From Granulicella sapmiensis (lineage in GTDB: Bacteria > Acidobacteriota > Terriglobia > Terriglobales > Acidobacteriaceae), in the NCBI GenBank assembly GCA_026225395.1, contig JAMFSR010000040.1, positions 1 through 64,000 of the forward strand: a stretch of DNA of 64,000 nt, written 5' to 3'. Of this stretch, positions 1 through 64,000 are shown one piece after another. The first letter of the stretch is position 1, and the number at the start of each line of letters is the position of its first letter. The translations under genes and the position numbers were made by a program. Under the pieces are notes generated by a model. The model did not search any database and had not been told where the DNA came from. It saw nothing but the letters and a program-made list of their open reading frames with translations.

Positions 1-547
1 ACTCGTCGGTGATCTCCAGTTCAGGGGCTGCGCCACTCTCGAAGATGGCTTTCTCGGCAGTGAAGGTGGGGTCGGAGTAGAGCATGTAGATCTGCTCACA
101 GTAGGCGCGGGTGGCTTTGAAGAGGGCGAGGCGGTCGGACTTGTGCTTGGGGAAGGTCTGCTCGTGGCGGTAGACGACCTTGTCGGCGTAGTCGTAGAGA
201 TGGCCGAGGCCGATGAAGCCGCGGCGCTCGCGGATCTCTTCGGTGCCGGGGACCTTGTAGGTCTGGGAGTAGCCGAAGAGGGCGGGCTCGGACTCTTCCT
301 TGAGGATGCCTTCGGCGCGCCAGTCGTTGAGGGTGTTGGCGGCACGCGTGTAGACGTTTTCGCCGTCTTCGGTGTCGGTGGGGAACTTTTTGCCGAGGAT
401 GACGCGGATGAGGTTGTAGGGGCTGGCCTGGTAGTAGCGCTCCTGCATTTCTGGGGTGATCTTGTCGTAGGGCTGGGTGACCACGTCGGTCATGTTCACG
501 AGCGTGGGGTCGTAACGGAGAGCGCGGAAGGGGTAAAGGCGAGCCAT
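1..547 (-). CDS. DUF1015 family protein, 3' truncated by window edge
   Basis: The gene starts at 547 on the minus strand and runs off the left edge, so only the first ~182 residues are seen. The N-terminus MARLYPFRALRYDP, followed by a VTQPYDKI segment, is the hallmark opening of the DUF1015 (PF06245) family. These are soluble proteins of ~400-450 residues with no settled biochemical function. Downstream residues such as YSQTY and RRGFIGLG also fit the family. Plus-strand frames over the same DNA are shadows. A dispersed repeat element begins about 46 bp upstream of the start codon. Family assignment is from recognition of the N-terminal motif; the role is unknown. Confidence 0.85.
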   Translation of the reverse strand, partial: MARLYPFRALRYDPTLVNMTDVVTQPYDKITPEMQERYYQASPYNLIRVILGKKFPTDTEDGENVYTRAANTLNDWRAEGILKEESEPALFGYSQTYKVPGTEEIRERRGFIGLGHLYDYADKVVYRHEQTFPKHKSDRLALFKATRAYCEQIYMLYSDPTFTAEKAIFESGAAPELEITDE

Positions 548-592
548 GCTCTTGATTGTACTTTCTGGGGTTGTGGGCAATTTCGACGACCC

Positions 593-665
593 ACCCCCTC
601 CCCCCTGAATTCGCGTAAAGACCGCATGAATTTAGACTTAGGGTTGGACTTGGTTTTTCCTGCCG
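593..665 (-). repeat. Dispersed intergenic repeat, copy A
   Basis: A pyrimidine block (CCCTCCCCC core) is followed by a stretch that aligns by eye with bases 25743-25815: shared blocks include TAAAG/CAAAG, CCGCA, a T/AGG-rich centre around TTAGGG, TGGNCTT and TTTTC-CTGC. The element has the same orientation and nearly the same distance from the start codon of a minus-strand gene in both places (about 46 and 42 bp). The rest of this intergenic stretch holds a short hairpin at 679-696 (7-bp stem GCCCGGC, GTTG loop) with no T-run, so it is not a convincing terminator. Confidence 0.5.
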
Positions 666-752
666 GTTAAATGCGAAGGCCCGGCGTTGGCCGGGCTGTG
701 GACTGGATTCCTGATTTAATTGTAACTGGCGTGTCAAGAATGAGGGCGTGAG

Positions 753-1271
753 ATGAAGTTGCGAACGGTTGTGGAAACCGATTATGCGGATGTGGTGGCG
801 TTGGCGAACCTGGCGTATCGCGGGACGGGTGAGAATGCGAGCTGGAATGCGGAAACGGGGATTCTGGAGGGTGTGCGGCTGACGGAGTCGCTGCTGCGGG
901 AGGATCTTGCGAAGCCGGGAGCTGTGCTGCTGGTTTGGCATGATGACGGCGGGGTGCTGATGGGGACGGTGTTTCTGCAGCCGAAGGAGGATGGGGTTTG
1001 GTATCTGGGGCTGCTGACCGTGCGTCCGGGTGGGCAGAATCGCGGGTCGGGAAAAGAGCTTCTGGCTGCGGCGGAGGCGTACGTGAAGTCGCATGCTGGA
1101 GCGCGGGTGCGGATGACCGTGCTGCATGTGCGGGAGGCGCTGGTGGGGTGGTATTTGCGGCGAGGGTATCGGGAGACGGGTGTGAGGGAGGCGTTTCCGT
1201 ATGGGGATGAGCGGTTTGGGAAGCCGCTGCGGGATGATTTGTATTTTGTGGTGTTGGAGAAGGCGGTTTAG
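753..1271 (+). CDS. GNAT family N-acetyltransferase
   Basis: A 172-residue single-domain protein with the GNAT fold. Residues ~86-101 carry the beta4/alpha3 acetyl-CoA site: LTVRP then QNRGSGKELL, matching the Q/R-x-x-G-x-G/A motif A. The C-terminal VGWYLRRGYRETG matches the usual 'FYxxxGF' segment. The acyl acceptor cannot be deduced. The ATG start at 753 gives the conserved N-terminus (LRTVVETDYADVVAL) typical of GNATs of this length. It is divergent from the DUF1015 gene and convergent with the MoaD-like gene; a heptamer repeat array lies immediately after its stop. Confidence 0.85.
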   Translation: MKLRTVVETDYADVVALANLAYRGTGENASWNAETGILEGVRLTESLLREDLAKPGAVLLVWHDDGGVLMGTVFLQPKEDGVWYLGLLTVRPGGQNRGSGKELLAAAEAYVKSHAGARVRMTVLHVREALVGWYLRRGYRETGVREAFPYGDERFGKPLRDDLYFVVLEKAV

Positions 1272-1274
1272 GGC

Positions 1275-1304
1275 AGGAAGTAGGAAATAGGAAGTAGGAA
1301 ATAG
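1275..1304 (+). repeat. Heptamer tandem array (unit GAARTAG)
   Basis: About four consecutive 7-bp units alternate GAAGTAG and GAAATAG between the converging ends of the GNAT and MoaD-like genes. This is one of seven arrays (six loci) in the window that share a 7-bp period and a (T/C)(A/G)GG-like core. Confidence 0.8.
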
Positions 1305-1310
1305 CGAATG

Positions 1311-1616
1311 CTAGCCGCCCGCGATGGCACCGAGGATGATGAGGGGCTCTTTGCCTTCGAGGATGGTGGCGGGGAGTGGGGCGCAGGTGGGCTGGTGCGT
1401 GATGTCTTCCATATTGGCGAAGAAGCGCAGGAAGGCACGGCGTTCGAGGGTGACGTGGTCGCGGATGGTGCCGCGGAGCTGGGGGTAGAGGGCTTCGAGG
1501 GTGTCGAGGGTTTGGGCGAGGGTGACGGGGGTGGGGACGTCTAGCGTGGTTTCGTGGCCGCTGATGTTGGCGAGGCGGCGAAGGTGGAGGGGGAGTTCGA
1601 TGCGGATGAGGGGCAT
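1311..1616 (-). CDS. MoaD/ThiS family small sulfur-carrier-like protein
   Basis: A 101-residue protein with the beta-grasp (ubiquitin-like) pattern: an N-terminal strand (IRIELPLHLRR), a helix in the middle (TLAQTLDTLEALYPQLRG) and the ending IILGAIAGG. The exposed C-terminal GG is the residue pair that is adenylated and thiocarboxylated in MoaD and ThiS. The text between ('FFANMEDI') resembles the MoaD segment that carries NxE/D. No moa or thi partner adjoins it; thiE is 17 kb away. It may serve in molybdopterin, thiamine, or another sulfur-transfer route, or be a stand-alone family member. Confidence 0.72.
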   Translation of the reverse strand: MPLIRIELPLHLRRLANISGHETTLDVPTPVTLAQTLDTLEALYPQLRGTIRDHVTLERRAFLRFFANMEDITHQPTCAPLPATILEGKEPLIILGAIAGG

Positions 1617-1624
1617 GAAGGCAG

Positions 1625-1652
1625 GGGTTAGGGATTAGGGGTTAGGGATTAG
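1625..1652 (+). repeat. Heptamer tandem array (GGGTTAG/GGATTAG)
   Basis: Four 7-bp units alternate GGGTTAG and GGATTAG just upstream of the MoaD-like gene. The same alternation with one base changed (GGGTTGG/GGATTGG) recurs at 5521-5549. Confidence 0.85.
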
Positions 1653-1676
1653 GAAGAGCAACGGCAAGAACGGGAG

Positions 1677-1712
1677 GAAGCAGGTTCGTTCGCTGCGCTC
1701 AGAATGACAACA
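1677..1712 (-). repeat. Dispersed-repeat-like sequence (TCATTCTGAGCGCAGCGAA type)
   Basis: On the minus strand the sequence reads TGTCATTCTGAGCGCAGCGA and continues into ACGAACC. I recognise this as resembling the widespread short repeat whose conceptual translation is CHSERSE-like; here the minus frame reads CHSERSER. It lies between a heptamer array and a hexamer microsatellite. Recognition is from memory, not from a search. Confidence 0.5.
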
Positions 1713-1714
1713 AG

Positions 1715-1834
1715 AAAAGCAAAAGCAAAAGCAAAAGCAAAGACAAAAGCAAAGGCGGAGGCAGAAGCAGAAGCAGAAGCAGAAGCAGAAGCAGAAGCAG
1801 AAGCAGAAGCAGAAGCAGAAGCAAGAGCAACGGC
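1715..1834 (+). repeat. Hexanucleotide microsatellite (mostly AGAAGC/AAAAGC)
   Basis: Twenty 6-bp units of the form RRRRGC or close variants run without interruption. The first part is mostly AAAAGC; then ten identical AGAAGC copies occupy 1763-1822, followed by AAGAGC and AACGGC. The array ends 16 bp before the stop of the beta-propeller gene. It creates a spurious plus-strand frame of KA and EA dipeptides, which I do not treat as a gene. The 233-bp gap 1617-1849 consists almost wholly of repeats. Confidence 0.9.
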
Positions 1835-1849
1835 AAGTGCTTTCGTTCG

Positions 1850-2965
1850 TTACGCTAAAGTTTGGGCTTCGATGCTTAGGACGGCTGGCAGGTCGTGGGT
1901 GATGGCGTTCCAGCTGTCTCCACCGTCGGGGCTGCAGTAGACCTGGCCGCCGGTGGTGCCGAAGTAGATGCCGCAGTCGTCGAGCGTGTCGACGGCCATG
2001 GCGTCGCGGAGGACGTTGACGTAGCAATCTTTTTGCGGGAGGCCCTTGGTGAGGGGCTCCCATTCGTTGCCGCCGATTTTTGAGCGGAAGACCTGGAGCT
2101 TGCCGTCGAGGGGAAAGTGTTCGGAGTCGGATTTGATGGGGACGACGTAGACGGTTTCGGGTTGGTGGGAGTGGACGTCAATAGCGAAGCCGAAGTCGGT
2201 GGGGAGATTGCCGGAGATTTTGGTCCATTGGTCGCCGGCGTCGTCCGAGCGCATGACGTCCCAGTGCTTTTGCATGAAGAGGGTGTTGGGCGTGCGGGGG
2301 TTCATGGCGATGTGGTGGACGCAGTGGCCGACCTCGGCGGTGGGGTCGGGGATGTACTTGGACCAGAGGCCCTTGTTGATGGGTTTCCAGGAGAGGCCGG
2401 CGTCGTCGGAACGGAAGGCACCGGCGGCGGAGATGGCGACGACGATGCGGTTCTCGTTGGTGGGGTCGAGGATGATGGTGTGGAGACAGAGGCCGCCGGC
2501 GCCGGGCTGCCAGCCGGGGCCGGTCCGGTTGGTGCGGAGGCCGGAGAGCTCGTGCCAGCTGGCGCCTCCGTCGGTGGACTTGAAGAGGGCGGCGTCTTCG
2601 GCGCCGGCGAAGACGGTGTCCGGGTCGGTGAGGGAGGGCTCGAGGTGCCAGACGCGCTTGAACTCCCAGGGGTGGGGTGTGCCGTCGTACCACTGGTGCG
2701 TGCCGGGGACGCCGTCGTAGGTGAACTTGTTGTCGACGGGGTTCCAGGTGAGGCCGCCGTCGTCGGAACGCTGGATGACCTGGCCGAACCAGCCTGAGGA
2801 CTGTGAGGCGTAGAGGCGGTTGGGGTCGATGGGTGAGGCTTTGAGGTGGTAGAGCTCCCAGCCGGGGAAGTGGGGTTGGGAGATGTTCCAGGATTTGCGG
2901 ACGCCGTCGGAGGTGAGGATGAAGGCACCTTTCTTGGTGCCGACTAGGAGGCGTATGGAGGACAT
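1850..2965 (-). CDS. BNR/sialidase-like beta-propeller protein
   Basis: A 371-residue protein built from repeats with Asp-box-like motifs: [32 protein letters not shown] and SPDGGDSW (S/T-x-D-x-G-x-x-W/T). Such repeats form six- or seven-bladed propellers seen in sialidases, Vps10-type proteins and glycosyl-hydrolase-like 'WD40/YVTN' proteins. No signal peptide is present, so it is probably cytoplasmic; the enzymatic residues of sialidase are not evident and the function is unknown. The start at 2965 ([13 protein letters not shown]) has AGGAG six bases upstream; the frame stays open for 26 more codons upstream, but that part lacks a ribosome site. Confidence 0.82.
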
Positions 2966-3040
2966 GGATGGCTCCTGGGTTGCAACAGCAAAGCCTTGAC
3001 GCAAAGTTCGCAGTGTTGAGCGAAGTTTCGCAAAGTAAAA

Positions 3041-3088
3041 CACCCCACCGTTCGCTCTTGCAAGAGAAAACGGTGGGGTGGGTGGAGC
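3041..3088 (-). terminator. Intrinsic terminator of hppA
   Basis: The arms CACCCCACCGTT (3041-3052) and AACGGTGGGGTG (3069-3080) pair perfectly over 12 bp, with an inner palindrome CTCTTGCAAGAG in the loop. On the minus strand the hairpin is followed directly by TTTTACTTT, and it lies 16 bp after the hppA stop. Its sequence resembles the palindrome found inside thiE (19192-19228), so the terminator may derive from a repeat family. Confidence 0.8.
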
Positions 3089-3096
3089 GAGTGCCG

Positions 3097-5412
3097 CTAG
3101 AGGAAAAGTGGGGCCAGAACGAGGGTGATGGTTGCGAGAAGTTTGATAAGCACGTGCAAGCTGGGACCGGCGGTGTCTTTGAAGGGGTCGCCTACGGTGT
3201 CGCCGACTACGGCTGCTTTGTGGGCGTCGGATTTTTTGCCGCCGTACTGGCCGGTTTCAATCCACTTCTTGGCGTTGTCCCAGGCTCCGCCGCCGTTGTT
3301 CATCAGCATGGCTAGCAGGATGCCGGAGATGGTGCCGACCATGAGAAGACCGGCAACTGCAGAGGCTCCGCCCAGGTTGACGGGGATGCCGTTGATGGTG
3401 GGTACGAGGCTGGCCGCGCCGACAAGCGCGACCGACCCTGAGCCGTAGGTTGCGCTGAAGTTGCGGAAGATGAGGCCGACTGCGACCGGGAGGCCGACGG
3501 CGAGGATGCCGGGGAGGACCATCTCTTTGAGGGCGGCGCCGGTGACGATGGAGACGCAGCGGGCGTAGTCGGGCTTGCTTGTGCCTTCCATGATGCCGGG
3601 GTTTTCGCGGAACTGGTCGCGGACGTCTTTGACGACCATCTGGGCGGTGCGGCCTACGGCTTTGATCGCCAGCGAACTGAAGAGATAGGTGAGCATCGCG
3701 CCTAGCAGTGCGCCGACGAAGACGGGAATTTCAGCGAGATTGATGTTGGTGAAGGACCAGCCTACGGGCATGAAGCCTGCAGAGCCTGCGGCCTGGACCT
3801 TGAGTGTGACGAGCGACTTGATCTCTTCGAGGTAGGCGGAGAAGAGGAGGAATGCGGCGAGCGAGGCCGAGCCGATGGCGTAACCCTTGGTGAGGGCCTT
3901 GGTGGTGTTGCCGGCGGAGTCTAGCTTGTCGGTTTTGTCGCGGACTGAGTCGGGCTGGTTGGACATTTCGATGATGCCGCCGGCGTTGTCGGTGATGGGG
4001 CCGAAGGTGTCCATGGCGAGGATGTAGGCGGCGCAGGAGAGCATGCCCATGGTCGCGATGGCTGTGCCGTAGATGCCCTTGGCATAGTTGGAGATGTTAG
4101 CCACGCCGCTGAGACCTTGCACGCCGAAGTAGTAGCTCAGGAGCAGGGCGGCGGAGATAACCAGGACGGGCATGGCGGGGGTTTCCATGCCAACTGCGAT
4201 GCCGCTGATGATGTTGGTAGCCGGGCCGGTGAGCGAGGCTTCGGCGATGGACTGGACGGGGCGGTACTTGCTTTCGGTGTAGTACTGCGTGATCCAGACG
4301 AAGAGGAAGGCGGTGACCATGCCGGTGACGCCGCAGGAGAGCAGCCATCCCCAGGCGACGCCCGGGCCGTTGAGCATCATGTAGACCGCGCCGGCGAAAC
4401 CGCAGAGGGCGAGCGCGGAGGTGACATAGAAGCCGCGGTTGAGGGCGGACATGGGGTCTTCGGTGTCGTTGGTTTTGACGATGGCTACCCCGACGATCGA
4501 GCTGATGAGGTTGATGGCGTGGACGATCAGCGGGAAGAGGATGCCCTTGATACCGAAGACGGGGAAGAGTGCGGCGCCGAGGATCATGGCACCTACGTTT
4601 TCGGCGGCGGTGGACTCGAAGATGTCGGCTCCGCGGCCGGCGCAGTCGCCGACGTTGTCGCCGACGAGATCGGCGATGACGGCAGGGTTGCGGGGGTCGT
4701 CTTCGGGGATGCCGGCTTCGACTTTGCCGACGAGGTCGGCACCGACGTCGGCGGCCTTGGTGTAGATGCCCCCGCCGAGTTGGGCGAAGAGCGCGACGAG
4801 GGAGGCTCCGAAGCCGAAGCCTACTAGCTGGTAGGGGACTTGCTGTGGGTTAGTGAGGCCGCCGAAGGCGAGGAAGAGGATGGCGACGCCGAGCAGCGAG
4901 AGGGCGACGACGACGAGGCCGGTGACGGCTCCGCCGCGGAGGGCAGCTTGTAATGCGCCGTTGAGCGAGCTGCGGGCGGCGGAGGCGGTGCGGATGTTGG
5001 CGCGGATGGAGACGTACATGCCGGTGAAGCCGGCGAGGCCGGAGCAGATGGCTCCGACGAGGAAGGCGACGACGGTTTTGAGGGCGACGTCGTGAGTTCG
5101 GGGCGAGAAGTTATAGCCGCAGAAGACGATGATGGCGATGACCACGGCGAGGATGCCGATGGTCTTGTACTGGCGGGCGAGGAAGGCTTCAGCGCCTTCG
5201 CGGATGGCGTTGGAGATGGCCTGCATCTCTACCGTGCCGGTGTCGGCGGAGAGAACCATTTTGGCGAGCAGGAAGGCGGCGATGAGGGCGAGGATGCCGA
5301 CGCCGATGGCGATCCAGAGCCAGATGGCGTCGCTGGGATTTGTAACGTAGGCGGTGGTGTAGGTGGTTGTGGTGTCCTGGAAAAAGACTGCTGCGATTGC
5401 GCCGAGGTGCAT
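3097..5412 (-). CDS. hppA: Membrane-bound proton-translocating pyrophosphatase
   Basis: A 771-residue protein with about 16 hydrophobic segments. It couples hydrolysis of pyrophosphate to ion pumping across the inner membrane. Diagnostic elements are [12 protein letters not shown] and [17 protein letters not shown] (roughly residues 235-265), and [17 protein letters not shown] near the C-terminus, which bind Mg-pyrophosphate. The sequence [16 protein letters not shown] (about residues 498-513) has Lys where K+-dependent enzymes carry Ala; by the established A460K rule this predicts a K+-independent, H+-pumping type. GGAGG lies ten bases before the ATG. The upstream glycosyltransferase frame on the same strand overlaps its first ~60 codons in another frame. 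It ends in a strong hairpin terminator. Confidence 0.95.
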
Positions 5413-7169
5413 GCGGGGAGTGCCTCCATGGAACGCGATGTGGTGTCTCGCAACGCGGAAACAGCCGGCCAGCGGGACGGCGAATTAGAGCATACGGCTG
5501 AGGCAGGGTCAATGAAGCAGGGGTTGGGGATTGGGGGTTGGGGATTGGGCTTGAAAGTGTAGGCGTCGAATTCACCGTGGGAGCCGGCGTAGGTATAGTG
5601 CTGCCAAAGAGTTGCGAATGCGGGGTCGCGTTGGAAGAAGGCGAGTAGGTCGTCGTCGCGGTCTTCGAGCTCCTGGCAGTGGACGCTGGCTTTCTGGCAG
5701 CGGTGGATGAGGATGAGCTCGGGGCGCCAGCGGGTGAGGTCTTCGACCATCCAGCGATGCTGGAGGGCGTCGAGGCTGGCGATGGTGGATGGCGGCAAGG
5801 TGCGGGTAGGGGGATTGCCGGCGGCGGGTGTTTCGCTGCGAAGGATGGCGGGGAGCAGCCAGAGGTTGTTGGTGCGCTGGGCCCAGGTAAGGTGGTAGCG
5901 GGCGACAGGCATCATGGCTGCGTCGACTGAGGTAGTGAGGATGGCTACGGGGGTGTTGGGTGTGAGGCTGGCGAAGAAAGCTGGGTCGGGGCTGGTGATG
6001 GCGAAGGCGCGGTCTTCGGTGAAGGGTGAGCCGGTGAAGTAGGTGGTGAGAGCGAGAGCGATGACAGTGAGGGCGGCTGTGGTTTTGGGTAGCCAGGTCG
6101 GCAGGGTGAGGGGCTTGGTGGCGTAGAGGTCGAGCAACTGGAGGGTGAGGGTTGCGCCGAAGAGGCAGATCGCGGGGAGCTGCTGGTAGTACCAGCCTGT
6201 GCCCTGGATGAAGTAGGCGAGGGTCGCAGCTGTTGCGGCGGCGAGCAGGATTGTGATGAGGGTATCGCGGGGTTTGGTGCGGATGTAGAGGGTTATGGAG
6301 ATGACAGCGAGGATGAGGAGCTCGATGGCTTCGAGGGCGAGAGCGGGGATGGGGAGATGGCCGATGGCCCAGTAGGTGTCGCGGGTGATGGGGAGTGCCG
6401 TGGTGAAGTAGAGCGGGGTGAAGTGATGGATTGCCGCGAGGAAGGCGAGGCCGAGGAGGATGAGGAGGATGGTTTCGGGGCGGAAGAGGTTGCGGAGGCG
6501 GGAAAAGATTGGGGATTGGGGATTGGGGATTGGGGATTGGGTTGGGGTGAGGAGCAGGGTTAGTTCGATGGCGATGGGGATAAGGGCGTGGTGGGGTTTG
6601 AGGCAGATGGCGATGGCGGCGAGGATGGCGGCGGTTGTGCGGGCGAGAGTAAGCGGCGCTGTGCGGTAGGGGATGGCTGCGGCGAGGATGTAGGGCAGGA
6701 TGAGGAAAGCGAGCATCTGGTCCCGTTGGCCGAAGTCGCGGGCGGGGACGACGTAGAAGAGGACGATGGCGGCGAAGAGAAGGGCGGGGATTTCGTAGCG
6801 TTTTGTTGCAGGGCGGGCGCGGCGGAGGAAGTAGAGGCTGAGGAATGACGTTGCGGTTTCGAGGATGGTAACGAGAAGCTTGGCTGCGAAGGTTTCTGAG
6901 AGATGCAGTGTATGGGCGAGCAGGACGGGGATGGCCGAAAGCCAAACAATGCCCGGGGGGTTGGAGTCGAAGATTTCGGGGCCATAGATCTGGGCACCCG
7001 CGAGCCAGCGATGCGCCATCATAAGGAACCAGATCTGGTCATGTCCGGCGGCGGGTAAGAGGGCAAGAAGCGCGGCCATGCCGGCGGCGGCGAGGATCAA
7101 AATCCGAAAGGTGTTCTGGAACGTTTGCACTGTGGGTTTTACTGGTTGCGGATTGGATGGAATCGTCAT
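5229..7169 (-). CDS. Polytopic glycosyltransferase (GT39/ArnT-like), C-terminus extended
   Basis: The 646-residue frame begins with a hydrophobic N-terminus, then HDQIWFLMMAHRWLAGAQIYGPEIFDSNPPG: the first-loop Asp, and DSNPP, resemble lipid-linked-sugar glycosyltransferases of the PMT/ArnT group. At least eight membrane segments follow, then a soluble domain. The donor and acceptor are unknown. Two heptamer arrays lie in the frame: 6507-6541 (encoding SPIPNPQSP) and 5521-5549 (encoding PNPQPPIPNP). After the second array the last ~97 residues are Ser/Pro-rich, look out-of-frame, and overlap the start of hppA by 184 bp. The true protein probably once ended near 5520. The start at 7169 is the first ATG. 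Confidence 0.72.
   Translation of the reverse strand: MTIPSNPQPVKPTVQTFQNTFRILILAAAGMAALLALLPAAGHDQIWFLMMAHRWLAGAQIYGPEIFDSNPPGIVWLSAIPVLLAHTLHLSETFAAKLLVTILETATSFLSLYFLRRARPATKRYEIPALLFAAIVLFYVVPARDFGQRDQMLAFLILPYILAAAIPYRTAPLTLARTTAAILAAIAICLKPHHALIPIAIELTLLLTPTQSPIPNPQSPIFSRLRNLFRPETILLILLGLAFLAAIHHFTPLYFTTALPITRDTYWAIGHLPIPALALEAIELLILAVISITLYIRTKPRDTLITILLAAATAATLAYFIQGTGWYYQQLPAICLFGATLTLQLLDLYATKPLTLPTWLPKTTAALTVIALALTTYFTGSPFTEDRAFAITSPDPAFFASLTPNTPVAILTTSVDAAMMPVARYHLTWAQRTNNLWLLPAILRSETPAAGNPPTRTLPPSTIASLDALQHRWMVEDLTRWRPELILIHRCQKASVHCQELEDRDDDLLAFFQRDPAFATLWQHYTYAGSHGEFDAYTFKPNPQPPIPNPCFIDPASAVCSNSPSRWPAVSALRDTTSRSMEALPACTSAQSQQSFSRTPQPPTPPPTLQIPATPSGSGSPSASASSPSSPPSCSPKWFSPPTPAR
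5521..5549 (+). repeat. Heptamer tandem array (GGGTTGG/GGATTGG)
   Basis: Four 7-bp units alternate GGGTTGG and GGATTGG in the 3' part of the glycosyltransferase frame, about 109 bp before the hppA start. It has the same alternation as 1625-1652, with A changed to G at one position of every unit. Confidence 0.85.
6507..6541 (+). repeat. Heptamer tandem array (GATTGGG x5) inside a gene
   Basis: Five identical GATTGGG units sit inside the glycosyltransferase coding sequence. On the coding strand they are read as repeats of Pro/Ile/Asn/Gln/Ser (three units = 21 nt = seven codons). Confidence 0.9.
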
Positions 7170-7227
7170 AAGCTGAGTGCCGTCGCCTGCGTGGGACGCC
7201 CGGCTTGCGGAAGGTTCAGGTTATCGT

Positions 7228-8262
7228 ATGCGGTTGGCGCGAGGCTGGAGATGTGTCGGGTTGGCGGCGCTGGGTATCGGCTTATGGATCGGCCGATGTT
7301 GTGTGGCGCAGGAGAATCCGCTGGGGGATGTGCATACGCCGGAGCCGGCGAAGTCGACCGTGCCGAAGGATGAGCGGCCGGTGGTGACGGGGAAGGATGT
7401 GGCGGCGAAGGCGACGTCGAGCCCGGGGTCGGAGATTCGGGTGGATGTGAACATGGTGCTGGTGCCGGTCTCGGTGACCGACCCGATGAACCGGCTGGTG
7501 ACGGGGCTGGAGCGGGAGAACTTTCAGGTGATCGACGACAACGTGTCGCAGACGATCAAGAGCTTTGCGACCGACGACGCGCCGCTGACGATTGGTATCG
7601 TGTTTGACCTTAGCGGAAGTATGTCGTCTAAGTTCGTGAGGGCGCGGAAGGCATTGAGCGCGTTTTTGAGGACGTGCAATCCAAAGGATGAGTTTTTTGT
7701 GGTGGGCTTCAATGACCGGCCGGCGATCATTGTGGACTACACGTCGGAGGTGGACGACGTGGAAGCGCGGATGGTGATGCTGCGTCCGGAGAACCGGACG
7801 GCGCTGATCGACGCGATGTATCTGGGGGTGAACCATTTGAAGCAGGCGAAGTACGACCGGAAGGCGTTGCTGGTAATCTCCGATGGCGGCGACAACCGCA
7901 GCCGGTATACGCAGGGGGAGCTGACGCGGGCGGTTCGGGAGAGCGGCGTGCAGGTGTATTCGATTGGGATCTTCGATATGTATGCGCCGACCGAGGAAGA
8001 GCAGAATGGGCCTATTTTGTTGCGAGACATCTCGGAGGCCACGGGAGGGCGTCTGTTCAAGGTGTTGGATGTGCAGGACCTGGCCGACATTGCGCAGAGG
8101 ATCAGCGAAGAGCTTCGCAATGAGTATGTGCTGGGCTACACTCCGACGGATCGCAGGCGCAATGGCGCATGGCGTAAATTGAAGGTGCGACTGATTCCGC
8201 CGGCGGGGCTACCGCCGTTGGAACAGCACAGTCGCGAGGGGTACTATGCGCCGTCGCAGTAG
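7228..8262 (+). CDS. Secreted VWA-domain protein (Acidobacteria VWFA type)
   Basis: About 344 residues. The start at ATG 7228 gives a signal peptide (MRLARGWRCVGLAALGIGLW...) with likely cleavage after CCVA; an in-frame ATG at 7177 would bury it. A linker is followed by an N-terminal beta region (VPVSVTDPMNRLVTGLERENFQV) and a VWA domain from about 115 to 310. The metal-site residues are present: DLSGS (127-131), Thr in NRTALIDAM, and Asp in ISDGGDN. The ending YVLGYTPT...REGYYAP is typical of TIGR03436-like proteins. The family is abundant in Acidobacteria and has no defined function; metal-dependent protein binding is plausible. Its end overlaps the next gene by 17 bp. Confidence 0.88.
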   Translation: MRLARGWRCVGLAALGIGLWIGRCCVAQENPLGDVHTPEPAKSTVPKDERPVVTGKDVAAKATSSPGSEIRVDVNMVLVPVSVTDPMNRLVTGLERENFQVIDDNVSQTIKSFATDDAPLTIGIVFDLSGSMSSKFVRARKALSAFLRTCNPKDEFFVVGFNDRPAIIVDYTSEVDDVEARMVMLRPENRTALIDAMYLGVNHLKQAKYDRKALLVISDGGDNRSRYTQGELTRAVRESGVQVYSIGIFDMYAPTEEEQNGPILLRDISEATGGRLFKVLDVQDLADIAQRISEELRNEYVLGYTPTDRRRNGAWRKLKVRLIPPAGLPPLEQHSREGYYAPSQ

Positions 8263-9337
8263 CTGGTGGAATGTTGCCGTTTTGTTTTTGTTTCTGAGCG
8301 GGATGCGGGTGACCGTATTGGCCCAGGCGACGACCGCGCTGACGGCTCCTCTGACGGTGGATTCGGACCCTGTGCCTTCGCCCGATGGCAATGGCGCGGC
8401 TAAGACTGCGGTTCCTTCACAGACCGCGACGCAACCTGCCGGCGGCGGTGAGGTTACGCGTCAGAATGGGCATTACACGCTGCAGGCCAATGCGTATGAG
8501 GTGCGGCTGAATGCTTCGGTGATCGACAGCTCCGGGCATGAGGTGGATTCACTGCCGCAGGATGCGTTCCGGGTGTATGAGGATGGCGTGGTGCAGTCGA
8601 TCGTGGGATTCCGGCATGAGGATATTCCGGTGTCGATTGGGATTTTGATCGATAACTCGGGGTCGATGTATGACAAGACGGCGGCTGTGGGTGCGGCGGC
8701 GCTGGACCTGGTGAAGCTTTCGAACCCGCAGGATGAGGCGTTCCTGGTGGACTTCAGTTCGGAGGCTTATATCGATCAGGACTTTACGAGCGATATAGGG
8801 AAGCTCCAGCAGGGGCTTTCGTACATCAAGCCGAGCGGAGGGACGGCACTGTATGACGCGGTGATTGCGTCGGCGGATTATTTGACCAAGAACGCGAAGC
8901 GGTCCAAGCAGGTGCTGCTGATCATCACCGATGGCGAGGACAATGCGTCCAGCGCGTCGCTGGAGTCGGCGATCCGGCGCGTGCAGGACATGGATGGGCC
9001 GGCAATTTATTCGATCGGGCTGCTATTTGGCGATGATGTGGGTCGCAGCGAAGCTAGGCACGCCAAGGAAGTGTTGCAGGAACTGGCCGAGCAGACGGGT
9101 GGACTGGCTTATTTCCCGCGGTCGCTGAAGGAAGTGGATGGATTGGCGCGGGAAGTGGCGCAGGACATCCGGACGCAGTACACGATTGAGTACCACTCGA
9201 CCAATCCACCGGAAAAGGGTGGATACCGGCAGATTCATGTAGAGGCCAAGGAAAAAGGCTTCCGCGGGTTGCAGGTGAGGACGCGGACGGGGTATTTCCC
9301 GAAGACGGCGGGTGCGGCGGCTCCTGCAGGGAACTAA
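8246..9337 (+). CDS. Second secreted VWA-domain protein
   Basis: 363 residues with signal peptide MRRRSSWWNVAVLFLFLSG..., a low-complexity Ala/Thr/Pro linker to about residue 70, then the VWFA-related region (VIDSSGHEVDSLPQDAFRVYEDG) and a VWA domain with an intact metal site: DNSGS (about 136-140), the GGTALYDA Thr, and ITDGEDN. It ends with YTIEYHSTN and GYFPK, the same C-terminal pattern as its neighbour. It overlaps that gene by 17 bp on the same strand, so the two are probably translated together and arose by duplication. Confidence 0.88.
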   Translation: MRRRSSWWNVAVLFLFLSGMRVTVLAQATTALTAPLTVDSDPVPSPDGNGAAKTAVPSQTATQPAGGGEVTRQNGHYTLQANAYEVRLNASVIDSSGHEVDSLPQDAFRVYEDGVVQSIVGFRHEDIPVSIGILIDNSGSMYDKTAAVGAAALDLVKLSNPQDEAFLVDFSSEAYIDQDFTSDIGKLQQGLSYIKPSGGTALYDAVIASADYLTKNAKRSKQVLLIITDGEDNASSASLESAIRRVQDMDGPAIYSIGLLFGDDVGRSEARHAKEVLQELAEQTGGLAYFPRSLKEVDGLAREVAQDIRTQYTIEYHSTNPPEKGGYRQIHVEAKEKGFRGLQVRTRTGYFPKTAGAAAPAGN

Positions 9338-9430
9338 GACTGTTGCTTAGAAGCTGGACGTGCATCCTATGGTGCTGCGGGGGTAGCATGGCTTGCGTGC
9401 TGTGCTCGACGCCGCATGGGAGACTTTTGG

Positions 9431-11194
9431 ATGCTTGATTTACAGACGGTCAATAGCGTTTTCGAGATTATGAGCAGCCGCGGCGGTGAGACGGTCGCGC
9501 TGGAGAAGATCAGCAGCAGCGAGTGGAAGCCGATTTCGTCGCAGCAGATGTATGGCCGTGTGAGGGCTCTGGTGCAGCAGCTGGAGAGCTGGGGCATCAA
9601 ACGCGGGGACCGTGTGGCGCTGGTGAGCGAGAACCGCTGGGAGTGGGCGGTGGTCGATTTTGCCGTGCTTGCGATTGGAGCGGTGGACGTGCCGCTGTAC
9701 CAGACGCTGACGCCGGAACAGATGGGCTACATTCTGAAGGATTCGGGCTCGAAGGCGATTTTTCTTTCGACCAAACAGCAGTACGAGAAGCTCGTGGCGG
9801 CGGGCGAGATTCCGGAGCTGGAGCATGTGTCCGTTTTTGATAACGGAGACTTTGCGGGGGCGGAGAGTTTTTCGGAAATCATGAAGCAGGCGCCTGCGCT
9901 TGAAGCGCAGGATGCGGCGTTCGATGCGAGGGTGAAGGAGACGAAGCCGGAAGAGCTGGCGACCATCGTTTATACCTCCGGCACAACGGGCGACCCGAAG
10001 GGAGTGATGCTGACGCATAAGAACCTGGCGGACAACATGCGCTTCTCGACCGATGGGTTGAGGATCGAGCCGGGGTACAAGTCGATTTCGTTCCTGCCGC
10101 TGAGCCATGCGTTGGCGCGGCATCTGGATTATGCGATCTATGCGAACAAGGCTGTGATTGCGTATCTGCCGAAGTTCGACGATCTTTCGGGTGCGATGAA
10201 GGCTGTGAAGCCGGAGTGCTTTATCGCGGTGCCGCGTGTGTTTGAGAAGGTGCGGCAGGCGATCGAGCACAAGAGCCAGGGCTTTAAGAAGAAGATCATG
10301 GTCTGGGCGATGGGTCAGGGCAAGAAGCATCGTGCGGAGCTGGCGGCGGGCAAGACGCCGACAGCACTGGGCTACAAGATCGCGGACAAGCTCGTGTTCT
10401 CCAAGATTCGCGAGGCGTTTGGGGGGAATGTGAAGTTCTTTGTTTCGGGCGGTGCGCCACTGGGAATGCCGTCTTCGGAGTGGTTTCTGGACATGGGAAT
10501 CCGGGTGTTTGAGGGCTATGGGCTGACGGAGACCTCGCCGGTGATCTCGCGGAATACGTTTGACGGGTACCGGATTGGGACCGTCGGGACGATGATTCCG
10601 AACATTGAGACGCGGCTGGCGGCGGATGGCGAGCTTGAGGTCAAGGGGACTTCCGTGTTTGCCGGTTACTGGCAGAAGCCGGATGCGACCAAGGCTGAGT
10701 TCACTCCGGATGGATGGTTCAAGACGGGTGACATCGGCAAGATTGAGGATGGATTTCTTTCGATTACGGACCGCAAGAAGGAACTGCTGAAGACCAGCGG
10801 CGGCAAGTACATTGCGCCGCAGCCGATCGAAGGCAAACTGAAGGCGGATGCTCTGGTGGGCAATGCAGCGTTGATCGGCGATACACGGAAGTTCGCGAGT
10901 GTGCTGATTTCGCCGAACTTCCAGGCGTTGGAGCGCTGGGCGGGACAGAATGGCGTCTCGACTAAAGACCATGCGGAGTTGGTGAAGGATCCCAAGGTGA
11001 AGGCGCAGTATGAGGCGCTGGTGAAGACCGTGAACGCGGGGCTGGAGCATCACGAGACGATCAAGAAGGTTGGTGTGGTGGCTGAGGAGTGGGGGATCGA
11101 TTCGGGTGAATTGACGCCTACGATGAAGCTGAAGCGGCGCGTGATTGTGGAGAAGTACAAGGCCGTGATTGACGGTTTTTACGGCGGCGAATAA
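9431..11194 (+). CDS. Long-chain fatty-acid--CoA ligase (AMP-forming)
   Basis: 587 residues of the ANL superfamily. It activates fatty acids to acyl-AMP and then acyl-CoA at the cytoplasmic face. The P-loop-like motif YTSGTTGDPKG (about 181-191), GYGLTETSP (363-371), TGDIG (about 433) and the C-terminal DRKKELLKTSGGKYIAP hinge are all present. Architecture matches FadD15/long-chain Acs (AMP-forming, COG1022). The ATG at 9431 is preferred over 9416 because GGGAG lies nine bases upstream of it. A strong terminator follows the gene. Chain-length preference cannot be read. Confidence 0.92.
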   Translation: MLDLQTVNSVFEIMSSRGGETVALEKISSSEWKPISSQQMYGRVRALVQQLESWGIKRGDRVALVSENRWEWAVVDFAVLAIGAVDVPLYQTLTPEQMGYILKDSGSKAIFLSTKQQYEKLVAAGEIPELEHVSVFDNGDFAGAESFSEIMKQAPALEAQDAAFDARVKETKPEELATIVYTSGTTGDPKGVMLTHKNLADNMRFSTDGLRIEPGYKSISFLPLSHALARHLDYAIYANKAVIAYLPKFDDLSGAMKAVKPECFIAVPRVFEKVRQAIEHKSQGFKKKIMVWAMGQGKKHRAELAAGKTPTALGYKIADKLVFSKIREAFGGNVKFFVSGGAPLGMPSSEWFLDMGIRVFEGYGLTETSPVISRNTFDGYRIGTVGTMIPNIETRLAADGELEVKGTSVFAGYWQKPDATKAEFTPDGWFKTGDIGKIEDGFLSITDRKKELLKTSGGKYIAPQPIEGKLKADALVGNAALIGDTRKFASVLISPNFQALERWAGQNGVSTKDHAELVKDPKVKAQYEALVKTVNAGLEHHETIKKVGVVAEEWGIDSGELTPTMKLKRRVIVEKYKAVIDGFYGGE

Positions 11195-11222
11195 ACGCGC
11201 TGTTCCAGCTTGGGGTGGCCAG

Positions 11223-11268
11223 TGGGACGGCTTTCGGCGGTACCTTGCCGGACGCCGTCCCATTTTTT
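11223..11268 (+). terminator. Intrinsic terminator after the acyl-CoA ligase gene
   Basis: TGGGACGGC (11223-11231) pairs with GCCGTCCCA (11254-11262), with a second inner stem in the loop, and is followed at once by six T residues. It lies 28 bp past the stop codon. Confidence 0.85.
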
Positions 11269-11325
11269 GCTGCTCGATCGGCCTAAGTAACGAAGCCGAT
11301 TGGGGTTGTGGCGCATCCAAACGCC

Positions 11326-12369
11326 ATGGCTTTGAAGAGAGCGGAGAAAGATGGGCGCAAGTTTCTGAATCCTGTCCCTACTACGATGGCTGGTTTCAGC
11401 ACGATTTTGAAGGTGCTGCCGATGTACTTCAGCAATCGAGCTGAGGTGGAACCGAAGACTCCGTTGGGGCCGTTTCGCACGGATGTGAGCGTGTATGCCA
11501 CGGAGCCCAAGAGCGGGTTACGCGTGACCTGGATGGGCCACTCGGTGATGCTGCTGGAGATCGACGGCGTGCGGGTGCTGATCGATCCAGTGTGGGACGA
11601 GCGGGCCGGGCCGTTCTCGTGGATTGGACCGAAGCGTTTCTTTGCGCCCCCGTTGAAGCTGGAGGAACTGCCCTCGATTGATGTGGTGCTGGTGTCGCAT
11701 GACCACTATGACCATCTAGGCGCGGATACGATCAAGCGGCTTTCGCGGCTGAATGCCACGGCGAAGGCGCGGTGGGTGACTTCGGTAGGCGTAGGGAAAC
11801 GGCTGCGTGGGTTTGGCGTGCAGGATGGGCGGATTACGGAGCTGGACTGGACGCAGAGCGTCGACGTTACCGGTGGGATGCTGCGGGACGCTGGCGCGGG
11901 GCTGAAGATTACGGCCTGGCCGAGTAGGCACTTTTCCGGGCGTGGGATTTTGGACCGGTTTCATACGCTTTGGGGATCGTTTGTACTGGAGGGGCCGAAG
12001 CACCGGGTGTATTACGGGGCGGACTCTGGGTACTGGGATGGGCTTGGCGAGATTGCGTCCCATTATGACGGCTTCGACCTGACGATGCTGGAGGTTGGGG
12101 CGTTCCATCCGCTTTGGAAGTCGATCCACATGGGCCCGGACGGTGCGGCGCAGGCGTATGCCGACATGGGCGGGCCGGAAAAAGCGGGATTGTTGATGCC
12201 GATCCATTGGGGCTTGTTCAATCTGGCGCTGCACGCATGGCGGGAGCCGATGGAGCGGACCATCGAACTGGCGGGGGAACGAGGGATGAAGCTGTGGTCG
12301 CCGACGCCCGGGGTGCCTAGCGAGGTGGAACAGGGGCAGGAGCTTTGGTCTGATTGGTGGAAAGCGTAA
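11326..12369 (+). CDS. MBL-fold metal-dependent hydrolase (NAPE-PLD/UlaG-like)
   Basis: About 347 residues with a metallo-beta-lactamase fold. The metal motif HDHYDH lies at about 125-130. WMGHSVMLLEIDGVRVLIDPVWDERAGP upstream and GADSGYWDG plus PIHWGLF downstream match the N-acyl-phosphatidylethanolamine phospholipase D-like and UlaG-like group (beta-lactamase superfamily domain PF12706). It is predicted to hydrolyse a phosphodiester or lactone; the substrate is unknown. No signal peptide. The start is uncertain: a GTG at 11308 in the same frame is possible, and neither has a good ribosome site. Confidence 0.82.
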   Translation: MALKRAEKDGRKFLNPVPTTMAGFSTILKVLPMYFSNRAEVEPKTPLGPFRTDVSVYATEPKSGLRVTWMGHSVMLLEIDGVRVLIDPVWDERAGPFSWIGPKRFFAPPLKLEELPSIDVVLVSHDHYDHLGADTIKRLSRLNATAKARWVTSVGVGKRLRGFGVQDGRITELDWTQSVDVTGGMLRDAGAGLKITAWPSRHFSGRGILDRFHTLWGSFVLEGPKHRVYYGADSGYWDGLGEIASHYDGFDLTMLEVGAFHPLWKSIHMGPDGAAQAYADMGGPEKAGLLMPIHWGLFNLALHAWREPMERTIELAGERGMKLWSPTPGVPSEVEQGQELWSDWWKA

Positions 12370-12548
12370 GTCGATTGTAGGTAACGGTTTGAGAGATGTT
12401 CTGCTAGTTTGAGATGAAGTATATGGGCTTTTAGTGATAATCCGGATTCGGGCTGGAACGCGATTTCTCTTGTAACCCTGTGGAAAACGGGATAGAAGAG
12501 TAGCTGCACAGACAAATGCAGGAAATACGCGGCGAAATGGAGACGGAT

Positions 12549-12806
12549 ATGGCAGGTGCGGCGCAGGGACAGGTAGTGTTGCGGGAGGTCATGGACATCC
12601 GGCAGGCGGCGTCGTATCTCGGGATCAGCGGCGACACGCTGTATCGCTATGCGTCCGAGGGGTTTGTGCCGGCGTTCAAGCTGGGGAACCGGTGGCGGTT
12701 TCGCAAGAGTTTGCTGGATAGTTGGATGGATGAGAAGAGCGGCGTGACGCCGGCGGTGGAGACGGTGGACGCTTCGAAGAAGAAGCCGGTGGCGCGGGCT
12801 CGGTAA
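12549..12806 (+). CDS. Excisionase-like helix-turn-helix DNA-binding protein
   Basis: About 85 residues. The core MDIRQAASYLGISGDTLYRYASEGFVPAFKLGNRWRFRKSLLDSWM is the MerR-like HTH_17 ('helix-turn-helix, excisionase family') fold, ending in a basic tail. The ATG at 12549 has GGAG six bases upstream; further ATGs at 12516 and 12591 are in frame but have no or too-close ribosome sites. No integrase or phage gene is near, so it is more likely a small chromosomal regulator than a true excisionase. Confidence 0.78.
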   Translation: MAGAAQGQVVLREVMDIRQAASYLGISGDTLYRYASEGFVPAFKLGNRWRFRKSLLDSWMDEKSGVTPAVETVDASKKKPVARAR

Positions 12807-12816
12807 CTGACACGCC

Positions 12817-13704
12817 TTACGCCCTGACCAGCGTGATGTCCGTGATTTCCGCGGGACAGTTGAGGCGGAAGGGCAGACCAACGGTGCCGAGGCCCTTGTT
12901 CACGTAAAGCTGCATGTGGCCGAAGTGGAAGAGGCCTTCGACGTACTTTTTTCCCATGGGCGGGAGGATGAGTGGGCCTACTACGGGTAGCCGGACCTGG
13001 CCGCCGTGGGTGTGGCCGGAGAACATCATGTCGATAAGCGGGAAGCGGGGGTGCTGGACGACGGTGTCGACGAAGTCGGGCTCGTGGCACATGAAGAGTA
13101 CCGGGGCGTCGGGCATAGGTGGGATGGCGAGATCCAGATAGCAGGTGGAGGTTCCGGGATCGCAGGCTCCGGAGAGCCAGAAATGGTCGTGGCCGCGCTC
13201 GATGGGGATGTAGCTGTCGACGAGGACGGGGGTGCCGTGGGCTTCGAGCGTGTTGATGATCTGTTGGGAGCCGACGGCGACGTCGTGGTTGCCGAGGATG
13301 GCGTAGCGTTGCGGTGCTTTGAGGGTGGAGAGGATCTCCGCGCAGACGCCGGCGGCTTTGAAGGCGAACGACGGATCACGGGGACCGCGGCTGATGAAGT
13401 CGCCGGTGAGGAGTACCAGTTCTGGATTGAGAGCGTTGATGCGGGCGACGGCCTGTTCGAGGAAGGAAGGCTCGGTGTACTCCTCGAGATGGATGTCTGA
13501 AAGCTGGGCCATGCGGAAGCCCTGAAAGGCGTCCGGCAGCTTGTTGATGGCGAACGTGCGCGGGATGACCTGAAGCTCGTGGCGGGCGTAAAGACCTGAA
13601 TAAGCTGCTATTCCGAGGCCAGCGGCCGCGCCGCCGATCATGAAACTGCGGCGGGTTATGGCGTGAGGATCCTGGCGCTGGCGGCGCGCAGTGCGGCGAG
13701 ACAT
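12817..13704 (-). CDS. Tat-exported metallophosphoesterase
   Basis: 295 residues. The N-terminus ITRRSFMIGGAAAGLGIAAY is a twin-arginine signal, so the enzyme should fold before export or be membrane-anchored outside the cytoplasm. The calcineurin-like metal motifs are complete: DIH (about 70), GDFISRG (about 101), GNHD (about 138), CHEPD (about 200) and GHTHGGQ (about 229). The family (YkuE/YaeI-like) includes UDP-2,3-diacylglucosamine pyrophosphatase-like and phosphodiesterase enzymes. The frame continues far upstream antisense to the next gene, but 13704 is the sensible start because it yields the Tat signal. Confidence 0.88.
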   Translation of the reverse strand: MSRRTARRQRQDPHAITRRSFMIGGAAAGLGIAAYSGLYARHELQVIPRTFAINKLPDAFQGFRMAQLSDIHLEEYTEPSFLEQAVARINALNPELVLLTGDFISRGPRDPSFAFKAAGVCAEILSTLKAPQRYAILGNHDVAVGSQQIINTLEAHGTPVLVDSYIPIERGHDHFWLSGACDPGTSTCYLDLAIPPMPDAPVLFMCHEPDFVDTVVQHPRFPLIDMMFSGHTHGGQVRLPVVGPLILPPMGKKYVEGLFHFGHMQLYVNKGLGTVGLPFRLNCPAEITDITLVRA

Positions 13705-13758
13705 AGTCCATGATAACGGGTGCGGCGGATTGAGGGCCAGAAGGTAGAATCGTGAACG

Positions 13759-14847
13759 ATGAATGAAGCGAGACGACGGCGGCTGGCGATGAAGGCGGCG
13801 CAGGCTGCAGGGGTGAATGGACTGCTGGTGACGCACCCGGCGGATGTCCGGTATTTGAGCGGATTTACGGGGTCGAGCGCGGCGCTGGTGTTGGCTGGTG
13901 CGCGGGCGGCTCTGTTTACCGACGGACGGTACAGGACACAGGCGAAGGCGGAGACGAGCGGTCTGCGGGTGGTCGTAGAGCAGAAGGCGGCGGCCTTGCT
14001 GGCGGTGGAGTGGCTGGCAGAGGCTGGCGTGGCGCGGTGTGGCTTCGATTCGACGCATACGAGTGTGGCGACGCTGGATAGCCTGCGGGCGGTGCTGCCG
14101 GCTGGGAAGCGGCGTGGGTTCTTCGTAGGGCTTGAAGGGCTGGTTGCGAAGCTGCGGCAGGTGAAGGACTCTGACGAGATCGGGCGGATGCGGCGGGCGG
14201 CGAGCCTTGGGTGTGCGCTTTTTGAGGAGGTGCTGCAGCACATTGTTCCGGGGATTCCGGAGTCCGAGGTGGCGGCTCAGCTGGAGTTTATGGCTCGAAT
14301 GGCTGGGGCTGAGGCAATGAGCTTTGAGACGATTGTGGCCAGCGGGGAGCGGTCGGCGCTGCCGCATGGGAAGGCGAGCGCGGCGAAGCTGCCGAAGCGG
14401 GGCTTCTGCACGATGGATTTCGGGGTGGTTCTGGAGGGGTACTGCTCGGATATGACCCGGACCGTACACCTGGGGAAGCCGAGCCAGCGGGAGCTGGACG
14501 TGTATCATTCGGTGCTGGAAGCTCAAGAGGCGGCAGTTGAGATTGTGGCCCCTGGAGTGACCTGCGGCGAGGTGGACGAAGCGGCGAGATCGGTGCTGCG
14601 AAGCGCCAGGCTGGACAAGTATTTTTCTCATTCCACGGGACATGGCGTTGGATTGGAGATACACGAAGGACCGCGGGTAGCATCGAAACAGAAGCAGGTT
14701 TTGGAGCCTGGGATGGTCATTACGATTGAACCCGGGGTGTATTTGCCGGGTGAGTTTGGCATACGGATCGAGGACACGATGCTGGTGACGGCGAGCGGCG
14801 GTGAGGTGTTGACGGCGGCTAGTCCGAAGGTTTGGATGGAGTTGTAG
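13759..14847 (+). CDS. pepP: M24 family Xaa-Pro aminopeptidase
   Basis: 362 residues: an N-terminal creatinase-like domain (about 1-130) and a C-terminal pita-bread metallopeptidase domain. Metal ligands are visible as [17 protein letters not shown] (two Asp), [11 protein letters not shown] (His), IEPGVY (Glu) and IRIEDTMLV (Glu). It removes an N-terminal residue that precedes proline. It stands immediately before accB and accC, an order also seen in other bacteria (for example the yqhT-efp-accB-accC region of Bacillus), here without efp. The gene symbol is a family-level choice; pepQ-type naming is also possible. Confidence 0.85.
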
Positions 14848-14852
14848 CGAGG

Positions 14853-14880
14853 GTCCAGGGCTCAGGGCCCAGGGTTCAGA
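14853..14880 (+). repeat. Heptamer tandem array (GNYCAGG)
   Basis: Four units (GTCCAGG, GCTCAGG, GCCCAGG, GTTCAGA) fill the gap between the pepP stop and the accB ribosome site. Confidence 0.75.
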
Positions 14881-14903
14881 AGACGAAGCTAGGAGTTGGA
14901 CTG

Positions 14904-15425
14904 ATGGATGGAAAGAAATTGCAGGAGTTGCGTGAGCTGATTGAGTTTTTGAAGGCCAATGGCATTGCGCAGTTTGAGATGGAGCAGGAAGACCTGAAGA
15001 TTGCGCTGACCTTTGAAGGGCCGGCTACGGCTGCTCCTCCGGCGGCTGGCGGGTTCGATATGACGCAGATGGCTCAGTTGCTGGCGGCGCAGCGGACTGC
15101 TGCCCCGGCTGTGGCTGCTCCGGCTCCGGTGGCGGCTGCACCGGTCGCTGCGGTAGCGGCTCCGGCTGTGGAGGCTGATCCTTATGCGGGTGCGCATATT
15201 GTGAAGTCTCCGATTGTTGGGACGTTCTATGCGGCGCCTTCGCCGGATGCGGATGCCTTTGTTTCGGTGGGTGACCGCGTTGAAGCGGGCAAGGTGCTTT
15301 GCATTGTGGAAGCGATGAAGCTGATGAATGAGATCGAGTCCGATGCCAGCGGCGAGATTGTGGCTGTGCTGGCCAAGCCGGGGCAGCCGGTGGAGTATGG
15401 GCAGCCGTTGTTTGCTATCAAGTAA
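14904..15425 (+). CDS. accB: Biotin carboxyl carrier protein of acetyl-CoA carboxylase
   Basis: 173 residues. It carries the biotin that AccC carboxylates and the carboxyltransferase discharges onto acetyl-CoA, the first step of fatty-acid synthesis. It has the N-terminal [20 protein letters not shown] segment, an Ala/Pro-rich linker (residues ~55-95) and a C-terminal lipoyl/biotinyl domain with EAMKLMNEI; the biotinylated Lys is about residue 139. The ATG at 14904 has AGGAG eight bases upstream. A more upstream in-frame ATG would translate the heptamer array and is rejected. Confidence 0.95.
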
Positions 15426-15446
15426 GGCTGGCCTTGAGGTGAGTTG

Positions 15447-15665
15447 ATGAAAGCGCCAACCGAGAGAGAAAAGACAAGGATCGCTCAGTTTGCAGATTGG
15501 TGCGGCGTTATCGTTTTCGCTTCATTGGCGATTATCTATCGCGATTCTTCGAGGCGTCGTTTTTGGCTTTACTTGGCCGCCTTCGCGGTCACTCTCGGAG
15601 TGGTGCTTTTCAGGTGGTATCGACTACGACAGAAGCCTGTAGGCATGTCGGCGACACAAGGATAA
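15447..15665 (+). CDS. Small two-helix membrane protein between accB and accC
   Basis: A 72-residue protein with a basic/polar N-terminus and two hydrophobic stretches: WCGVIVFASLAIIY and FWLYLAAFAVTLGVVLF, separated by RDSSRRRF. The ATG at 15447 has GAGGTGAG close upstream. It lies 21 bp after accB and 9 bp before accC on the same strand, so it is surely co-transcribed. I do not recognise a family. It could tether or influence the carboxylase at the membrane, but this is only inferred from position. Confidence 0.7.
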   Translation: MKAPTEREKTRIAQFADWCGVIVFASLAIIYRDSSRRRFWLYLAAFAVTLGVVLFRWYRLRQKPVGMSATQG

Positions 15666-15674
15666 GGGTAGGGA

Positions 15675-17033
15675 ATGATTCGTAAGGTATTGATCGCGAA
15701 CCGTGGGGAGATTGCGCTGCGGGTGATTAGCGCTTGCAAGGAAATGGGTATACGGACGGTGGCCGTGTACTCGGAGGCGGACCGCAACAGCCTGCATGTG
15801 AAGTTTGCCGATGAGGCGATTTGCATTGGGCCGCCGCCTTCCAAGGACAGTTATCTGAACGTGCCGGCGGTAATCTCCGCGGCGGAGATTACCGGCGCGG
15901 ATGCGGTGCATCCGGGCTATGGCCTGTTGAGCGAGAACGCGAGCTTCGCGGAGGTATGCCGGGCTTCGAACATCAAGTTCATTGGGCCGCCGCCGGAAGT
16001 GACGCGGATGATGGGCGAGAAGTCCACGGCGCGGCAGACGATGAAGAAGGCGAAGGTGCCGATTCTGCCGGGCTCGGATGGCGTGATTGAGAGCGAAGGC
16101 GCGGCGCTGGAGTGGGCGCAGGAGGTTGGGTATCCGGTGATCCTGAAGGCCGTGGCCGGTGGCGGTGGGCGCGGGATGCGGATCTGCCGCAACAAAGAAG
16201 AGCTGCCGGGAATGTACCAGTCGGCTTCGACCGAGGCGTTGAATGCGTTCGGTAATGGCGATCTGTACATGGAGAAGTTTATTGAGCGGCCGCGGCATAT
16301 CGAGTTCCAGGTGCTGGCCGATGAGCATGGCAATGTGATGTCGCTGGGTGAGCGGGAGTGCTCGATCCAGCGGCGGCACCAGAAGCTGATTGAAGAAGCG
16401 CCGAGTTTGCAGATCACGCCGAAGCAGCGCGAGGAGATGGCGAAGGTCATCAAGCGGTCGCTGAAGGATATTGGGTATTGGAACGCGGGGACGATTGAGT
16501 TCCTGATGGATGAAGATGGGTCGATCTACTTCATCGAGATGAATACACGTATCCAGGTAGAGCACTGCGTGACCGAGATGGTGACGGGTGTGGACCTGGT
16601 GAAGGCGCAGTTGCGGATTGCCAGCGGCGAAAAGCTGCCGGACATTGTGCCTGAGGTTCCGAAGATTGTGGGGCATGCGATTGAGTGCCGCATCAATGCG
16701 GAGCATCCGGAGAAGTTCACGCCTTCGCCCGGCAAGATCACCGTGTTCAATTTGCCCGGTGGTAATGGCGTGCGTGTGGATACGGCGCAGTATGCCGAGG
16801 GTGTGGTGCCGCAGTATTACGACTCGCTGATTGCGAAGCTGATCTGCCATGGCAAGGACCGCGAAGAGGCGATGGACAAGATGCAGCGGGCGCTCTCGCA
16901 GTTTGTGGTGCATGGGATTCATACGTCGATCCCGCTGCATCAGCGGATCTTTGCGGATGCTGAGTTTCGGTCGGGTGCGTTCGATACGAAGTTTATGGAG
17001 CGGTTTTTGGAGCGGGAGAAGCTGAAGGCTTAG
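15675..17033 (+). CDS. accC: Biotin carboxylase subunit of acetyl-CoA carboxylase
   Basis: 452 residues, the normal length for AccC. It carboxylates biotin on AccB using ATP and bicarbonate. Domains in order are the biotin-carboxylase N-terminal domain ([14 protein letters not shown]), the ATP-grasp domain with the glycine-rich loop AGGGGRGM and the catalytic [10 protein letters not shown], and the C-terminal domain ([12 protein letters not shown]). The accBC pair is complete except for the carboxyltransferase genes, which are not in the window. The 3' end overlaps the convergent small gene by 4 bp. Confidence 0.97.
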
Positions 17034-17344
17034 CTCTCCGTTGCTGGATGTTCGCTGGTCAGACGGATGCCTCTGCGCCATGAGCGCTGCGTGAACCAAT
17101 ACGCGATGGTGTAGCAGAGGATCGTCAGGATGGTTGTAGTGATCACCCTGTTACCCAGGGACTTGGGGCTGGCCGGGTGCCAGAAACGATAGCTGCGCTC
17201 AACGATCTTGGTTGCAGCAAGCAGGCCATTGCCGAAGACCAGTGTGTATCCAAAGATGTATCGGCGGCGCTTGGTATGCGCCATGGTGCGCCGCCAGATA
17301 GCGGCCTCGTTCATGAGGCGATTTGAAGTTTGGGTCTCAAACAT
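17030..17344 (-). CDS. Small basic membrane protein, convergent to accC
   Basis: 104 residues. The start at 17344 has GGAGG eight bases upstream, which fixes the start and supports a real gene. The cytosolic N-terminus is rich in Arg/Lys/Thr ([13 protein letters not shown]), and two hydrophobic segments follow ([20 protein letters not shown] and [18 protein letters not shown]), then a charged tail. No family recognised. It ends within the accC stop region (4-bp overlap) on the opposite strand. Confidence 0.7.
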
Positions 17345-17542
17345 GGCACTGCCTCCTATCAAGCGTCTAGAAAGTGCCGCATGGAGCGTTCGCTGTAATT
17401 GTCTCTCCACTGTATGCAATTGTCGATGTTGAAACGCTGGCCGATGCAGGTTTGGCGATGGCTCGCCAGCCCTGGATTGCTCAGATTTGATGGTCGCGTG
17501 TTTGCGCGGACGTTGCAGGTCTCAGGTCGTTATACTCACTGC

Positions 17543-18880
17543 ATGCGGCGATCTCTTGCACTCCTTGCGCTCCTTGCGCTCCTGAGCGCTACACCTACCT
17601 TTGCGCAGCTTGCTATGCCTGACCTGAAGTCGCAGGTTGAGCAGCAGGCGCCTGCGCTTGAGAAGATCTATCTGCAGCTGCACCAGGCGCCGGAGCTTTC
17701 GCGGCAGGAAGAAAAGACTTCTGCGTTTCTGGTGGGTGAGCTGCGTGGGCTTGGGTATACGGTGACCGACCATGTCGGGGTGTATCCGGATGGGGCGCGG
17801 GCGTTTGGGATTGTGGGTGTGCTGAAGAATGGGGCGGGGCCGACGGTGCTGATCCGGACCGATATGGATGCGCTTCCGGTGACCGAGGCTACGGGCCTGC
17901 CGTATGCGAGCAAAGTAAAGGGGCAGACGTTCGATCATCAGGATGTTGGTGTGATGCATGCGTGTGGGCATGATCTGCATATGACTGTGTTCCTGGGCAC
18001 GGCGCGTGAGCTGGTGGAGAACAAGGGCAAGTGGCACGGGACGGTGGTGCTGGTGGGACAGCCTTCGGAGGAGATCATCCTGGGTGCGAAGGCGATGCTC
18101 GCGGATGATTTCTATAAGCGATTTCCGAAGCCGGACTTCATCCTGGATGAGCATGATGGTAATGAGTATCCGACGGGGTCGATCGGGCTTTCGGCGGGTC
18201 CGCTGTTGGCGTCGGCTACGAGCATGTATGTGACGTTCCACGGGATCGGGTCGCATGGATCGACGCCGCAGCTGGGCAAGGACCCGATCGTAATGGGTGC
18301 GGAGTTTGTGATGATGGCGCAGACGCTGGTGAGCCGGCAGAATGCGGCGCAACAGCCCGCGGTGCTGACGGTGGGGACGTTCCATGCGGGGACGAAGAAC
18401 AACATCATTCCGGACGATGCGACGCTGGGGCTTACGCTGCGCAGCTACGATCCGAAGGTGACGGCGAATCTGGTTGAGGGTGTGAAGCGGACGGCGAATG
18501 CGGTGGCTGCGGCGTATGGTGTTGCGCCGGATAAGATGCCGACGATTACGATTCCTGAGGAGACAGGGCCGACGATCAACGATGCCGCGCTTGAGGAGCG
18601 GATGCATAAGGTGGCGGTGGAAGCGATTGGGCCGGAGCGTGTGTTGCCGGCGATTGCCGTGATGGGCAGCGAGGATGTCGGGTATTTTTCGCTGAATGGA
18701 ACGATTCCGTTTTTGATTTTTCGACTAGGTGCGGCTGATCCGGAGAAGCTGAAGGAGTCGAAGGTGACGGGTAAGCCGTTGCCGAATATTCACTCGGCGT
18801 TATTTGCGCCGGTATATCAGCCGGCGATACGGACCGGGGTCACGGTGATGAGTGCGATGGCGGTATCGCTGCTGCAATGA
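17543..18880 (+). CDS. Secreted M20 family amidohydrolase/peptidase
   Basis: 445 residues with a signal peptide (MRRSLALLALLALLSATPTFAQ). The M20 zinc-site features are present: IRTDMDALP, MHACGHDLHM (about 137-146) and the PSEE general-base region (about 174), then a dimerisation domain (GIGSHGSTP) and a C-terminal metal-ligand region (INDAALEERM ... GSEDVGYF). The group includes N-acyl-amino-acid and hippurate-type amidohydrolases. Its stop overlaps the thiE start by 4 bp (ATGA). A longer in-frame start upstream was rejected because it buries the signal peptide. Confidence 0.9.
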   Translation: MRRSLALLALLALLSATPTFAQLAMPDLKSQVEQQAPALEKIYLQLHQAPELSRQEEKTSAFLVGELRGLGYTVTDHVGVYPDGARAFGIVGVLKNGAGPTVLIRTDMDALPVTEATGLPYASKVKGQTFDHQDVGVMHACGHDLHMTVFLGTARELVENKGKWHGTVVLVGQPSEEIILGAKAMLADDFYKRFPKPDFILDEHDGNEYPTGSIGLSAGPLLASATSMYVTFHGIGSHGSTPQLGKDPIVMGAEFVMMAQTLVSRQNAAQQPAVLTVGTFHAGTKNNIIPDDATLGLTLRSYDPKVTANLVEGVKRTANAVAAAYGVAPDKMPTITIPEETGPTINDAALEERMHKVAVEAIGPERVLPAIAVMGSEDVGYFSLNGTIPFLIFRLGAADPEKLKESKVTGKPLPNIHSALFAPVYQPAIRTGVTVMSAMAVSLLQ

Positions 18881-19557
18881 GTTTGACGTTGCCAAGGCTG
18901 TATGCGATTGCGGATCGCGGGACGCTGGATAAGCGTGGGGTGGGTGTCGGCGAGTTTGTGCGGGAGTTGCGCGATGCGGGCGTGACGCTGTTGCAGTATC
19001 GCGATAAGGATGGTGGCCCGCAGCAGGTGTTGCGGGCGGCGGCGGAGATTTCGGCGGTGTTTGCGGGGGTGGATGCGATGCTGGTGATGAATGATCGGGC
19101 GGACCTGGCGGTGTTGGCGGGGTGGAGTGCGGTGCATGTGGGGCAGGGGGATTTGTTGCCGGAGGATGTGAAGGTCGTGCTGCGTGCGATACCCCACCCT
19201 TCGCAAGAGCGCGAAGGATGGGCCACCCGTGTTGGAGCTGGGTGTGTGGGAGTGTCGACGCATGTGGTGGAGCAGGTGATTGTGGCGGATGCGGGCGCGG
19301 CGGATTATGTCGCGGTGGGGCCGGTGTTTGGTACGTCGACGAAGTTGAATGCGGAGCCGGTGGTGGGGTTAGAGGGCGTAAGGCGGGCGCGGGCGTTGAC
19401 GGCGAAGCCGCTGGTGGCGATTGGGGGGATTACGCTGGAGAATGCGCGGAGTGTGGTGGAGGCTGGTGCGGATTCCGTGGCGGTGATCGGGGGATTGTTT
19501 GTGGAGGGGCGGACGGTGGGTGAAGTTGCGCGGGACTTTCTGGCGCGTTTGCGATAG
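18877..19557 (+). CDS. thiE: Thiamine-phosphate synthase with an in-frame palindromic insertion
   Basis: 226 residues. ThiE couples HMP-pyrophosphate with thiazole phosphate to give thiamine phosphate. Family motifs are YAIADR, LLQYRDK, VMNDRADLA, VHVGQGDLLP, GVSTH, YVAVGPVFGT and VAIGGITLENA. Between VLRAI and GAGCVGVSTH there is a run of about 14-18 residues (PHPSQEREGWATR) not expected from the fold; it is encoded by a near-perfect palindrome at 19192-19228. The insertion keeps the frame. The enzyme may still work, since this region is a surface loop before the GVSTH strand. It is translationally coupled to the M20 gene. Confidence 0.88.
   Translation: MSLTLPRLYAIADRGTLDKRGVGVGEFVRELRDAGVTLLQYRDKDGGPQQVLRAAAEISAVFAGVDAMLVMNDRADLAVLAGWSAVHVGQGDLLPEDVKVVLRAIPHPSQEREGWATRVGAGCVGVSTHVVEQVIVADAGAADYVAVGPVFGTSTKLNAEPVVGLEGVRRARALTAKPLVAIGGITLENARSVVEAGADSVAVIGGLFVEGRTVGEVARDFLARLR
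19192..19228. repeat. Palindromic repeat element inside thiE
   Basis: CCCACCCTTCGC (19193-19204) pairs with GCGAAGGATGGG (19211-19222) with one mismatch around an AAGAGC loop, and flanking CCACCC continues. It shares TTCGC, an AAGAG core and CCACCC-type arms with the hppA terminator hairpin, so both may be members of one palindromic repeat family. Confidence 0.6.
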
Positions 19558-19586
19558 GGTTTGGGGAAACGACTGCGGAGAGTTCT

Positions 19587-21188
19587 GTGATTCCAACGAC
19601 ATCGCAAGAAGCTGACCCTTCAGCTGCGCCTCAAACCGGGCATACGGTTGTGACTTCGACGCAGCCGCGGTTTGTGCAGGGCATGGGGTTGTTTTCGGCG
19701 ACGGCGATTGTGATGGGCTCGATGATTGGATCGGGCATTTTTATTGTGCCGGCGGAGATGAGCCGTGTGCTGGGGTCGCCCGCGTTGTTGATTGCGGCGT
19801 GGCTGGTGACGGCGGCGATGACGCTGATCGGCGCGCTGAGCTATGGCGAACTGGCGGCGATGATGCCGAAGGCCGGTGGGCAGTATGTGTATCTGCGTGA
19901 GTCGCTGGGGCCGCTGAGTGGGTTTCTGTATGGATGGACGCTGTTTATGGTGATCCAGACAGGGACAATTGCGGCGGTGGGTGTGGCGTTTGGAAAGTTT
20001 CTGGGGGTGTTCTTTCCTTCGGTGAGCGCGAGCCACTGGATTTGGCACATCGGGCATGTGCCGGCGTGGCCGGTGGGGCCGATGGTGCTGGGAAATATGG
20101 ACATCGGGTTGAACACGGCGAACCTGGCGGCGATTGTGGTGATCACGCTGCTGACGGCGACGAATACGCGGGGAATCAAGCTGGGTTCGGCGGTGCAGAA
20201 TGTGTTTACGAGCGCGAAGGTGCTGGCGCTGGTCGCGATGGTTGCTGTGGGGTTTGTGGCGAAGAATGCTGCGGCTGTGGCGGCGAACTTTGGTGCGGGG
20301 TGGCATGCGTTCTTTGCGAACTCGGGATGGCATACGTGGCACCAGGTGCAGGTGGGGGTTGGTGGGCCGATACAGTTTGTGGGGATCTTTACGGTGGTCG
20401 CGGTGGTGCAGGTTGGGTCACTGTTTTCGAGCGATGCGTGGAACAACGTAACGTTTACGGCGGGTGAGATTCGGAACCCGCGGCGGAATCTACCGTTGAG
20501 TCTGGCGCTGGGAACGGGCGTGGTGCTGCTGCTTTATGTTGCTTGCAACTTTGTGTTTCTGAGCGTGCTGCCGATGGTGGGGACGGAAGATGCGGCGACG
20601 CTGGCGGGGCGGGGGATTCAGTTTGCTTCGCAGGATCGTGTGGCAACGGCGGTGATGCAGGCGGCGTTCGGTGGGATTGGCGAGAAGCTGATGGCGGGGG
20701 CGATCCTGGTGTCGACGTTTGGGTGTGTGAACGGCATGCTGCTCGCCGGGGCACGGGTGTACTACGCGATGAGCCAGGATGGGCTGTTCTTCAAGAGCGC
20801 CGGTAGGCTGAATCCGAAGTCGAAGACTCCTGTGACGTCGCTGTGGATGCAGTGGGCTTGGGCTTGCCTGCTTTGTTTGAGTGGAAGCTATGGGCAGCTG
20901 CTGGATTATGTGATCTTTGCGGTGCTGGTGTTTTATGTGCTGACGATCTTTGGTTTGTTTGTGTTGCGGTTCAAGAGGCCGGATGCGGAGCGGCCTTACC
21001 GGGCGATTGGGTATCCTGTACTTCCAGCGGTTTACATCGTGATGGCGGTCTGGATTTGTGGTGTACTGTTGCGATACAAGCCTCAGTACACGTGGCCAGG
21101 ATTGTTGCTGGTGTTGCTGGGTGTGCCGGTATATGCCGTCTGGCGACGGCAGGGATTAGAGATCAGGGAACAGGGAACAGGAGAATAG
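19587..21188 (+). CDS. APC-family amino-acid permease
   Basis: 533 residues with about 12 hydrophobic segments. The first carries GSMIGSGIFIVPAEMSRVLGSP, the glycine-rich substrate-binding turn of the APC superfamily; SYGELAAMMPKAGGQYVYLRE follows. The layout resembles LAT/SLC7-type transporters, but substrate cannot be assigned. The gene uses a GTG start with GGAGAG just upstream. The last ten residues are encoded partly by a heptamer array (21154-21181). Confidence 0.9.
   Translation: MIPTTSQEADPSAAPQTGHTVVTSTQPRFVQGMGLFSATAIVMGSMIGSGIFIVPAEMSRVLGSPALLIAAWLVTAAMTLIGALSYGELAAMMPKAGGQYVYLRESLGPLSGFLYGWTLFMVIQTGTIAAVGVAFGKFLGVFFPSVSASHWIWHIGHVPAWPVGPMVLGNMDIGLNTANLAAIVVITLLTATNTRGIKLGSAVQNVFTSAKVLALVAMVAVGFVAKNAAAVAANFGAGWHAFFANSGWHTWHQVQVGVGGPIQFVGIFTVVAVVQVGSLFSSDAWNNVTFTAGEIRNPRRNLPLSLALGTGVVLLLYVACNFVFLSVLPMVGTEDAATLAGRGIQFASQDRVATAVMQAAFGGIGEKLMAGAILVSTFGCVNGMLLAGARVYYAMSQDGLFFKSAGRLNPKSKTPVTSLWMQWAWACLLCLSGSYGQLLDYVIFAVLVFYVLTIFGLFVLRFKRPDAERPYRAIGYPVLPAVYIVMAVWICGVLLRYKPQYTWPGLLLVLLGVPVYAVWRRQGLEIREQGTGE
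21154..21181 (+). repeat. Heptamer tandem array (GANYAGR) at a gene's 3' end
   Basis: Units GATTAGA, GATCAGG, GAACAGG and GAACAGG lie within the last codons of the permease gene, giving its C-terminal LEIREQGTGE. Confidence 0.8.
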
Positions 21189-21195
21189 ATAGCGG

Positions 21196-22803
21196 ATGTC
21201 AAAACTTTTTGCGAAGAAATCCATGAGGGTGCTGATGGCTGAGGCCGCGGCGACGGGTGAGGGGACGCTTAAGCGATCGCTTGGTGTGTTCCAGTTGACG
21301 TCGCTTGGTGTGGGCGCGGTGATCGGGGCGGGCATCTTCGTGCTGGCCGGGTTGGGAGCGCATTATGCGGGCCCGGGCTTGATGGTTTCTTTCATCCTGA
21401 GTGGTTTGGGATGTGCGTTTGCCGGGCTCTGCTATGCGGAGTTTGCGGCGATGATTCCGCTGGCCGGGTCGGCTTATACATACGCGTATGCGACGCTGGG
21501 CGAGCTGGTGGCATGGATTATCGGTTGGGATTTGACCCTTGAGTATGCGATGGGCGCGAGCACGGTTAGCTCGGGTTGGTCGAACCACTTTATCGAGATG
21601 CTGCAGATCTTCCATATACGGTTTCCGTTGTGGCTGGCGTATGACCATTGGACCGCGGTGCGCGTGGCGGTCGATAACATCTGCCGGCAGGTGATGACTT
21701 CGAACTATCCTGGGCTGACTCCGGGAAGCCAAGAGTACATTACGCAGCTTGGGGTTTTGAAGGCTGCGCCGACGGCGGACATCGTTGCGAGAGCGCATGT
21801 GTTGTTGAGCGCGCCGGTGATCTTTGGGCACGAAGTTGGATTGAACCTGCCGGCTTTCATGATTGCTATGTTGATGACGTGGGTGCTGGCGATCGGCATC
21901 TCGGAGTCGGCAAAGTTCAACTCGTGGATTGTGGTGGTGAAGGTTGCGGTGGTGTTGTTTGTGCTTGGGCTGGGTTCGCACTATGTGCATCCGGCGAACT
22001 GGGGACATAGCTGGCATCAGTTCGCGCCGTTTGGCATTGGCGGCATCTGGCAAGGCGCGGCTTATATCTTCTTTGCGTATATCGGGTTCGATGCGGTTTC
22101 GACGACAGCGCAAGAGGCGAAGAATCCGCAGCGGGATTTGCCCATCGGGTTGATGGTTTCGCTGGTGCTTTGCACGCTGTTGTATATCGGCGTGGCGGCT
22201 GTGCTGACTGGCATGGTGCCGTGGCAGCAGGTGAGCATTGAAGCGCCGATTGCGCAGGTGTTCCTGGATCGCGGGCTGCCGTGGGCTAGCAACATCATTA
22301 CGTTCGGTGCACTGGCAGGACTCACGAGCGTGATGCTGGTGATGTTGCTGGGCCAGACGCGTGTGTTGTATGCGATGGCTAACGACGGATTGCTGCCGAA
22401 GAAGTTCTTCGCGGAGGTTCATCCGAAGTACAGGACACCGTTCAAGAACACGTTCCTTGTAGGCTTTATTGCGGCAGTGGTTGGTGCGCTGACGCCGATC
22501 GACGATATCGGCAAGATGGTGAATATTGGAACTCTGCTGGCGTTTGTGATCGTGTGTATTTCGATCATCGTGCTGCGCAAGCGTGATCCGAACAAGGAAC
22601 GGCCGTTCCGGACGCCGTGGGTGCCGCTGATTCCGATTCTCGGCGTGATCTTCAATGGCTACATGATGATCAAGCTGGGCTGGGTAAATTGGGCCCGGCT
22701 GGTGATCTGGCTTGTGATCGGGTTGGTTGTTTACTTCACTTATGGGCAGAAGCATAGCCGGGTGCAGCAGGGTGAACTGCCTGGAGAACTTACTGAAGAA
22801 TAG
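21196..22803 (+). CDS. APC-family cationic amino-acid transporter-like permease
   Basis: 535 residues, about 12 hydrophobic segments. The N-terminal GVGAVIGAGIFVLAG and CYAEFAAMIPLAGSAYTYAY match CAT/YfnA-type carriers, and the GEL..WIIGWDLTLEYAMGASTVSSGWS run is typical of that branch. It probably takes up a basic or neutral amino acid. It starts 7 bp after the previous permease stop, so the two form a pair with thiE upstream. A bidirectional hairpin terminator follows. Confidence 0.92.
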   Translation: MSKLFAKKSMRVLMAEAAATGEGTLKRSLGVFQLTSLGVGAVIGAGIFVLAGLGAHYAGPGLMVSFILSGLGCAFAGLCYAEFAAMIPLAGSAYTYAYATLGELVAWIIGWDLTLEYAMGASTVSSGWSNHFIEMLQIFHIRFPLWLAYDHWTAVRVAVDNICRQVMTSNYPGLTPGSQEYITQLGVLKAAPTADIVARAHVLLSAPVIFGHEVGLNLPAFMIAMLMTWVLAIGISESAKFNSWIVVVKVAVVLFVLGLGSHYVHPANWGHSWHQFAPFGIGGIWQGAAYIFFAYIGFDAVSTTAQEAKNPQRDLPIGLMVSLVLCTLLYIGVAAVLTGMVPWQQVSIEAPIAQVFLDRGLPWASNIITFGALAGLTSVMLVMLLGQTRVLYAMANDGLLPKKFFAEVHPKYRTPFKNTFLVGFIAAVVGALTPIDDIGKMVNIGTLLAFVIVCISIIVLRKRDPNKERPFRTPWVPLIPILGVIFNGYMMIKLGWVNWARLVIWLVIGLVVYFTYGQKHSRVQQGELPGELTEE

Positions 22804-22817
22804 GTTTGATGGGAGCG

Positions 22818-22850
22818 CAGCAAAACCCGGCTATATGCCGGGCTTTGCTG
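22818..22850. terminator. Bidirectional terminator-like hairpin
   Basis: CAGCAAAACCCGGC (22818-22831) pairs with GCCGGGCTTTGCTG (22837-22850), 14 bp with a single mismatch, loop TATAT. It lies between converging genes, 14 bp after the permease stop and just after the end of the 948-residue protein gene. No long T-run, but flanking bases are T-rich on both strands. Confidence 0.7.
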
Positions 22851-22854
22851 TTTG

Positions 22855-25701
22855 CTAATTGGATTTTGTCGTTGTATCTGGGGTGGGGGGCGTGGCCGGC
22901 GGTGTGGTCGTCTGGGCTGGAGATGCCGCGTCTGGAGCCGGGATAGGCGTTACGGTTGCCGGAGGCAGCGGTTTGGACGTTGGCTTCGCGCCCGTGTGAG
23001 GAAAGTGATTGTGTGCGGTGGTGACGGGTCCTGGTGGCGTGGGGACGTTGGCGGGGTCGATGGGACCTGGGTCGTCGCGGAGGTGGAGGAAGATAGTCGC
23101 GGCGGTGGGATGCGGCAGCGTGAGCGTGCTGCCAGTGAAGCCGTCGGGGACGGGGATGGAGTTCGCGAAGGTTGGATCGGTGGAGATGGCCTGGATGAGG
23201 AAAAGATTGGAGCCGGTGAGGGTGCAGGACTGCGCGGGGTCGGCGGGGCACTGTAGTTGAGTGATTTGAGGCAGGCGGACGAGCGTGGCGAGAGGCAGCC
23301 AATCACTGGTGGGAGATTCCTGTTCTGATGCGGTAAGGTTAGCGGCTGCGTTGTCGGGTGAAGCGGGCACTGCGTCGTGGGCTGGTTCGCTGGCGTGGCG
23401 ACCGTGCGGTTGCTGTAACGGGAACACGGCGCGGAGATGGAGCGGGCCGAAGGCGCTGGGGCCGAAGGAGCGGAGCGGGTCCAGCGTGGCGACGATGGTG
23501 TGGGGGTCCTGCAGGAGCAGGCCGCCGGAGGGAGCGAGGGTGAGGACGGTGCGGAGTGTGCCGTCGACGGTTTCGATTTCCACCTGACCGTCGCGGGGGA
23601 ACGGCGTGGTGCTCTTGAGGGTGAAGGTGAGGCGCTGCGAGAGAGGGAGGTCATTATTGTCAGGCAGGGAGATGATCTGATCGGCGCTGACTTGGATAGT
23701 TTTCCCGAGGATGGAAACGACCGGGCGGGCGATGGAGACGACTATGGGAAGCGTGAGGACGCGGCCATCGCGCAGGGCAACGCGGGCGGAGAGGTGGTCG
23801 TCAATGTGCGTAGGTGGCGGTGGAGCATTCGCGGGGAGGCTGAGCTGAAGCGTGTTGGGAGCGGCCTCGGCGGGCGGAGCAGGGGTGAAGACGAGATCGC
23901 CGAGCTTGAGATTTTCGACCTGCGCGAGGCTGGTGCCTGCGAGCAGAAGGGTGCGGTCTCCGGCGTGAATTTCGACGCCGGTGATGTGGGCGGGTTCGGC
24001 GAAGGTGCGGGCGGAGAGCTCGTCGGCTTTGGGCTGGCCGTACTGCTGGATGGCTACATGGAGGTCACCGGGGGTGACGGCGTGTTCGAGCGGAAGAGAT
24101 AGCTTGAGGACATTGGGGTGATCGGTGACGGGGTTGGGTATGAAGGCAATAGACAGGTCCGACGAGCTGCCCGTGGGACGCGCGGTGATGGTGTGGACGC
24201 AGGCGCTGCCGGTGGAGGTGATGGTGAGCTGTGATTGATGACCGGCGATGAGGTTCGAGTTGGGATCGAGTGGCGTGGATGTGTCAGACGGTGGGAGGTC
24301 GATGACGTGCCAGTGACCGCCGGGGAGTTGTTGCAACGGAAGTGTTGGCCCGGTGAAGGGATCGAAGCCCCATTGGCCCTGGATGGTTCCGGTGAGGAGA
24401 ATGGGTTTGGGTTCCGGTGCAGGGGCGGGTTGCTCGGGTTTCTTCTCGGTGGCAAGTTCGGGGTGGGCGAGGGCCTTGATCTCTTCCTTGGGAGGAGTGG
24501 CGGGTTCGTGGAGCTCTACGTGGTGCTCCGGAGTTTGCTGGAGGACTAGGCCGCCCTGGTAGGCGTCGGCGATGAGGGGAATGTCAGGCTCTGCGGGTGC
24601 GCCGGGGGGTGTGTCGAGGTGCAGGACCATGTCGTGCGCGAAGCTGGTGGAGAAGACGAGCGGGGCGCCTTCGATGGGGAGGGCTACGGAGGGTTGAAGC
24701 AGGCATGTGACGTGGTTGGCGTCGGCGGGGCGCAACGGCGGTGGAACGGCCTTCTGGACCGAAGGCAGGCCGATGACGAGGACGGACTTGGGGTTGTGGA
24801 ACGATGGTGGCGAGTTGAGGCGGAGGTTGAGGGCTTCGGCCTGGGGGAAGGCTATGGCGGGAATGTACTGATACTGCGCGGTATGGAGGCCGCTGGTGAG
24901 GCGTACGAGGTCGACAATTGCTCCGACGTAAGCGGAGTATAGGCCGCCTCCGGCCAGGTTGGTGGCGCTGGCGGCGGCGATGAAGTCCGAGCTGGGGCCG
25001 TTGGAGAGCGCAGCGACTACAGACTGGCCATGGCCGTCGTCCAGGAGGGTCTGGCTTCCGGTTTGAGTGAGGCAGGTGAACTGCGTGTCGACGGGTTGCT
25101 TGTAGCAGGTGGGGTTGGGTTTGAGGGCGAGGGTGCGGGCGAGGAGATCGGAGCGCTTCTGGAGCTCGTCGGGGTCCGACGGGGGAACGCGGCGGATGCT
25201 GGCGAGGTACTTCTCGATACGGGCCTGCTCAAAGCCTGCTTCGGCGAGGTCCTGCGAGGCGCGGACGAAGATTCCCGGACGGCCCTGGACAGCGGACTTG
25301 AGGGTGGAGAAGTCGCCGCCGGTCTCAGGGGCCATGAAGAGGACGGCCTGCTCGGCTTCCATGGGGACGGTGATGAAGGTGCCTTCTTCACGGACCTTCT
25401 TGTCCCAGGTTTCGATGCGGATGAACCAGTTGTCTGGCGGTGGATTGGTGGTTCCGCGGAGGAAGGCGCAGATGAGGAGGTAGTGGACCGACTGGCTGGC
25501 GGGGAGATCGGTGTGAACCCATAGCTTGTCGCCGGGCTGGAGATTGGGTACTGAAGCGATGGGGAGCGTGACGCCGTTTCGCGTGACGCGGACGTCGATG
25601 CGCGGACCGACGAGGTCGAAGCGGGCGTCGACCGCGTGGAGCGGGAGCAACGTGCAGAAGAACAGGAGTGGCAGAACCAGAAATCGGGCGCGCTTCGCCA
25701 T
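22855..25701 (-). CDS. Large secreted protein of unknown function
   Basis: 948 residues with a signal peptide (MAKRARFLVLPLLFFCTLLPLHAVDA). No family recognised. The N-terminal third (about 30-380) looks folded, with a few Cys (TCYKQ, FTCLTQ, HVTCLLQ) that could form disulfides. The middle has a Pro/Glu-rich linker (about 385-440). Later segments such as AGTSLAQVENLKLGDLVF and LTGSNLFLIQAISTD resemble IPT/TIG-like strands. The last ~80 residues are Pro/Thr-rich. It lies 3' of an ABC ATPase and a MacA-like adaptor on the same strand and may be processed or exported with them, which is unproven. A repeat copy lies about 42 bp upstream of its start. Confidence 0.72.
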   Translation of the reverse strand: MAKRARFLVLPLLFFCTLLPLHAVDARFDLVGPRIDVRVTRNGVTLPIASVPNLQPGDKLWVHTDLPASQSVHYLLICAFLRGTTNPPPDNWFIRIETWDKKVREEGTFITVPMEAEQAVLFMAPETGGDFSTLKSAVQGRPGIFVRASQDLAEAGFEQARIEKYLASIRRVPPSDPDELQKRSDLLARTLALKPNPTCYKQPVDTQFTCLTQTGSQTLLDDGHGQSVVAALSNGPSSDFIAAASATNLAGGGLYSAYVGAIVDLVRLTSGLHTAQYQYIPAIAFPQAEALNLRLNSPPSFHNPKSVLVIGLPSVQKAVPPPLRPADANHVTCLLQPSVALPIEGAPLVFSTSFAHDMVLHLDTPPGAPAEPDIPLIADAYQGGLVLQQTPEHHVELHEPATPPKEEIKALAHPELATEKKPEQPAPAPEPKPILLTGTIQGQWGFDPFTGPTLPLQQLPGGHWHVIDLPPSDTSTPLDPNSNLIAGHQSQLTITSTGSACVHTITARPTGSSSDLSIAFIPNPVTDHPNVLKLSLPLEHAVTPGDLHVAIQQYGQPKADELSARTFAEPAHITGVEIHAGDRTLLLAGTSLAQVENLKLGDLVFTPAPPAEAAPNTLQLSLPANAPPPPTHIDDHLSARVALRDGRVLTLPIVVSIARPVVSILGKTIQVSADQIISLPDNNDLPLSQRLTFTLKSTTPFPRDGQVEIETVDGTLRTVLTLAPSGGLLLQDPHTIVATLDPLRSFGPSAFGPLHLRAVFPLQQPHGRHASEPAHDAVPASPDNAAANLTASEQESPTSDWLPLATLVRLPQITQLQCPADPAQSCTLTGSNLFLIQAISTDPTFANSIPVPDGFTGSTLTLPHPTAATIFLHLRDDPGPIDPANVPTPPGPVTTAHNHFPHTGAKPTSKPLPPATVTPIPAPDAASPAQTTTPPATPPTPDTTTKSN

Positions 25702-25742
25702 GCTGCTAGTTTAGATGCGTTGTTGAAAAGAGCGTGAGCAGA

Positions 25743-25815
25743 CACCCTCCCCCTCCCCCGGTTTTTGATGCAAAGTCCGCAGGAGATTGGAGTTAGGGGT
25801 GGTCTTCGATTTTCT
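25743..25815 (-). repeat. Dispersed intergenic repeat, copy B
   Basis: The pyrimidine block CACCCTCCCCCTCCCCC is followed by GCAAAGTCCGCAGGAG and TTAGGGGTGGTCTTCGATTTT, aligning with 593-665. Beyond it the sequence continues with CTGCTTTGTCAAGCCCTGCC, which I vaguely recall as the end of longer acidobacterial intergenic repeats. It occupies much of the gap between the ABC ATPase and the 948-residue protein gene. Confidence 0.5.
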
Positions 25816-25906
25816 GCGGGATGCTGCGCATTGAAACGGGGGTGTTTTGAGGGCCTGCTTTGTCAAGCCCTGCCACGTTGTGGGGAAGGGTGTGAGAGCG
25901 AGGGTG

Positions 25907-26689
25907 TTAGAGGCCGAGGATTTCGCGACCGCGTTTGCTGGGGCCGTCGGTTGCGACAGAGCCGTCGCGGATGGAGATGACGCGGTGGGCGAACTCGGCA
26001 ATGTCAGGCTCGTGGGTGACGAGGATGATGGTGTTGCCCTTGGCGTGGAGGTCGTCGAAGAGCGCCATGATTTCGACCGAGGTTTTGGAGTCGAGGTTTC
26101 CGGTGGGCTCGTCGGCGAGGATGATGCTGGGACGGTTGACGAGGGCGCGAGCGATGGCGACGCGCTGGCGCTGACCGCCGGAGAGCTCGTTGGGTTTATG
26201 TTCCATGCGGGTGCCGAGGCCGACCTGCGTGAGAACTTCCTTGGCGCGCTCGATGCGGGCTGCCGCCGGAGTGCCGTTGTAGATCAGGGGCAGCTCGACG
26301 TTGTGCAACGAGGTGGCGCGGGCGAGGAGGTTGAAGGTCTGGAAGACGAAACCGATTTCCTTGTTGCGGATGCGGGCGAGTTCGTCGTCGTTGAGCTCGG
26401 AGACGTCGTGCTCGTTGAGCCAGTACTTACCTTGAGAGGGTGAGTCGAGGCAGCCGAGAAGGTTCATGAGGGTGGACTTACCGGAGCCGGAGGGCCCCAT
26501 GATGGCGACGTACTCGTTGTGGCGGATACGGATGTCGACGCCGCGAAGGGCGTGGACCTGCTGGTCGCCCATCTCGTAGGTCTTCCACAGGTTGTCGGTA
26601 ACGATGACGTCGCCGGGGTGGGGGCCGTCGGCGTTGGCGCCAATGCGGTCCTGTGGGGGTGGTTCTGGGATCGTGGTGTCGATGGCCAT
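25907..26689 (-). CDS. ABC transporter ATP-binding protein (MacB/LolD type)
   Basis: 260 residues. Walker [10 protein letters not shown] (about 65-73), signature LSGGQRQRV (about 163) and Walker [14 protein letters not shown] (about 186) are intact, along with the [10 protein letters not shown] segment typical of MacB/LolD ATPases. The start at 26689 (MAIDTT) has GGAG six bases upstream. It energises a transporter whose membrane-spanning subunit is not present in this window. It lies 82 bp downstream of the adaptor gene, same strand. Confidence 0.9.
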
Positions 26690-26771
26690 AAAGTCTCCGG
26701 GTGGAACAAACAACAGCTTTGAACGCAGAGGGCGCGAAGGTTACGCAGAGGACGAGGAGTAATGCTTCGCG

Positions 26772-28175
26772 CTAGCTGCTGGAGTCGGTGTCTACGATCG
26801 GTTGGACCGAGTTATCGCGTTTGATGGCGGTGCCGCTTTTGAGGGAGCGCAGGATTTTGTAGCGGCCAGTGACGAGCTCGTCGCCGGCGTTGAGGCCGGT
26901 GAGGACTTCGATGTCCGTAGCTCCGGTGATGCCCGTGGTAACCGGTACGAATTTGACGCGGAGCTTGTCCTTGTCTTTGACAAGGAGATAGACGCCCTGG
27001 GTAAGGGTGGGCTTGGTTGCGCTCGTGGAAACTGTGGTCGAGGCTTTGCCGTGATTGGTGTAGAGAGCCTGTTCGTCGGCGGCGTCGCGCTGGACGAGGG
27101 ATTGGATGGGGATCGTCAGGGTGTCTGGCTTGTTGGCCGTGACGATCTTGGCGGTGCAGGAAAGGCCGGGGCGAAGATCGTCGGGAGAGATGCCGGAGTC
27201 AGCGTCGAGCGTGACGACGACTTTGAAATCCTTTGCTTCTTCCGTGCCGGTGGTGGACTGCGAGGTGGCGACGCCGGTGGTGCGGAGGAGCGCCTGGTCG
27301 CCGACTTCGGTGACGTGGCCTTTGAAGATTTTGCCGGGAAGGGCATCGACGGTGACGTCGGCGGGCTGGCCCAGGCGGACATTGACGATGTCGGTTTCGT
27401 CGACCTTGACCTCGGCGGTAATGACGGACATGTCGGCGAGGGTCATGAGGGTAGATCCCTCGGCGTTCTGGATGCCGACGACGACGGTTTCGCCTTCGCG
27501 GACGGGAACGTTGGTAACGAGGCCGTCGAAGGGTGCGCGGGAGACGGTTTTGTCGAGGGCGTCGTAGTTGGCGCGCTGGGTGGCGACGGCCTGGTTGGTA
27601 TGGCCGCGAGCGGAGTCGGTCTGGGCCTGGGCCTGGGCTACGGCAGCCTGGCGCTGAGCCAGCGTGGCGACGGACATGTCGTAGGCGGCCTTCTTGGCGT
27701 CGTAGTCCTGCTTGGCGATGAGCTTGGACTCGTAGAGCTGCTTGGAGCGGCCGAAGTCGAGCTGCTTCTGCTCGAGATCAGCTTTGGCCTGATCGACGTT
27801 GGCGACGGCGGTCTTTTCGGCGGCGATGTAGGAGCTGATGTCTGTCTTGGAGGCGGCGATGGTAGCGGCCTGTGCGGCGACGGTGGCTTCGGGCTGGACG
27901 TTTTCCACAGTCGCAAGGACGGTGCCGGCTTTTACGTGGTCGCCTTCTTTGACGTAGAGGTGCGTGATCCGGCCGAAGGAGGTGGCACCGACGTTGACGT
28001 AGGTCTTGGGCTTGATCTGTCCGGTACCGCTGACGGTAGCGACTAGGTCCTCGCGGACGGCTTTTCCGGTGGCGACAGGGGTGACGTTGGAGCGCCCGTA
28101 AAGGATCGTTCCAGTGATGGCACCGGCAAGAACCAGAACAGCAAAGACGATTAGAGCAATTTTTTTGGCACTCAT
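26772..28175 (-). CDS. Periplasmic adaptor (HlyD/MacA-like)
   Basis: 467 residues. A membrane anchor (about 4-26) is followed by a barrel-sandwich segment (GRITHLYVKEGDHVKAGTVL), a long alpha-helical hairpin rich in Ala/Gln/Lys (about 100-200), the second half of the barrel (APFDGLVTNVPVREGETV), then a beta-barrel and a membrane-proximal domain. This is the MacA/HlyD membrane-fusion fold that links an inner-membrane pump to an outer-membrane channel. With the downstream ATPase it suggests a MacAB-like system, but no FtsX-type permease or TolC-like gene is visible. The start at 28175 has a weak ribosome site. Confidence 0.85.
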   Translation of the reverse strand: MSAKKIALIVFAVLVLAGAITGTILYGRSNVTPVATGKAVREDLVATVSGTGQIKPKTYVNVGATSFGRITHLYVKEGDHVKAGTVLATVENVQPEATVAAQAATIAASKTDISSYIAAEKTAVANVDQAKADLEQKQLDFGRSKQLYESKLIAKQDYDAKKAAYDMSVATLAQRQAAVAQAQAQTDSARGHTNQAVATQRANYDALDKTVSRAPFDGLVTNVPVREGETVVVGIQNAEGSTLMTLADMSVITAEVKVDETDIVNVRLGQPADVTVDALPGKIFKGHVTEVGDQALLRTTGVATSQSTTGTEEAKDFKVVVTLDADSGISPDDLRPGLSCTAKIVTANKPDTLTIPIQSLVQRDAADEQALYTNHGKASTTVSTSATKPTLTQGVYLLVKDKDKLRVKFVPVTTGITGATDIEVLTGLNAGDELVTGRYKILRSLKSGTAIKRDNSVQPIVDTDSSS

Positions 28176-28440
28176 TTGTGTTGTCGGTCGCGGGCTTTGG
28201 TCGCGGCTTTCTTCGTCTGCGCGTTCACGGCGCAGGTGGAATTTATCGAGGCACGGGATAGAGATACGCTGCCTGCCGCGCCATGGTTCCCTTGGTGTGG
28301 AAAAAACGAAAGCGAGGCGAAGACGTCGAACACTATACCGATGGTTCCGATGATAGCAGCGGACGGCTGTTTCGAGCTTGTGAAAGGTTGCCTGCAGGAA
28401 TAGAATCGGGAGGTCAAAGTTGAAGGAGTTCCGGCCTATT

Positions 28441-30228
28441 ATGCAAACGCGATTTATCCTCTCCACAGTAACCTTGCTGGCGCTTTCGGGCGCGAGCATT
28501 GGAGCGCGTGCGCAGACGCCGGCATCGGCGTCGACTACGGCTGCAACGGACCAGGCAGTGCCTGCCAGCCACCAACCGGCGGCCTTGGAAAACAATGGCG
28601 GCGTGGTGAAGTCTCCGCCGATAGAAGAGAAGCCCGATCCGCTGAAGCGTCGGCTGAGCGACCGCCAGGAACGGACCCGGCGCGAGCAGACCAAGAACGA
28701 GTTGCATGGCTCCTACAAGACGTGGTTGGACCAGGACGTTCGCTGGATCATCACGGATGAAGAAGCGAAAGCTTTCAAGAACCTGGCGAACGACGAAGAA
28801 CGCGATCAGTTCATCGAGCAGTTCTGGCTGCGGCGCAATCCGAACCCGGAGTCGCCGGAGAATGAGTTCCGCGACGAGCACTATGCTCGCATCGCCTATG
28901 CCAACGAGCATTTTGCGGCAGGCAAGCCAGGATGGATGACGGATCGCGGTCACATCTGGATTGCGTATGGCAAGCCGGACAGCACGGACTCGCACCCTTC
29001 GGGCGGAAGCTATCAGCGTCCGGTGGATGAGGGGGGCGGCGAGACTTCGACCTTCCCCTTTGAGGTGTGGCACTACCGTTACCTCGCGGGCGTTGGCGAC
29101 AACATCGACATAGAGTTTGTAGACACCTGCATGTGCGGCGACTATCACGCGACCATGGATCGTTCGGAGAAGGACGCTCTGAAGAATGTTCCGGGTGCCG
29201 GCTTGACGGACTATGAACAGCAGGGCCGCTCGACCAAGGCCGACCGTTTCAAGGGTGGTGGGCTGGAACAGCTTGGCGATGGGCCGATGGCAACCAGCAA
29301 CCAAAGCAAGCAGTTCGATCGCCTGGACCAGTTTGCGAAGATCTTCGCACCGCCGCCGGTGAAGTTTGCGGATCTGGACAGCTTCCTGAGTTCGGCGAAG
29401 GTGCTCAATGGGCCGCCGTTCCTGTTCGATGTACGGACCGACTATGTGAAGCTGACCAACGACACCGTGATGGTGCCGCTGACGCTGCAGATCAAGAACG
29501 GGGATATCACTTACATCACCAAGGATGATTATTCGGTGGGCACGGTGAATATCCTGGGACGGGTGAGCAATATCACCGACCACATTGTGCAGACGTTTGA
29601 AGATACGGTGACCGTGAACACGGCTGCCGATCTGCTCTCGAAGACCAAGAACAACGTGTCGATTTACTGGAAGGCCCTGCCGTTGCCTCCAGGTCGCTAC
29701 AAGGTTGAGATTGCGATCAAGGATGTGAACAATCCGGACCACGTGGGCGTATGGCGCCGGAGCGTCGACGTACCGAAGTATGAGGACGACATTCTTTCGT
29801 CATCGTCGCTCATTTTGGCCGACACTATGGAACGAGTGCCTTCGAAGAATATCGGGACGGGGAATTTCGTGATCGGCAACACGCATCTGACGCCTCGTGT
29901 GCCTCCGACGCTGACCACGCCTGTGACGTTCCATCGCGCACAGAACCTGAACTTCTGGATGCAGGTTTATAACCTGGGGATCGGCGAAAACAAGCGGAAC
30001 GACGCAACGATCGAGTATCAGGTGCTGGATGTAGCGACGAATAAGCAGATTCTGGTATCGCAGGAGACGGCGGCGAAGCTGAACCCGAATGCGGATCAGT
30101 TGACGCTGGAGAAGTCGATGCCGCTGGCGAGTCTGCAGCCGGGGAAGTATACCGTAACAATCAAGGTAAATGACGGGGTTTCGAAGCAACAATTGGCGGA
30201 ATCTGTGCCGTTTTTTGTGGTGCAATAG
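28441..30228 (+). CDS. Secreted GWxTD-domain protein
   Basis: About 595 residues with signal peptide MQTRFILSTVTLLALSGASIGARAQ. A Pro/Ala-rich linker leads into the GWxTD domain; the defining PGWMTDRGHIWIAYGKPD begins near residue 162. The C-terminal half (about 310-595) looks like beta-sandwich repeats (LPPGRYKVEIAIKD, LQPGKYTVTIKVND). The family is common in Acidobacteria and neighbouring phyla and its role is unknown. A TTG at 28420 with GGGAGG six bases upstream is an alternative start. It is followed by the outer-membrane-type gene 171 bp later. Confidence 0.85.
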   Translation: MQTRFILSTVTLLALSGASIGARAQTPASASTTAATDQAVPASHQPAALENNGGVVKSPPIEEKPDPLKRRLSDRQERTRREQTKNELHGSYKTWLDQDVRWIITDEEAKAFKNLANDEERDQFIEQFWLRRNPNPESPENEFRDEHYARIAYANEHFAAGKPGWMTDRGHIWIAYGKPDSTDSHPSGGSYQRPVDEGGGETSTFPFEVWHYRYLAGVGDNIDIEFVDTCMCGDYHATMDRSEKDALKNVPGAGLTDYEQQGRSTKADRFKGGGLEQLGDGPMATSNQSKQFDRLDQFAKIFAPPPVKFADLDSFLSSAKVLNGPPFLFDVRTDYVKLTNDTVMVPLTLQIKNGDITYITKDDYSVGTVNILGRVSNITDHIVQTFEDTVTVNTAADLLSKTKNNVSIYWKALPLPPGRYKVEIAIKDVNNPDHVGVWRRSVDVPKYEDDILSSSSLILADTMERVPSKNIGTGNFVIGNTHLTPRVPPTLTTPVTFHRAQNLNFWMQVYNLGIGENKRNDATIEYQVLDVATNKQILVSQETAAKLNPNADQLTLEKSMPLASLQPGKYTVTIKVNDGVSKQQLAESVPFFVVQ

Positions 30229-30399
30229 GGCTACGGGTTTGAACGGGTATTTCCCAGGACGACTGCCCGGGTACGTGAAGCATAGCCACGCAGGACAAGA
30301 CCGTGATGGCAGTTTCAGAGCAGACGGCGAGCGCTTGAGTAAGACGAAGCGCATTTATCGGAGAGCAGGACGCGCGCGAAACACGAACTTGAGGGCGCG

Positions 30400-32103
30400 G
30401 TGAGACGAGTCGTACTAGTTCTGGTTCTGGTTGTAACGTTCGGTGTGACCGGGCAGAGCTTTGCTGCGTCAAGCAGCGCGGTTCTGCGAGGGGTTGTGCG
30501 AGACGTTCACGGGATACCGCAGATGGGTGCGGTGGTGGAGCTTCTGACTGCCGATGCAAACGTGATGGCTACCGCCTTTACGGATGATCATGGACGATAT
30601 TTGATGGCGGCGATTCTTCCCGGACAGTACCAGGTTCGGGCGAGTGCGGCGTTTTTGTTGCCGGCTACGCGGAACAATTTGCGCATACAGGCTGGGGCAC
30701 AGATGATCGTGAACCTGACCATGAGTACGCTGTTTGAAGCTGAGAGCTGGCTGCCCGCACAGAAGCGTCGCGCGGATGAGCCGGCCGACGATTGGAAGTG
30801 GACGCTGCGGTCGACCGCGAGCCGACCATTGTTGCGTATGGTGGGTGGGGACGACCAAGGAGTAAGCATCTCGTCAAGCGCGCCCGAAGCGCACAAAGCG
30901 GTGCAGCAGGCGCGGGTATCCGTTACGAGCGGTGATGGCGCCTTTGGGCAGGGCGGGGTGCATCAGGTGATGTTGCTGAACCGCACACTGGAGGATGGTG
31001 ACAGCGCGATCCTTCGGGTAGATATGGGGAATCCGCCGGCTGGCTTTCCGCTGAGGCCTTCTGCCGAGGTGAGCGCGGGGTATGAGCGGCGGTCGCCGAT
31101 GGGCGGAAATACACGGCTTGTGACAAGCTACCAATCGCATCCGGAGCTGACCTACGGAAGCGGTGCGGGACTGCAGGTAATGCGGTTGGCGAGTACGCAG
31201 CAGATCAGCCTGGGCGATGCTGTGATGATTGATGTCGGCACGCTGGTACAAGCTGAGAGGCTGGCCGCGACGAGGTTTGTTAGCGAACCGTTTTTGCGCG
31301 TGATGGCTCGACCGACGGAGGGTCTGATGGTGGAGTATCGCTTCGCTACAGGCCGTTCGCTCCAGAGTTCCGACGATCTGGATAAGATCAAGCCGCCTGC
31401 AGATGTGTTGACGGATGCCAGTGGACGTCCGCTGAGTGCGAAGGGGAGCCACCAGGAGGTTTCCGTAAGCAAGAAGCTGGGGACGCGTACGGTAGCGTTT
31501 GCTGTCTATAGCGATAATTTTTCGAGCGGTGCACTGGCGGGCAGCGGGTTGATCGATCGTACAGGTCTGGCGGGTGTGCCAATGGTCGCGGATCCGACGA
31601 CAGGCACGTTCCGCGTGGCGTCAAATGGGTATTGGGGGCGGGGTTTGAGCGGCTCGGTGGTGCAGCCGCTGACCCCCTCGCTGGCGGTTTGGGGGGAGTA
31701 CGACCTCGGCACCGCTTTGTGGAGCACGGCTGGTCCGGCTCCGACGCTCAACACGTTGACTTCAACCGTTGGTGCTCATACGGCTCAGGCTGGGAGCGTG
31801 GCTATTCGAGGGAAGGTACTGCGTAGCGGAACCTCGCTGAAGGCGGAGTATCGCTGGCAGCCGCTGCGGACTTTGACCCAGGTGAATACTTATAACGCCT
31901 CGCCCGATGAGGCTTATCTGGGGTTCTATGTGCGGCAGCGTCTGTGGTGTGGACGGATTTTGCCGGAGGGGATCGACGCTGTGGTGGAGGCGACGAACCT
32001 GCTGGAGCAGGGGTATCAGCCGGTGTTGGCGCCGGATGGGCATACGCTGTTCCTGGCGCAGTTGCCGCGTGCGATTCAAGGTGGGCTTGCGTTCAATTTT
32101 TAG
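30400..32103 (+). CDS. Outer-membrane-type protein with N-terminal regulatory-like domain
   Basis: 567 residues. Signal peptide (MRRVVLVLVLVVTFGVTGQSFA), then a carboxypeptidase-regulatory-like domain (about 25-105: AVLRGVVRDVHGIPQMGAVVEL...). From about 130 the protein is rich in alternating polar/hydrophobic strands, and the last residue is Phe (GLAFNF), the usual outer-membrane beta-barrel signal. No TonB-receptor plug is recognisable, so it may be a small barrel partnered with the GWxTD protein. GTG start at 30400 with GAGGG upstream. The function is unknown. Confidence 0.72.
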   Translation: MRRVVLVLVLVVTFGVTGQSFAASSSAVLRGVVRDVHGIPQMGAVVELLTADANVMATAFTDDHGRYLMAAILPGQYQVRASAAFLLPATRNNLRIQAGAQMIVNLTMSTLFEAESWLPAQKRRADEPADDWKWTLRSTASRPLLRMVGGDDQGVSISSSAPEAHKAVQQARVSVTSGDGAFGQGGVHQVMLLNRTLEDGDSAILRVDMGNPPAGFPLRPSAEVSAGYERRSPMGGNTRLVTSYQSHPELTYGSGAGLQVMRLASTQQISLGDAVMIDVGTLVQAERLAATRFVSEPFLRVMARPTEGLMVEYRFATGRSLQSSDDLDKIKPPADVLTDASGRPLSAKGSHQEVSVSKKLGTRTVAFAVYSDNFSSGALAGSGLIDRTGLAGVPMVADPTTGTFRVASNGYWGRGLSGSVVQPLTPSLAVWGEYDLGTALWSTAGPAPTLNTLTSTVGAHTAQAGSVAIRGKVLRSGTSLKAEYRWQPLRTLTQVNTYNASPDEAYLGFYVRQRLWCGRILPEGIDAVVEATNLLEQGYQPVLAPDGHTLFLAQLPRAIQGGLAFNF

Positions 32104-32244
32104 CGGACAGCCTACCTTTGCGGAGCGTCTACGACTAAAGTGTTAGGGAGTAACCTTTGGTAACTTCATAAAATACTCGACAGTTGCACAATACCATTCG
32201 TTTGAAGCGAGATGGCTAGCGCGGAGTAGACCGCCGGAGTTGCT

Positions 32245-32577
32245 ATGAAAAAGACCGCACTCGTACGAAGAAAATGGATTCTGGGTGGAAGTGCGCTGTT
32301 TCTGCTCTATGCGGGATTGCATTCTGGTGGGATTCTGCTGCGGCTGTGCTTGCTTGTAGCGGCGACTGGGTGCTTCGTGTTTTGGTCACGAAACAAGCAG
32401 CGGCTTGATGGATTTGTCGAACGCTCCGAAGTCGCTGAGCAGGTCTTCGAGGTTGCTGCACCTGTATCCGGTACACAGGCGGGGCTGGAACCGCAGGCCT
32501 ATTTTGCGAAGATGCCGGTGAGGTATCCGCGGCCGGTTTACATTCATCGAGGCGGGTTCCATTTGCAGCGTCACTGA
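32245..32577 (+). CDS. Small membrane protein, function unknown
   Basis: 110 residues with a basic N-terminus (MKKTALVRRKW) and two adjacent hydrophobic segments (ILGGSALFLLYAGLHSGGILLRLCLLVAATGCFVF), then a soluble tail of about 55 residues. GGAG lies eight bases before the ATG. No family recognised. It lies alone between the outer-membrane-type gene and a 397-bp gap. Confidence 0.6.
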   Translation: MKKTALVRRKWILGGSALFLLYAGLHSGGILLRLCLLVAATGCFVFWSRNKQRLDGFVERSEVAEQVFEVAAPVSGTQAGLEPQAYFAKMPVRYPRPVYIHRGGFHLQRH

Positions 32578-32974
32578 CGGTGGGCAAGTTGGCCGAAATC
32601 ACAGATTCTTAGGGTTTCGGTATCAAGATTTACTTCAAATTCATCTCACACTGCAGCTCCGGAAAGGAACGCCCAGGATCTGGCGCGGCTTCCGGACGAC
32701 GGCGTTGCGCTGAACGAAAAGTGAGCCGTTTACGGACTGTCAGAAATCAACAGAGCGGTAAAACCTTCTCATGGTAACGTCGCAAGTGCCTGTGTCGGGG
32801 GGAATGGGAACCTAGAAAAGCACATATTTTTCCTATAATGCGACTCACCGATCACTGTAACCTGCGTCACTCTCGAAGAGTTCTTTTGGAAGAGGGTTGT
32901 CACTAGTTTGGGTCGCCCTGTGAAGGTTTTTCCGTGTGATTACGTGTATTCTAAAAATCTAGCGAGCGATCAAA
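32578..32974. other. 397-bp intergenic region with possible -10 box
   Basis: No gene is convincing here. The region is less G+C-rich than its surroundings. TATAAT at 32834-32839 (context TTTTTCCTATAATGCG) could be a -10 element for the following glycosyltransferase, about 140 bp upstream of its start; no clear TTGACA lies 17 bp before it. Confidence 0.25.
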
Positions 32975-34135
32975 ATGCTTCATTTAGGGATTGAGCTCGG
33001 CAATACTAATTCGGGTACGAGTCTGCCTAAGTTTGGAGAGCCTTTGGTAACAAATATGTCTGTTAGCGACGCGCCTCAAAGTGCTTCTGCCAGCAGACCG
33101 AGTCTGCTACGAAAGACGGCTGTCGTCATCCCGACTTATAACGCCGGTCGGCACTGGAACCAGTTGCATTCGGCGCTGCAGCAGCAGGGCCTGTCCGAAG
33201 AACAAATTCTTATCGTTGATTCCTCTTCTTCCGACAACACGCGAAAGTTGGCGAGGCGTGCCGGCTACCGGTTGAAGCAGATTCCGAAGGAGAGCTTCCG
33301 TCACGGCGCGACCCGTCAGATGGCTGCGGAATCCTTGGGTTGGGCTGAAGTTCTGATCTATATGACTCAGGACGCGGCCCCGAGTGGTGAAAATTCTATA
33401 AAAAAGCTTGTAAGCAGTTTCGACGACCCGGAAGTAGGTGCCGCCTATGGACGACAGCTTCCCCGGCTGGAGGCAAGCCCGATTGAGCGCCATGCACGAT
33501 TGTTCAATTACCCGGATGCTTCCGATCTCCGTACCTTCTCGAGCCGAAATAAGCTAGGGATCAAAGCAGCGTTCATTTCCAACAGCTTTGCAGCTTACAG
33601 GCGGTCTGCGCTGCTGGAGGTTGGTGGGTTCCCGAGAAATACCATCGTCTCGGAAGAGGTGACGGTGGCTGCCCGCATGCTTATTGCGAATTGGAAAGTG
33701 GCCTATCAGGCGGATGCGGCGGTAATCCACTCCCACCCATTGACTGTGAAGCAGGAGTTTTCCCGGTACTTTGACATCGGGGTGCATCATGGGAGAGCGA
33801 AATGGCTGCTCCATGCGTTTGGTGGAGCCGGCGAAGAGGGACGGACGTTTGTCATGTCCCAGATGCGATACCTTGCGAAGACGAAGCCTTCGGACATGCC
33901 GGTAGCTGCTTTCAGGAACCTATCGAAGTGGTGCAGCTATCAGTTGGGACTGCACGAACGCTTTCTTCCGATTGCGGTCAAAGAAGCGTTGTCAGGCTAC
34001 CCGCATTTCTGGGAAGAAGAGCGCGAGCATGTCGGCGCCGCAAATTCAAAGGCCAAACACTATCGATTGGAATCAAACCCGCAGGATATGGGCGATGAGC
34101 GTTCGCGGGAACGCCGGTTCGAGGGTTTGATCTAG
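32975..34135 (+). CDS. Family 2 glycosyltransferase (rhamnosyltransferase-like)
   Basis: 386 residues with a GT-A fold. VVIPTYN begins at about residue 50, IVDSSSSDNT is the nucleotide-binding loop, and LIYMTQDAAPS holds the DxA metal motif in the family's 'TQDA' form. PKESFRHGATRQMAAE matches RfbN/WbbL-type rhamnosyltransferases. It most likely adds a sugar to a lipid-linked or polysaccharide acceptor. An ATG at 33056 (MSVSDAP) is an alternative start. An intrinsic terminator follows. Confidence 0.85.
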   Translation: MLHLGIELGNTNSGTSLPKFGEPLVTNMSVSDAPQSASASRPSLLRKTAVVIPTYNAGRHWNQLHSALQQQGLSEEQILIVDSSSSDNTRKLARRAGYRLKQIPKESFRHGATRQMAAESLGWAEVLIYMTQDAAPSGENSIKKLVSSFDDPEVGAAYGRQLPRLEASPIERHARLFNYPDASDLRTFSSRNKLGIKAAFISNSFAAYRRSALLEVGGFPRNTIVSEEVTVAARMLIANWKVAYQADAAVIHSHPLTVKQEFSRYFDIGVHHGRAKWLLHAFGGAGEEGRTFVMSQMRYLAKTKPSDMPVAAFRNLSKWCSYQLGLHERFLPIAVKEALSGYPHFWEEEREHVGAANSKAKHYRLESNPQDMGDERSRERRFEGLI

Positions 34136-34160
34136 TTTTTCATCAGTAAGGAAGTATGAA

Positions 34161-34188
34161 AGAGCCGCCAATACAGGCGGCTCTTTTT
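34161..34188 (+). terminator. Intrinsic terminator after the glycosyltransferase
   Basis: AGAGCCGCC (34161-34169) pairs perfectly with GGCGGCTCT (34176-34184) with loop AATACA and a following T-run, 25 bp past the stop. The rest of the 345-bp gap to 34481 shows nothing further that I can support. Confidence 0.9.
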
Positions 34189-34480
34189 ATTGAGACCCGG
34201 CGCACTTTCTGTCTTCCAGAACACTCGCGATAGGGGCGATCTCCCTGGGCGTCTTTCGCTACACCAAGGGAGCGCGACCATTGATCAGACAGGCTGCACA
34301 GCGAGCGGATCGCGATAGGAACTTGCCTTCGACGGACCGTCGCAGGGTGCTCTGTACAGCGGAGCGTTCCCGTTTCTCCTTGCAATCGAGTCGCAATGTT
34401 CAACTGCTATAATCCGACTCGCCCAAGCGGACTGCCAGTTGAGCGGCAGCGGAACGGCCTTATCTGGAGTGAATTTAGGA

Positions 34481-35761
34481 ATGCATAGCATGATGCAGGA
34501 GCCTGAGACTGCGGTCGCCGAAGCCAAGAGCCCTCTGGCGGAAATGCATAAGATCATATCGAGCGAAAGTTTCGCCAAGGCCCCACGGTTGTGTTCATTT
34601 TTGACGTATATCGTAGAGCGATCTGTAGAAGGCGATGTCGACAGCCTGACCGAACAACAGATTGGCATCCACGTTTTCAATCGCGCGCCGGGCTACAACT
34701 CGAATGATGACAACATTGTGCGTGGAACGGCACGTTCCCTACGGCAAAGGCTAGCAACATACTATTTATCGGAAGGTCTCCGAGACCGTGTCCGGATCGA
34801 GATTCCGAAGGGAGCATATGTTGCACTTTTTAAAGATGCCGCGACGATTGGAGAGCCCATTGATGCCGAAGGCAGCTTCGTTGCTGCCCACCCGCCGATA
34901 GATCTTTCGTCTGGCACGTCCACAGTTCGTTGGGAGTTCTGGGTTGCGATCGCGGCAGTTGGCCTAATTGCACTTTTTGGGTCGTGGCCTATGTTGCAAG
35001 CTCGAATCGCTCATGCTCACGATAAGTCGACACTGCTTTGGAACACAATTTTCACTAACGATAAGAGCACCTTTATCGTACCCGGAGACGCCGGACTTAA
35101 CATGTACGAAGTGCTGGACAAACGGACGGTCGATCTTGATTCTTATACGCAGCAAGCCTATCGACCAAATCCTGTTGCGACAGACGACATTGGGGCATCG
35201 CTCGGAACGCGGTTCTATACGACTGTGCCTGACATGCTATTGGTGGCAAAGCTGATTCGGCTGCCACAGGCCAATTCAGACCGCGCGCAGATTCGTTTTG
35301 CTCGTGACCTGACAGCGCGAGACCTCAAGGGCGCCAACCTTATCCTGATGGGAACGAGCAGCTACAACCCCTGGTCCGGGCTATTTCAGTCTGCGCTAAG
35401 TTTGCAAATGTCATGGGATCCGACTCAAGATATGTTTACGGTCATCAATAAGACTCCCCAACCCGGTGAGAAGTCGATTTACACCTGGACACTTAAAAAT
35501 GGAACCCAGGGCGGATTAAGTTTGATTTCATTGACAGATAATTCGCAGGGAAGTGGGCGAGTTCTCCTGGTGCAAGGGACAACTATGGGCGGGGTGTATG
35601 CGGCGTCAGATTTCTTGTCTGATCACCAACTTCTCGATCCAATTCTGGCTCGTGCTCAGCGCCCAGACGGAACGGTAAAGAACTTCGACGTTCTTCTCCA
35701 AAGCGACTTCCTTCGTTCGGGCGTTAGCAATCTACACGTGCTCTCCGCGCATGTTCACTAA
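34481..35761 (+). CDS. Membrane protein with CadC-like N-terminal domain
   Basis: About 426 residues. The N-terminal ~110 residues (IISSESFAKAPRLCSFLTYIVERSV ... IGIHVFNR ... DNIVRGTARSLRQRLATYY ... IEIPKGAYVALF) form a conserved module that I recall in many acidobacterial proteins, resembling a winged-helix or signalling domain. One membrane segment follows (about 150-172) and a ~250-residue extracytoplasmic domain of unknown type. It looks like a membrane-tethered regulator or sensor. ATG 34481 is chosen; the frame also opens at a TTG (34439) with no ribosome site. Confidence 0.6.
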   Translation: MHSMMQEPETAVAEAKSPLAEMHKIISSESFAKAPRLCSFLTYIVERSVEGDVDSLTEQQIGIHVFNRAPGYNSNDDNIVRGTARSLRQRLATYYLSEGLRDRVRIEIPKGAYVALFKDAATIGEPIDAEGSFVAAHPPIDLSSGTSTVRWEFWVAIAAVGLIALFGSWPMLQARIAHAHDKSTLLWNTIFTNDKSTFIVPGDAGLNMYEVLDKRTVDLDSYTQQAYRPNPVATDDIGASLGTRFYTTVPDMLLVAKLIRLPQANSDRAQIRFARDLTARDLKGANLILMGTSSYNPWSGLFQSALSLQMSWDPTQDMFTVINKTPQPGEKSIYTWTLKNGTQGGLSLISLTDNSQGSGRVLLVQGTTMGGVYAASDFLSDHQLLDPILARAQRPDGTVKNFDVLLQSDFLRSGVSNLHVLSAHVH

Positions 35762-35820
35762 TCAGACCGTGAGAACCTCAACCACTTTTTGCGTTGAGAA
35801 CGTGCTACGGCAATCCGGCA

Positions 35821-36612
35821 TCATTGCAGCAACGAGTTCAGCAGGGCTGCGAGCCGTAGTCCACCTTGCAGCAGGCGTTGCTCAACAATGGGCCATTTGG
35901 TTCGTCCATAATCCGGCGGTAGGATGACGACGGCGGATGGATGCCGAGGCACCGTGTCATAGATCTGATTTTGCGCGATCACCAGGCCCTCTTTTGCCCA
36001 ATCCATGGGTGTACCCCCAGCGACTACAACTTTTCCCGACTTTATCAGCTCGTTGGCGATCTGTGATGCGTTGCCTCCATGCTCCGCGATGATTTCGTCA
36101 TCCCATACCGCGTGCAATTCGGTCTGTTTCCCCTCAAACACCACTTTGATCCCGCTGCCCGTTGCGTCGGTATCGTGTAGCGGCTGTTGCAAATCACCAA
36201 CCAAGTGAACGATGTACTTAAGAGCGATTTCCCGCTCAATATCCGAGCGTTTGGGGTCGGCCAGGATTGCGCCGTATAGCGTGAGTGCATCGTCGGCGCA
36301 GAAGTGCCCTGGACACGGGTGCGGCCCGGGAGGGGTATTGTCCAACGGCAGCCGGATGGTATGACTTGGACTGCCAGCAAGACCGTCGCGCTTCGCTGCG
36401 TCCGCCCAACTGGAAATATCGGACAGGTTCTTGGCGCCTTCCACAGCCAAGAGTCGTTGCACCTGAGCGGCGGCGATGGGGGTCAGTTGAGCTTGAGCTA
36501 TATCGGCCACTACTGCGTGACCAGTCCGGCCCCACGGGAAAGCCTGTTGCGGAAACACTAATCCGACGATCAAAAGCGCGATCAGAATTTTGGGTTGGGT
36601 CGAAATTTTCAC
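35821..36612 (-). CDS. S1/P1-type nuclease
   Basis: About 263 residues, secreted. The signal peptide ends AFP, after which the mature chain begins with Trp (WGRTGHAVV), as required because the N-terminal Trp ligates zinc. Further zinc ligands appear as SSWAD, SHTIRLP, KYIVHLVGDLQQPLH and HAVWDDEI, so the trinuclear zinc site looks complete. The family cleaves single-stranded nucleic acids and releases phosphate. The GTG at 36612 is chosen because GGAG lies ten bases upstream; an ATG at 36684 is a less likely longer start. Confidence 0.85.
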   Translation of the reverse strand: MKISTQPKILIALLIVGLVFPQQAFPWGRTGHAVVADIAQAQLTPIAAAQVQRLLAVEGAKNLSDISSWADAAKRDGLAGSPSHTIRLPLDNTPPGPHPCPGHFCADDALTLYGAILADPKRSDIEREIALKYIVHLVGDLQQPLHDTDATGSGIKVVFEGKQTELHAVWDDEIIAEHGGNASQIANELIKSGKVVVAGGTPMDWAKEGLVIAQNQIYDTVPRHPSAVVILPPDYGRTKWPIVEQRLLQGGLRLAALLNSLLQ

Positions 36613-36867
36613 GGATGTCACACTCCAGGGTTGTATGTCAGAATCTACTGTCAAAGTCTTCGCCAGTCCCATCCAGTCATGCACTGCTCGGATTGACGGT
36701 TATTCAAATTTCATCCGGTGCGACGTTGCTATCAGGAGCACTCGCGTGGATGCCCACGCCTTCGTTATTCAGCTCGGCACGACGACCATCAAAGTGTCTA
36801 TGTGCAGCAATGACTTCTCGATCACATTCAACATGGAAGCTCCTCGCAGGCTTGTAGCGAACCGGGT

Positions 36868-38190
36868 TTAGTGGATGCCGAGTTTAGCTTGAATGGCTTC
36901 CAACGATTTTCCCTTGGTCTCCGGATAAAGAAATGCCACGACAAGAAACTGGAGCACCATCATTGCGGAAAAAAACACGAATGGCGCCGCATGCGATTTC
37001 GCGGCGACGTATGGAAATGTGCCGGCAATAAGAGAATTCATTATCCAATGCGAAGAGGAACCCAAACTCTGGCCCTTGGAGCGTACGCGCGTTGGAAACA
37101 CTTCCGCTAGATACACCCAAATGACGGAGCCTTGCGAGATTGCAAAAAACACAATAAACATGACCAGCAACCATATCAAGGCGCCTTGATGCGTATTCGC
37201 GGAAAAGATTGCGGCAGTTCCTGCCAGAGCAAGCGCCATTCCTACCGCTCCAATCAGCAGCAGAGTCTTGCGGCCAACCTTATCAATGAGACTCATCCCT
37301 AAGAATGTGGCCAAAAGATTGACCAGACCGATACCCACTGTTTGCAACGCAGCAGAGGTCGAGCTGAATCCCGCGGACGCGAAGATGTAATTGGAGTAGT
37401 ACAGGATCGCATTGATGCCGGACACTTGATTGAAGATGCCGATTGTGATGGCCAGAAAAATGGGAGCGCTATATCGCCGCTGGAACAGCGACTCCTGTTT
37501 TTCGCCACGCTCGAGATGGATTGATTCGATGATCTCTCGCAACTCCTCTTCGGAGTCTGGGGAGCCCATCATCTCTAAAACGTGCCGGGCTTCCAACGTC
37601 CGATTCGTTGTCACCAGCCAGCGTGAACTGCGTGGTATCCCGTATAGAAGAATGAGAAATATAGTTGACGGCACAACCGCGACACCGAATTCCCATCGCC
37701 ATTGAAGAACCCCGAGATTCATCGTTGTGATGATGTAGTTGGAGAGGTAGGCAAGGAGAATTCCAACAACAATATTGATCTGGAATAGTCCGACCATTCG
37801 ACCCCGCCACTTCGGCGGCGCCAACTCGGCTATGTAGACAGGACCAAGTACCGACGAACCTCCTATCCCGAGTCCCCCAATAAAGCGAGACACCATGAGA
37901 GCGTCCCAATTCCATGAAATCGCACAACCAATACTGGAGACGGTGTACAGAACGGCCATGATCCTCAAAGCTTCCCGGCCGCCAAGTTTCTGCCCGACAA
38001 TGCCGGAGCACATGGCTCCGATCACGGTCCCAGCCAGTCCAATGAACAGGGTCATGCCTAGCGTCACCGCAGTAAGATGGAAGACCTCCGTAAGTTGTTG
38101 GGTTGTCCCGGCGATCACCGCAGTATCAAAGCCGAACAGAAGGCCGCCGAGAGCACCAACGCCGGTCGCCTTTGCCAAATATCGATTCAA
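36868..38190 (-). CDS. Major facilitator sugar porter
   Basis: 440 residues, 12 membrane segments. Sugar-porter signatures: GLLFGFDTAVIAG in helix 1, GGREALR between helices 2 and 3, RFIGGLGIGG, the central loop PRSSRWLV, QVSGINAILYYS in helix 7, VFPTRVRSKGQ and PETKGKSLE at the end. It probably imports a hexose or pentose by proton symport. Neighbours are an S1/P1 nuclease, a VWA protein and a TonB receptor on the same strand. Confidence 0.93.
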   Translation of the reverse strand: MNRYLAKATGVGALGGLLFGFDTAVIAGTTQQLTEVFHLTAVTLGMTLFIGLAGTVIGAMCSGIVGQKLGGREALRIMAVLYTVSSIGCAISWNWDALMVSRFIGGLGIGGSSVLGPVYIAELAPPKWRGRMVGLFQINIVVGILLAYLSNYIITTMNLGVLQWRWEFGVAVVPSTIFLILLYGIPRSSRWLVTTNRTLEARHVLEMMGSPDSEEELREIIESIHLERGEKQESLFQRRYSAPIFLAITIGIFNQVSGINAILYYSNYIFASAGFSSTSAALQTVGIGLVNLLATFLGMSLIDKVGRKTLLLIGAVGMALALAGTAAIFSANTHQGALIWLLVMFIVFFAISQGSVIWVYLAEVFPTRVRSKGQSLGSSSHWIMNSLIAGTFPYVAAKSHAAPFVFFSAMMVLQFLVVAFLYPETKGKSLEAIQAKLGIH

Positions 38191-38281
38191 AAGAGTCCCC
38201 CAAACTGGCCAAATTATCTATGGGTCATTTTCATGACGCTTAGTCTTTCCCATGACTTGCATCGCAACTCGAAGTAATCGA

Positions 38282-40126
38282 TCACTGCTGGGCTGCAGGG
38301 AGTGGCGTAAGCCGCGCCACCGAGGCGACGGGCAACTCCACCACCCCGAAACGGTTTGACGGAATATCGTGAACTCCGATGCGAAGGAAATCCTCCCCAC
38401 CCTTCAGCGGTACGCTGATTTCAAAATGCGCGTTGATGCCTCCGACAAATCGTTTATAGGTTTCGGTTGTGAGGTCGAGCTGCATTTTTTCCCCGGTAGC
38501 GTTTAGCAGTCGGCCATCATTGTCATAGAGCAGTATGCTGAACTCGACGCTCCCGGTTCGACGACCGTCTTTGTTGAGCGTGACCTGAATGTCGTTTGCC
38601 ACGACGGAGAGGTCAACGGCAAAGCGGCGGAACGGCGGCTTGCTTGGATGGTTGGGATCTAAATTGTTGGATGGGGCCAGCGTTTCTTCCGACGCCGTGC
38701 CGATAGGCAGCACGCGCACCTTGAAGAGAATGTCCTGAGGGGTGGGCGCACCGTGCGCCATCGCCGCGCGCGCATAAAGATTGTTGCTGTTCGTGGCGGT
38801 CGCAGTGAAAGTTGTTGTCGTGGGAGGATGGTTCCGGTCTTCGGTGTAGTAGCCGCGTCTATAGCTCAGGAGGTATCCGGCAGCCTGAAGGTTGCCGTTC
38901 AGAGTTATGCGGATATCCCTGAACGTACCGTTATAGTTTTTGTTCGATGGCGCATAGGTGAGCGTGTAGTAGTTGGAGCCTGACTCAATGGCGCCCTGGA
39001 CGGCAGAGGCAAGATCGTTGTTGTTGTAAAAAGGCGTTCCGCCAGTATCCTCGGCGAGTTGGTTCATCGTCATGTGTTCGCTGGCCAGATCCTGATAAAA
39101 CGTACCTGAGCTCTTGCCGAATGGGTCACCCTTGCTGGCGCCGGCCGACAACGTCGGATCAAGCTTGAGGCCGGCAGCATCCACCGGATAGACAGAGACT
39201 CTCGCCTTTGAGAGCAGATCGGTCGTTTCGCGAAACTCAGGGCTGTTTTCTTCCATCACGGCGAAGCCTTTTTCGATGGTCGGATCGGGCAGGATGTCGA
39301 TAGGAAATGAGCCCGAAAACCAGATGAGGTTCTTGCGACCGGGAAACGCAGAGAGGTAGTGCGCAAGCGCGTTGAAGGCATCGAGCGTGTATTGAATACG
39401 AAGCTGCGTGAGAAAAGCCTTCTGCTCGGACTCGAATTGTTGGAGGTTGGAGACGATTTGGATTTGGGCGGCGGCGCCCCCATCCAGAGCGGGCATCGCG
39501 CTGACGGTATCGGATGGCGCATCCGGCGTCGAGTCCGAGCCGATAGCGTCGTCAATCAGGCTGGAGGGGCGCTGCACTATCTTGTGTTCGACGGCGTCCT
39601 TGAGCACTTGCGGGTCGGAGCTGAATCCTTGAAGAAGAAATAGCCTCTGCGAGAGGCCGAATATGGCGATGCGCGTTCCGGGCTTCGCCTTCTTTACATA
39701 TTGCTGCAACTCCGAGCGCACATACGATTGATTGACCATCGGAGTGTTGAGCGTGTCGAGCAAAAGGATGTTGAGCGCGCCCTCGGGCGACACAGCGGTG
39801 TAATCGGTGAAGGTGCCGGGCGGCATTGGCGGCAACTCGGGGCCGGCTACGGGCGGCGTCTGGGGGAAGTACTCTTCGAAGTGATTGATAGGTTGAGGCT
39901 GCTTAGCCTCGGTGAGTGTGAAGTCGTCACGTTTGAGCCCGTGGACTGGGTGGCCATTCTTATCATGCACGGTGACATCGACGATGACCAACTGCGCTTC
40001 AGCGTGGAGCACGGCCGTCTCCAGCGGCTCTCCGGCCTGTCCTGCGTTCGGAGCCTGCGCCACAATGGCTGCGAGTTGAACAAATGAAATTGCAGCAGCC
40101 ACAGCGAATTGGCGTGTGAAATTCAT
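38282..40126 (-). CDS. Secreted VWFA-related protein with degenerate metal site
   Basis: 614 residues. The start at 40126 (MNFTRQFAVAAAISFVQLAAI) has GGAG six bases upstream and a clear signal peptide. The family's N-terminal beta region (AQLVIVDVTVHDKNGHPVHGLKRDDFTLTE) is followed by a VWA-like domain in which the usual DxSxS is DTLNT, and by WFSGSFPID and a C-terminal YTLTYAPSNKNYNGTFRDI block. It is a TIGR03436-like protein. It lies 139 bp downstream of the TonB receptor gene, same strand. Confidence 0.85.
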   Translation of the reverse strand: MNFTRQFAVAAAISFVQLAAIVAQAPNAGQAGEPLETAVLHAEAQLVIVDVTVHDKNGHPVHGLKRDDFTLTEAKQPQPINHFEEYFPQTPPVAGPELPPMPPGTFTDYTAVSPEGALNILLLDTLNTPMVNQSYVRSELQQYVKKAKPGTRIAIFGLSQRLFLLQGFSSDPQVLKDAVEHKIVQRPSSLIDDAIGSDSTPDAPSDTVSAMPALDGGAAAQIQIVSNLQQFESEQKAFLTQLRIQYTLDAFNALAHYLSAFPGRKNLIWFSGSFPIDILPDPTIEKGFAVMEENSPEFRETTDLLSKARVSVYPVDAAGLKLDPTLSAGASKGDPFGKSSGTFYQDLASEHMTMNQLAEDTGGTPFYNNNDLASAVQGAIESGSNYYTLTYAPSNKNYNGTFRDIRITLNGNLQAAGYLLSYRRGYYTEDRNHPPTTTTFTATATNSNNLYARAAMAHGAPTPQDILFKVRVLPIGTASEETLAPSNNLDPNHPSKPPFRRFAVDLSVVANDIQVTLNKDGRRTGSVEFSILLYDNDGRLLNATGEKMQLDLTTETYKRFVGGINAHFEISVPLKGGEDFLRIGVHDIPSNRFGVVELPVASVARLTPLPAAQQ

Positions 40127-40219
40127 CGAAGCTCCCGAGACGAGGTTAAGCGGCAAATGTGCCGGTCAGCGCTGTCCCCAGTACCTTTATGACATTGTCT
40201 TGATGATTGGAACAGGTTC

Positions 40220-40257
40220 TGTGGGGAACGTGCGCAGCGGCTACGCACGCTCCCACA
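40220..40257 (-). terminator. Hairpin between TonB receptor and VWA gene
   Basis: CGTGCG (40229-40234) and CGCACG (40244-40249) pair, extended outside by TGTGGG and CCCACA. It lies 9 bp after the receptor stop on the minus strand. No T-run follows, so it may protect the mRNA end or attenuate rather than terminate. Confidence 0.5.
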
Positions 40258-40265
40258 ACACGCAG

Positions 40266-43200
40266 CTAGAACTGAAGTTTCAGCATGAATTGCAGGGAGC
40301 GCGGCCCACCCTGTTGGTACAAGGAGGACAAGCCACCCAGGCCGGTTGAAAGCGTGTTGGTGGCTTGCCCCATCAAGGGGCTATTGCACGTGGCTCCAAC
40401 AGTTGTGGGTCCGCAAGTTGTGCTGATCGTTCCGAAGTTAGGATGGTTCAGGATGTTGAAGGACTCCGCACGGAACTGAAGCTTCGAACGCTCAAAGAGT
40501 GGGAAGTCGCGCTGCACGGCGACGTTTGCCTGAGCTTCTCCGAATCCACGCAAAAAGTTGCGTGGCGCGGTACCAGGTATCAGTAAGTTGGTTGGGATAC
40601 TGAAATTGGCTGGATTGATCTCGCGTCCACCGGGAATTCCGGATGCGCGCACATACGGAGTGAGGGAACCGTTGTAATTTAGCTGCGAATTGATGATATC
40701 GCCGGTGAGCGGTTCGGTGACTGCGGGGCCGACGGGCTCCCAGGGAAAGGCTGTCCTCGCGACGAACCATCCGTCAACATTCCAATAACCGAGGATCGCC
40801 TTTTCGAGGTGATTCTGGTATGGCATGGGGAGGTTGTAGACGATGGCGCCGGTAAAGTTCTCGCGGACATCCAAGTTCGAGTTCCCTCTTTGAAGAGGGA
40901 AGACGGCATCGAAGTCTTCCGTACTTGCCCAATCGATCATGTGAGACCAGGTAAAGGCCCCAATGGCTTGAAGTCCGTTGGCTACCTGCCGCTGATACTT
41001 CACCTGAAGGGAGTTGTAGTTCGAACCCGGGCCATTCTGGTAGAGGAACATATCATTGAAGAGGGGATTCAGGGTGGCGATGTCATACTCCTGGTAGGTT
41101 GCGAGCTTGAGCCCCAGAGACGCGACATAACCCATGGTGACGCTCTGTTTTCCGCCGAGCGCCTGCTCGAGAGTGACATTCCATTGAACCGCCGGGGGAG
41201 GAGTGATCCGATTATTCGGATATTCTTCTAGCGCATATGGAGCCGTAGTGGTAATCGGTAAAAGCTCGGTTGTGTTGCCCGGCCATCCGTAGGTTTTCCC
41301 AGCGGGGGGAGTGGTCCCAGCCGGGTAGTATTGCGTTCCTGTGTAGGTTCCGGTTGATGCCGTCCCCACGCCAAAACCAGCACCGTAGGTTTGATTCAGA
41401 GCGATGGTGTCATAAAAGAGTCCAGCGCCGGCGCGAAGCACAAGCTCATGGCCGGGCTGGTCATAGAGGGTAGCTGCCACACCTAACCGAGGTCCGAAGT
41501 CATACCAGGTCGTCCGGTACAAAGGGGCGCCTGGGCCAGACAACGCGAGTGAGGCAGGATTGTTGATGTTGCCGGTATAGGTATACATCTGAGCCCCGGA
41601 TTCTGTCGGCGGCGGCGCTAAGTCCCAGCGCAGTCCGAGGGAGAGAGTTACCCGCGGTTTGACGCGCCAGTCATCCTGGACGAAAAGTCCCAGGTTTTTG
41701 GTAGTGGGATCCGTACGAAGATAGTTCTTGGCGGAAACAGTCGGCTCATCGGTTATGACCTTGGCAGTGCTGTTGTAGGTGTAGCTATAGTAAGGGCCGC
41801 GAGACAGGCTTCCATCGCCGTAGTAGGCGGTTGTCTGGCGGTAATCCACACCGGCTTTGTAGAGGTGTCTACAGTGCGTCCATGTGAGTACGTCCGTGGC
41901 GTTCGGCTGGAATTGTTTCGATCCGTAGGATTGCTGATAGAGGAGTGCGGAGTTCGGCAGTTCTATGTTGATCTTGGTCTCGCCGCCGATCGTAGCTGTT
42001 CCTTGCGCGCCGTTCAGATCGATCGGCACGGATCCGCCTACGGGGTAAAGAGTACTTGCAGTCACTGCCAGAGCCGGCGAATACTGCAAGCGCAACTCGT
42101 TAGAAATAGTGGTGCCGAAGGCATTATCGACACCTAGAAGGTAGATCCGGCTGCGGTAGCTGCTTATAGTTTTGTACAACGCGTTGATAACCTGGCTGCT
42201 GGTCGTGTCGTTGTAACGGGCGAAGAGGCGCAGCGTGGGCAGGAGTTGATAGTCGACGCGGAGGCTCTCCGAATCGATCACGCCAGTGGAGGTTGGACTT
42301 TGAATATAAGGAGAACCGCCTTCTCCGTAATCCACGCACTGAGGATCCTGCGCGGTGGAACAATTCGGCAGTGGATAGGCGTTCAGCAGCGGTTGCAACC
42401 TGGCCGGGGCGTTTAGCCGGAGATTCTTGTATGTGGCATTCGTATAGGTTCCGGTATTGAAGGTGCCATTGGAAGGAACGTCGTTGATGATTGCAGCCTG
42501 AGGCTGATCCAGGCGAAGGCCTTCATACGCAAAGAAGAAGAAGGCCCGGTCCTTGCCCGAGTAAAGGTGCGGTATAGAAAGTGGACCGGCGAAGGTCCCG
42601 CCGAAGTCATTCTGGCGCTCCGCGGGCGTCGGGATAGGAGTTGTGTTGTAGGTGTTAAACCAGTTGTTGGCATCGAACGCTGAGTTGCGCAGGGAGTCGT
42701 AGGCTGTCCCGTGGTACAGATTGGTACCGGAGCGCGTACGGAAGCTGACCTGCGCGCCCGGTTGTCTGCCGAACTCAGCGGAATACGTCGAGGTCGTGAT
42801 GCGAAATTCTTCCATCGCGTCGACAGAAAGCATCGCCTGTGTCGTTCCAAGGGCCGTGGCACTGCCCAGCATCCCAGCGGATGCAGCGTTGCTGGCGTTG
42901 GAAGCCATGTTACTGGCGCTGACGCCATCCACCATAAAGTTGTTGGAGTCCGAGCGCATGCCATTGACGCTGTACTCCCCCTGATCATTCGAAGGTGGGG
43001 TACTGGAGATAGCCTGTGGGGTGTTGGTGATCACGCCCGGCGAAAGCAGGACCAGGGTTTGGAAACTTCTTCCATTCAGCGGCATGTCTTCCACAAACTT
43101 GCGGTCGATGACAGTACCCACACTGGCGTCGCTCGTATTGATCGTATTGCCCTCGCCGTTGACCGTAACCGTCTCGCTGGCTTGACCGATCTCCATCTGG

Positions 43201-43544
43201 AAGTTGAACTGCAAGACGTCTTGCGTGTGCAAAAACAAGCCTTCCCTCAGGATGTTCCGGAAGCCCGTCTTCTCGACCTGGATTCGATATGGCCCGACGG
43301 GGAGGGACGGGAGGTTGTAGCTTCCGTCCTTGTTTGTCTTCGCCTCAAACTGCTGATTCGTGTCGGTATTGACGGCAAGCACCCTGACGCCGGGTATATA
43401 TGCCTTTGATGGATCCTGAACGAATCCCGCCACTCCGGCGTTGCCTCCCTGCGCAAGCATTCGACCGGCAACGAACAGGATAAAGATTGCAGTGGCGGCT
43501 AGACTCCGCATGCGGACGGCTACTCCTCGGGAAAAGTGCAACAT
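40266..43544 (-). CDS. Oar-like TonB-dependent outer-membrane receptor
   Basis: About 1092 residues. Signal peptide, then a carboxypeptidase-regulatory-like domain (about 33-115: GVAGFVQDPSKAYIPGVRVLAV...), the plug (about 125-260, with NGRSFQTLVLLSPGV and the 'VNGMRSDSNNFMVDG' block), a transition FAGPLSIPHLYSGKDRAFFFFAYEGLR, and a long beta-barrel ending in Phe (MLKLQF). Such receptors are numerous in Acidobacteria and commonly take up large glycans or other polymers; the substrate here is unknown. The start at 43544 has GAGG six bases upstream; the frame is open for 71 more codons but that part is not signal-like. Confidence 0.9.
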   Translation of the reverse strand: MLHFSRGVAVRMRSLAATAIFILFVAGRMLAQGGNAGVAGFVQDPSKAYIPGVRVLAVNTDTNQQFEAKTNKDGSYNLPSLPVGPYRIQVEKTGFRNILREGLFLHTQDVLQFNFQMEIGQASETVTVNGEGNTINTSDASVGTVIDRKFVEDMPLNGRSFQTLVLLSPGVITNTPQAISSTPPSNDQGEYSVNGMRSDSNNFMVDGVSASNMASNASNAASAGMLGSATALGTTQAMLSVDAMEEFRITTSTYSAEFGRQPGAQVSFRTRSGTNLYHGTAYDSLRNSAFDANNWFNTYNTTPIPTPAERQNDFGGTFAGPLSIPHLYSGKDRAFFFFAYEGLRLDQPQAAIINDVPSNGTFNTGTYTNATYKNLRLNAPARLQPLLNAYPLPNCSTAQDPQCVDYGEGGSPYIQSPTSTGVIDSESLRVDYQLLPTLRLFARYNDTTSSQVINALYKTISSYRSRIYLLGVDNAFGTTISNELRLQYSPALAVTASTLYPVGGSVPIDLNGAQGTATIGGETKINIELPNSALLYQQSYGSKQFQPNATDVLTWTHCRHLYKAGVDYRQTTAYYGDGSLSRGPYYSYTYNSTAKVITDEPTVSAKNYLRTDPTTKNLGLFVQDDWRVKPRVTLSLGLRWDLAPPPTESGAQMYTYTGNINNPASLALSGPGAPLYRTTWYDFGPRLGVAATLYDQPGHELVLRAGAGLFYDTIALNQTYGAGFGVGTASTGTYTGTQYYPAGTTPPAGKTYGWPGNTTELLPITTTAPYALEEYPNNRITPPPAVQWNVTLEQALGGKQSVTMGYVASLGLKLATYQEYDIATLNPLFNDMFLYQNGPGSNYNSLQVKYQRQVANGLQAIGAFTWSHMIDWASTEDFDAVFPLQRGNSNLDVRENFTGAIVYNLPMPYQNHLEKAILGYWNVDGWFVARTAFPWEPVGPAVTEPLTGDIINSQLNYNGSLTPYVRASGIPGGREINPANFSIPTNLLIPGTAPRNFLRGFGEAQANVAVQRDFPLFERSKLQFRAESFNILNHPNFGTISTTCGPTTVGATCNSPLMGQATNTLSTGLGGLSSLYQQGGPRSLQFMLKLQF

Positions 43545-44149
43545 GTTAGACCTCGCAATGGACTTCTTGGAAAAGTGGGTGATTACGATGAATGTTTGGT
43601 GATTCAGGCTAATTCTGTCCTGGCGCTCACCGCACGGTACAGGTGCGATCCGGACATCAGAAAATTGAGAGCTTCCTGTTGAATTGGACTTGCAAGTCAT
43701 TTCACACAACGACCCTTTCCGGATGACCAAAGAACGACAACAAGATTGAGGCAACAATATTGTTGTGAACCCCTGATGCGACTAAGACTCAACATCTTGT
43801 AGCAGCAAAAGGTTAGGAGGTTATCAAGGCGCCCAACAAGGGGGAAGGCGGTGAGACACGGTGAACACACGGTGTCGTCGGCAGCCAACGCCGGGCGAAG
43901 GGAGCGTTTAGGGGTGGGGAATCATCCAAGAAACCAGCCCTCCCGGAGCAGAGCTGGCGGAGGGTATTCCCTGTCACTCACCCAGGCGATAAGACGTTGA
44001 TCCAGCCGAACGCGCCGGAGCTTCTACGTGGGCTGTCATGTCAGCCTGATTGCGGTCTGGCAGGCGGGGCTGCTGTCAACTCGCTGCGGGGATCCACGGC
44101 GAGCGACACCGTCAGCGGATTCCGGCAAGCAATTGTTTTAAGGGAATTA
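43545..44149. other. 605-bp intergenic region
   Basis: No gene is convincing. Short frames exist but overlap the tRNA or lack ribosome sites. It carries the 14-bp palindrome at 43752-43765 and a CCCTCC/GGAGGG inverted pair at 43938-43964. It should contain the promoter of the TonB receptor gene. Confidence 0.4.
43752..43765. promoter_or_regulatory. Perfect 14-bp palindrome, possible operator
   Basis: CAACAATATTGTTG is perfectly symmetric and A+T-rich in a G+C-rich genome, about 208 bp upstream of the TonB receptor start. Such symmetry suits a dimeric regulator, but no regulator gene adjoins. Confidence 0.35.
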
Positions 44150-44225
44150 TGGTGGACGCGGCAGGGATCGAACCTGCGACCAGTCGATTAAGAGTCGAAT
44201 GCTCTACCAGCTGAGCTACGCGTCC
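44150..44225 (-). tRNA. tRNA-Lys (anticodon CTT)
   Basis: 76 nt on the minus strand. The acceptor GGACGCG pairs with CGCGTCC; the D-arm begins TAGCTCAG; the anticodon loop CTCTTAA gives CTT; the T-arm is GCAGG-TTCGATC-CCTGC; and discriminator A plus CCA are encoded. All four stems close. Confidence 0.95.
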
Positions 44226-44383
44226 ATTCCTTCAAACTCGCCCAGGGAAGGCAAGGAGCGAACAAAAAAGCTTGTTTCAAGCTCGCTTCAGGGATGTGCA
44301 GGAACTTCACTGCACGAAGGTTAGTTTACCACAGCAAGCCGTCGTTCCAGGCGCGCTGTTTTCCACCGGGTTAGAGGGAAGAG

Positions 44384-44431
44384 GCTGCCCAATCTTTCAT
44401 GGGTGTTGCGTAAAAGATTGGGCAGCTTTTT
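44384..44431. terminator. Strong intrinsic terminator hairpin
   Basis: GCTGCCCAATCTTT (44384-44397) pairs perfectly over 14 bp with AAAGATTGGGCAGC (44413-44426), followed by TTTTT on the plus strand. It lies 7 bp past the mqnD stop on the minus strand, so it most likely ends mqnD and may act in both directions. Confidence 0.85.
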
Positions 44432-44437
44432 CCCAAA

Positions 44438-45292
44438 TTAGCCGACGAAATCGACGTTTGCCTTGATGGGGATAATGCCGCGATCATAGCCCATCTCAAG
44501 GAGCTTGTGGATGGCTTTGCGGCCATCATCACCGTAGTTCAGCGTGCGCTCGTTGACGTACATGCCGACGAAGCGGTTGGCCAGCGAAGGATCCAGATCG
44601 CGGGCGAACTGCATGGCGTATTCCAGACCCGCTTCGCGGTTGTCAAGCGAGTACTGGATGCTGTCGCGAAGAGCGTTGGTGGTGATGAGCTGGACTTCCG
44701 GACCGAGCGAACGGCGGATGGCATTGCCTCCCAGAGGCAGAGGAAGGCCGGTCTGCTCGCGCCACCAGACGCCGAGATCGAGGATTTTCGTGAGGCCGTC
44801 CTGGCCGTAAGTGAGCTGGCCTTCGTGGATGATGAGGCCAGCGTCGTACTTGCCGGAGACGACAGCGGGGATGATCTTGTCGAACTCGACGACCTCGGTT
44901 TCGATGTCGGGGCCGAAGAGCTTGAGCGTGAGATAGGCCGTAGTGAGGGTTCCGGGAACGGCGATCTTGAGCTTCTTGACCTCGTCGAGCGTGTAGTTTT
45001 TAGAGGCTACGATCATAGGGCCGTAGTCTTCGCCCACGGAACCGCCACAGGCCATCAGGGTGTAGTTGTCCTGTAGGTAGGGGTAGGCGTGGAAGCTGAT
45101 CGCCGTGACGTCGTAAAACTGCTCGTTGATGGCCTTGTGGTTGAGCGTTTCGATGTCGGTAAGGGTGTGGTTGAAGCGGTAGCCCGGGACGCGGATCTTG
45201 TTGGTGGCGAGGCCGTAGAACATGAAGGCATCGTCTGAGTCGGGGCTATGGGCAATGCTGATGTCGCGAACTTCGGTTGATGCGGGGTTCAT
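44438..45292 (-). CDS. mqnD: 1,4-dihydroxy-6-naphthoate synthase
   Basis: 284 residues with a periplasmic-binding-protein-like fold but no signal peptide. It converts cyclic de-hypoxanthine futalosine to 1,4-dihydroxy-6-naphthoate in the futalosine route to menaquinone. Marks are SPDSDDAFMFYGLA (about 15-28), DIETLN, YDVTAISFHAYPYL and LPLPLGGNAIRR. MqnA is a close paralogue, but length and the SPDSDDAF form favour MqnD. No other mqn gene is seen. Confidence 0.85.
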   Translation of the reverse strand: MNPASTEVRDISIAHSPDSDDAFMFYGLATNKIRVPGYRFNHTLTDIETLNHKAINEQFYDVTAISFHAYPYLQDNYTLMACGGSVGEDYGPMIVASKNYTLDEVKKLKIAVPGTLTTAYLTLKLFGPDIETEVVEFDKIIPAVVSGKYDAGLIIHEGQLTYGQDGLTKILDLGVWWREQTGLPLPLGGNAIRRSLGPEVQLITTNALRDSIQYSLDNREAGLEYAMQFARDLDPSLANRFVGMYVNERTLNYGDDGRKAIHKLLEMGYDRGIIPIKANVDFVG

Positions 45293-45378
45293 GCGGTCCT
45301 TCTATTACTGGCTAAGTCTGGGTGAGCCGCACGATGGCGCAGCTCTGCCTGAAGTTTATAGGATGTGGCGGAAAGGAT

Positions 45379-45969
45379 TTAGCTGCGTGACGATTTCGTC
45401 AGGGTGCTGTAAATGCCTGCGGCAGCAACGACCTTGACGGCTTCGCCCGGCAGAAACGGTGCAACGGCACCAATCCAGGTTGCGTGCAGTGAGTGGTGTG
45501 CGTAGAGCGTGAACCAGGAAGCGCCGCCGAGGAAGAGAACTGTGATTGCCGTGGTGCAGCCGATCGTTGCGGCCAGAAAGCTGGAGGTGCGGCGGGAAAG
45601 CAGCCGCGTCAAGCCACCGGCGATGGCTGCCACGAGTGGGTAGGCCATGAGGAAGCCGCCGGTGGGGCCGAGGAGCTGTGCCACGCCTCCGAGGCCGGTG
45701 GGGCTGAATACCGGCAAACCAGCTGCGCCTTCAGCGAGATATGCCAGCATGCTGAAAAAGCCCGCGGCTGGACCAAGCGCGAGACCGACTCCGAGCACGG
45801 CAAGCGGCGTGAGAATGAACGGAACCGGCGTGAAGGGCAGCGGGAACGCGATGTGGGCAGCGGCGGCTACGACGGCGGTCGCGGCGAGGCCGACCAGCAG
45901 CTTGCCGGGGAGGGTTGCGGCGAAGCCGGAAAGCGCGGGAGAGGCGGGCTGGGTCAGTGTGGTCTGCAT
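45379..45969 (-). CDS. bioY: Biotin transporter BioY (S component)
   Basis: 196 residues, about six hydrophobic segments. The biotin-binding pattern is present: HIAFPLPFTPVPFILTPLAVLGVGLALGP and AYLAEGAAGLPVFSPTGLGGVAQLLGPTGGFLMAYP are near-canonical BioY. It captures biotin for an ECF transporter or acts alone; no bioM or bioN lies nearby. Biotin would serve AccB, encoded 30 kb away. Confidence 0.93.
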   Translation of the reverse strand: MQTTLTQPASPALSGFAATLPGKLLVGLAATAVVAAAAHIAFPLPFTPVPFILTPLAVLGVGLALGPAAGFFSMLAYLAEGAAGLPVFSPTGLGGVAQLLGPTGGFLMAYPLVAAIAGGLTRLLSRRTSSFLAATIGCTTAITVLFLGGASWFTLYAHHSLHATWIGAVAPFLPGEAVKVVAAAGIYSTLTKSSRS

Positions 45970-45996
45970 AGATGTCTTAAAGTGCTCAGGACAATT

Positions 45997-46875
45997 CTAA
46001 CGCGACCGGACGCGGTCCCGGATACGGCTTGGAGTGGGATCGGAAAGATCGCCCATATCTTTATTGAAATAGACCCAATCGGGACGCCGTAGGGGGAGTG
46101 CAAAGGGCGGGGCAGGATGCGGCGGATGAACAGAACGCACCGGCCGGCGGAGAAAAGGATCCGATTGAACTGCGGGAACTTCAGGTGTCTTTGCTGCGGC
46201 GGACTCAGCAGGCTGGGGCTGTTTCCTGGGCGGCAGATCAAGGCTGTTCGATGCGAGTTTTGTGAACGCCGTGGCCGTCGGCTCTATGAGCGGAAGTGCC
46301 GGAAGCGGAGGCAAGAAGGTCTCAATCGCCGGTAACTGTGTGACTACCTCAGCCGAAGGAGCCAGGGAAGTCTGGAGTGGCGCAGGAGGAATCTGGCGCG
46401 ACATTGCTGAGGGATCGAAAGCGGGGCGCGATCCTGAGGGCCGCACCTGTGGCAGTGGCATATCCTGCGAGAGCTTTCGGGCGGCAGCAATGAGACCGAG
46501 CGCGCCGACGGACACGCTCTGCGGTGCGACCGCGCGGCCGGCTGAGGACATTGGAGCCGAAGCTGGGGCGAGCGCTGGCGATGCCACGGAGGATGCCTTT
46601 AGGGGCACGTCGACTGGGGTTGGAGCAAGAACTTGCGGGGCCGAAAAAGATTTCATGGCCAGCTCGGCGAAACTGAACTCAGCTGCCGTAGGCGCGGCGT
46701 TCCCCGCGGGGATTTGCGGTGAAGGGATAAGAATAGGGTCAGCCCAGGACTGCGGACGACGCTCACCCAAGAAGCGCGCGCGGCGGCGAGCCTTGTAGAT
46801 GTGCCGGCCAATAGAGACGATTGCCCATAGAACAGCGACGAGCGCAAGCGCCGACATGGCAAGGAGTATCCGCAT
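45997..46875 (-). CDS. Single-pass membrane protein with Pro/Ala-rich domain
   Basis: About 292 residues. An N-terminal membrane anchor (MRILLAMSALALVAVLWAIV) is followed by a short basic stretch (RHIYKARRRARFLG), then a long low-complexity Pro/Ala/Ser region (about 45-240), and a distinctive C-terminal part (RRPDWVYFNKDMGDLSDPTPSRIRDR). No family recognised. It lies divergent from the FtsB/DivIC-like gene, so a cell-envelope or divisome link is possible but unproven. No good ribosome site; the start is therefore tentative. Confidence 0.55.
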   Translation of the reverse strand: MRILLAMSALALVAVLWAIVSIGRHIYKARRRARFLGERRPQSWADPILIPSPQIPAGNAAPTAAEFSFAELAMKSFSAPQVLAPTPVDVPLKASSVASPALAPASAPMSSAGRAVAPQSVSVGALGLIAAARKLSQDMPLPQVRPSGSRPAFDPSAMSRQIPPAPLQTSLAPSAEVVTQLPAIETFLPPLPALPLIEPTATAFTKLASNSLDLPPRKQPQPAESAAAKTPEVPAVQSDPFLRRPVRSVHPPHPAPPFALPLRRPDWVYFNKDMGDLSDPTPSRIRDRVRSR

Positions 46876-47110
46876 AGTCACTGTAAGAATAGCAAAGGGA
46901 GGCGGCTCCGGAAGTCCACATTCTTCGAGTTTGTCGTGATGGAAAACGGTTTTGGGTTGATGAAGGAAGATTGTCGCCGGGGAGGAGTTTAATACCGAGT
47001 TTGATTCCCCCTGAATTTGTTTCTGGAAGAGGCGGACTTGGGGCCTCATACTGGAAGAGGTAATGTCAGTAGCTTGAGCACGTTGCAACGAGCTACTGAA
47101 AGGGCTACTG

Positions 47111-47503
47111 ATGGCGGCAGAAGACAAAAGAGGGATCACTCCACGCCTGCCGGAGATTGCGGATCAGGTACGCGAGCGGGTCTATAGCTGGCGGCGAAAA
47201 GCGGCGACGGTAGGAGTCGGCGCATTGGCTTTGCTTATGGGTTACGGAGTTGTCTTCGGGCACAACGGACTTACTGTTTTTGAGCATAAGCGTGAAGAAG
47301 CGAAGGCTCTGCAGAAGCAGATGCAGATGTTGCAGACTGAGAATGAACGGCTGCGCGGGCATGTAGACCGGCTACAGAACGATCCCGGAGCGATTGAGCA
47401 TCAGGCTCGCGAAGAACTGCACTACACCCGCGCGGGGGAAGTGATCTATACACTGCCGAGTGCTCAGGGCGTTTCGACAACTCCGGTAGCAGCCCAGCAA
47501 TAG
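47111..47503 (+). CDS. FtsB/DivIC-like septum-formation protein
   Basis: 130 residues. A basic cytosolic N-terminus, one membrane segment (VGVGALALLMGYGVVFG, about 37-53) and an extracytoplasmic coiled coil (KREEAKALQKQMQMLQTENERLRGHVDRLQ, about 62-92), then DPGAIEHQAREELHYTRAGEVIYTLP. This is the PF04977 architecture; the family stabilises the FtsL/FtsQ division subcomplex. It is a probable but not certain member of the divisome. Confidence 0.85.
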   Translation: MAAEDKRGITPRLPEIADQVRERVYSWRRKAATVGVGALALLMGYGVVFGHNGLTVFEHKREEAKALQKQMQMLQTENERLRGHVDRLQNDPGAIEHQAREELHYTRAGEVIYTLPSAQGVSTTPVAAQQ

Positions 47504-47559
47504 CATTTCCTGAGACTGCAGGAACGTTCCGGATCGCATGCCGCTGGTTTATTGCCGTG

Positions 47560-48345
47560 TTAGTGGATTTGGATAAGACTTGCGGCCCGCGGAAACTGCT
47601 CGGGATGGATGGCCGCGGCCAGGTGGGCAAGGCCTTCGAGCAGCGTGTGGGCCGGAGTGTTGAGGTACTGGTCGGGGACACAGAAGACCTGACGATCGCG
47701 GACGGCGCGGAGATTCTGCCAGCTGCGCTGCTCGATGACACGGGACAGGGGAACGCGGTCACCTGCGCCGCACCAGGCGAAGATAAGGATGTCTGGGTCG
47801 GCTGCAGCGATGTCTTCGGCTGTAGTGTGAGCTCCAGGAGTACCGACGAACGCGCCTCCGGCTGCGGAGACGAGTTCGGCGACCCAGGTTTGGGATTGGA
47901 TGAGGGGCTTGCCCCACTCTTCGCAATAGACGGTGAGCCGCGCGAGCGATTCCGTGCGGGTTCGCGCTTCTTCGAGCGTTTTGTTGAAGTGCTGGATGAG
48001 GACTTCGGCTTCCGGTTCTGCGTGAGTGAGGGTGGCAAGAAGGCGAATGTCGGCAACTATGGTGGTGAGGTTGCGGGGTGCGAGCGTCAGGACTGGGATG
48101 GAGGCCTTGAGGATGGCGGCGAGCGACTCCATACGGTAGGGAACGGACGCGATAACGAGATCCGGGTTGGTGGTGGTGATCTCGGTTGTGTCGGCGGTCC
48201 AGGAGTCGTGCAGGATGGGGAGATTGCGGTTGGCGAGTTCCGGGAGGGCGTGAAGGCAGTATTTGGTGATGGCGCAGAGATGGTCGGCGCGACCGAGGGC
48301 GTGGAGAGTGAGGGTGATGGAAGGCTGAAGCGAGGCGATGCGCAT
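47560..48345 (-). CDS. Corrinoid/siderophore-binding-like protein (BtuF fold), no signal peptide
   Basis: 261 residues of the TroA-type periplasmic-binding fold (PF01497). RIASLQPSITLTLHALGRADHL is the N-terminal fold signature, followed by DLVIASVPYRMESLAAI and, later, EEWGKPLIQSQTWVAELVSAAGG. It starts directly at the domain with no signal peptide or lipobox, so it would stay in the cytoplasm unless mis-started. No permease or ATPase adjoins. It may be a stand-alone cobalamin- or metal-complex-binding protein. Confidence 0.78.
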   Translation of the reverse strand: MRIASLQPSITLTLHALGRADHLCAITKYCLHALPELANRNLPILHDSWTADTTEITTTNPDLVIASVPYRMESLAAILKASIPVLTLAPRNLTTIVADIRLLATLTHAEPEAEVLIQHFNKTLEEARTRTESLARLTVYCEEWGKPLIQSQTWVAELVSAAGGAFVGTPGAHTTAEDIAAADPDILIFAWCGAGDRVPLSRVIEQRSWQNLRAVRDRQVFCVPDQYLNTPAHTLLEGLAHLAAAIHPEQFPRAASLIQIH

Positions 48346-48402
48346 GCTGGAGTTATCTTATGTGGTGGAGAATTCGCTATTTGTTCGCTTATGATTGTTT
48401 CC

Positions 48403-49221
48403 ATGCAGCGGCGATTGAGTGCGAATGGTTTGAGGCTTGAGGTGAATGCGCGGAGTGTCGCGCGGGGTGAGAGCTTTGCGCATGAGATGACGTTCGGTAC
48501 AGCGCCTAGCGTGATCTATAGCGGTGATGGCGGAGTGCATGGGAATTTTCTGGCTGCAGCGTATCGGCGAATTTGTGCTGATGCTGAGTGGAGCAAGAGA
48601 CTGGGCAAGAGTTATACGGCTAGTGCGCGAGTGCCGAGGGCTGCGGATCGATGGCGCGGAGAGTTGGAGTGCGCGAGCAGCTCAGATGCTCTGTTGATGA
48701 ACCTGTTTTGTTATCCGCGGGTGCTGTGTCGACCGGGTGTTTGCTCGTTGTTGGGCGTGGAAGCTGGGCTGAAGCCAGAGTTTGGAGCGCGGGCTCGGAT
48801 TGCGATGCGGCGCGATGAGGTGGACCGCACCGAGCTGGACATGAGGTTGGGAAATTTGATGGTGGAAGCGAAGCTGACCGAAGGCGGGTTTGGGACGGCT
48901 TCCGGACAGAGGTTGATGCGTTATTGCGCCGTCGATGCGGTGTTCGATGTGGAAGAGCTGCCGTGGTCAGGGGATGTGGTCCACGGGTATCAGCTTGTGC
49001 GAGGCGTACTGGCGGCTGTGCAGGAAGACGCGCGCTTCATGGTGTTGTGCGATGGACGCCGGGCGGACATGACAGAGATGTGGTTCCGGGTACTGCGGGC
49101 GTTGAGGAGCTACGAGTTGCGGAGCCGGATGGCATTGCTGAGCTGGCAGGAGTTGGCGGGGGTGATGCCTGCGGCGGTGAGGGAGTTTTTGGCGGAGAAG
49201 TATGGAATTGTCGCTGCTTAG
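48403..49221 (+). CDS. PD-(D/E)XK nuclease-like protein (PGN_0703-type)
   Basis: About 272 residues, no signal peptide. Residues 140-163 read VDRTELDMRLGNLMVEAKLTEGGF: an acidic Glu/Asp pair, a hydrophobic strand, then E-A-K, fitting the PD-(D/E)XK catalytic core; LMRYCAVDAVF and RFMVLCDGRRAD follow. The overall pattern recalls the PGN_0703-type putative restriction endonuclease family. No methyltransferase or specificity subunit is near. An ATG at 48391 is also in frame. Neither ATG has a good ribosome site. Confidence 0.55.
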   Translation: MQRRLSANGLRLEVNARSVARGESFAHEMTFGTAPSVIYSGDGGVHGNFLAAAYRRICADAEWSKRLGKSYTASARVPRAADRWRGELECASSSDALLMNLFCYPRVLCRPGVCSLLGVEAGLKPEFGARARIAMRRDEVDRTELDMRLGNLMVEAKLTEGGFGTASGQRLMRYCAVDAVFDVEELPWSGDVVHGYQLVRGVLAAVQEDARFMVLCDGRRADMTEMWFRVLRALRSYELRSRMALLSWQELAGVMPAAVREFLAEKYGIVAA

Positions 49222-49242
49222 ACTTGCGGCAGGTAAGAGAAG

Positions 49243-50508
49243 TTACAGGCTTGGCTCGTCCGGGTCGTAGGTCATGCCTTCATGTTTGTGATTCGGGGCA
49301 TGTTGCGCGCGGTAAATGCCGGCGTGTCCGGAGAAAAGATAGCTGAGGATGCAGGCGATTCCGGCGAAGGCTCCGGCCTCAGAGCCGAAGAGCTCGAAAG
49401 CCATGAAGGTGGAGGCGATCGGCGTATTGGCGGCGCCGGCGAAGACGGCTACGAAGCCCATTCCGGCGAGGAGCGATGCAGGTAGCGGCAGTATGTGCGA
49501 GAGCGCGTTGCCCAGCGTCGAACCGATGAAGAACAATGGGGTGACTTCGCCGCCCTTGAAGCTCGCACCGAGAGTGACGGCGGTGAAGAGGAACTTCGCG
49601 GCCCAATCGTAAACGGGGAGCTGCTGGTTGAAGCTGGCGACGATGGTGGGGATGCCAAGGCCGATGAATCTTGTGCTGCCACAGGCGAAGACGGCCGCGG
49701 TGACGAGCAGCCCGCCGGCGGCCGGGCGCAACGGAGGATAGCTGATGCGGCTGCGAAAGAAATGGGAGATGGCATGCGTCGTGCGTGCGAAGGCCATGCC
49801 GACAAGACCGAAGATGATTCCCGCAGCCATGGCAGCGAAGATGCCCTTGACGGTGATTGTTGGGACCGACGTAACCGTGTAGATAGTGTGGTGGATGCGC
49901 CAGGCTTTGGTCGTGAGGTCGCCAAAGAAAGCGGCGAGCAGGCAAGGTGCAAGGGCTTCATAGTTGACGCTGCCGATAGCGAGGACTTCCAGGCCGAAGA
50001 CGGCGCCGGAGAGCGGAGTCCCGAAGACGGAGCCGAAGCCGGCGGCGATGCCGCACATCAGCAGGATGTGACGTTGACGCGGGTTGAGGCCAAGCGGCCT
50101 GGTGAGCTGGTCGGCGAGCGATGCGCCGGTCTGGATGGCAGTGCCTTCGCGTCCGGCAGAACCTCCGAAGAGGTGTGTGAGGAAGGTACCGATCAGGATA
50201 AGCGGCGTCATGCGGACGGGGATGACTTCGCTGGGGCTATGGACCTGCTCGAGGATGAGGTTGTTGCCCGCTTCCACCTTGCGGCCAAGATAGTGATACA
50301 TGAGGCCGACGAGGACGCCGACCGGCGCGAGCAGAAGAATCAGCCAGTGGTGGGCTTCGCGTATGTCTGTGGCGACATTGAGTGACCACAGGAGCAGCGC
50401 GGACGCTGAACCGGCAAGGATGCCGACGGCTGCGGAGATGGGAATCCAGCGGGCGAGGACCAGGAGCTGTTTCAGTGTGGAGCTGAAGCGGGGCGAGGTT
50501 TTGGGCAT
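49243..50508 (-). CDS. CLC-type fluoride/proton antiporter
   Basis: 421 residues with the ClC fold. LFGGSAGREGTAIQTGAS (about 111-128) is the form of the selectivity region found in fluoride-specific CLC-F proteins rather than chloride CLCs, and GFGSVFGTPLSGAVFGLEV and GGEVTPLF follow the family. It exports fluoride in exchange for protons at the inner membrane. The assignment is strengthened by a fluoride riboswitch directly upstream (50514-50574), whose hairpin covers the ribosome site. No crcB is seen here. Confidence 0.9.
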   Translation of the reverse strand: MPKTSPRFSSTLKQLLVLARWIPISAAVGILAGSASALLLWSLNVATDIREAHHWLILLLAPVGVLVGLMYHYLGRKVEAGNNLILEQVHSPSEVIPVRMTPLILIGTFLTHLFGGSAGREGTAIQTGASLADQLTRPLGLNPRQRHILLMCGIAAGFGSVFGTPLSGAVFGLEVLAIGSVNYEALAPCLLAAFFGDLTTKAWRIHHTIYTVTSVPTITVKGIFAAMAAGIIFGLVGMAFARTTHAISHFFRSRISYPPLRPAAGGLLVTAAVFACGSTRFIGLGIPTIVASFNQQLPVYDWAAKFLFTAVTLGASFKGGEVTPLFFIGSTLGNALSHILPLPASLLAGMGFVAVFAGAANTPIASTFMAFELFGSEAGAFAGIACILSYLFSGHAGIYRAQHAPNHKHEGMTYDPDEPSL

Positions 50509-50513
50509 ACGGC

Positions 50514-50574
50514 CTCCTACGAGATGTAGGAGTTATCAGCTCTGGGAGCAGAGCGGCCGGCGAACCCCATCGCC
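50514..50574 (-). ncRNA. Fluoride riboswitch (crcB motif) with translational switch hairpin
   Basis: On the minus strand the aptamer starts GGCGATGGGGTTCGCC (50574-50559), continues with a GCTCTG/CAGAGC hairpin and ends CTGATAACTCCTAC (to 50526). GGGGTT in the first loop pairs with AACTCC at the end, the pseudoknot expected of the crcB motif. Then CTCCTAC (50526-50532) pairs with GTAGGAG (50514-50520), which holds the GGAGG ribosome site of the CLC gene. Fluoride binding should keep the first CTCC in the pseudoknot and free the ribosome site. Confidence 0.9.
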
Positions 50575-50648
50575 ATGGATGTGTATGGGTTCACGATAAC
50601 AGCGGGGTCGGGGAGCGTCAACGGCAAAGCATGCACGCTTGATCCTGA

Positions 50649-52043
50649 TTAGATGGGAACGACGACGGGCGGAATCGCGGAAGGATGCTTTTTTCGACGT
50701 TTGTCTTCGTACATGCTGGCATCGGCTTTCGCGAGAAGTCCTTCAAGGCTCACGACCATATCCGTGCCCGAGGCGATGGCGCCCATGCTAAAGCTCAATT
50801 GATATTTCCGCATAGGCAGACTATTGGCCCGGGCGACTGCTTCATCAAGCCGACGAGCGACGTTCGCCATTTCGGGATCGTTCGATTCTCCCGCGACTAC
50901 GAACTCATCTCCCCCAATTCGTCCGATGACGTCGGTTTTCCTGAAAGTTCGAACGAGAAGGGAGGCCATTTCCTGCAGCAATTCCGAACCGACTTCGTGA
51001 CCAAGTTCGTCGTTAACCTGTTTGAGGTTATCCATATCGAAGAAAAGCACTGTAAAGGAATCGCGAGTCCGGTGGGCTAGCTGGAAGGCCTGTTCGGCAA
51101 GGACGTAAAAGCCCCGCCGGTTGTACAGGCCGGTCAGATCGTCTCGAAGGGAAAGTTCGTGGATGGTCGCTTCGAAGGCTTTCGTCCGCCAGCCGAGGAG
51201 AAGAACGAGACAGACGGCAACGATGGCAAGAATGGCCGTAGAAATCGCTGTCAGGGCGATCTCCCTGTCGGGGGTGAGTCGAACAAGCACTTCCTTTGGG
51301 ATGACGATAACAAAAGGCAGAAGGATAGCTAATGGGGTAGCGTTCCGCACGGTCATGCCCCCACTGCCGCGATCGAGGAAGATGGCAAAAAATCCATACT
51401 CCGCACGTCTGCTTCCTACAAGGCAGATCAGGAGCAGGAGACAAACCAGGGTCTGAACAGAAAAGGGATTCTCTTCATGGTTGACGAAGAGGTGACTCAA
51501 CCCGAAGAAGTACCGGGCCAGGAAAACGAGCATGGACAGGCAGAGGAAGAGCGTGGTGATGTCGATCAGACGAGAAAGAACACTTTTGCGGGCGCGAAGC
51601 GCTGACAGTACGATACCCAGCAGCAGAAAGGTTAGCGCTGCCTCAGGGGAGACCTTGCCCGGATACATGGCCTTGGCGTCAGCAGCCAAAAATGTGTTGA
51701 TGCCGAGGTTGATGATGGCAAAGTCTTTGAGGAGGATCAGGGCTGCAAAGACCGTGACGAACCCGGCCAGAATGCGAGCCGCCAGGAGGGCCGCTCTGGA
51801 ACGGCGCGGGAGCGACAGGGTGACGCTTAGTCCGCAAAGAAAGGTTAGGAGGGAAGTATTTGCCCTCATGAGGTGAAAGGCGTTTGGGAGAAGCGCTCCG
51901 AAGGGAGGGATGACCCAGTCCGCGAGTGTGATCCCGCTAAAGACTACGACGGTTGTGAGGAAAACGACCTGCAGATGCCCGAGGACGGAGCCAACGCGTT
52001 TGTCAGGCTGGATGGAGGCAAGAGGAATGACGGTTGATTTCAT
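50649..52043 (-). CDS. Membrane-bound diguanylate cyclase (GGDEF)
   Basis: 464 residues. About seven to eight N-terminal hydrophobic segments (to about 280) form a sensory membrane domain; a GGDEF domain occupies the last 160. The active site is GRIGGDEFVV (about 373-382) and the product-inhibition site RKTD lies five residues before GGDEF, so both activity and feedback control look intact. It makes cyclic di-GMP. DDLTGLYNRRGF starts the domain. The ligand sensed is unknown. Confidence 0.92.
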   Translation of the reverse strand: MKSTVIPLASIQPDKRVGSVLGHLQVVFLTTVVVFSGITLADWVIPPFGALLPNAFHLMRANTSLLTFLCGLSVTLSLPRRSRAALLAARILAGFVTVFAALILLKDFAIINLGINTFLAADAKAMYPGKVSPEAALTFLLLGIVLSALRARKSVLSRLIDITTLFLCLSMLVFLARYFFGLSHLFVNHEENPFSVQTLVCLLLLICLVGSRRAEYGFFAIFLDRGSGGMTVRNATPLAILLPFVIVIPKEVLVRLTPDREIALTAISTAILAIVAVCLVLLLGWRTKAFEATIHELSLRDDLTGLYNRRGFYVLAEQAFQLAHRTRDSFTVLFFDMDNLKQVNDELGHEVGSELLQEMASLLVRTFRKTDVIGRIGGDEFVVAGESNDPEMANVARRLDEAVARANSLPMRKYQLSFSMGAIASGTDMVVSLEGLLAKADASMYEDKRRKKHPSAIPPVVVPI

Positions 52044-52415
52044 GTGTGCCGTCGTCCCCTCTCAGTGCTCTTGCGGGAGTGATTGGCCCGTGTCAGGTTG
52101 CCGCCATACTACTCGAACTTTCGTGCGGAGATCGTACGCTAAGTGGCTTCAGATGGTTTGGATGCCGGATTCCCTCTGGGCGGCGATATTTCTACAGAAC
52201 GAGCGATTGACCAGCTACAACTCTAGAGGCATGATCGGGCGGGCTTTCCAGTTTCTGATACGGTTTAATGAAAGATCCGGTTAATCAAAGCTTGGAATCG
52301 AGGAGGTCGTTTGAGCGACCACCATTTGACCTACGGGGTCTGACAAAGAGTTCCGTTTGCAGGCGATTTGCGGTTTTTCTGGATGGAGAGTTCTGCCGGT
52401 TTTGAGGAACGTTTG
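52044..52415. other. 372-bp divergent intergenic region
   Basis: It separates the minus-strand diguanylate cyclase from the plus-strand glycosyltransferase and should hold both promoters. I see no clear -35/-10 pair, hairpin or gene in it. Confidence 0.4.
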
Positions 52416-53477
52416 ATGCGCGTATTGTTTGTGACCTGGGACGGGGCCGGGAATCTGCCTCCTACACTTGCCCTGATATCGGCTCTCTCTGCACGAGGCC
52501 ACGAAGTTATTGTCCTTGGTCATGATTCGCAGGAGAGCGAAATCACGCAGAGTGGCGGCGAGTTTCGGCGGTTTGCCACCGCTCCACAGCTCGACCAGGG
52601 GAAAGCGCAAGCTGGTTTCGATTTTGCGTCATGGCTTCAGGGCTTCAACGAAGTGGCGGCTCGCGACTTTATGGCTGAAGCATCGCGGGTCGATCCAGAC
52701 ATATTGATTGTCGATTGCATGATGGGACCATCGCTTGCGATGGGCTGGTCTATCGGGAAGAAGCTGGTTGCGTTGGTGCATGGAGTCTACAGCGCCATGA
52801 CTCCGTGGAGCGAAATGATCAGCGCTGCCGATCTTTCGCTTTGCTGCTCGTATGAGGCCTTTGACGTTGGAGCCAAGTTTCCGAAGAACATGGTGTTCGT
52901 TGGGCCTTTGCGGTCTGTCGTTGCCGGACGGCCATACGCGAGGAAATTGGCGGAACGTCCGCTGGTGGTTGCAAGCCTGAGCAGTGGACACCAGGGACCG
53001 TTCCAATTGGGTCTCCTGCAGCGCGTCTGTGATGCTCTTTTTACACTGCCTGTCGAAGGATTGGTGACTACGGGACGTGGCATCGCTCCAGAGGAACTGA
53101 CGGCAGGGGAGAATGTAACGATCGAACGCAACATCGACCATGGGCTCACGCTGCCCGAGGCATCGCTCTTCATCACCCATTGCGGCCATGGATCGGTGAT
53201 GGCTGCGCTGAAGGCTGGAGTGCCCATGCTGTGCCTGCCGCCCGTCGCCGACCAACCGCACAATGCCGAGCTTGTGAAGCGGCTTGGATTGGGCGAGGTG
53301 CTGGATGTGATGGTGACGCCGGCGGTTATTGCCGAGGCTGTTACCCGGTTGACCGCAAAAGGCAGTTTCTGGGGCGGCAACAAGGTACAGAAAGCGGCTA
53401 AGAGTTTCGCGAAGAAAAACACGTATGAACCGCGGGTCGAGCAGGCCGTCGAATTGCTTGAGAAGTTGGCGGGCTAG
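52416..53477 (+). CDS. UGT-like glycosyltransferase (GT1/MGT type)
   Basis: 353 residues, GT-B fold. The N-terminal VLFVTWDGAGNLPPTLALISALSARGHEV and the C-terminal donor-binding ITHCGHGSVMAALKAGVPMLCLPPVADQPHNAE (about 252-284) match macrolide/UDP-glycosyltransferases. It is shorter than the usual ~400 residues. The start at 52416 has GAGGA about eight bases upstream; an earlier in-frame ATG at 52368 is less supported. Acceptor unknown. It converges on galE with a 3-bp gap. Confidence 0.85.
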   Translation: MRVLFVTWDGAGNLPPTLALISALSARGHEVIVLGHDSQESEITQSGGEFRRFATAPQLDQGKAQAGFDFASWLQGFNEVAARDFMAEASRVDPDILIVDCMMGPSLAMGWSIGKKLVALVHGVYSAMTPWSEMISAADLSLCCSYEAFDVGAKFPKNMVFVGPLRSVVAGRPYARKLAERPLVVASLSSGHQGPFQLGLLQRVCDALFTLPVEGLVTTGRGIAPEELTAGENVTIERNIDHGLTLPEASLFITHCGHGSVMAALKAGVPMLCLPPVADQPHNAELVKRLGLGEVLDVMVTPAVIAEAVTRLTAKGSFWGGNKVQKAAKSFAKKNTYEPRVEQAVELLEKLAG

Positions 53478-53480
53478 GCG

Positions 53481-54449
53481 CTACTTGTAGCGCTGCTGCT
53501 GCCACTCCCAGGCGCTGGCCAGGATGCTATCAATCTCTGAGATCCTGGGCTTCCAACCGAGTTCGGCCTTGGCTTTTTCGGAGCTGGCGACGAGGCGAGC
53601 CGGGTCGCCCGGGCGGCGGGGCTTCATCTCCACCGGAATGGCATGGCCGGTGACGCGGCGAGCGGACTCGACGACTTCCTTTACAGAGAAGCCGCTGCCA
53701 TTGCCGAGATTCATGATGAGCTTGTCGCGGGTGTCTAACGCTTGCAGGGCAAGGATGTGAGCGTCGGCAAGGTCGCGGACGTGGATGTAGTCGCGAATGC
53801 ATGTGCCGTCGGGGGTGTCGTAGTCATCGCCGAAGATAAAGATCTTGTCGCGGCGACCGAGCGCGACATCCAGGATGAGCGGGATGATGTGGGACTCGGG
53901 CTCGTGGGCCTCGCCGCGATGCGGCAATGCGCCCGCAACGTTGAAGTAGCGTAGTGAGGCATAGCGAAGGCCGTGGATCTGGTGGAACCACCTGAGCATG
54001 TACTCGACCAGAAGCTTGGACTCGCCGTAGGCGTTGGTTGGATCGAGCGGCGCGGTCTCTTCGATGGGCACAGAGCGGGGTTCGCCATAGACGGCCGCCG
54101 TCGAGGAGAAGACGAGCTTCTTCACGCCGGTAGCAAGCATGGCTTCGAGCAGCGCGAGCGTGGAGGCCGTGTTGTTGCGGAAGTAGATCTCCGGGACGCG
54201 CATGGAATCGCCAGCCTCGATGAGTGCGGCGAAGTGGAGTACGCCGTCCGGCTTGAGCTCGCGGAGAAGGGCTTCGACCTGTGGGCGGTCTGCGATGTCG
54301 GCTTCGACGAACTCGGCGCCGCTGGGGACTTCGTTGCGCTTGGAATGGCAGAGGTTGTCGAGAATAGTGACGCGGTGGCCGGCCTCCATGAGGATGGTGG
54401 CGACCGTGCCGCCGATGTATCCTGCGCCGCCTGTGACGAGAAGGTTCAT
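53481..54449 (-). CDS. galE: UDP-glucose 4-epimerase
   Basis: 322 residues of the extended SDR family. NLLVTGGAGYIGG holds the NAD-binding GxxGxxG at the N-terminus and AYGESK (about 147-152) the YxxxK catalytic pair. It interconverts UDP-galactose and UDP-glucose in the Leloir pathway. The ATG at 54449 has GGAG five to six bases upstream. It is the third gene of a galK-galT-galE series, separated from galT by a heptamer inverted-repeat region. Confidence 0.95.
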   Translation of the reverse strand: MNLLVTGGAGYIGGTVATILMEAGHRVTILDNLCHSKRNEVPSGAEFVEADIADRPQVEALLRELKPDGVLHFAALIEAGDSMRVPEIYFRNNTASTLALLEAMLATGVKKLVFSSTAAVYGEPRSVPIEETAPLDPTNAYGESKLLVEYMLRWFHQIHGLRYASLRYFNVAGALPHRGEAHEPESHIIPLILDVALGRRDKIFIFGDDYDTPDGTCIRDYIHVRDLADAHILALQALDTRDKLIMNLGNGSGFSVKEVVESARRVTGHAIPVEMKPRRPGDPARLVASSEKAKAELGWKPRISEIDSILASAWEWQQQRYK

Positions 54450-54470
54450 GAGTGCTCCGAAGTGTTGCAA

Positions 54471-54556
54471 GAGTGTAGAGGATAGAGTGCAGAGGATAGA
54501 GAAGGCAGGTTGGCGTTAGGATTTTCTCTACACTCTATCCTCTACTCTCTACACTC
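54471..54556. repeat. Inverted pair of heptamer arrays between galT and galE
   Basis: The left arm (54471-54498) has four units GAGTGTA, GAGGATA, GAGTGCA, GAGGATA; the right arm (54529-54556) has four units of the complementary strand, including TACACTC and TATCCTC. The arms can pair imperfectly into a long hairpin. The right arm runs into the last codons of galT. Confidence 0.8.
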
Positions 54557-55587
54557 TGGTTCATGACGTTGCGCAGGGTTTCTGCGGCGGATTCCGGCGT
54601 GATGTCGCGCTGGGGACTGCCGAGCAGTTCGAAGCCGACCATGAACTTGCGGATGGAGGCGGAACGCAGCAGCGGCGGAAAGAAGTGAACATGGAGATGC
54701 CACTCCGGGTGGGGTTGATTGTCAGAGGGCGCGGGATGCAGCCCCATGGAGTACGGGAATGGAGTATCAAAGACGCGGTTGTAGCCACTGGTGACTTGTT
54801 GCAAAATGGCGGCGAGGCCGTCCCGTTCGGGATTGTTGAGCTCGGAAAGCGAGGCTACGCGTCGCTTCGGAAGGACAAGGGTCTCAAACGGCCAGACGGC
54901 CCAGAAGGGGACAACAGCAGCCCAGGTTTCGTTTTCAGCGACGATACGCTCATGCTCTTGTAGTTCCAGCGCGAGGTAGGCGGAGAGGAGCGGCGTGCGG
55001 TGCTGCTCGAAGTAAGCCTGTTGCGCGGCTAGCTCCAGAGCCGGCTCGTTGGGAATGTGCTCCGTGGCCCAGATCTGGCCGTGAGGATGCGGATTGCTCG
55101 CTCCCATCATGGCTCCGCGGTTTTCGAAGATCTGCACATAACTGACGTCGTCACGCGCGCCGAGCTCAGTAGCTTGCTCGTCCCAGGCGTCAACGACCCG
55201 ACGGATGGCCGGGAGATTCATCGTGGCCAGGGTGAGGTCGTGGCGGGGATCGAAGCAGAGGACGCGGCAGATGCCGGTTTCGACTTCGGCACGGAGAAGG
55301 CCTGCGCTTTCAAGATCCATCGAGGCCGATGGAACGCCGGACTTGAGCGCGGCATAGTCATTTTCAAAGACGAACGTTCCGGTGTATTTGGGCGTGACAT
55401 GGCCCCCGGCGCGCGTGTTGCCAGGGCACAGATAGCAAGCGGGATCGTAGGCAAGCGACGGTGGTGCGGATTTCTCTTCGGTCTGGCCCTGCCAGGGGCG
55501 AAGCGTGCGATGCGGGGAAACGAGAACCCATTCGCGTTTGAGCGGGTTCCAGCGGCGGTGAGAGAGTTCCAGGAAGGCTTTGTCCAT
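54535..55587 (-). CDS. galT: Galactose-1-phosphate uridylyltransferase
   Basis: 350 residues of the HIT superfamily. CYLCPG (about 51-56) gives two zinc ligands and NPHPHGQIW (about 163-171) the catalytic His. It exchanges galactose-1-phosphate with UDP-glucose. Its ATG overlaps the galK stop by one base (TAATG), so the two are translationally coupled. The last residues (NQSVESRG) are encoded by the heptamer array and are not part of the fold. Confidence 0.95.
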   Translation of the reverse strand: MDKAFLELSHRRWNPLKREWVLVSPHRTLRPWQGQTEEKSAPPSLAYDPACYLCPGNTRAGGHVTPKYTGTFVFENDYAALKSGVPSASMDLESAGLLRAEVETGICRVLCFDPRHDLTLATMNLPAIRRVVDAWDEQATELGARDDVSYVQIFENRGAMMGASNPHPHGQIWATEHIPNEPALELAAQQAYFEQHRTPLLSAYLALELQEHERIVAENETWAAVVPFWAVWPFETLVLPKRRVASLSELNNPERDGLAAILQQVTSGYNRVFDTPFPYSMGLHPAPSDNQPHPEWHLHVHFFPPLLRSASIRKFMVGFELLGSPQRDITPESAAETLRNVMNQSVESRG

Positions 55588-56789
55588 TAGAGGGCAATCT
55601 CGTTGTTCTGCGCGGTTTTGGCGCGTTCTACGGCGCCGTCGACGGCTTCGCAGATGTAGGTGTCTGGGTTGATGCTGTAGCGCTGGAGATAGGCGGATTT
55701 GAGAGCGGAAACGAAGGCGTCAGCGTTGAAACGGGCGACGAGGTTGACGGTGCAGCCGCCGAAGCCTCCGCCAGTGAGGCGCGCGCCAAAGCAGCCTTCC
55801 AGCTTCGAGGCGGTATCGACGAGGAAGTCGACTTCTTCACAACTGCACTCGAAGTCGTCGCGCTCGCTGGCGTGCGCTTTCAGCATCAGCTTGCCAAGAA
55901 GCGTCGCATCGCCGGCCAGCATGGCCTGTTTCGCTTCCCGGACACGTGTGTTTTCCGTAATGACATGGCGGCAACGTTTGTAGGATTCAGCGGACATAGC
56001 GCCTTCACAGCGCTCGAGCTGGTCAACGGCCGCGTCCCCAAGATCGCGGAGTTGCGGGAAAGCCTCGCGGAGGATGGTCTGTCCGGCTTCCAGCTCGCGG
56101 CGTCGCTGACCGTAATCGCCGCTGGCGATGGAGTGCTTGACCATGGAGTTGCAGACCACAATACAGGTTTCCGAAAGCGCTCCCTGGTTTATGGGAATGT
56201 GCTCGTAGCTCAGGGATCGGGTATCGAGCAAAAGCGCGTGTCCAGCTTTGGCGGCAGTGATGACGAACTGATCCATAATCCCGCATGGAGAGTGTACGTA
56301 AGCGTTTTCAGCGCGCTGACAAAGAGGAGCTATTTCTTCGATCGTGAGCGCCACTCCTGCGTGTGAAAGCAGGGCCATCGCGGTGGCAACTTCCACGGAT
56401 GCCGAAGAGCTCAGGCCGGCACCGAAAGGCACGTTCCCGGTAAGCCGAAGGTCGAAAGGCGGTGGCTCAATGCCGAGGACCTGGAGCTCGCGAAGGACGC
56501 CTACGGGATAATCGCTCCAGTTGCCGACACCTTCGGAACGGTCTTCGAGAGAAAGCTCTCGGACCTGCTTGAAGAGGTCACTGTGAAACGTGTAACGGAG
56601 TTCGCTGGTTGGCTCGATAGAGGCGACCGTATAGAAGGGGATTGCCATGGGCAGAACGAGACCGCCGGTGTAGTCCGTGTGCTCGCCAATAAGGTTGACG
56701 CGGGCCGGCGCCGTAAATCCATGCGATGTCCGGCTGCCGGCTGCGACGAACGGTGTGGGTGTGGTGTGAGTGCTCAGGTGGTTCTCCAT
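55587..56789 (-). CDS. galK: Galactokinase
   Basis: 400 residues of the GHMP kinase family. RVNLIGEHTDYTGG is the galactokinase signature, NVPFGAGLSSSASVEV the ATP-binding motif, and LTGGGFGGCTVNL the third motif. It phosphorylates galactose at C1. It is the first gene of a galK-galT-galE order on the minus strand. The ATG at 56789 gives the family start (the frame is open further upstream but lacks homology to the family). Confidence 0.96.
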   Translation of the reverse strand: MENHLSTHTTPTPFVAAGSRTSHGFTAPARVNLIGEHTDYTGGLVLPMAIPFYTVASIEPTSELRYTFHSDLFKQVRELSLEDRSEGVGNWSDYPVGVLRELQVLGIEPPPFDLRLTGNVPFGAGLSSSASVEVATAMALLSHAGVALTIEEIAPLCQRAENAYVHSPCGIMDQFVITAAKAGHALLLDTRSLSYEHIPINQGALSETCIVVCNSMVKHSIASGDYGQRRRELEAGQTILREAFPQLRDLGDAAVDQLERCEGAMSAESYKRCRHVITENTRVREAKQAMLAGDATLLGKLMLKAHASERDDFECSCEEVDFLVDTASKLEGCFGARLTGGGFGGCTVNLVARFNADAFVSALKSAYLQRYSINPDTYICEAVDGAVERAKTAQNNEIAL

Positions 56790-57027
56790 AGCGCGACTGC
56801 GGATGAAAGAAGCGTCTGAAACATGGTAAGCGAAGCGGCAGGGAATCGCATATCCGGATAGCAGGATGGTCCTGGCTAGCCGGCTGCGCGCATATTCATT
56901 TTGGATTGGGCGAGTTGACGGCCTACTGCGAACATCGTTAGAACTTGTGCGTCGTTCTTGCGCATGAACGGCTGGCAATGGGTTCGGAAGGGGCGGGGTG
57001 TACACCTGCGCTCTTCGCGAGGAAAAT

Positions 57028-58383
57028 ATGGACAAGCGTGAGTTCCTGAAGGGTTCGATTGTGGTGGCTGCAACTATGGCTGTTTCATCAATGGCGGAAG
57101 CGGTGGGGGCAACTGGAACGAGCGTGCCTCGTGTGAATTGGAGCGGGAACTACCGCTATCACACCGACAAGGTGTTCGAACCGGCGACGGTCGCGGAGGT
57201 GCAGGACGCGGTTCGAGGCGTCGCGAGCGTCAGGGCACTCGGCACGCGGCACTCGTTCAACGGCATTGCCGATTCAACGGTGGCGCAAATTTCCACGCTG
57301 GGATTGAAGGACGTGCAGCTTGACCCCGCTGCAAAGACGGTGCGTGTGGGCGCCGGCATCAAGTATGGCGATCTTGCCGTCCAGATCGATAAGCAGGGCT
57401 GGGCGCTGCACAATCTGGCGTCGTTGCCGCATATTTCGGTGGGCGGGGCTTGCTCGACGGCGACGCATGGGTCGGGCCTGAAGAATGGAAATCTGGCAAC
57501 CGCGGTGCAGGAGATCGAGTTCGTAGCAGCGGACGGCAACATCCATATCTTGTCCAGGTCCAGGGATGATGACCGGTTTGCCGGTGCGGTCGTTGGCCTG
57601 GGCTCGTTGGGAGTGTTGACGCATCTGACGCTGGCCGTGCAGCCGCGCTTCGATATGACACAGGTTGTGTATGAGAACCTGCCGTTCGCTGAACTTGAGC
57701 ATCATCTCGCAGATGTCATGAACGCGGCCTATAGTGTCTCGCTGTTTACCGACTGGCAGAATGGGTTGGCGAAGCAGGTATGGCTGAAGCGCCGCGTAGA
57801 TCAGGGCGGTACGGCTGCACCGGCTCCGATGTTTCATGGAGCAACGCTGGCGAAAGAAAAGCTGCATCCGGTAGGGCATGGAACGAACCCCGGGGCGTGT
57901 ACCGATCAGGGCAATATCGTCGGTCCCTGGTATGAGCGGCTGCCGCACTTCAAGATGGGGTTTACGCCATCAAGCGGCAATGAGTTGCAGACGGAGTTCT
58001 TCGTGCCGTTTGACCGCGGATATGAAGCGATTCGCGCTGTGGAAACCTTGCGAGACCAGATCACACCGCATCTACTGGTAACAGAGTTGCGCGCAGTCGC
58101 GGCGGATGACCTGTGGATGAGTATGGCGTACAAGCGGCCATCGCTGGCGATCCACTTTACGTGGAAGCCGGAGTGGGATGTCGTGCTGAAAGTTGTTCCA
58201 CAGATCGAGGCGAAACTGGCGCCTTTTGCAGCCAGACCGCACTGGGCCAAGGTCTTTACGCTGAAGGAAGCAGGACTGGAGCCTCGTTATCCGCGCTTCC
58301 AAAATTTCAAAGGGCTTGTGAACGAATACGATCCGAAAGGCAAGTTCCTCAACGAATTCATGCATAAGGAAGTGTTTGCGTAG
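57028..58383 (+). CDS. FAD-dependent alditol/aldonolactone oxidase-like protein
   Basis: 451 residues of the VAO/PCMH flavoprotein family. The N-terminus MDKREFLKGSIVVAATMAVSSMAEA looks like a signal sequence. The FAD region has VRALGTRHSF and ISVGGACSTATHGSG (about 136-150); the C-terminal domain ends PHWAKVFTL and ...NEF, as in aldonolactone oxidases and alditol (xylitol/sorbitol) oxidase. It likely oxidises a sugar alcohol or lactone with O2. ATG 57028 has GAGGA five bases upstream. Divergent from galK. Confidence 0.85.
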   Translation: MDKREFLKGSIVVAATMAVSSMAEAVGATGTSVPRVNWSGNYRYHTDKVFEPATVAEVQDAVRGVASVRALGTRHSFNGIADSTVAQISTLGLKDVQLDPAAKTVRVGAGIKYGDLAVQIDKQGWALHNLASLPHISVGGACSTATHGSGLKNGNLATAVQEIEFVAADGNIHILSRSRDDDRFAGAVVGLGSLGVLTHLTLAVQPRFDMTQVVYENLPFAELEHHLADVMNAAYSVSLFTDWQNGLAKQVWLKRRVDQGGTAAPAPMFHGATLAKEKLHPVGHGTNPGACTDQGNIVGPWYERLPHFKMGFTPSSGNELQTEFFVPFDRGYEAIRAVETLRDQITPHLLVTELRAVAADDLWMSMAYKRPSLAIHFTWKPEWDVVLKVVPQIEAKLAPFAARPHWAKVFTLKEAGLEPRYPRFQNFKGLVNEYDPKGKFLNEFMHKEVFA

Positions 58384-58571
58384 GTCATTGTTGTCTGCTG
58401 AGCGAACGTTGATTCCTAAGGGAATACTCAGAGCATCCTCTGCTCGGAACGCCGGGCGCCTTTTTGTCGTTTACAATCGAAGTCGAAACGCTGACATTCT
58501 GTGAACCATCAGGACTCCGGATAGCAGTCGGTCCGGACGCTATAAGCCGAACCTTATTCGCCGGAGTGTTT

Positions 58572-60389
58572 ATGTCTGAACCGATCCAAGCTACTGCTAC
58601 CGAGATGAAACCCACGTTGGGCCTTACGGGGCTCACCAGCAACGCCATGGCGCTGATCGCGCCGGGTGCGTTTCTTTGGCTGACGTTCTACCTGCAGGCG
58701 ACCGAAGGTGCTTCTGCTCCCGCTATGTGGATGGGAATCGTGGGTGCGCTGGTGCTTTGCCTGTCCACAGCAGTCTGTTACGCGGAGATGGCGAAGCTTT
58801 ACCCCGGGACAGGCAGCTCGTATTACTTTGCGGAGCAGGCGTTCTTGAATCGTGATCGCGCCTGGAAGTATGCGCGCATCTCGAAGTTCATCGTGGGTTG
58901 GGCGTCCCATCTGTACTATTGGATCTACCCGGGCGTGATGGTAGGCGTGATGGGTGTGTTCTGCGGCTATATCGTGGGTACGATCTGGCCGAACTTCATG
59001 AGCGCCTCGAATCCTGGAATGATGTTCATGATGGCCGTGGCTGTTGTGTTCGCATTTGCCGTGGCCTATGTGGCCTATCGTGGAGCGAATGCCTCGACGG
59101 CGATTAACCTTGGCATCAACGTGATCCAGATCACGGCGCTGCTGGTCTTCGCGGTGCTGGCGTTGGCGTATCGTACGAACCATCCGCCCGGGTCGGTCGC
59201 CTACCAGTTCGATTCAACGTCGGGCGAGGCCTACACGTACGAGTTCAAGACGACAACGACCGTCGTCGCAGGCGTGTCGACCGATACGATCGATCGCGAT
59301 GCCAACGGCGTTCCTCTGCCCAAGCTCGATGCCGCCGGGAAGCCGATGTCGTATCACATCAGCTATCCGACGCAGGATGCCTCAGGCAATTTCCTGACAC
59401 ACCCGGACGCGAAGTCTGTTGTTGCGCCGCATCACTGGAGCTGGGTGTTCATGCAGGCGACGGTGGCGATTCTTATCCTGGTCGGGTTTGAGTCTGTAAC
59501 AGCAATGGGTGGCGAAGCCAAGAATGCCAAGCGCGATGTCCCTATCGCGGTTCTGGTGTCACTGCTGGTACAGGGTGTGCTGTTTTACTTCTTTGAGTAT
59601 TTTGCCGCGAATTATTTCCTGAACAGCGGATACACGATGCAAAGCGCGACCGGTTCCGCGGCGCCCATCGGCGACATGATGGTGATCGTAGGGGATGCGC
59701 TGTTTGGTCCCGGCAAGGGACGGATCTTCATGCTGGTGGAAGCGTTCACCGTCTTCCTCGCGCTGATCGGGACGACGCTTTCGTGCATGAACACGGGTGC
59801 GCGAGTAACGTACGCGATGGGCAAGGACAGGGAAGTCCGCGGCCACTTCGGGTTGCTGCACAATCGAAAGCTGACGCCACACCGCGCGATCTGGACTCTG
59901 GCTGCCATATCGGCGGTTCTGGGATGTCTCGCAGTCTGTATTGCCTTTGGCGATGCCGGCGCACCTACCGATGCAGCGATCAAGGCCATCCCGGCCGGCT
60001 TCTGGTCGCACCTGGGATACACAACGCACGACAAGATGGCGGCGCTGCCAAACTCGCTACTCACGGTGACGCTGGCTTCAAACTTCGGCACGTTTATCCT
60101 CTACGCACTCAGCTGCGTGCTCTGTATGGTGGCCTATCACAACCATCCGAAGTACAGCGTTGTCCGGCATGTGCTCATTCCGGGGTTCGGTCTGCTGGCG
60201 AACCTGGGCTGCATGGCCGCCTACCTGGTACTGCCGTTCTTGAACATCGGGACCAAAATGGAGCCTCGACTGGCGCTCGGGATCGCGGCCTTGTGGGCAG
60301 TCTACGGAGGGTTCTACTTCCTCACTTCGGGCAAGTCCGAGGGGCGAACCGTATTGATGAAGGAACGGGTTCAGCCCACGCAAAGCTAG
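58572..60389 (+). CDS. APC-family permease with a large hydrophilic loop
   Basis: 605 residues, about 12 hydrophobic segments. SNAMALIAPGAFLWLTFYLQ and CYAEMAKLYPGTGSSYYFAEQ match amino-acid/polyamine permeases. Residues about 200-286 form an unusual hydrophilic insertion (rich in Asp, Thr and Ser, with TIDRDANGVPLPKLDAAGKP), not seen in ordinary APC proteins. ATG 58572 is chosen because GGAG lies seven bases upstream; an in-frame start at 58464 exists. Substrate unknown. Confidence 0.85.
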   Translation: MSEPIQATATEMKPTLGLTGLTSNAMALIAPGAFLWLTFYLQATEGASAPAMWMGIVGALVLCLSTAVCYAEMAKLYPGTGSSYYFAEQAFLNRDRAWKYARISKFIVGWASHLYYWIYPGVMVGVMGVFCGYIVGTIWPNFMSASNPGMMFMMAVAVVFAFAVAYVAYRGANASTAINLGINVIQITALLVFAVLALAYRTNHPPGSVAYQFDSTSGEAYTYEFKTTTTVVAGVSTDTIDRDANGVPLPKLDAAGKPMSYHISYPTQDASGNFLTHPDAKSVVAPHHWSWVFMQATVAILILVGFESVTAMGGEAKNAKRDVPIAVLVSLLVQGVLFYFFEYFAANYFLNSGYTMQSATGSAAPIGDMMVIVGDALFGPGKGRIFMLVEAFTVFLALIGTTLSCMNTGARVTYAMGKDREVRGHFGLLHNRKLTPHRAIWTLAAISAVLGCLAVCIAFGDAGAPTDAAIKAIPAGFWSHLGYTTHDKMAALPNSLLTVTLASNFGTFILYALSCVLCMVAYHNHPKYSVVRHVLIPGFGLLANLGCMAAYLVLPFLNIGTKMEPRLALGIAALWAVYGGFYFLTSGKSEGRTVLMKERVQPTQS

Positions 60390-60439
60390 GTTTTGCGCAA
60401 CGCGTGGCGCGATGACCGTCAAAGGCGGTAGATTTGGCT

Positions 60440-61237
60440 ATGCTCGATCTGGAGTTTGCCCAGCTTACCGACACCGGCCGCGTAAGAGAACAGAATGAAG
60501 ATGCGCTCGGCTACGTGTTGCCGACGAGTGCAACGCGTGTGCAGTCGCAGGGTTGGGTCTTCGTGCTGGCCGATGGTGTTGGCGGCCACGAGCAGGGTGA
60601 AGTAGCGTCGCAGCTCGCCGTCGATACCGTGCTCACCGGCTTTCGCAAGATTCCTCCGGGAGTTATGCATGTGTCGCTGTTGCCGAAGCTGGTGCAGGAG
60701 GCCAACGCTGCGGTCTTCGACCGCGGCCACGACCGCCAGGGCAATCAGCAGATGGGCACGACCCTCGTCGTTTGCGCGCTGCGGTTCGATTCCGCCGTCA
60801 TCTCGCATGTGGGCGACTCGCGCTGCTATCTCTTCCGGAATGGCACCGGCGCGGCGCTCACCCGTGACCATACGATGGCCGCCGAACAGCTACGGATGAA
60901 CCTGCTTTCTGAAGAAGAGGCTGAGGCCAGCGACCGCAAGCATGTGCTGACCCGTTGTCTCGGTGTGGATATGTTCGTCGCTCCCGACACAATCACGGTA
61001 AATATCCTGCCCAGCGACGTGTTGATGTTGTGCTCGGATGGCCTGCATGGGTTGGTCGCCATGCCGATGATGGAACGCATTCTTGCCACGCACACCGATT
61101 TGAACGCCGCAGCCAAGGCACTGGTGGCCGCAGCGAATGAAGAAGGCGGTCATGACAACGTCAGCGTGCAGCTCATTCGAATTCTTTCCGTAGAACGAAT
61201 GGGCCTGTACCGCGGGCGGCCGTACCGGATGCTCTGA
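60440..61237 (+). CDS. PP2C-type Ser/Thr protein phosphatase
   Basis: 265 residues. TDTGRVREQNEDALG, ADGVGGHEQGE (about 44-54), HVGDSRCYLF, LTRDHT, LCSDGLHGLV (about 197-206) and GGHDNVSVQ are the PP2C metal- and phosphate-binding motifs, all intact. It dephosphorylates Ser/Thr proteins, most likely substrates of the following kinase, whose start overlaps its stop by one base (TGATG). A TTG at 60434 is an alternative start. Confidence 0.94.
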   Translation: MLDLEFAQLTDTGRVREQNEDALGYVLPTSATRVQSQGWVFVLADGVGGHEQGEVASQLAVDTVLTGFRKIPPGVMHVSLLPKLVQEANAAVFDRGHDRQGNQQMGTTLVVCALRFDSAVISHVGDSRCYLFRNGTGAALTRDHTMAAEQLRMNLLSEEEAEASDRKHVLTRCLGVDMFVAPDTITVNILPSDVLMLCSDGLHGLVAMPMMERILATHTDLNAAAKALVAAANEEGGHDNVSVQLIRILSVERMGLYRGRPYRML

Positions 61238-62217
61238 TGCATGTGCCCAATACGGCTATCCAGGCCGGAGATCAACTGGACCATTACCGGCTCGACAGCG
61301 TGGTGGCACTCAGCGGCATGGCGACTGTCTTTCGCGCAACCGATCTCGACACCGGCACGCAGGTAGCGATCAAGGTGCCGCATCCCGAGATGGAAAGCGA
61401 TCCGATCTTGTACGACCGCTTTCAGCGCGAACAGGACATCGGCACGCGAATGCAACATAGCGGCGTGATGAAGGTGCTGCCCAACCCCGGCCGCACGCAG
61501 GTCTACATGGTCATGGAGTGGTTGGACGGCCGCCTGCTGCGCACGGTCATGAACGAAGAGAAGCCGCTGCCGCTTGACCGCGCGGTGAAAATCACCATTG
61601 GGATATCCGAAGCGCTGGAGTACATCCACTCGCAGGGCGTGGTGCATCGCGATCTAAAGCCCGAGAACGTCATGGTGGACGCCGACGACCAGATACGCCT
61701 GATCGACTTCGGTATTGCCGCGAACGCCGGCGCACGGCGTCTGACGTTCGCCAACTTCTCGCAGAGCATGGGCACGCCCGACTACATCTCGCCCGAACAG
61801 GTACGGGGCAAACGTGGCGATGAACGCAGCGATGTCTATTCGCTGGGCGTGATGCTGTACGAGATGCTCACCGGGCAGGTGCCGTTCACAGGGCCGAATC
61901 CGTTCGCTGTAATGAACGACCGTCTCCTGAATCAGCCGGTGCCACCCAGAACGCTGAACCCCGCGATCACACCCGAGATGCAGGAGATTCTGTATCGTGC
62001 GCTGGAGCGCGAACCGAAGAACCGTTACGCCAATGCGCGTGAGTTCGCGCACGACTTGAAGCATCCGGAGACGGTAGGCGTAACCGAGCGGCTGGACGAG
62101 GCGAACTGGGAGAAGCGGCAGTCTCCGGGACAGCGGAGAATCCTGTTTTACGTGCTGCTGGCACTGCTGCCTGTAGCGGTGCTGGTGCTGCTTTTGATTG
62201 TGGCGCGGAGGTCCTAG
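61237..62217 (+). CDS. Membrane-anchored Ser/Thr protein kinase (Hanks type)
   Basis: 326 residues. Catalytic motifs: the AIKVPH Lys, HRDLKPENVMV (about 138-148), DFGIAANAG (about 158), MGTPDYISPEQ and DVYSLGVMLYEMLTG. The glycine loop is degenerate (ALSGMATVF). A membrane segment (about 302-322) lies at the C-terminus with no extracellular sensor domain. It forms a PP2C-kinase pair. Its 3' end overlaps the convergent amt gene by 4 bp. Confidence 0.95.
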   Translation: MHVPNTAIQAGDQLDHYRLDSVVALSGMATVFRATDLDTGTQVAIKVPHPEMESDPILYDRFQREQDIGTRMQHSGVMKVLPNPGRTQVYMVMEWLDGRLLRTVMNEEKPLPLDRAVKITIGISEALEYIHSQGVVHRDLKPENVMVDADDQIRLIDFGIAANAGARRLTFANFSQSMGTPDYISPEQVRGKRGDERSDVYSLGVMLYEMLTGQVPFTGPNPFAVMNDRLLNQPVPPRTLNPAITPEMQEILYRALEREPKNRYANAREFAHDLKHPETVGVTERLDEANWEKRQSPGQRRILFYVLLALLPVAVLVLLLIVARRS

Positions 62218-63491
62218 CGCGGCAAAAACTCATCGCCGTGGACGACGAACTCGGGGTAAGCACCGGCGCCAAGCTCACGTACATCCATGCCCTGGCGGTC
62301 GCCGTCAGCATCGACACGCTGCTTCATAAAGCGATCGACGAGCAGATTCAACCCGTGGATCAGAGGCAACATGAACCCCAGCAGGGCGGCTATGCCGACC
62401 AGCTGCGCCAGAAACTGACCGCCATGCGTGAGCGCAGGGATGGTCGCAAAGATTCCGGCAGCCAGCAATCCCCAAAGTCCGGCGCCCGCATGCACGGAGA
62501 TAGCTCCTCCCGGGTCATCGATATGCAGCTTGAGTTCAATAAACTCAACGAGATACATGATGCCGACGCCAGCGACGAACCCGGTTACGATGGCCGCCGC
62601 GGGAGACACGAAAACGCATCCCGCGCTGCCGGCAACCAGCCCCGCGACCCAGCCGTTGGCTATAAGCGACGCATCGGGCTTTCCCCAGCGCAGCCGCGTG
62701 GTGAGGACCGTGCCAAGGCACGCCGCCGAAGCTCCCAGCAGCGTGTTGATCAGAATCTTCGGCACAGCAATGATGCTCGCGCCCGTAAAGAGCATGGCCG
62801 CGGCGGAGTTCAGCGCGATCCAGCCGGCAAGCGCCAGCAGGCAGCCAAAGAGGACCAGGACAATGTTGTGTCCGGGGATAGCAGCCGCCGTGCGGTCCTC
62901 GCTGAACTTGCCGCGTCGTGGCCCAAGGATCCACGCAAGGCTCAGTGCGCTCAGTCCGCCGATAACCTGAATCACTCCGGACCCTCCGGCGTCGACAAAC
63001 CCAGAGCCCAGGCCGAAATTGATGCCAATGGTCGAGAGCCAGCCGCCACTCCAGACCCAGTGGGCGAAGAGCGGAAATGTGATCGCCGCCAGCAGGGCGC
63101 TGGAGACGCAAGCAGGCGCAAGACGCCAGCGATCAGAGCCTGTGCCGAGCGGGATGATGGCGGTAAGACCGACGGCGAAGAGCTGGAAGCACAGTACAAG
63201 CGCGACAGGGGTGCCATCAAAACGCACGCCCCGCGCGAACAGAGGTTCTGCCGCGGCCCAGTTCCAGGGGAATCTCGCGAGCGTCAAGGCATGAGCCGGC
63301 CCCCCGGCGACTCCGGTGAAGGAAAAGCCGATCAATAGAAAAACGATGGACGCGACAGAGAGGACGCAGAGCGTGGCAACCATGGTGTGCGCCGCGCTGC
63401 GGCTGCGGCCAAGACCCTGGTTGATCAGCGCGAGTCCCGCAATGGCCAGCGGAACGAGCAGGATCAGGATAAGACACAGGACAAAGCTCAT
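62214..63491 (-). CDS. Ammonium transporter (Amt) with altered pore histidine
   Basis: 425 residues, about 11 hydrophobic segments. PLAIAGLALINQGLGRSRSAAHTM, AHWVWSGGWL and the C-terminal MDVRELGAGAYPEF fit Amt/Mep/Rh. The pore carries DAGGSGVIQVIGG where AmtB has DFAGGTVVHINA, so the first twin-His (AmtB H168) is Gln at about residue 175; the second His is kept in SVHAGAGLWG (about 333). Transport mode may differ. ATG 63491 has GAGGA about eight bases upstream and overlaps the stop of the small gene before it. I leave the symbol blank because the paralogue type is unclear. Confidence 0.88.
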   Translation of the reverse strand: MSFVLCLILILLVPLAIAGLALINQGLGRSRSAAHTMVATLCVLSVASIVFLLIGFSFTGVAGGPAHALTLARFPWNWAAAEPLFARGVRFDGTPVALVLCFQLFAVGLTAIIPLGTGSDRWRLAPACVSSALLAAITFPLFAHWVWSGGWLSTIGINFGLGSGFVDAGGSGVIQVIGGLSALSLAWILGPRRGKFSEDRTAAAIPGHNIVLVLFGCLLALAGWIALNSAAAMLFTGASIIAVPKILINTLLGASAACLGTVLTTRLRWGKPDASLIANGWVAGLVAGSAGCVFVSPAAAIVTGFVAGVGIMYLVEFIELKLHIDDPGGAISVHAGAGLWGLLAAGIFATIPALTHGGQFLAQLVGIAALLGFMLPLIHGLNLLVDRFMKQRVDADGDRQGMDVRELGAGAYPEFVVHGDEFLPR

Positions 63492-63667
63492 CCGACGTTC
63501 CTCTTGGTTTGGGCGTAGTCGCGCGCAACAAGCGTCAGGCCAAGACACTCGAGCGCAAGGCCTGCAACGACGAAGGAGCCTTGCTCAACAGGATGCCGCA
63601 AAAGCGCGATGGCGATGATCGCGATCACGCCTCCGAACAGCAAAAGCAGCATGCCAACAAGCTTCAC
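63488..63667 (-). CDS. Small hydrophobic protein coupled to the Amt gene
   Basis: 59 residues with a GTG start at 63667 and CGGAGG seven bases upstream. Two hydrophobic stretches: LVGMLLLLFGGVIAIIAIALL and FVVAGLALECLGLTLVA, joined by RHPVEQGS, ending DYAQTKRNVG. Its TGA overlaps the amt ATG (ATGA), so translation is coupled. No family recognised. It is a plausible partner or regulator of the transporter by position. Confidence 0.7.
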   Translation of the reverse strand: MKLVGMLLLLFGGVIAIIAIALLRHPVEQGSFVVAGLALECLGLTLVARDYAQTKRNVG

Positions 63668-63815
63668 TCAAAATCCTCCGGTGTAGGCACAGGCTAACAG
63701 GAATTTTGCGTGGCGAGGAGATGTGGGCCGCTCGGAGCAACAGGTACGGCCTGCTAGGATCGACCTATCCCACACCCAGTCGCGTCTTCGCGAAGCAAAA
63801 AAGGAGTAAGGCCTG

Positions 63816-64000
63816 ATGAATCAGCTCAACCGTCTTATAGCAACACCCGTCGGCGCGTTTGGCGTGCTGGCGTTCGCTGCTTTTCTCGAAGTCTTCGGCG
63901 ATGCCTGTTTTCAATCCGGGTTATATCGCTCCGTAGGGTCAGCCCGGATCGGCTGGTTCGTAGCGGGAACGGCTGTGCTGGCCTCTTACGGCCTGTTCGT
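63816..64000 (+). CDS. Integral membrane protein, 3' truncated by window edge
   Basis: ATG 63816 with GGAG about 12 bases upstream; about 61 residues seen, the rest lies beyond the right edge. The N-terminus is hydrophobic (VGAFGVLAFAAFLEVFGDACFQSGLY, then IGWFVAGTAVLASYGLF), with a Glu in the first segment that recalls small drug/metabolite transporters, but this is weak. Function unknown. Confidence 0.5.
   Translation, partial: MNQLNRLIATPVGAFGVLAFAAFLEVFGDACFQSGLYRSVGSARIGWFVAGTAVLASYGLF

Follow-up and report, generated by a model that had tools for sequence, protein, structure and literature searches.

The seven heptamer arrays in the window, a 64-kb stretch of DNA from the soil bacterium Granulicella sapmiensis analysed at its full length, are real and far above chance, and together with their counterparts elsewhere they probably arose as a very short dispersed DNA module was copied, whole, to new places. 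All seven loci with a 7-bp period listed in the initial annotation were present, with boundaries refined (e.g. to 1623-1650, 5519-5546, 14850-14877 and 21151-21178), and their features are as follows.

1275..1302, plus strand: four-heptad array AGGAAGT AGGAAAT AGGAAGT AGGAAAT (AGGA dialect), with AGCGAAT next; starts 3 nt downstream of the stop codon of a GNAT-family acetyltransferase gene (753-1271)
1623..1650, plus strand: four-heptad array AGGGGTT AGGGATT AGGGGTT AGGGATT; 5' end separated by 6 nt from the start codon of a small ORF on the minus strand (1311-1616)
5519..5546, plus strand: four-heptad array AGGGGTT GGGGATT GGGGGTT GGGGATT; overlaps the 3' part of a long minus-strand membrane-protein ORF, upstream of an H+-pyrophosphatase gene
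6507..6541, plus strand: five GGGGATT units (35 nt), antisense within the minus-strand membrane-protein ORF (7169-5572)
14850..14884, plus strand: AGGGTCC AGGGCTC AGGGCCC AGGGTTC and cap AGAAGAC (heptads alone 14850-14877); 2 nt downstream of an M24 peptidase stop codon, directly ahead of a biotin-carrier (accB-type) gene
21151..21178, plus strand: AGGGATT AGAGATC AGGGAAC AGGGAAC, in frame at the extreme end of the amino-acid permease ORF 19587-21188
54470..54506, plus strand: left arm of a convergent pair, AGAGTGT AGAGGAT AGAGTGC AGAGGAT and cap AGAGAAGGC (heptads alone 54470-54497); an epimerase (galE-type) gene starts 20 nt from its 5' end
54507..54520, no strand: short spacer separating the capped arms of the galE-galT pair
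54521..54557, minus strand: right arm of the pair, AGAGTGT AGAGAGT AGAGGAT AGAGTGT and AGAGAAAAT (heptads alone 54530-54557)

The array at 6507..6541 codes for QSPIPNPQSPI in the minus-strand ORF and was missing from all seven aligned orthologues of that ORF, whilst the right arm at 54521..54557 contains the present stop codon of galT. By eye ORF 1311-1616 had appeared MoaD-like and ORF 5572-7169 ArnT-like; neither ORF had a Pfam match.

A period-7 self-match scan returned five arrays in the window, against an average of 0.0 over 40 shuffles under an order-4 Markov model. Two arrays, those starting at 14850 and 54470, score below the self-match threshold and were detected by TRF and by a grammar scan. 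One shared grammar does underlie the arrays, as the initial annotation proposed, whilst its template RNNYRG(G/A) proved to be a more restrictive version, in rotated register, of [A/G]G-xx-NN-[C/T]. Under the latter grammar the core is mostly fixed within one array and NN is variable, with several 'dialects' side by side in one genome. G-richness did not hold up as a common feature, since the AGAG, AGGT and AGTT dialects show the same layout. The arrays at 1623 and 5519 do carry the same alternation, with an A/G difference in three of the four units rather than in every unit. The expected excess over shuffled sequence was borne out: across 847,034 bp (17% of the G. sapmiensis genome) the grammar scan found 36 arrays of at least four units, against 0-2 in shuffles (0, 0, 0, 0, 1, 2, 1, 0, 1 and 1 in ten order-5 shuffles) and one in the reversed sequence. 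In the same sample this detector gave 37 arrays at period 7 and 0-5 at nine other periods, and a looser scan gave 43 arrays against 0-1 in eight shuffles and six in the reversed sequence. The arrays at 5519 and 6507 are omitted from the grammar scan because it requires A-started units; both are contained in the self-match and looser scans. Since the grammar was drawn up after the arrays had been seen, the shuffle and reversal controls protect against chance rather than against over-fitted detail.

Pattern searches among 61 genomes placed the dialects unevenly. The AGTT dialect occurred in 26 of the 61 genomes, with 120 matches of various NN in G001 and none in G. sapmiensis, and the AGGG, AGAG and AGTT patterns had no match in seven same-genus genomes. 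No arrays occurred in 120 kb of G016 or in one 200-kb block of G025, which speaks against copying; eight other G025 stretches (L169-L176), three of G027 and those of G056 had been picked for containing arrays. In the AGGG search, mirror-symmetric AGGGATT arrays contaminated the reversed-pattern control (24+14 in G. sapmiensis versus 32+39 in the control); the control of the AGAG search gave 0 in G. sapmiensis and 1-9 in G001, G007, G017, G019, G025, G027 and G053, and that of the AGTT search mostly 0, the exceptions being G031 with 2, G038 with 3 and G051 with 29 but no true match. The capped AGGG search had control matches in 5 of 199.

Location at gene ends applied to most arrays in the window, those at 6507 and 21151 lying inside open reading frames. 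Using boundaries from a home-made gene finder, as in all the boundary counts that follow, and excluding the 7 of 31 arrays that overlapped a predicted gene, 22 of 24 intergenic G. sapmiensis arrays had their 5' end at most 20 nt from a gene boundary, against 52 of 451 random positions; 16 of the 22 abut stops and six abut starts (at 2-20 nt). A wider set of 46 that includes G-started arrays, from which 10 overlapping a gene and one without a neighbour were excluded, gave 30 of 35 within 20 nt of a boundary (21 at stops, nine at starts). In other samples, where arrays without a neighbouring gene were excluded, 13 of 25, 4 of 6, 2 of 3 and 5 of 7 were boundary-abutting. None of the 24 arrays and 3 of the 35 in the wider set lay between divergent genes, compared to 99 of the 451 random positions; the three divergent cases speak against copying. 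Within coding sequence, mnmG carried an in-frame match of at least four units in 10 of 30 loci, with differing dialects.

Placement this precise, with its polarity towards stops and starts, is what would be expected of selected boundary signals (G-quadruplexes, RNA hairpins or protein sites with YAG every 7 nt) that arise repeatedly through their usefulness in shielding the 3' ends of mRNAs, insulating genes from their neighbours or controlling translation, an explanation we consider unlikely. This explanation is favoured also by the galE-galT pair, whose 151-nt region is predicted to form a long hairpin (-56.7 kcal/mol, a value uncalibrated against shuffles), and by the similar placement of the Xanthomonas/Nostoc and Beggiatoaceae repeats discussed below. 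At rplW-rplB an array or an alternative hairpin occupies the same spot in many species (partly by eye), a recurrence which could mean selection for structure and to that extent speaks against copying. However, a canonical three-tetrad G-quadruplex is possible in just 12 of 46 G. sapmiensis arrays (6 of 31 in the narrower set without G-started arrays, where the AGGG dialect accounts for them with 6 of 9), an inverted partner of at least 10 nt within 160 nt accompanied 4 of 31 arrays, two of these being the window pair, and 29 single arms of 35 nt folded like shuffles (mean z of -0.12 against mononucleotide shuffles, 3 of 29 below -2), so that no one structure is common to the arrays. G-quadruplex formation was rejected as the common cause on the count of 12 in 46 and because dialects without GGG keep the boundary-abutting layout. 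The absence of AGGG, AGAG and AGTT matches from seven genomes of the same genus, and the presence of arrays within coding loops, likewise argue against selected signals.

The commonest array length was four units. Same-core runs of at least three units in G. sapmiensis, all dialects included and runs of two uncounted, numbered 17 of three, 25 of four, one of five, two of six and one of seven; A-started arrays alone, with one deviant unit allowed, numbered 13 of three, 29 of four, one of six and one of seven. In G056 there were six of three, 12 of four and four of five. Some length, order, pairing, placement and fold counts excluded G-started arrays, which the wider recount (46 arrays) includes. 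The arrays could be ordinary heptanucleotide microsatellites, generated by local polymerase slippage and retained where harmless, i.e. at gene ends, though we regard this as somewhat less likely still than selection for boundary signals. Period 7 does stand out, and some arrays are long, pure and slippage-like, an observation that counts against copying. Unit order, too, was not kept in four of seven sets (permutations as good out of 500: G. sapmiensis AGGT 180, G. sapmiensis AGGG 99, G007 165, G056 390) and was weakly kept in the G027 set (30 of 500). Yet slippage would homogenise whole units, whereas most arrays listed keep the core while positions 5-6 vary, and it does not lead one to expect a length peak at four units (25 at four versus one at five). 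In two sets unit order was retained: in the G. sapmiensis AGAG set unit 1 was TGT in 11 of 11 arrays, and in the G025 AGGG set (n=21), as in the former, none of 500 permutations was as good. Identical multi-unit words also recur at unlinked loci, the right-arm 28-mer of the galE-galT pair being found twice more in G002 stretches and its first 25 letters having 14 occurrences listed on nine contigs of G023. Retained unit order, a mode at four units and the recurring words thus weaken the case for slippage alone.

Comparison of orthologous gaps for presence or absence, as the initial annotation had suggested, revealed that arrays differ among species at three junctions. At galT-galE the facing pair of the window had no counterpart, with arrays at 0 of 19 other syntenic junctions from 17 genomes (24 loci, of which four were not syntenic and the truncated match L370 was left out); 10 of these 19 junctions overlap or span at most 8 nt. 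The gap between a BNR gene and the small ORF, which holds the 1623 array, measures 233 nt in G. sapmiensis from ORF coordinates, compared to 3, 4, 3, 5, 8 and 11 nt in six relatives and 18-61 nt in ten more. In 13 of the 30 loci the BNR end or the small ORF escaped detection, and some of the start codons used were guesses; arrays were present in 0 of 29 BNR loci of relatives. At M24 peptidase-accB arrays occurred in 3 of 28 genomes in three spellings (by eye), those of G016 and G019 being imperfect, and the junctions of G002 and G023 had no array. Taken together, conserved unit order, the recurring word and the junction differences favour whole-module copying over slippage alone. The length mode at four units, the boundary placement, the predominance of convergent pairs (below) and the mnmG matches count for copying too. 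Of the earlier suggestion of an active copying process, copying stands on unit order in two sets, words at unlinked loci and presence/absence at junctions, whilst 'active' is drawn from differences between species.

REP/REPIN elements are short, intergenic and dispersed, and are paired in inverted orientation; a single REP unit is an imperfect palindrome with a conserved 5' tetranucleotide, and the RAYT gene is flanked by elements. The arrays are likewise short and dispersed and form inverted pairs: with three-unit runs allowed, neighbours within 250 bp in four genomes comprised 23 convergent, two divergent and five same-strand pairs, just two of the 23 convergent pairs coming from the G. sapmiensis sample. 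Mobilisation of REP/REPIN-type elements by RAYT (Y1_Tnp) transposases is nevertheless very improbable. Y1_Tnp genes are present in 52 of 61 genomes, the convergent arms resemble a REPIN layout, an array lies within 1.5 kb at 6 of 30 Y1 loci, and the seven genomes without pattern matches have 0-2 Y1 genes. Against this, 4 of these 6 loci look by eye like one orthologous gap 600-700 nt from the transposase domain, such that arrays near Y1_Tnp mostly represent a neighbouring gap; among the 30 loci (best matches, about 1.5 kb each side) none had arrays on both sides of Y1_Tnp, and six had them on one side. Y1 starts adjoin GC hairpins (of the GGGGCAACGCCCC and GGGCTGAAAGCCCG type, by eye) unlike the heptads, single arms have no hairpin tendency, and the array-bearing G001 and G006 carry one Y1 gene each. 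Spacers, too, are unconserved: comparison of 17 of the 23 convergent-pair spacers (those of at least 25 nt) revealed no shared sequence, with one low-complexity pair, so no interior moves along with the arms and a composite element with a conserved interior is unsupported. A three-frame stop-codon element (TAG every 7 nt) was set aside, since C often takes the Y position and arrays within genes do not interrupt the reading frame.

Under whole-module copying, the module would usually consist of four heptads sharing one 'AGxx' core, two dialects often ending in an AGAARRC-type cap, over about 28-37 bp. Whole modules, besides single units, would be copied, singly or as a facing pair across unrelated spacer DNA, and new copies may be tolerated chiefly where no gene is broken, at gene junctions and in variable protein loops. 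Such copies could end up contributing stop codons, the bases immediately ahead of start codons or peptides in frame, and the dialects expanded would differ by lineage. We infer that copying proceeds by insertion; neither a target-site duplication nor a copying enzyme was found, which speaks against it.

Cyanobacterial STRR are intergenic heptanucleotide tandem repeats. The likeness to STRR noted earlier remains one of several, and two other families look closer from the available text. The first comprises the quadruplex-forming heptad repeats GGGAATC and GGGGA(C/T)T of Xanthomonas and Nostoc (Rehm 2015, PMC4692102), which prefer four units, form convergent pairs (70 and 75 cases in Xanthomonas, few in Nostoc), lie directly behind stops in sense orientation or directly ahead of starts in antisense, and are under-represented between divergent ORFs; that paper also cites Calothrix heptanucleotides and a slippage origin for heptameric repeats in general. 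As described there, these repeats resemble the present arrays in fitting [A/G]G-xx-NN-[C/T], in four-unit preference, convergent pairs and stop/start polarity, but have mainly one unit type per species and a G4 interpretation, whereas the present arrays comprise several mostly non-G4 dialects per genome and differ further in varying NN, the AGAARRC-type cap (two dialects), recurring multi-unit words and coding-loop copies. The second comprises the TAACTGA direct repeats of Beggiatoaceae, some Cyanobacteria and Bacteroidetes (MacGregor 2015, PMC4679880), whose copy number is two to six in the main genome and up to 43 elsewhere, most sets being a few nt from a start codon where canonical ribosome sites are rare, and some in r-protein operons. 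The TAACTGA reverse complement rotates to AGTTATC, i.e. AG-TT-AT-C, and fits the AGTT dialect; unlike the mainly stop-side arrays described here these repeats are start-side, and the available text of PMC4679880 reports neither a mode at four units nor frequent convergent pairing. In keeping with the earlier statement that no description exists in Acidobacteria, none was found in the one open-access library searched, a source which cannot prove absence; the word 'Acidobacteri-' is absent from the main text of Rehm (2015), and the available text of the RepRanger paper (PMC12306157) gives REP predictions for Granulicella aggregans.

The G. sapmiensis tags thus look like an undescribed short DNA module copied around genomes, and two published heptamer families of other phyla match their grammar and placement. 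We suggest, tentatively, that one cross-phylum class of mobile four-heptad modules might underlie both the Xanthomonas/Nostoc G4 and Beggiatoaceae TAACTGA repeats, with an enzyme copying modules into gene boundaries and the core dinucleotide 'xx' shifting by lineage to give the dialects. The results shift this heptamer class away from the label 'G-quadruplex microsatellite' and closer to a copied module defined by a grammar, and the old question of heptamer over-representation in bacteria becomes testable by strain comparison. They also point to the arrays as a supply of new stop codons, of DNA between genes and of protein loops in frame, the tRNA-modification gene mnmG being one example.

The window was placed on contig C19 of a draft genome of 4.98 Mb, and its BNR-repeat protein showed 77-88% identity to the full-length matches found in ten further genomes from its GTDB genus, the best named matches being Granulicella paludicola (84%) and Bryocella elongata (81%). 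All seven heptamer arrays proposed in the initial annotation are present:

1275, heptamer array
1623, heptamer array
5519, heptamer array
6507, heptamer array inside a gene
14850, heptamer array
21151, heptamer array
54470 and 54530, facing pair at galT-galE

Five of the seven pass a strict period-7 scan, which returned nothing in 40 shuffles, and the other two pass TRF and a grammar scan. The proposed common template was borne out, one register giving [A/G]G-xx-NN-[C/T] for the units; inside an array NN varies whilst the core xx, whose spelling we term the dialect, is mostly fixed (e.g. AGGGTCC AGGGCTC AGGGCCC AGGGTTC). A 107-bp hexamer array (AAGCAG, ~18 copies; 1717-1823) shares a 233-nt gap with the array at 1623, so several repeat kinds are gathered there.

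These arrays belong to a class that is spread across the genome in several dialects and consists mostly of four-heptad modules. The comparison with shuffled sequence, set beforehand as a check, gave 36 arrays of at least four units in a grammar scan of 847,034 bp (17% of the G. sapmiensis genome), against 0-2 in each of ten order-5 shuffles and one in the reversed sequence. In this sample 37 arrays were found at period 7 versus 0-5 at nine other periods, a looser scan gave 43, and the union of the grammar and looser scans is 46. Same-core runs of at least three units numbered 17 with three units, 25 with four, one with five, two with six and one with seven. The fourth unit is followed by the end sequence AGAGAARRC in 7/11 AGAG arrays and by AGAARRC in 4/10 AGGG arrays of G. 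sapmiensis and 14/21 of its relative G025. A-started arrays of at least four units in G. sapmiensis were spelled AGAG (11), AGGG (9), AGGT (8), AGGA (2) and AGTG (1).

Dialect patterns were also counted over whole genomes, as overlapping matches. AGAG has 99 matches in G. sapmiensis (control 0) and occurs in 15/61 genomes, every one from its GTDB genus; AGTT occurs in 26/61, with 120 matches in relative G001 and none across the whole G. sapmiensis genome; and AGGG occurs in 31/61, its control being contaminated. Capped AGGG was found in 14/199 genomes drawn across the phylum, from six families.

The claim that arrays lie at or near gene ends holds for most of them, and their placement is oriented. 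With genes called by a home-made gene finder, 24/31 G. sapmiensis arrays were intergenic versus 451/3000 random positions. Read in array orientation, 22 of the 24 had their 5' end no more than 20 nt from a gene boundary (16 of them at stops and 6 at starts; median distance 5 nt), compared with 6/24 for 3' ends (median 76) and 52/451 for random intergenic positions; none of the 24 occupied a divergent junction. The corresponding values for the wider set of 46 arrays were 30/35 (21 stops, 9 starts) for 5' ends, 9/35 for 3' ends and 3/35 for divergent junctions, and in other samples 5' ends adjoined boundaries in 13/25 (G025, including chosen stretches), 4/6, 2/3 and 5/7. Array neighbours within 250 bp were convergent in 23 cases (only two from the G. 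sapmiensis sample), divergent in two and same-strand in five; the 17 of 23 convergent spacers compared, each of at least 25 nt, shared no sequence bar one low-complexity pair. Six arrays of about four dialects occupy gene gaps in one G. sapmiensis stretch (L123, C5:10001-30000), an apparent ribosomal-protein operon in which rplB was confirmed and the other genes were assigned by eye.

At five loci (window 1623, L127:5222, L199:19176, L201:1398 and L132:16550) the array lies 2-6 nt upstream of a start codon, and in the rows checked by eye such starts had no Shine-Dalgarno sequence. TAACTGA repeats likewise adjoin start codons (MacGregor 2015, PMC4679880), with starts lacking a Shine-Dalgarno sequence reported beside them.

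Orthologous gaps, compared for presence and unit identity as the initial annotation had proposed, differ between genomes. At galT-galE, the window carries a facing AGAG pair, with a TAG within the array now closing the galT frame. No array was found at any of the 19 other syntenic junctions compared (17 genomes), ten of which are overlapping or at most 8 nt long. In relatives G002 and G023 this junction (L351, L352) holds, in place of heptads, a GC hairpin (GGGGCGGGCKTCAGCCCGTCCGTAC) that resembles a REP-type element occupying this kind of site. The gap between the BNR gene and a small ORF is 233 nt with one array in the window (length from ORF coordinates) and 3-61 nt in the 16 relatives whose junction could be parsed, six of them at 3-11 nt. 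By eye, the M24 peptidase-accB junction has arrays in 3/28 genomes, each spelled differently (AGGGTCC type in G. sapmiensis, AGGGATT in G016, AGTCAGC in G019). Straight after the rplW stop, before rplB, AGGG arrays occur in G000 and G007 and AGTT arrays in G001, G015, G016, G017 and G010, among others, while the remaining species show either a different hairpin or nothing evident (partly by eye). In a gap near a gene for a RAYT-type transposase domain (Y1_Tnp), four species share the position of an array of ~4 units, but its units differ between them.

Arrays also occur within genes. The 6507 array encodes QSPIPNPQSPI and is absent from seven aligned orthologues (of nine matches in other genomes). 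MnmG (TIGR00136) has an in-frame match of at least four units at 10/30 loci, several forming facing pairs:

G. sapmiensis, AGAG and AGGG
G025 and G017, AGGGNNC
G027, AGGGATT/AAC
G007, AGGGAGT
G005, AGAGGAT
G006, G012, G014 and G018, other spellings

The short-looped mnmG of G009 has no array. In loop 1 of G002 and G023 (L232, L233) a 7-aa repeat, SASQQVS (21 bp), points to one more heptad dialect. The C-terminal part of the M24 peptidase (L387, L388, L390, L393, L395-L400) has lineage-specific insertions, placed between EPGAYL-type and FGVRIED segments, that are not obviously heptads and mark another permissive loop.

The class has no one common structure, since a three-tetrad quadruplex is possible in 12/46 G. 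sapmiensis arrays, an inverted partner of at least 10 nt within 160 nt exists for 4/31, and the folding of single arms does not exceed that of shuffles. By geometry the arrays belong beside the Xanthomonas and Nostoc heptads, but as a whole fail the G4 feature of that family. GGGAATC and GGGGA(C/T)T repeats of the same geometry were interpreted through G4 by Rehm et al. 2015 (PMC4692102), whose main text lacks the string 'Acidobacteri'. TAACTGA, rotated on the other strand, reads AGTTATC and fits the [A/G]G-xx-NN-[C/T] grammar. In one open-access library no paper treating TAACTGA and GGGAATC repeats together was found, nor, in agreement with the initial annotation, any description under acidobacterial names; Mrazek and Huang 2014 surveyed tandem repeats across phyla, Acidobacteria included.

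The initial annotation proposed an active copying process. Copying of whole modules should conserve unit order between loci. Such order is conserved in G. sapmiensis AGAG arrays (n=11; unit 1 TGT in 11/11; 0/500 permutations as good) and G025 AGGG arrays (n=21; 0/500), and long words recur: one 28-mer is common to the window and two places in G002, its first 25 letters having 14 listed occurrences spread over nine G023 contigs. Order is weakly conserved in G027 (30/500) and not conserved in G. sapmiensis AGGT (180/500) and AGGG (99/500), G007 (165/500) or G056 (390/500). Slippage probably acts as well, because long pure arrays are also present. The modules behave like small dispersed elements settling at gene boundaries. 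Seven genomes of the same genus (G003, G004, G008, G009, G011, G024 and G026) have no AGGG, AGAG or AGTT match and 0-2 Y1_Tnp genes, whereas congeners carry many array matches, and together these offer a useful contrast in the hunt for a putative copying enzyme.
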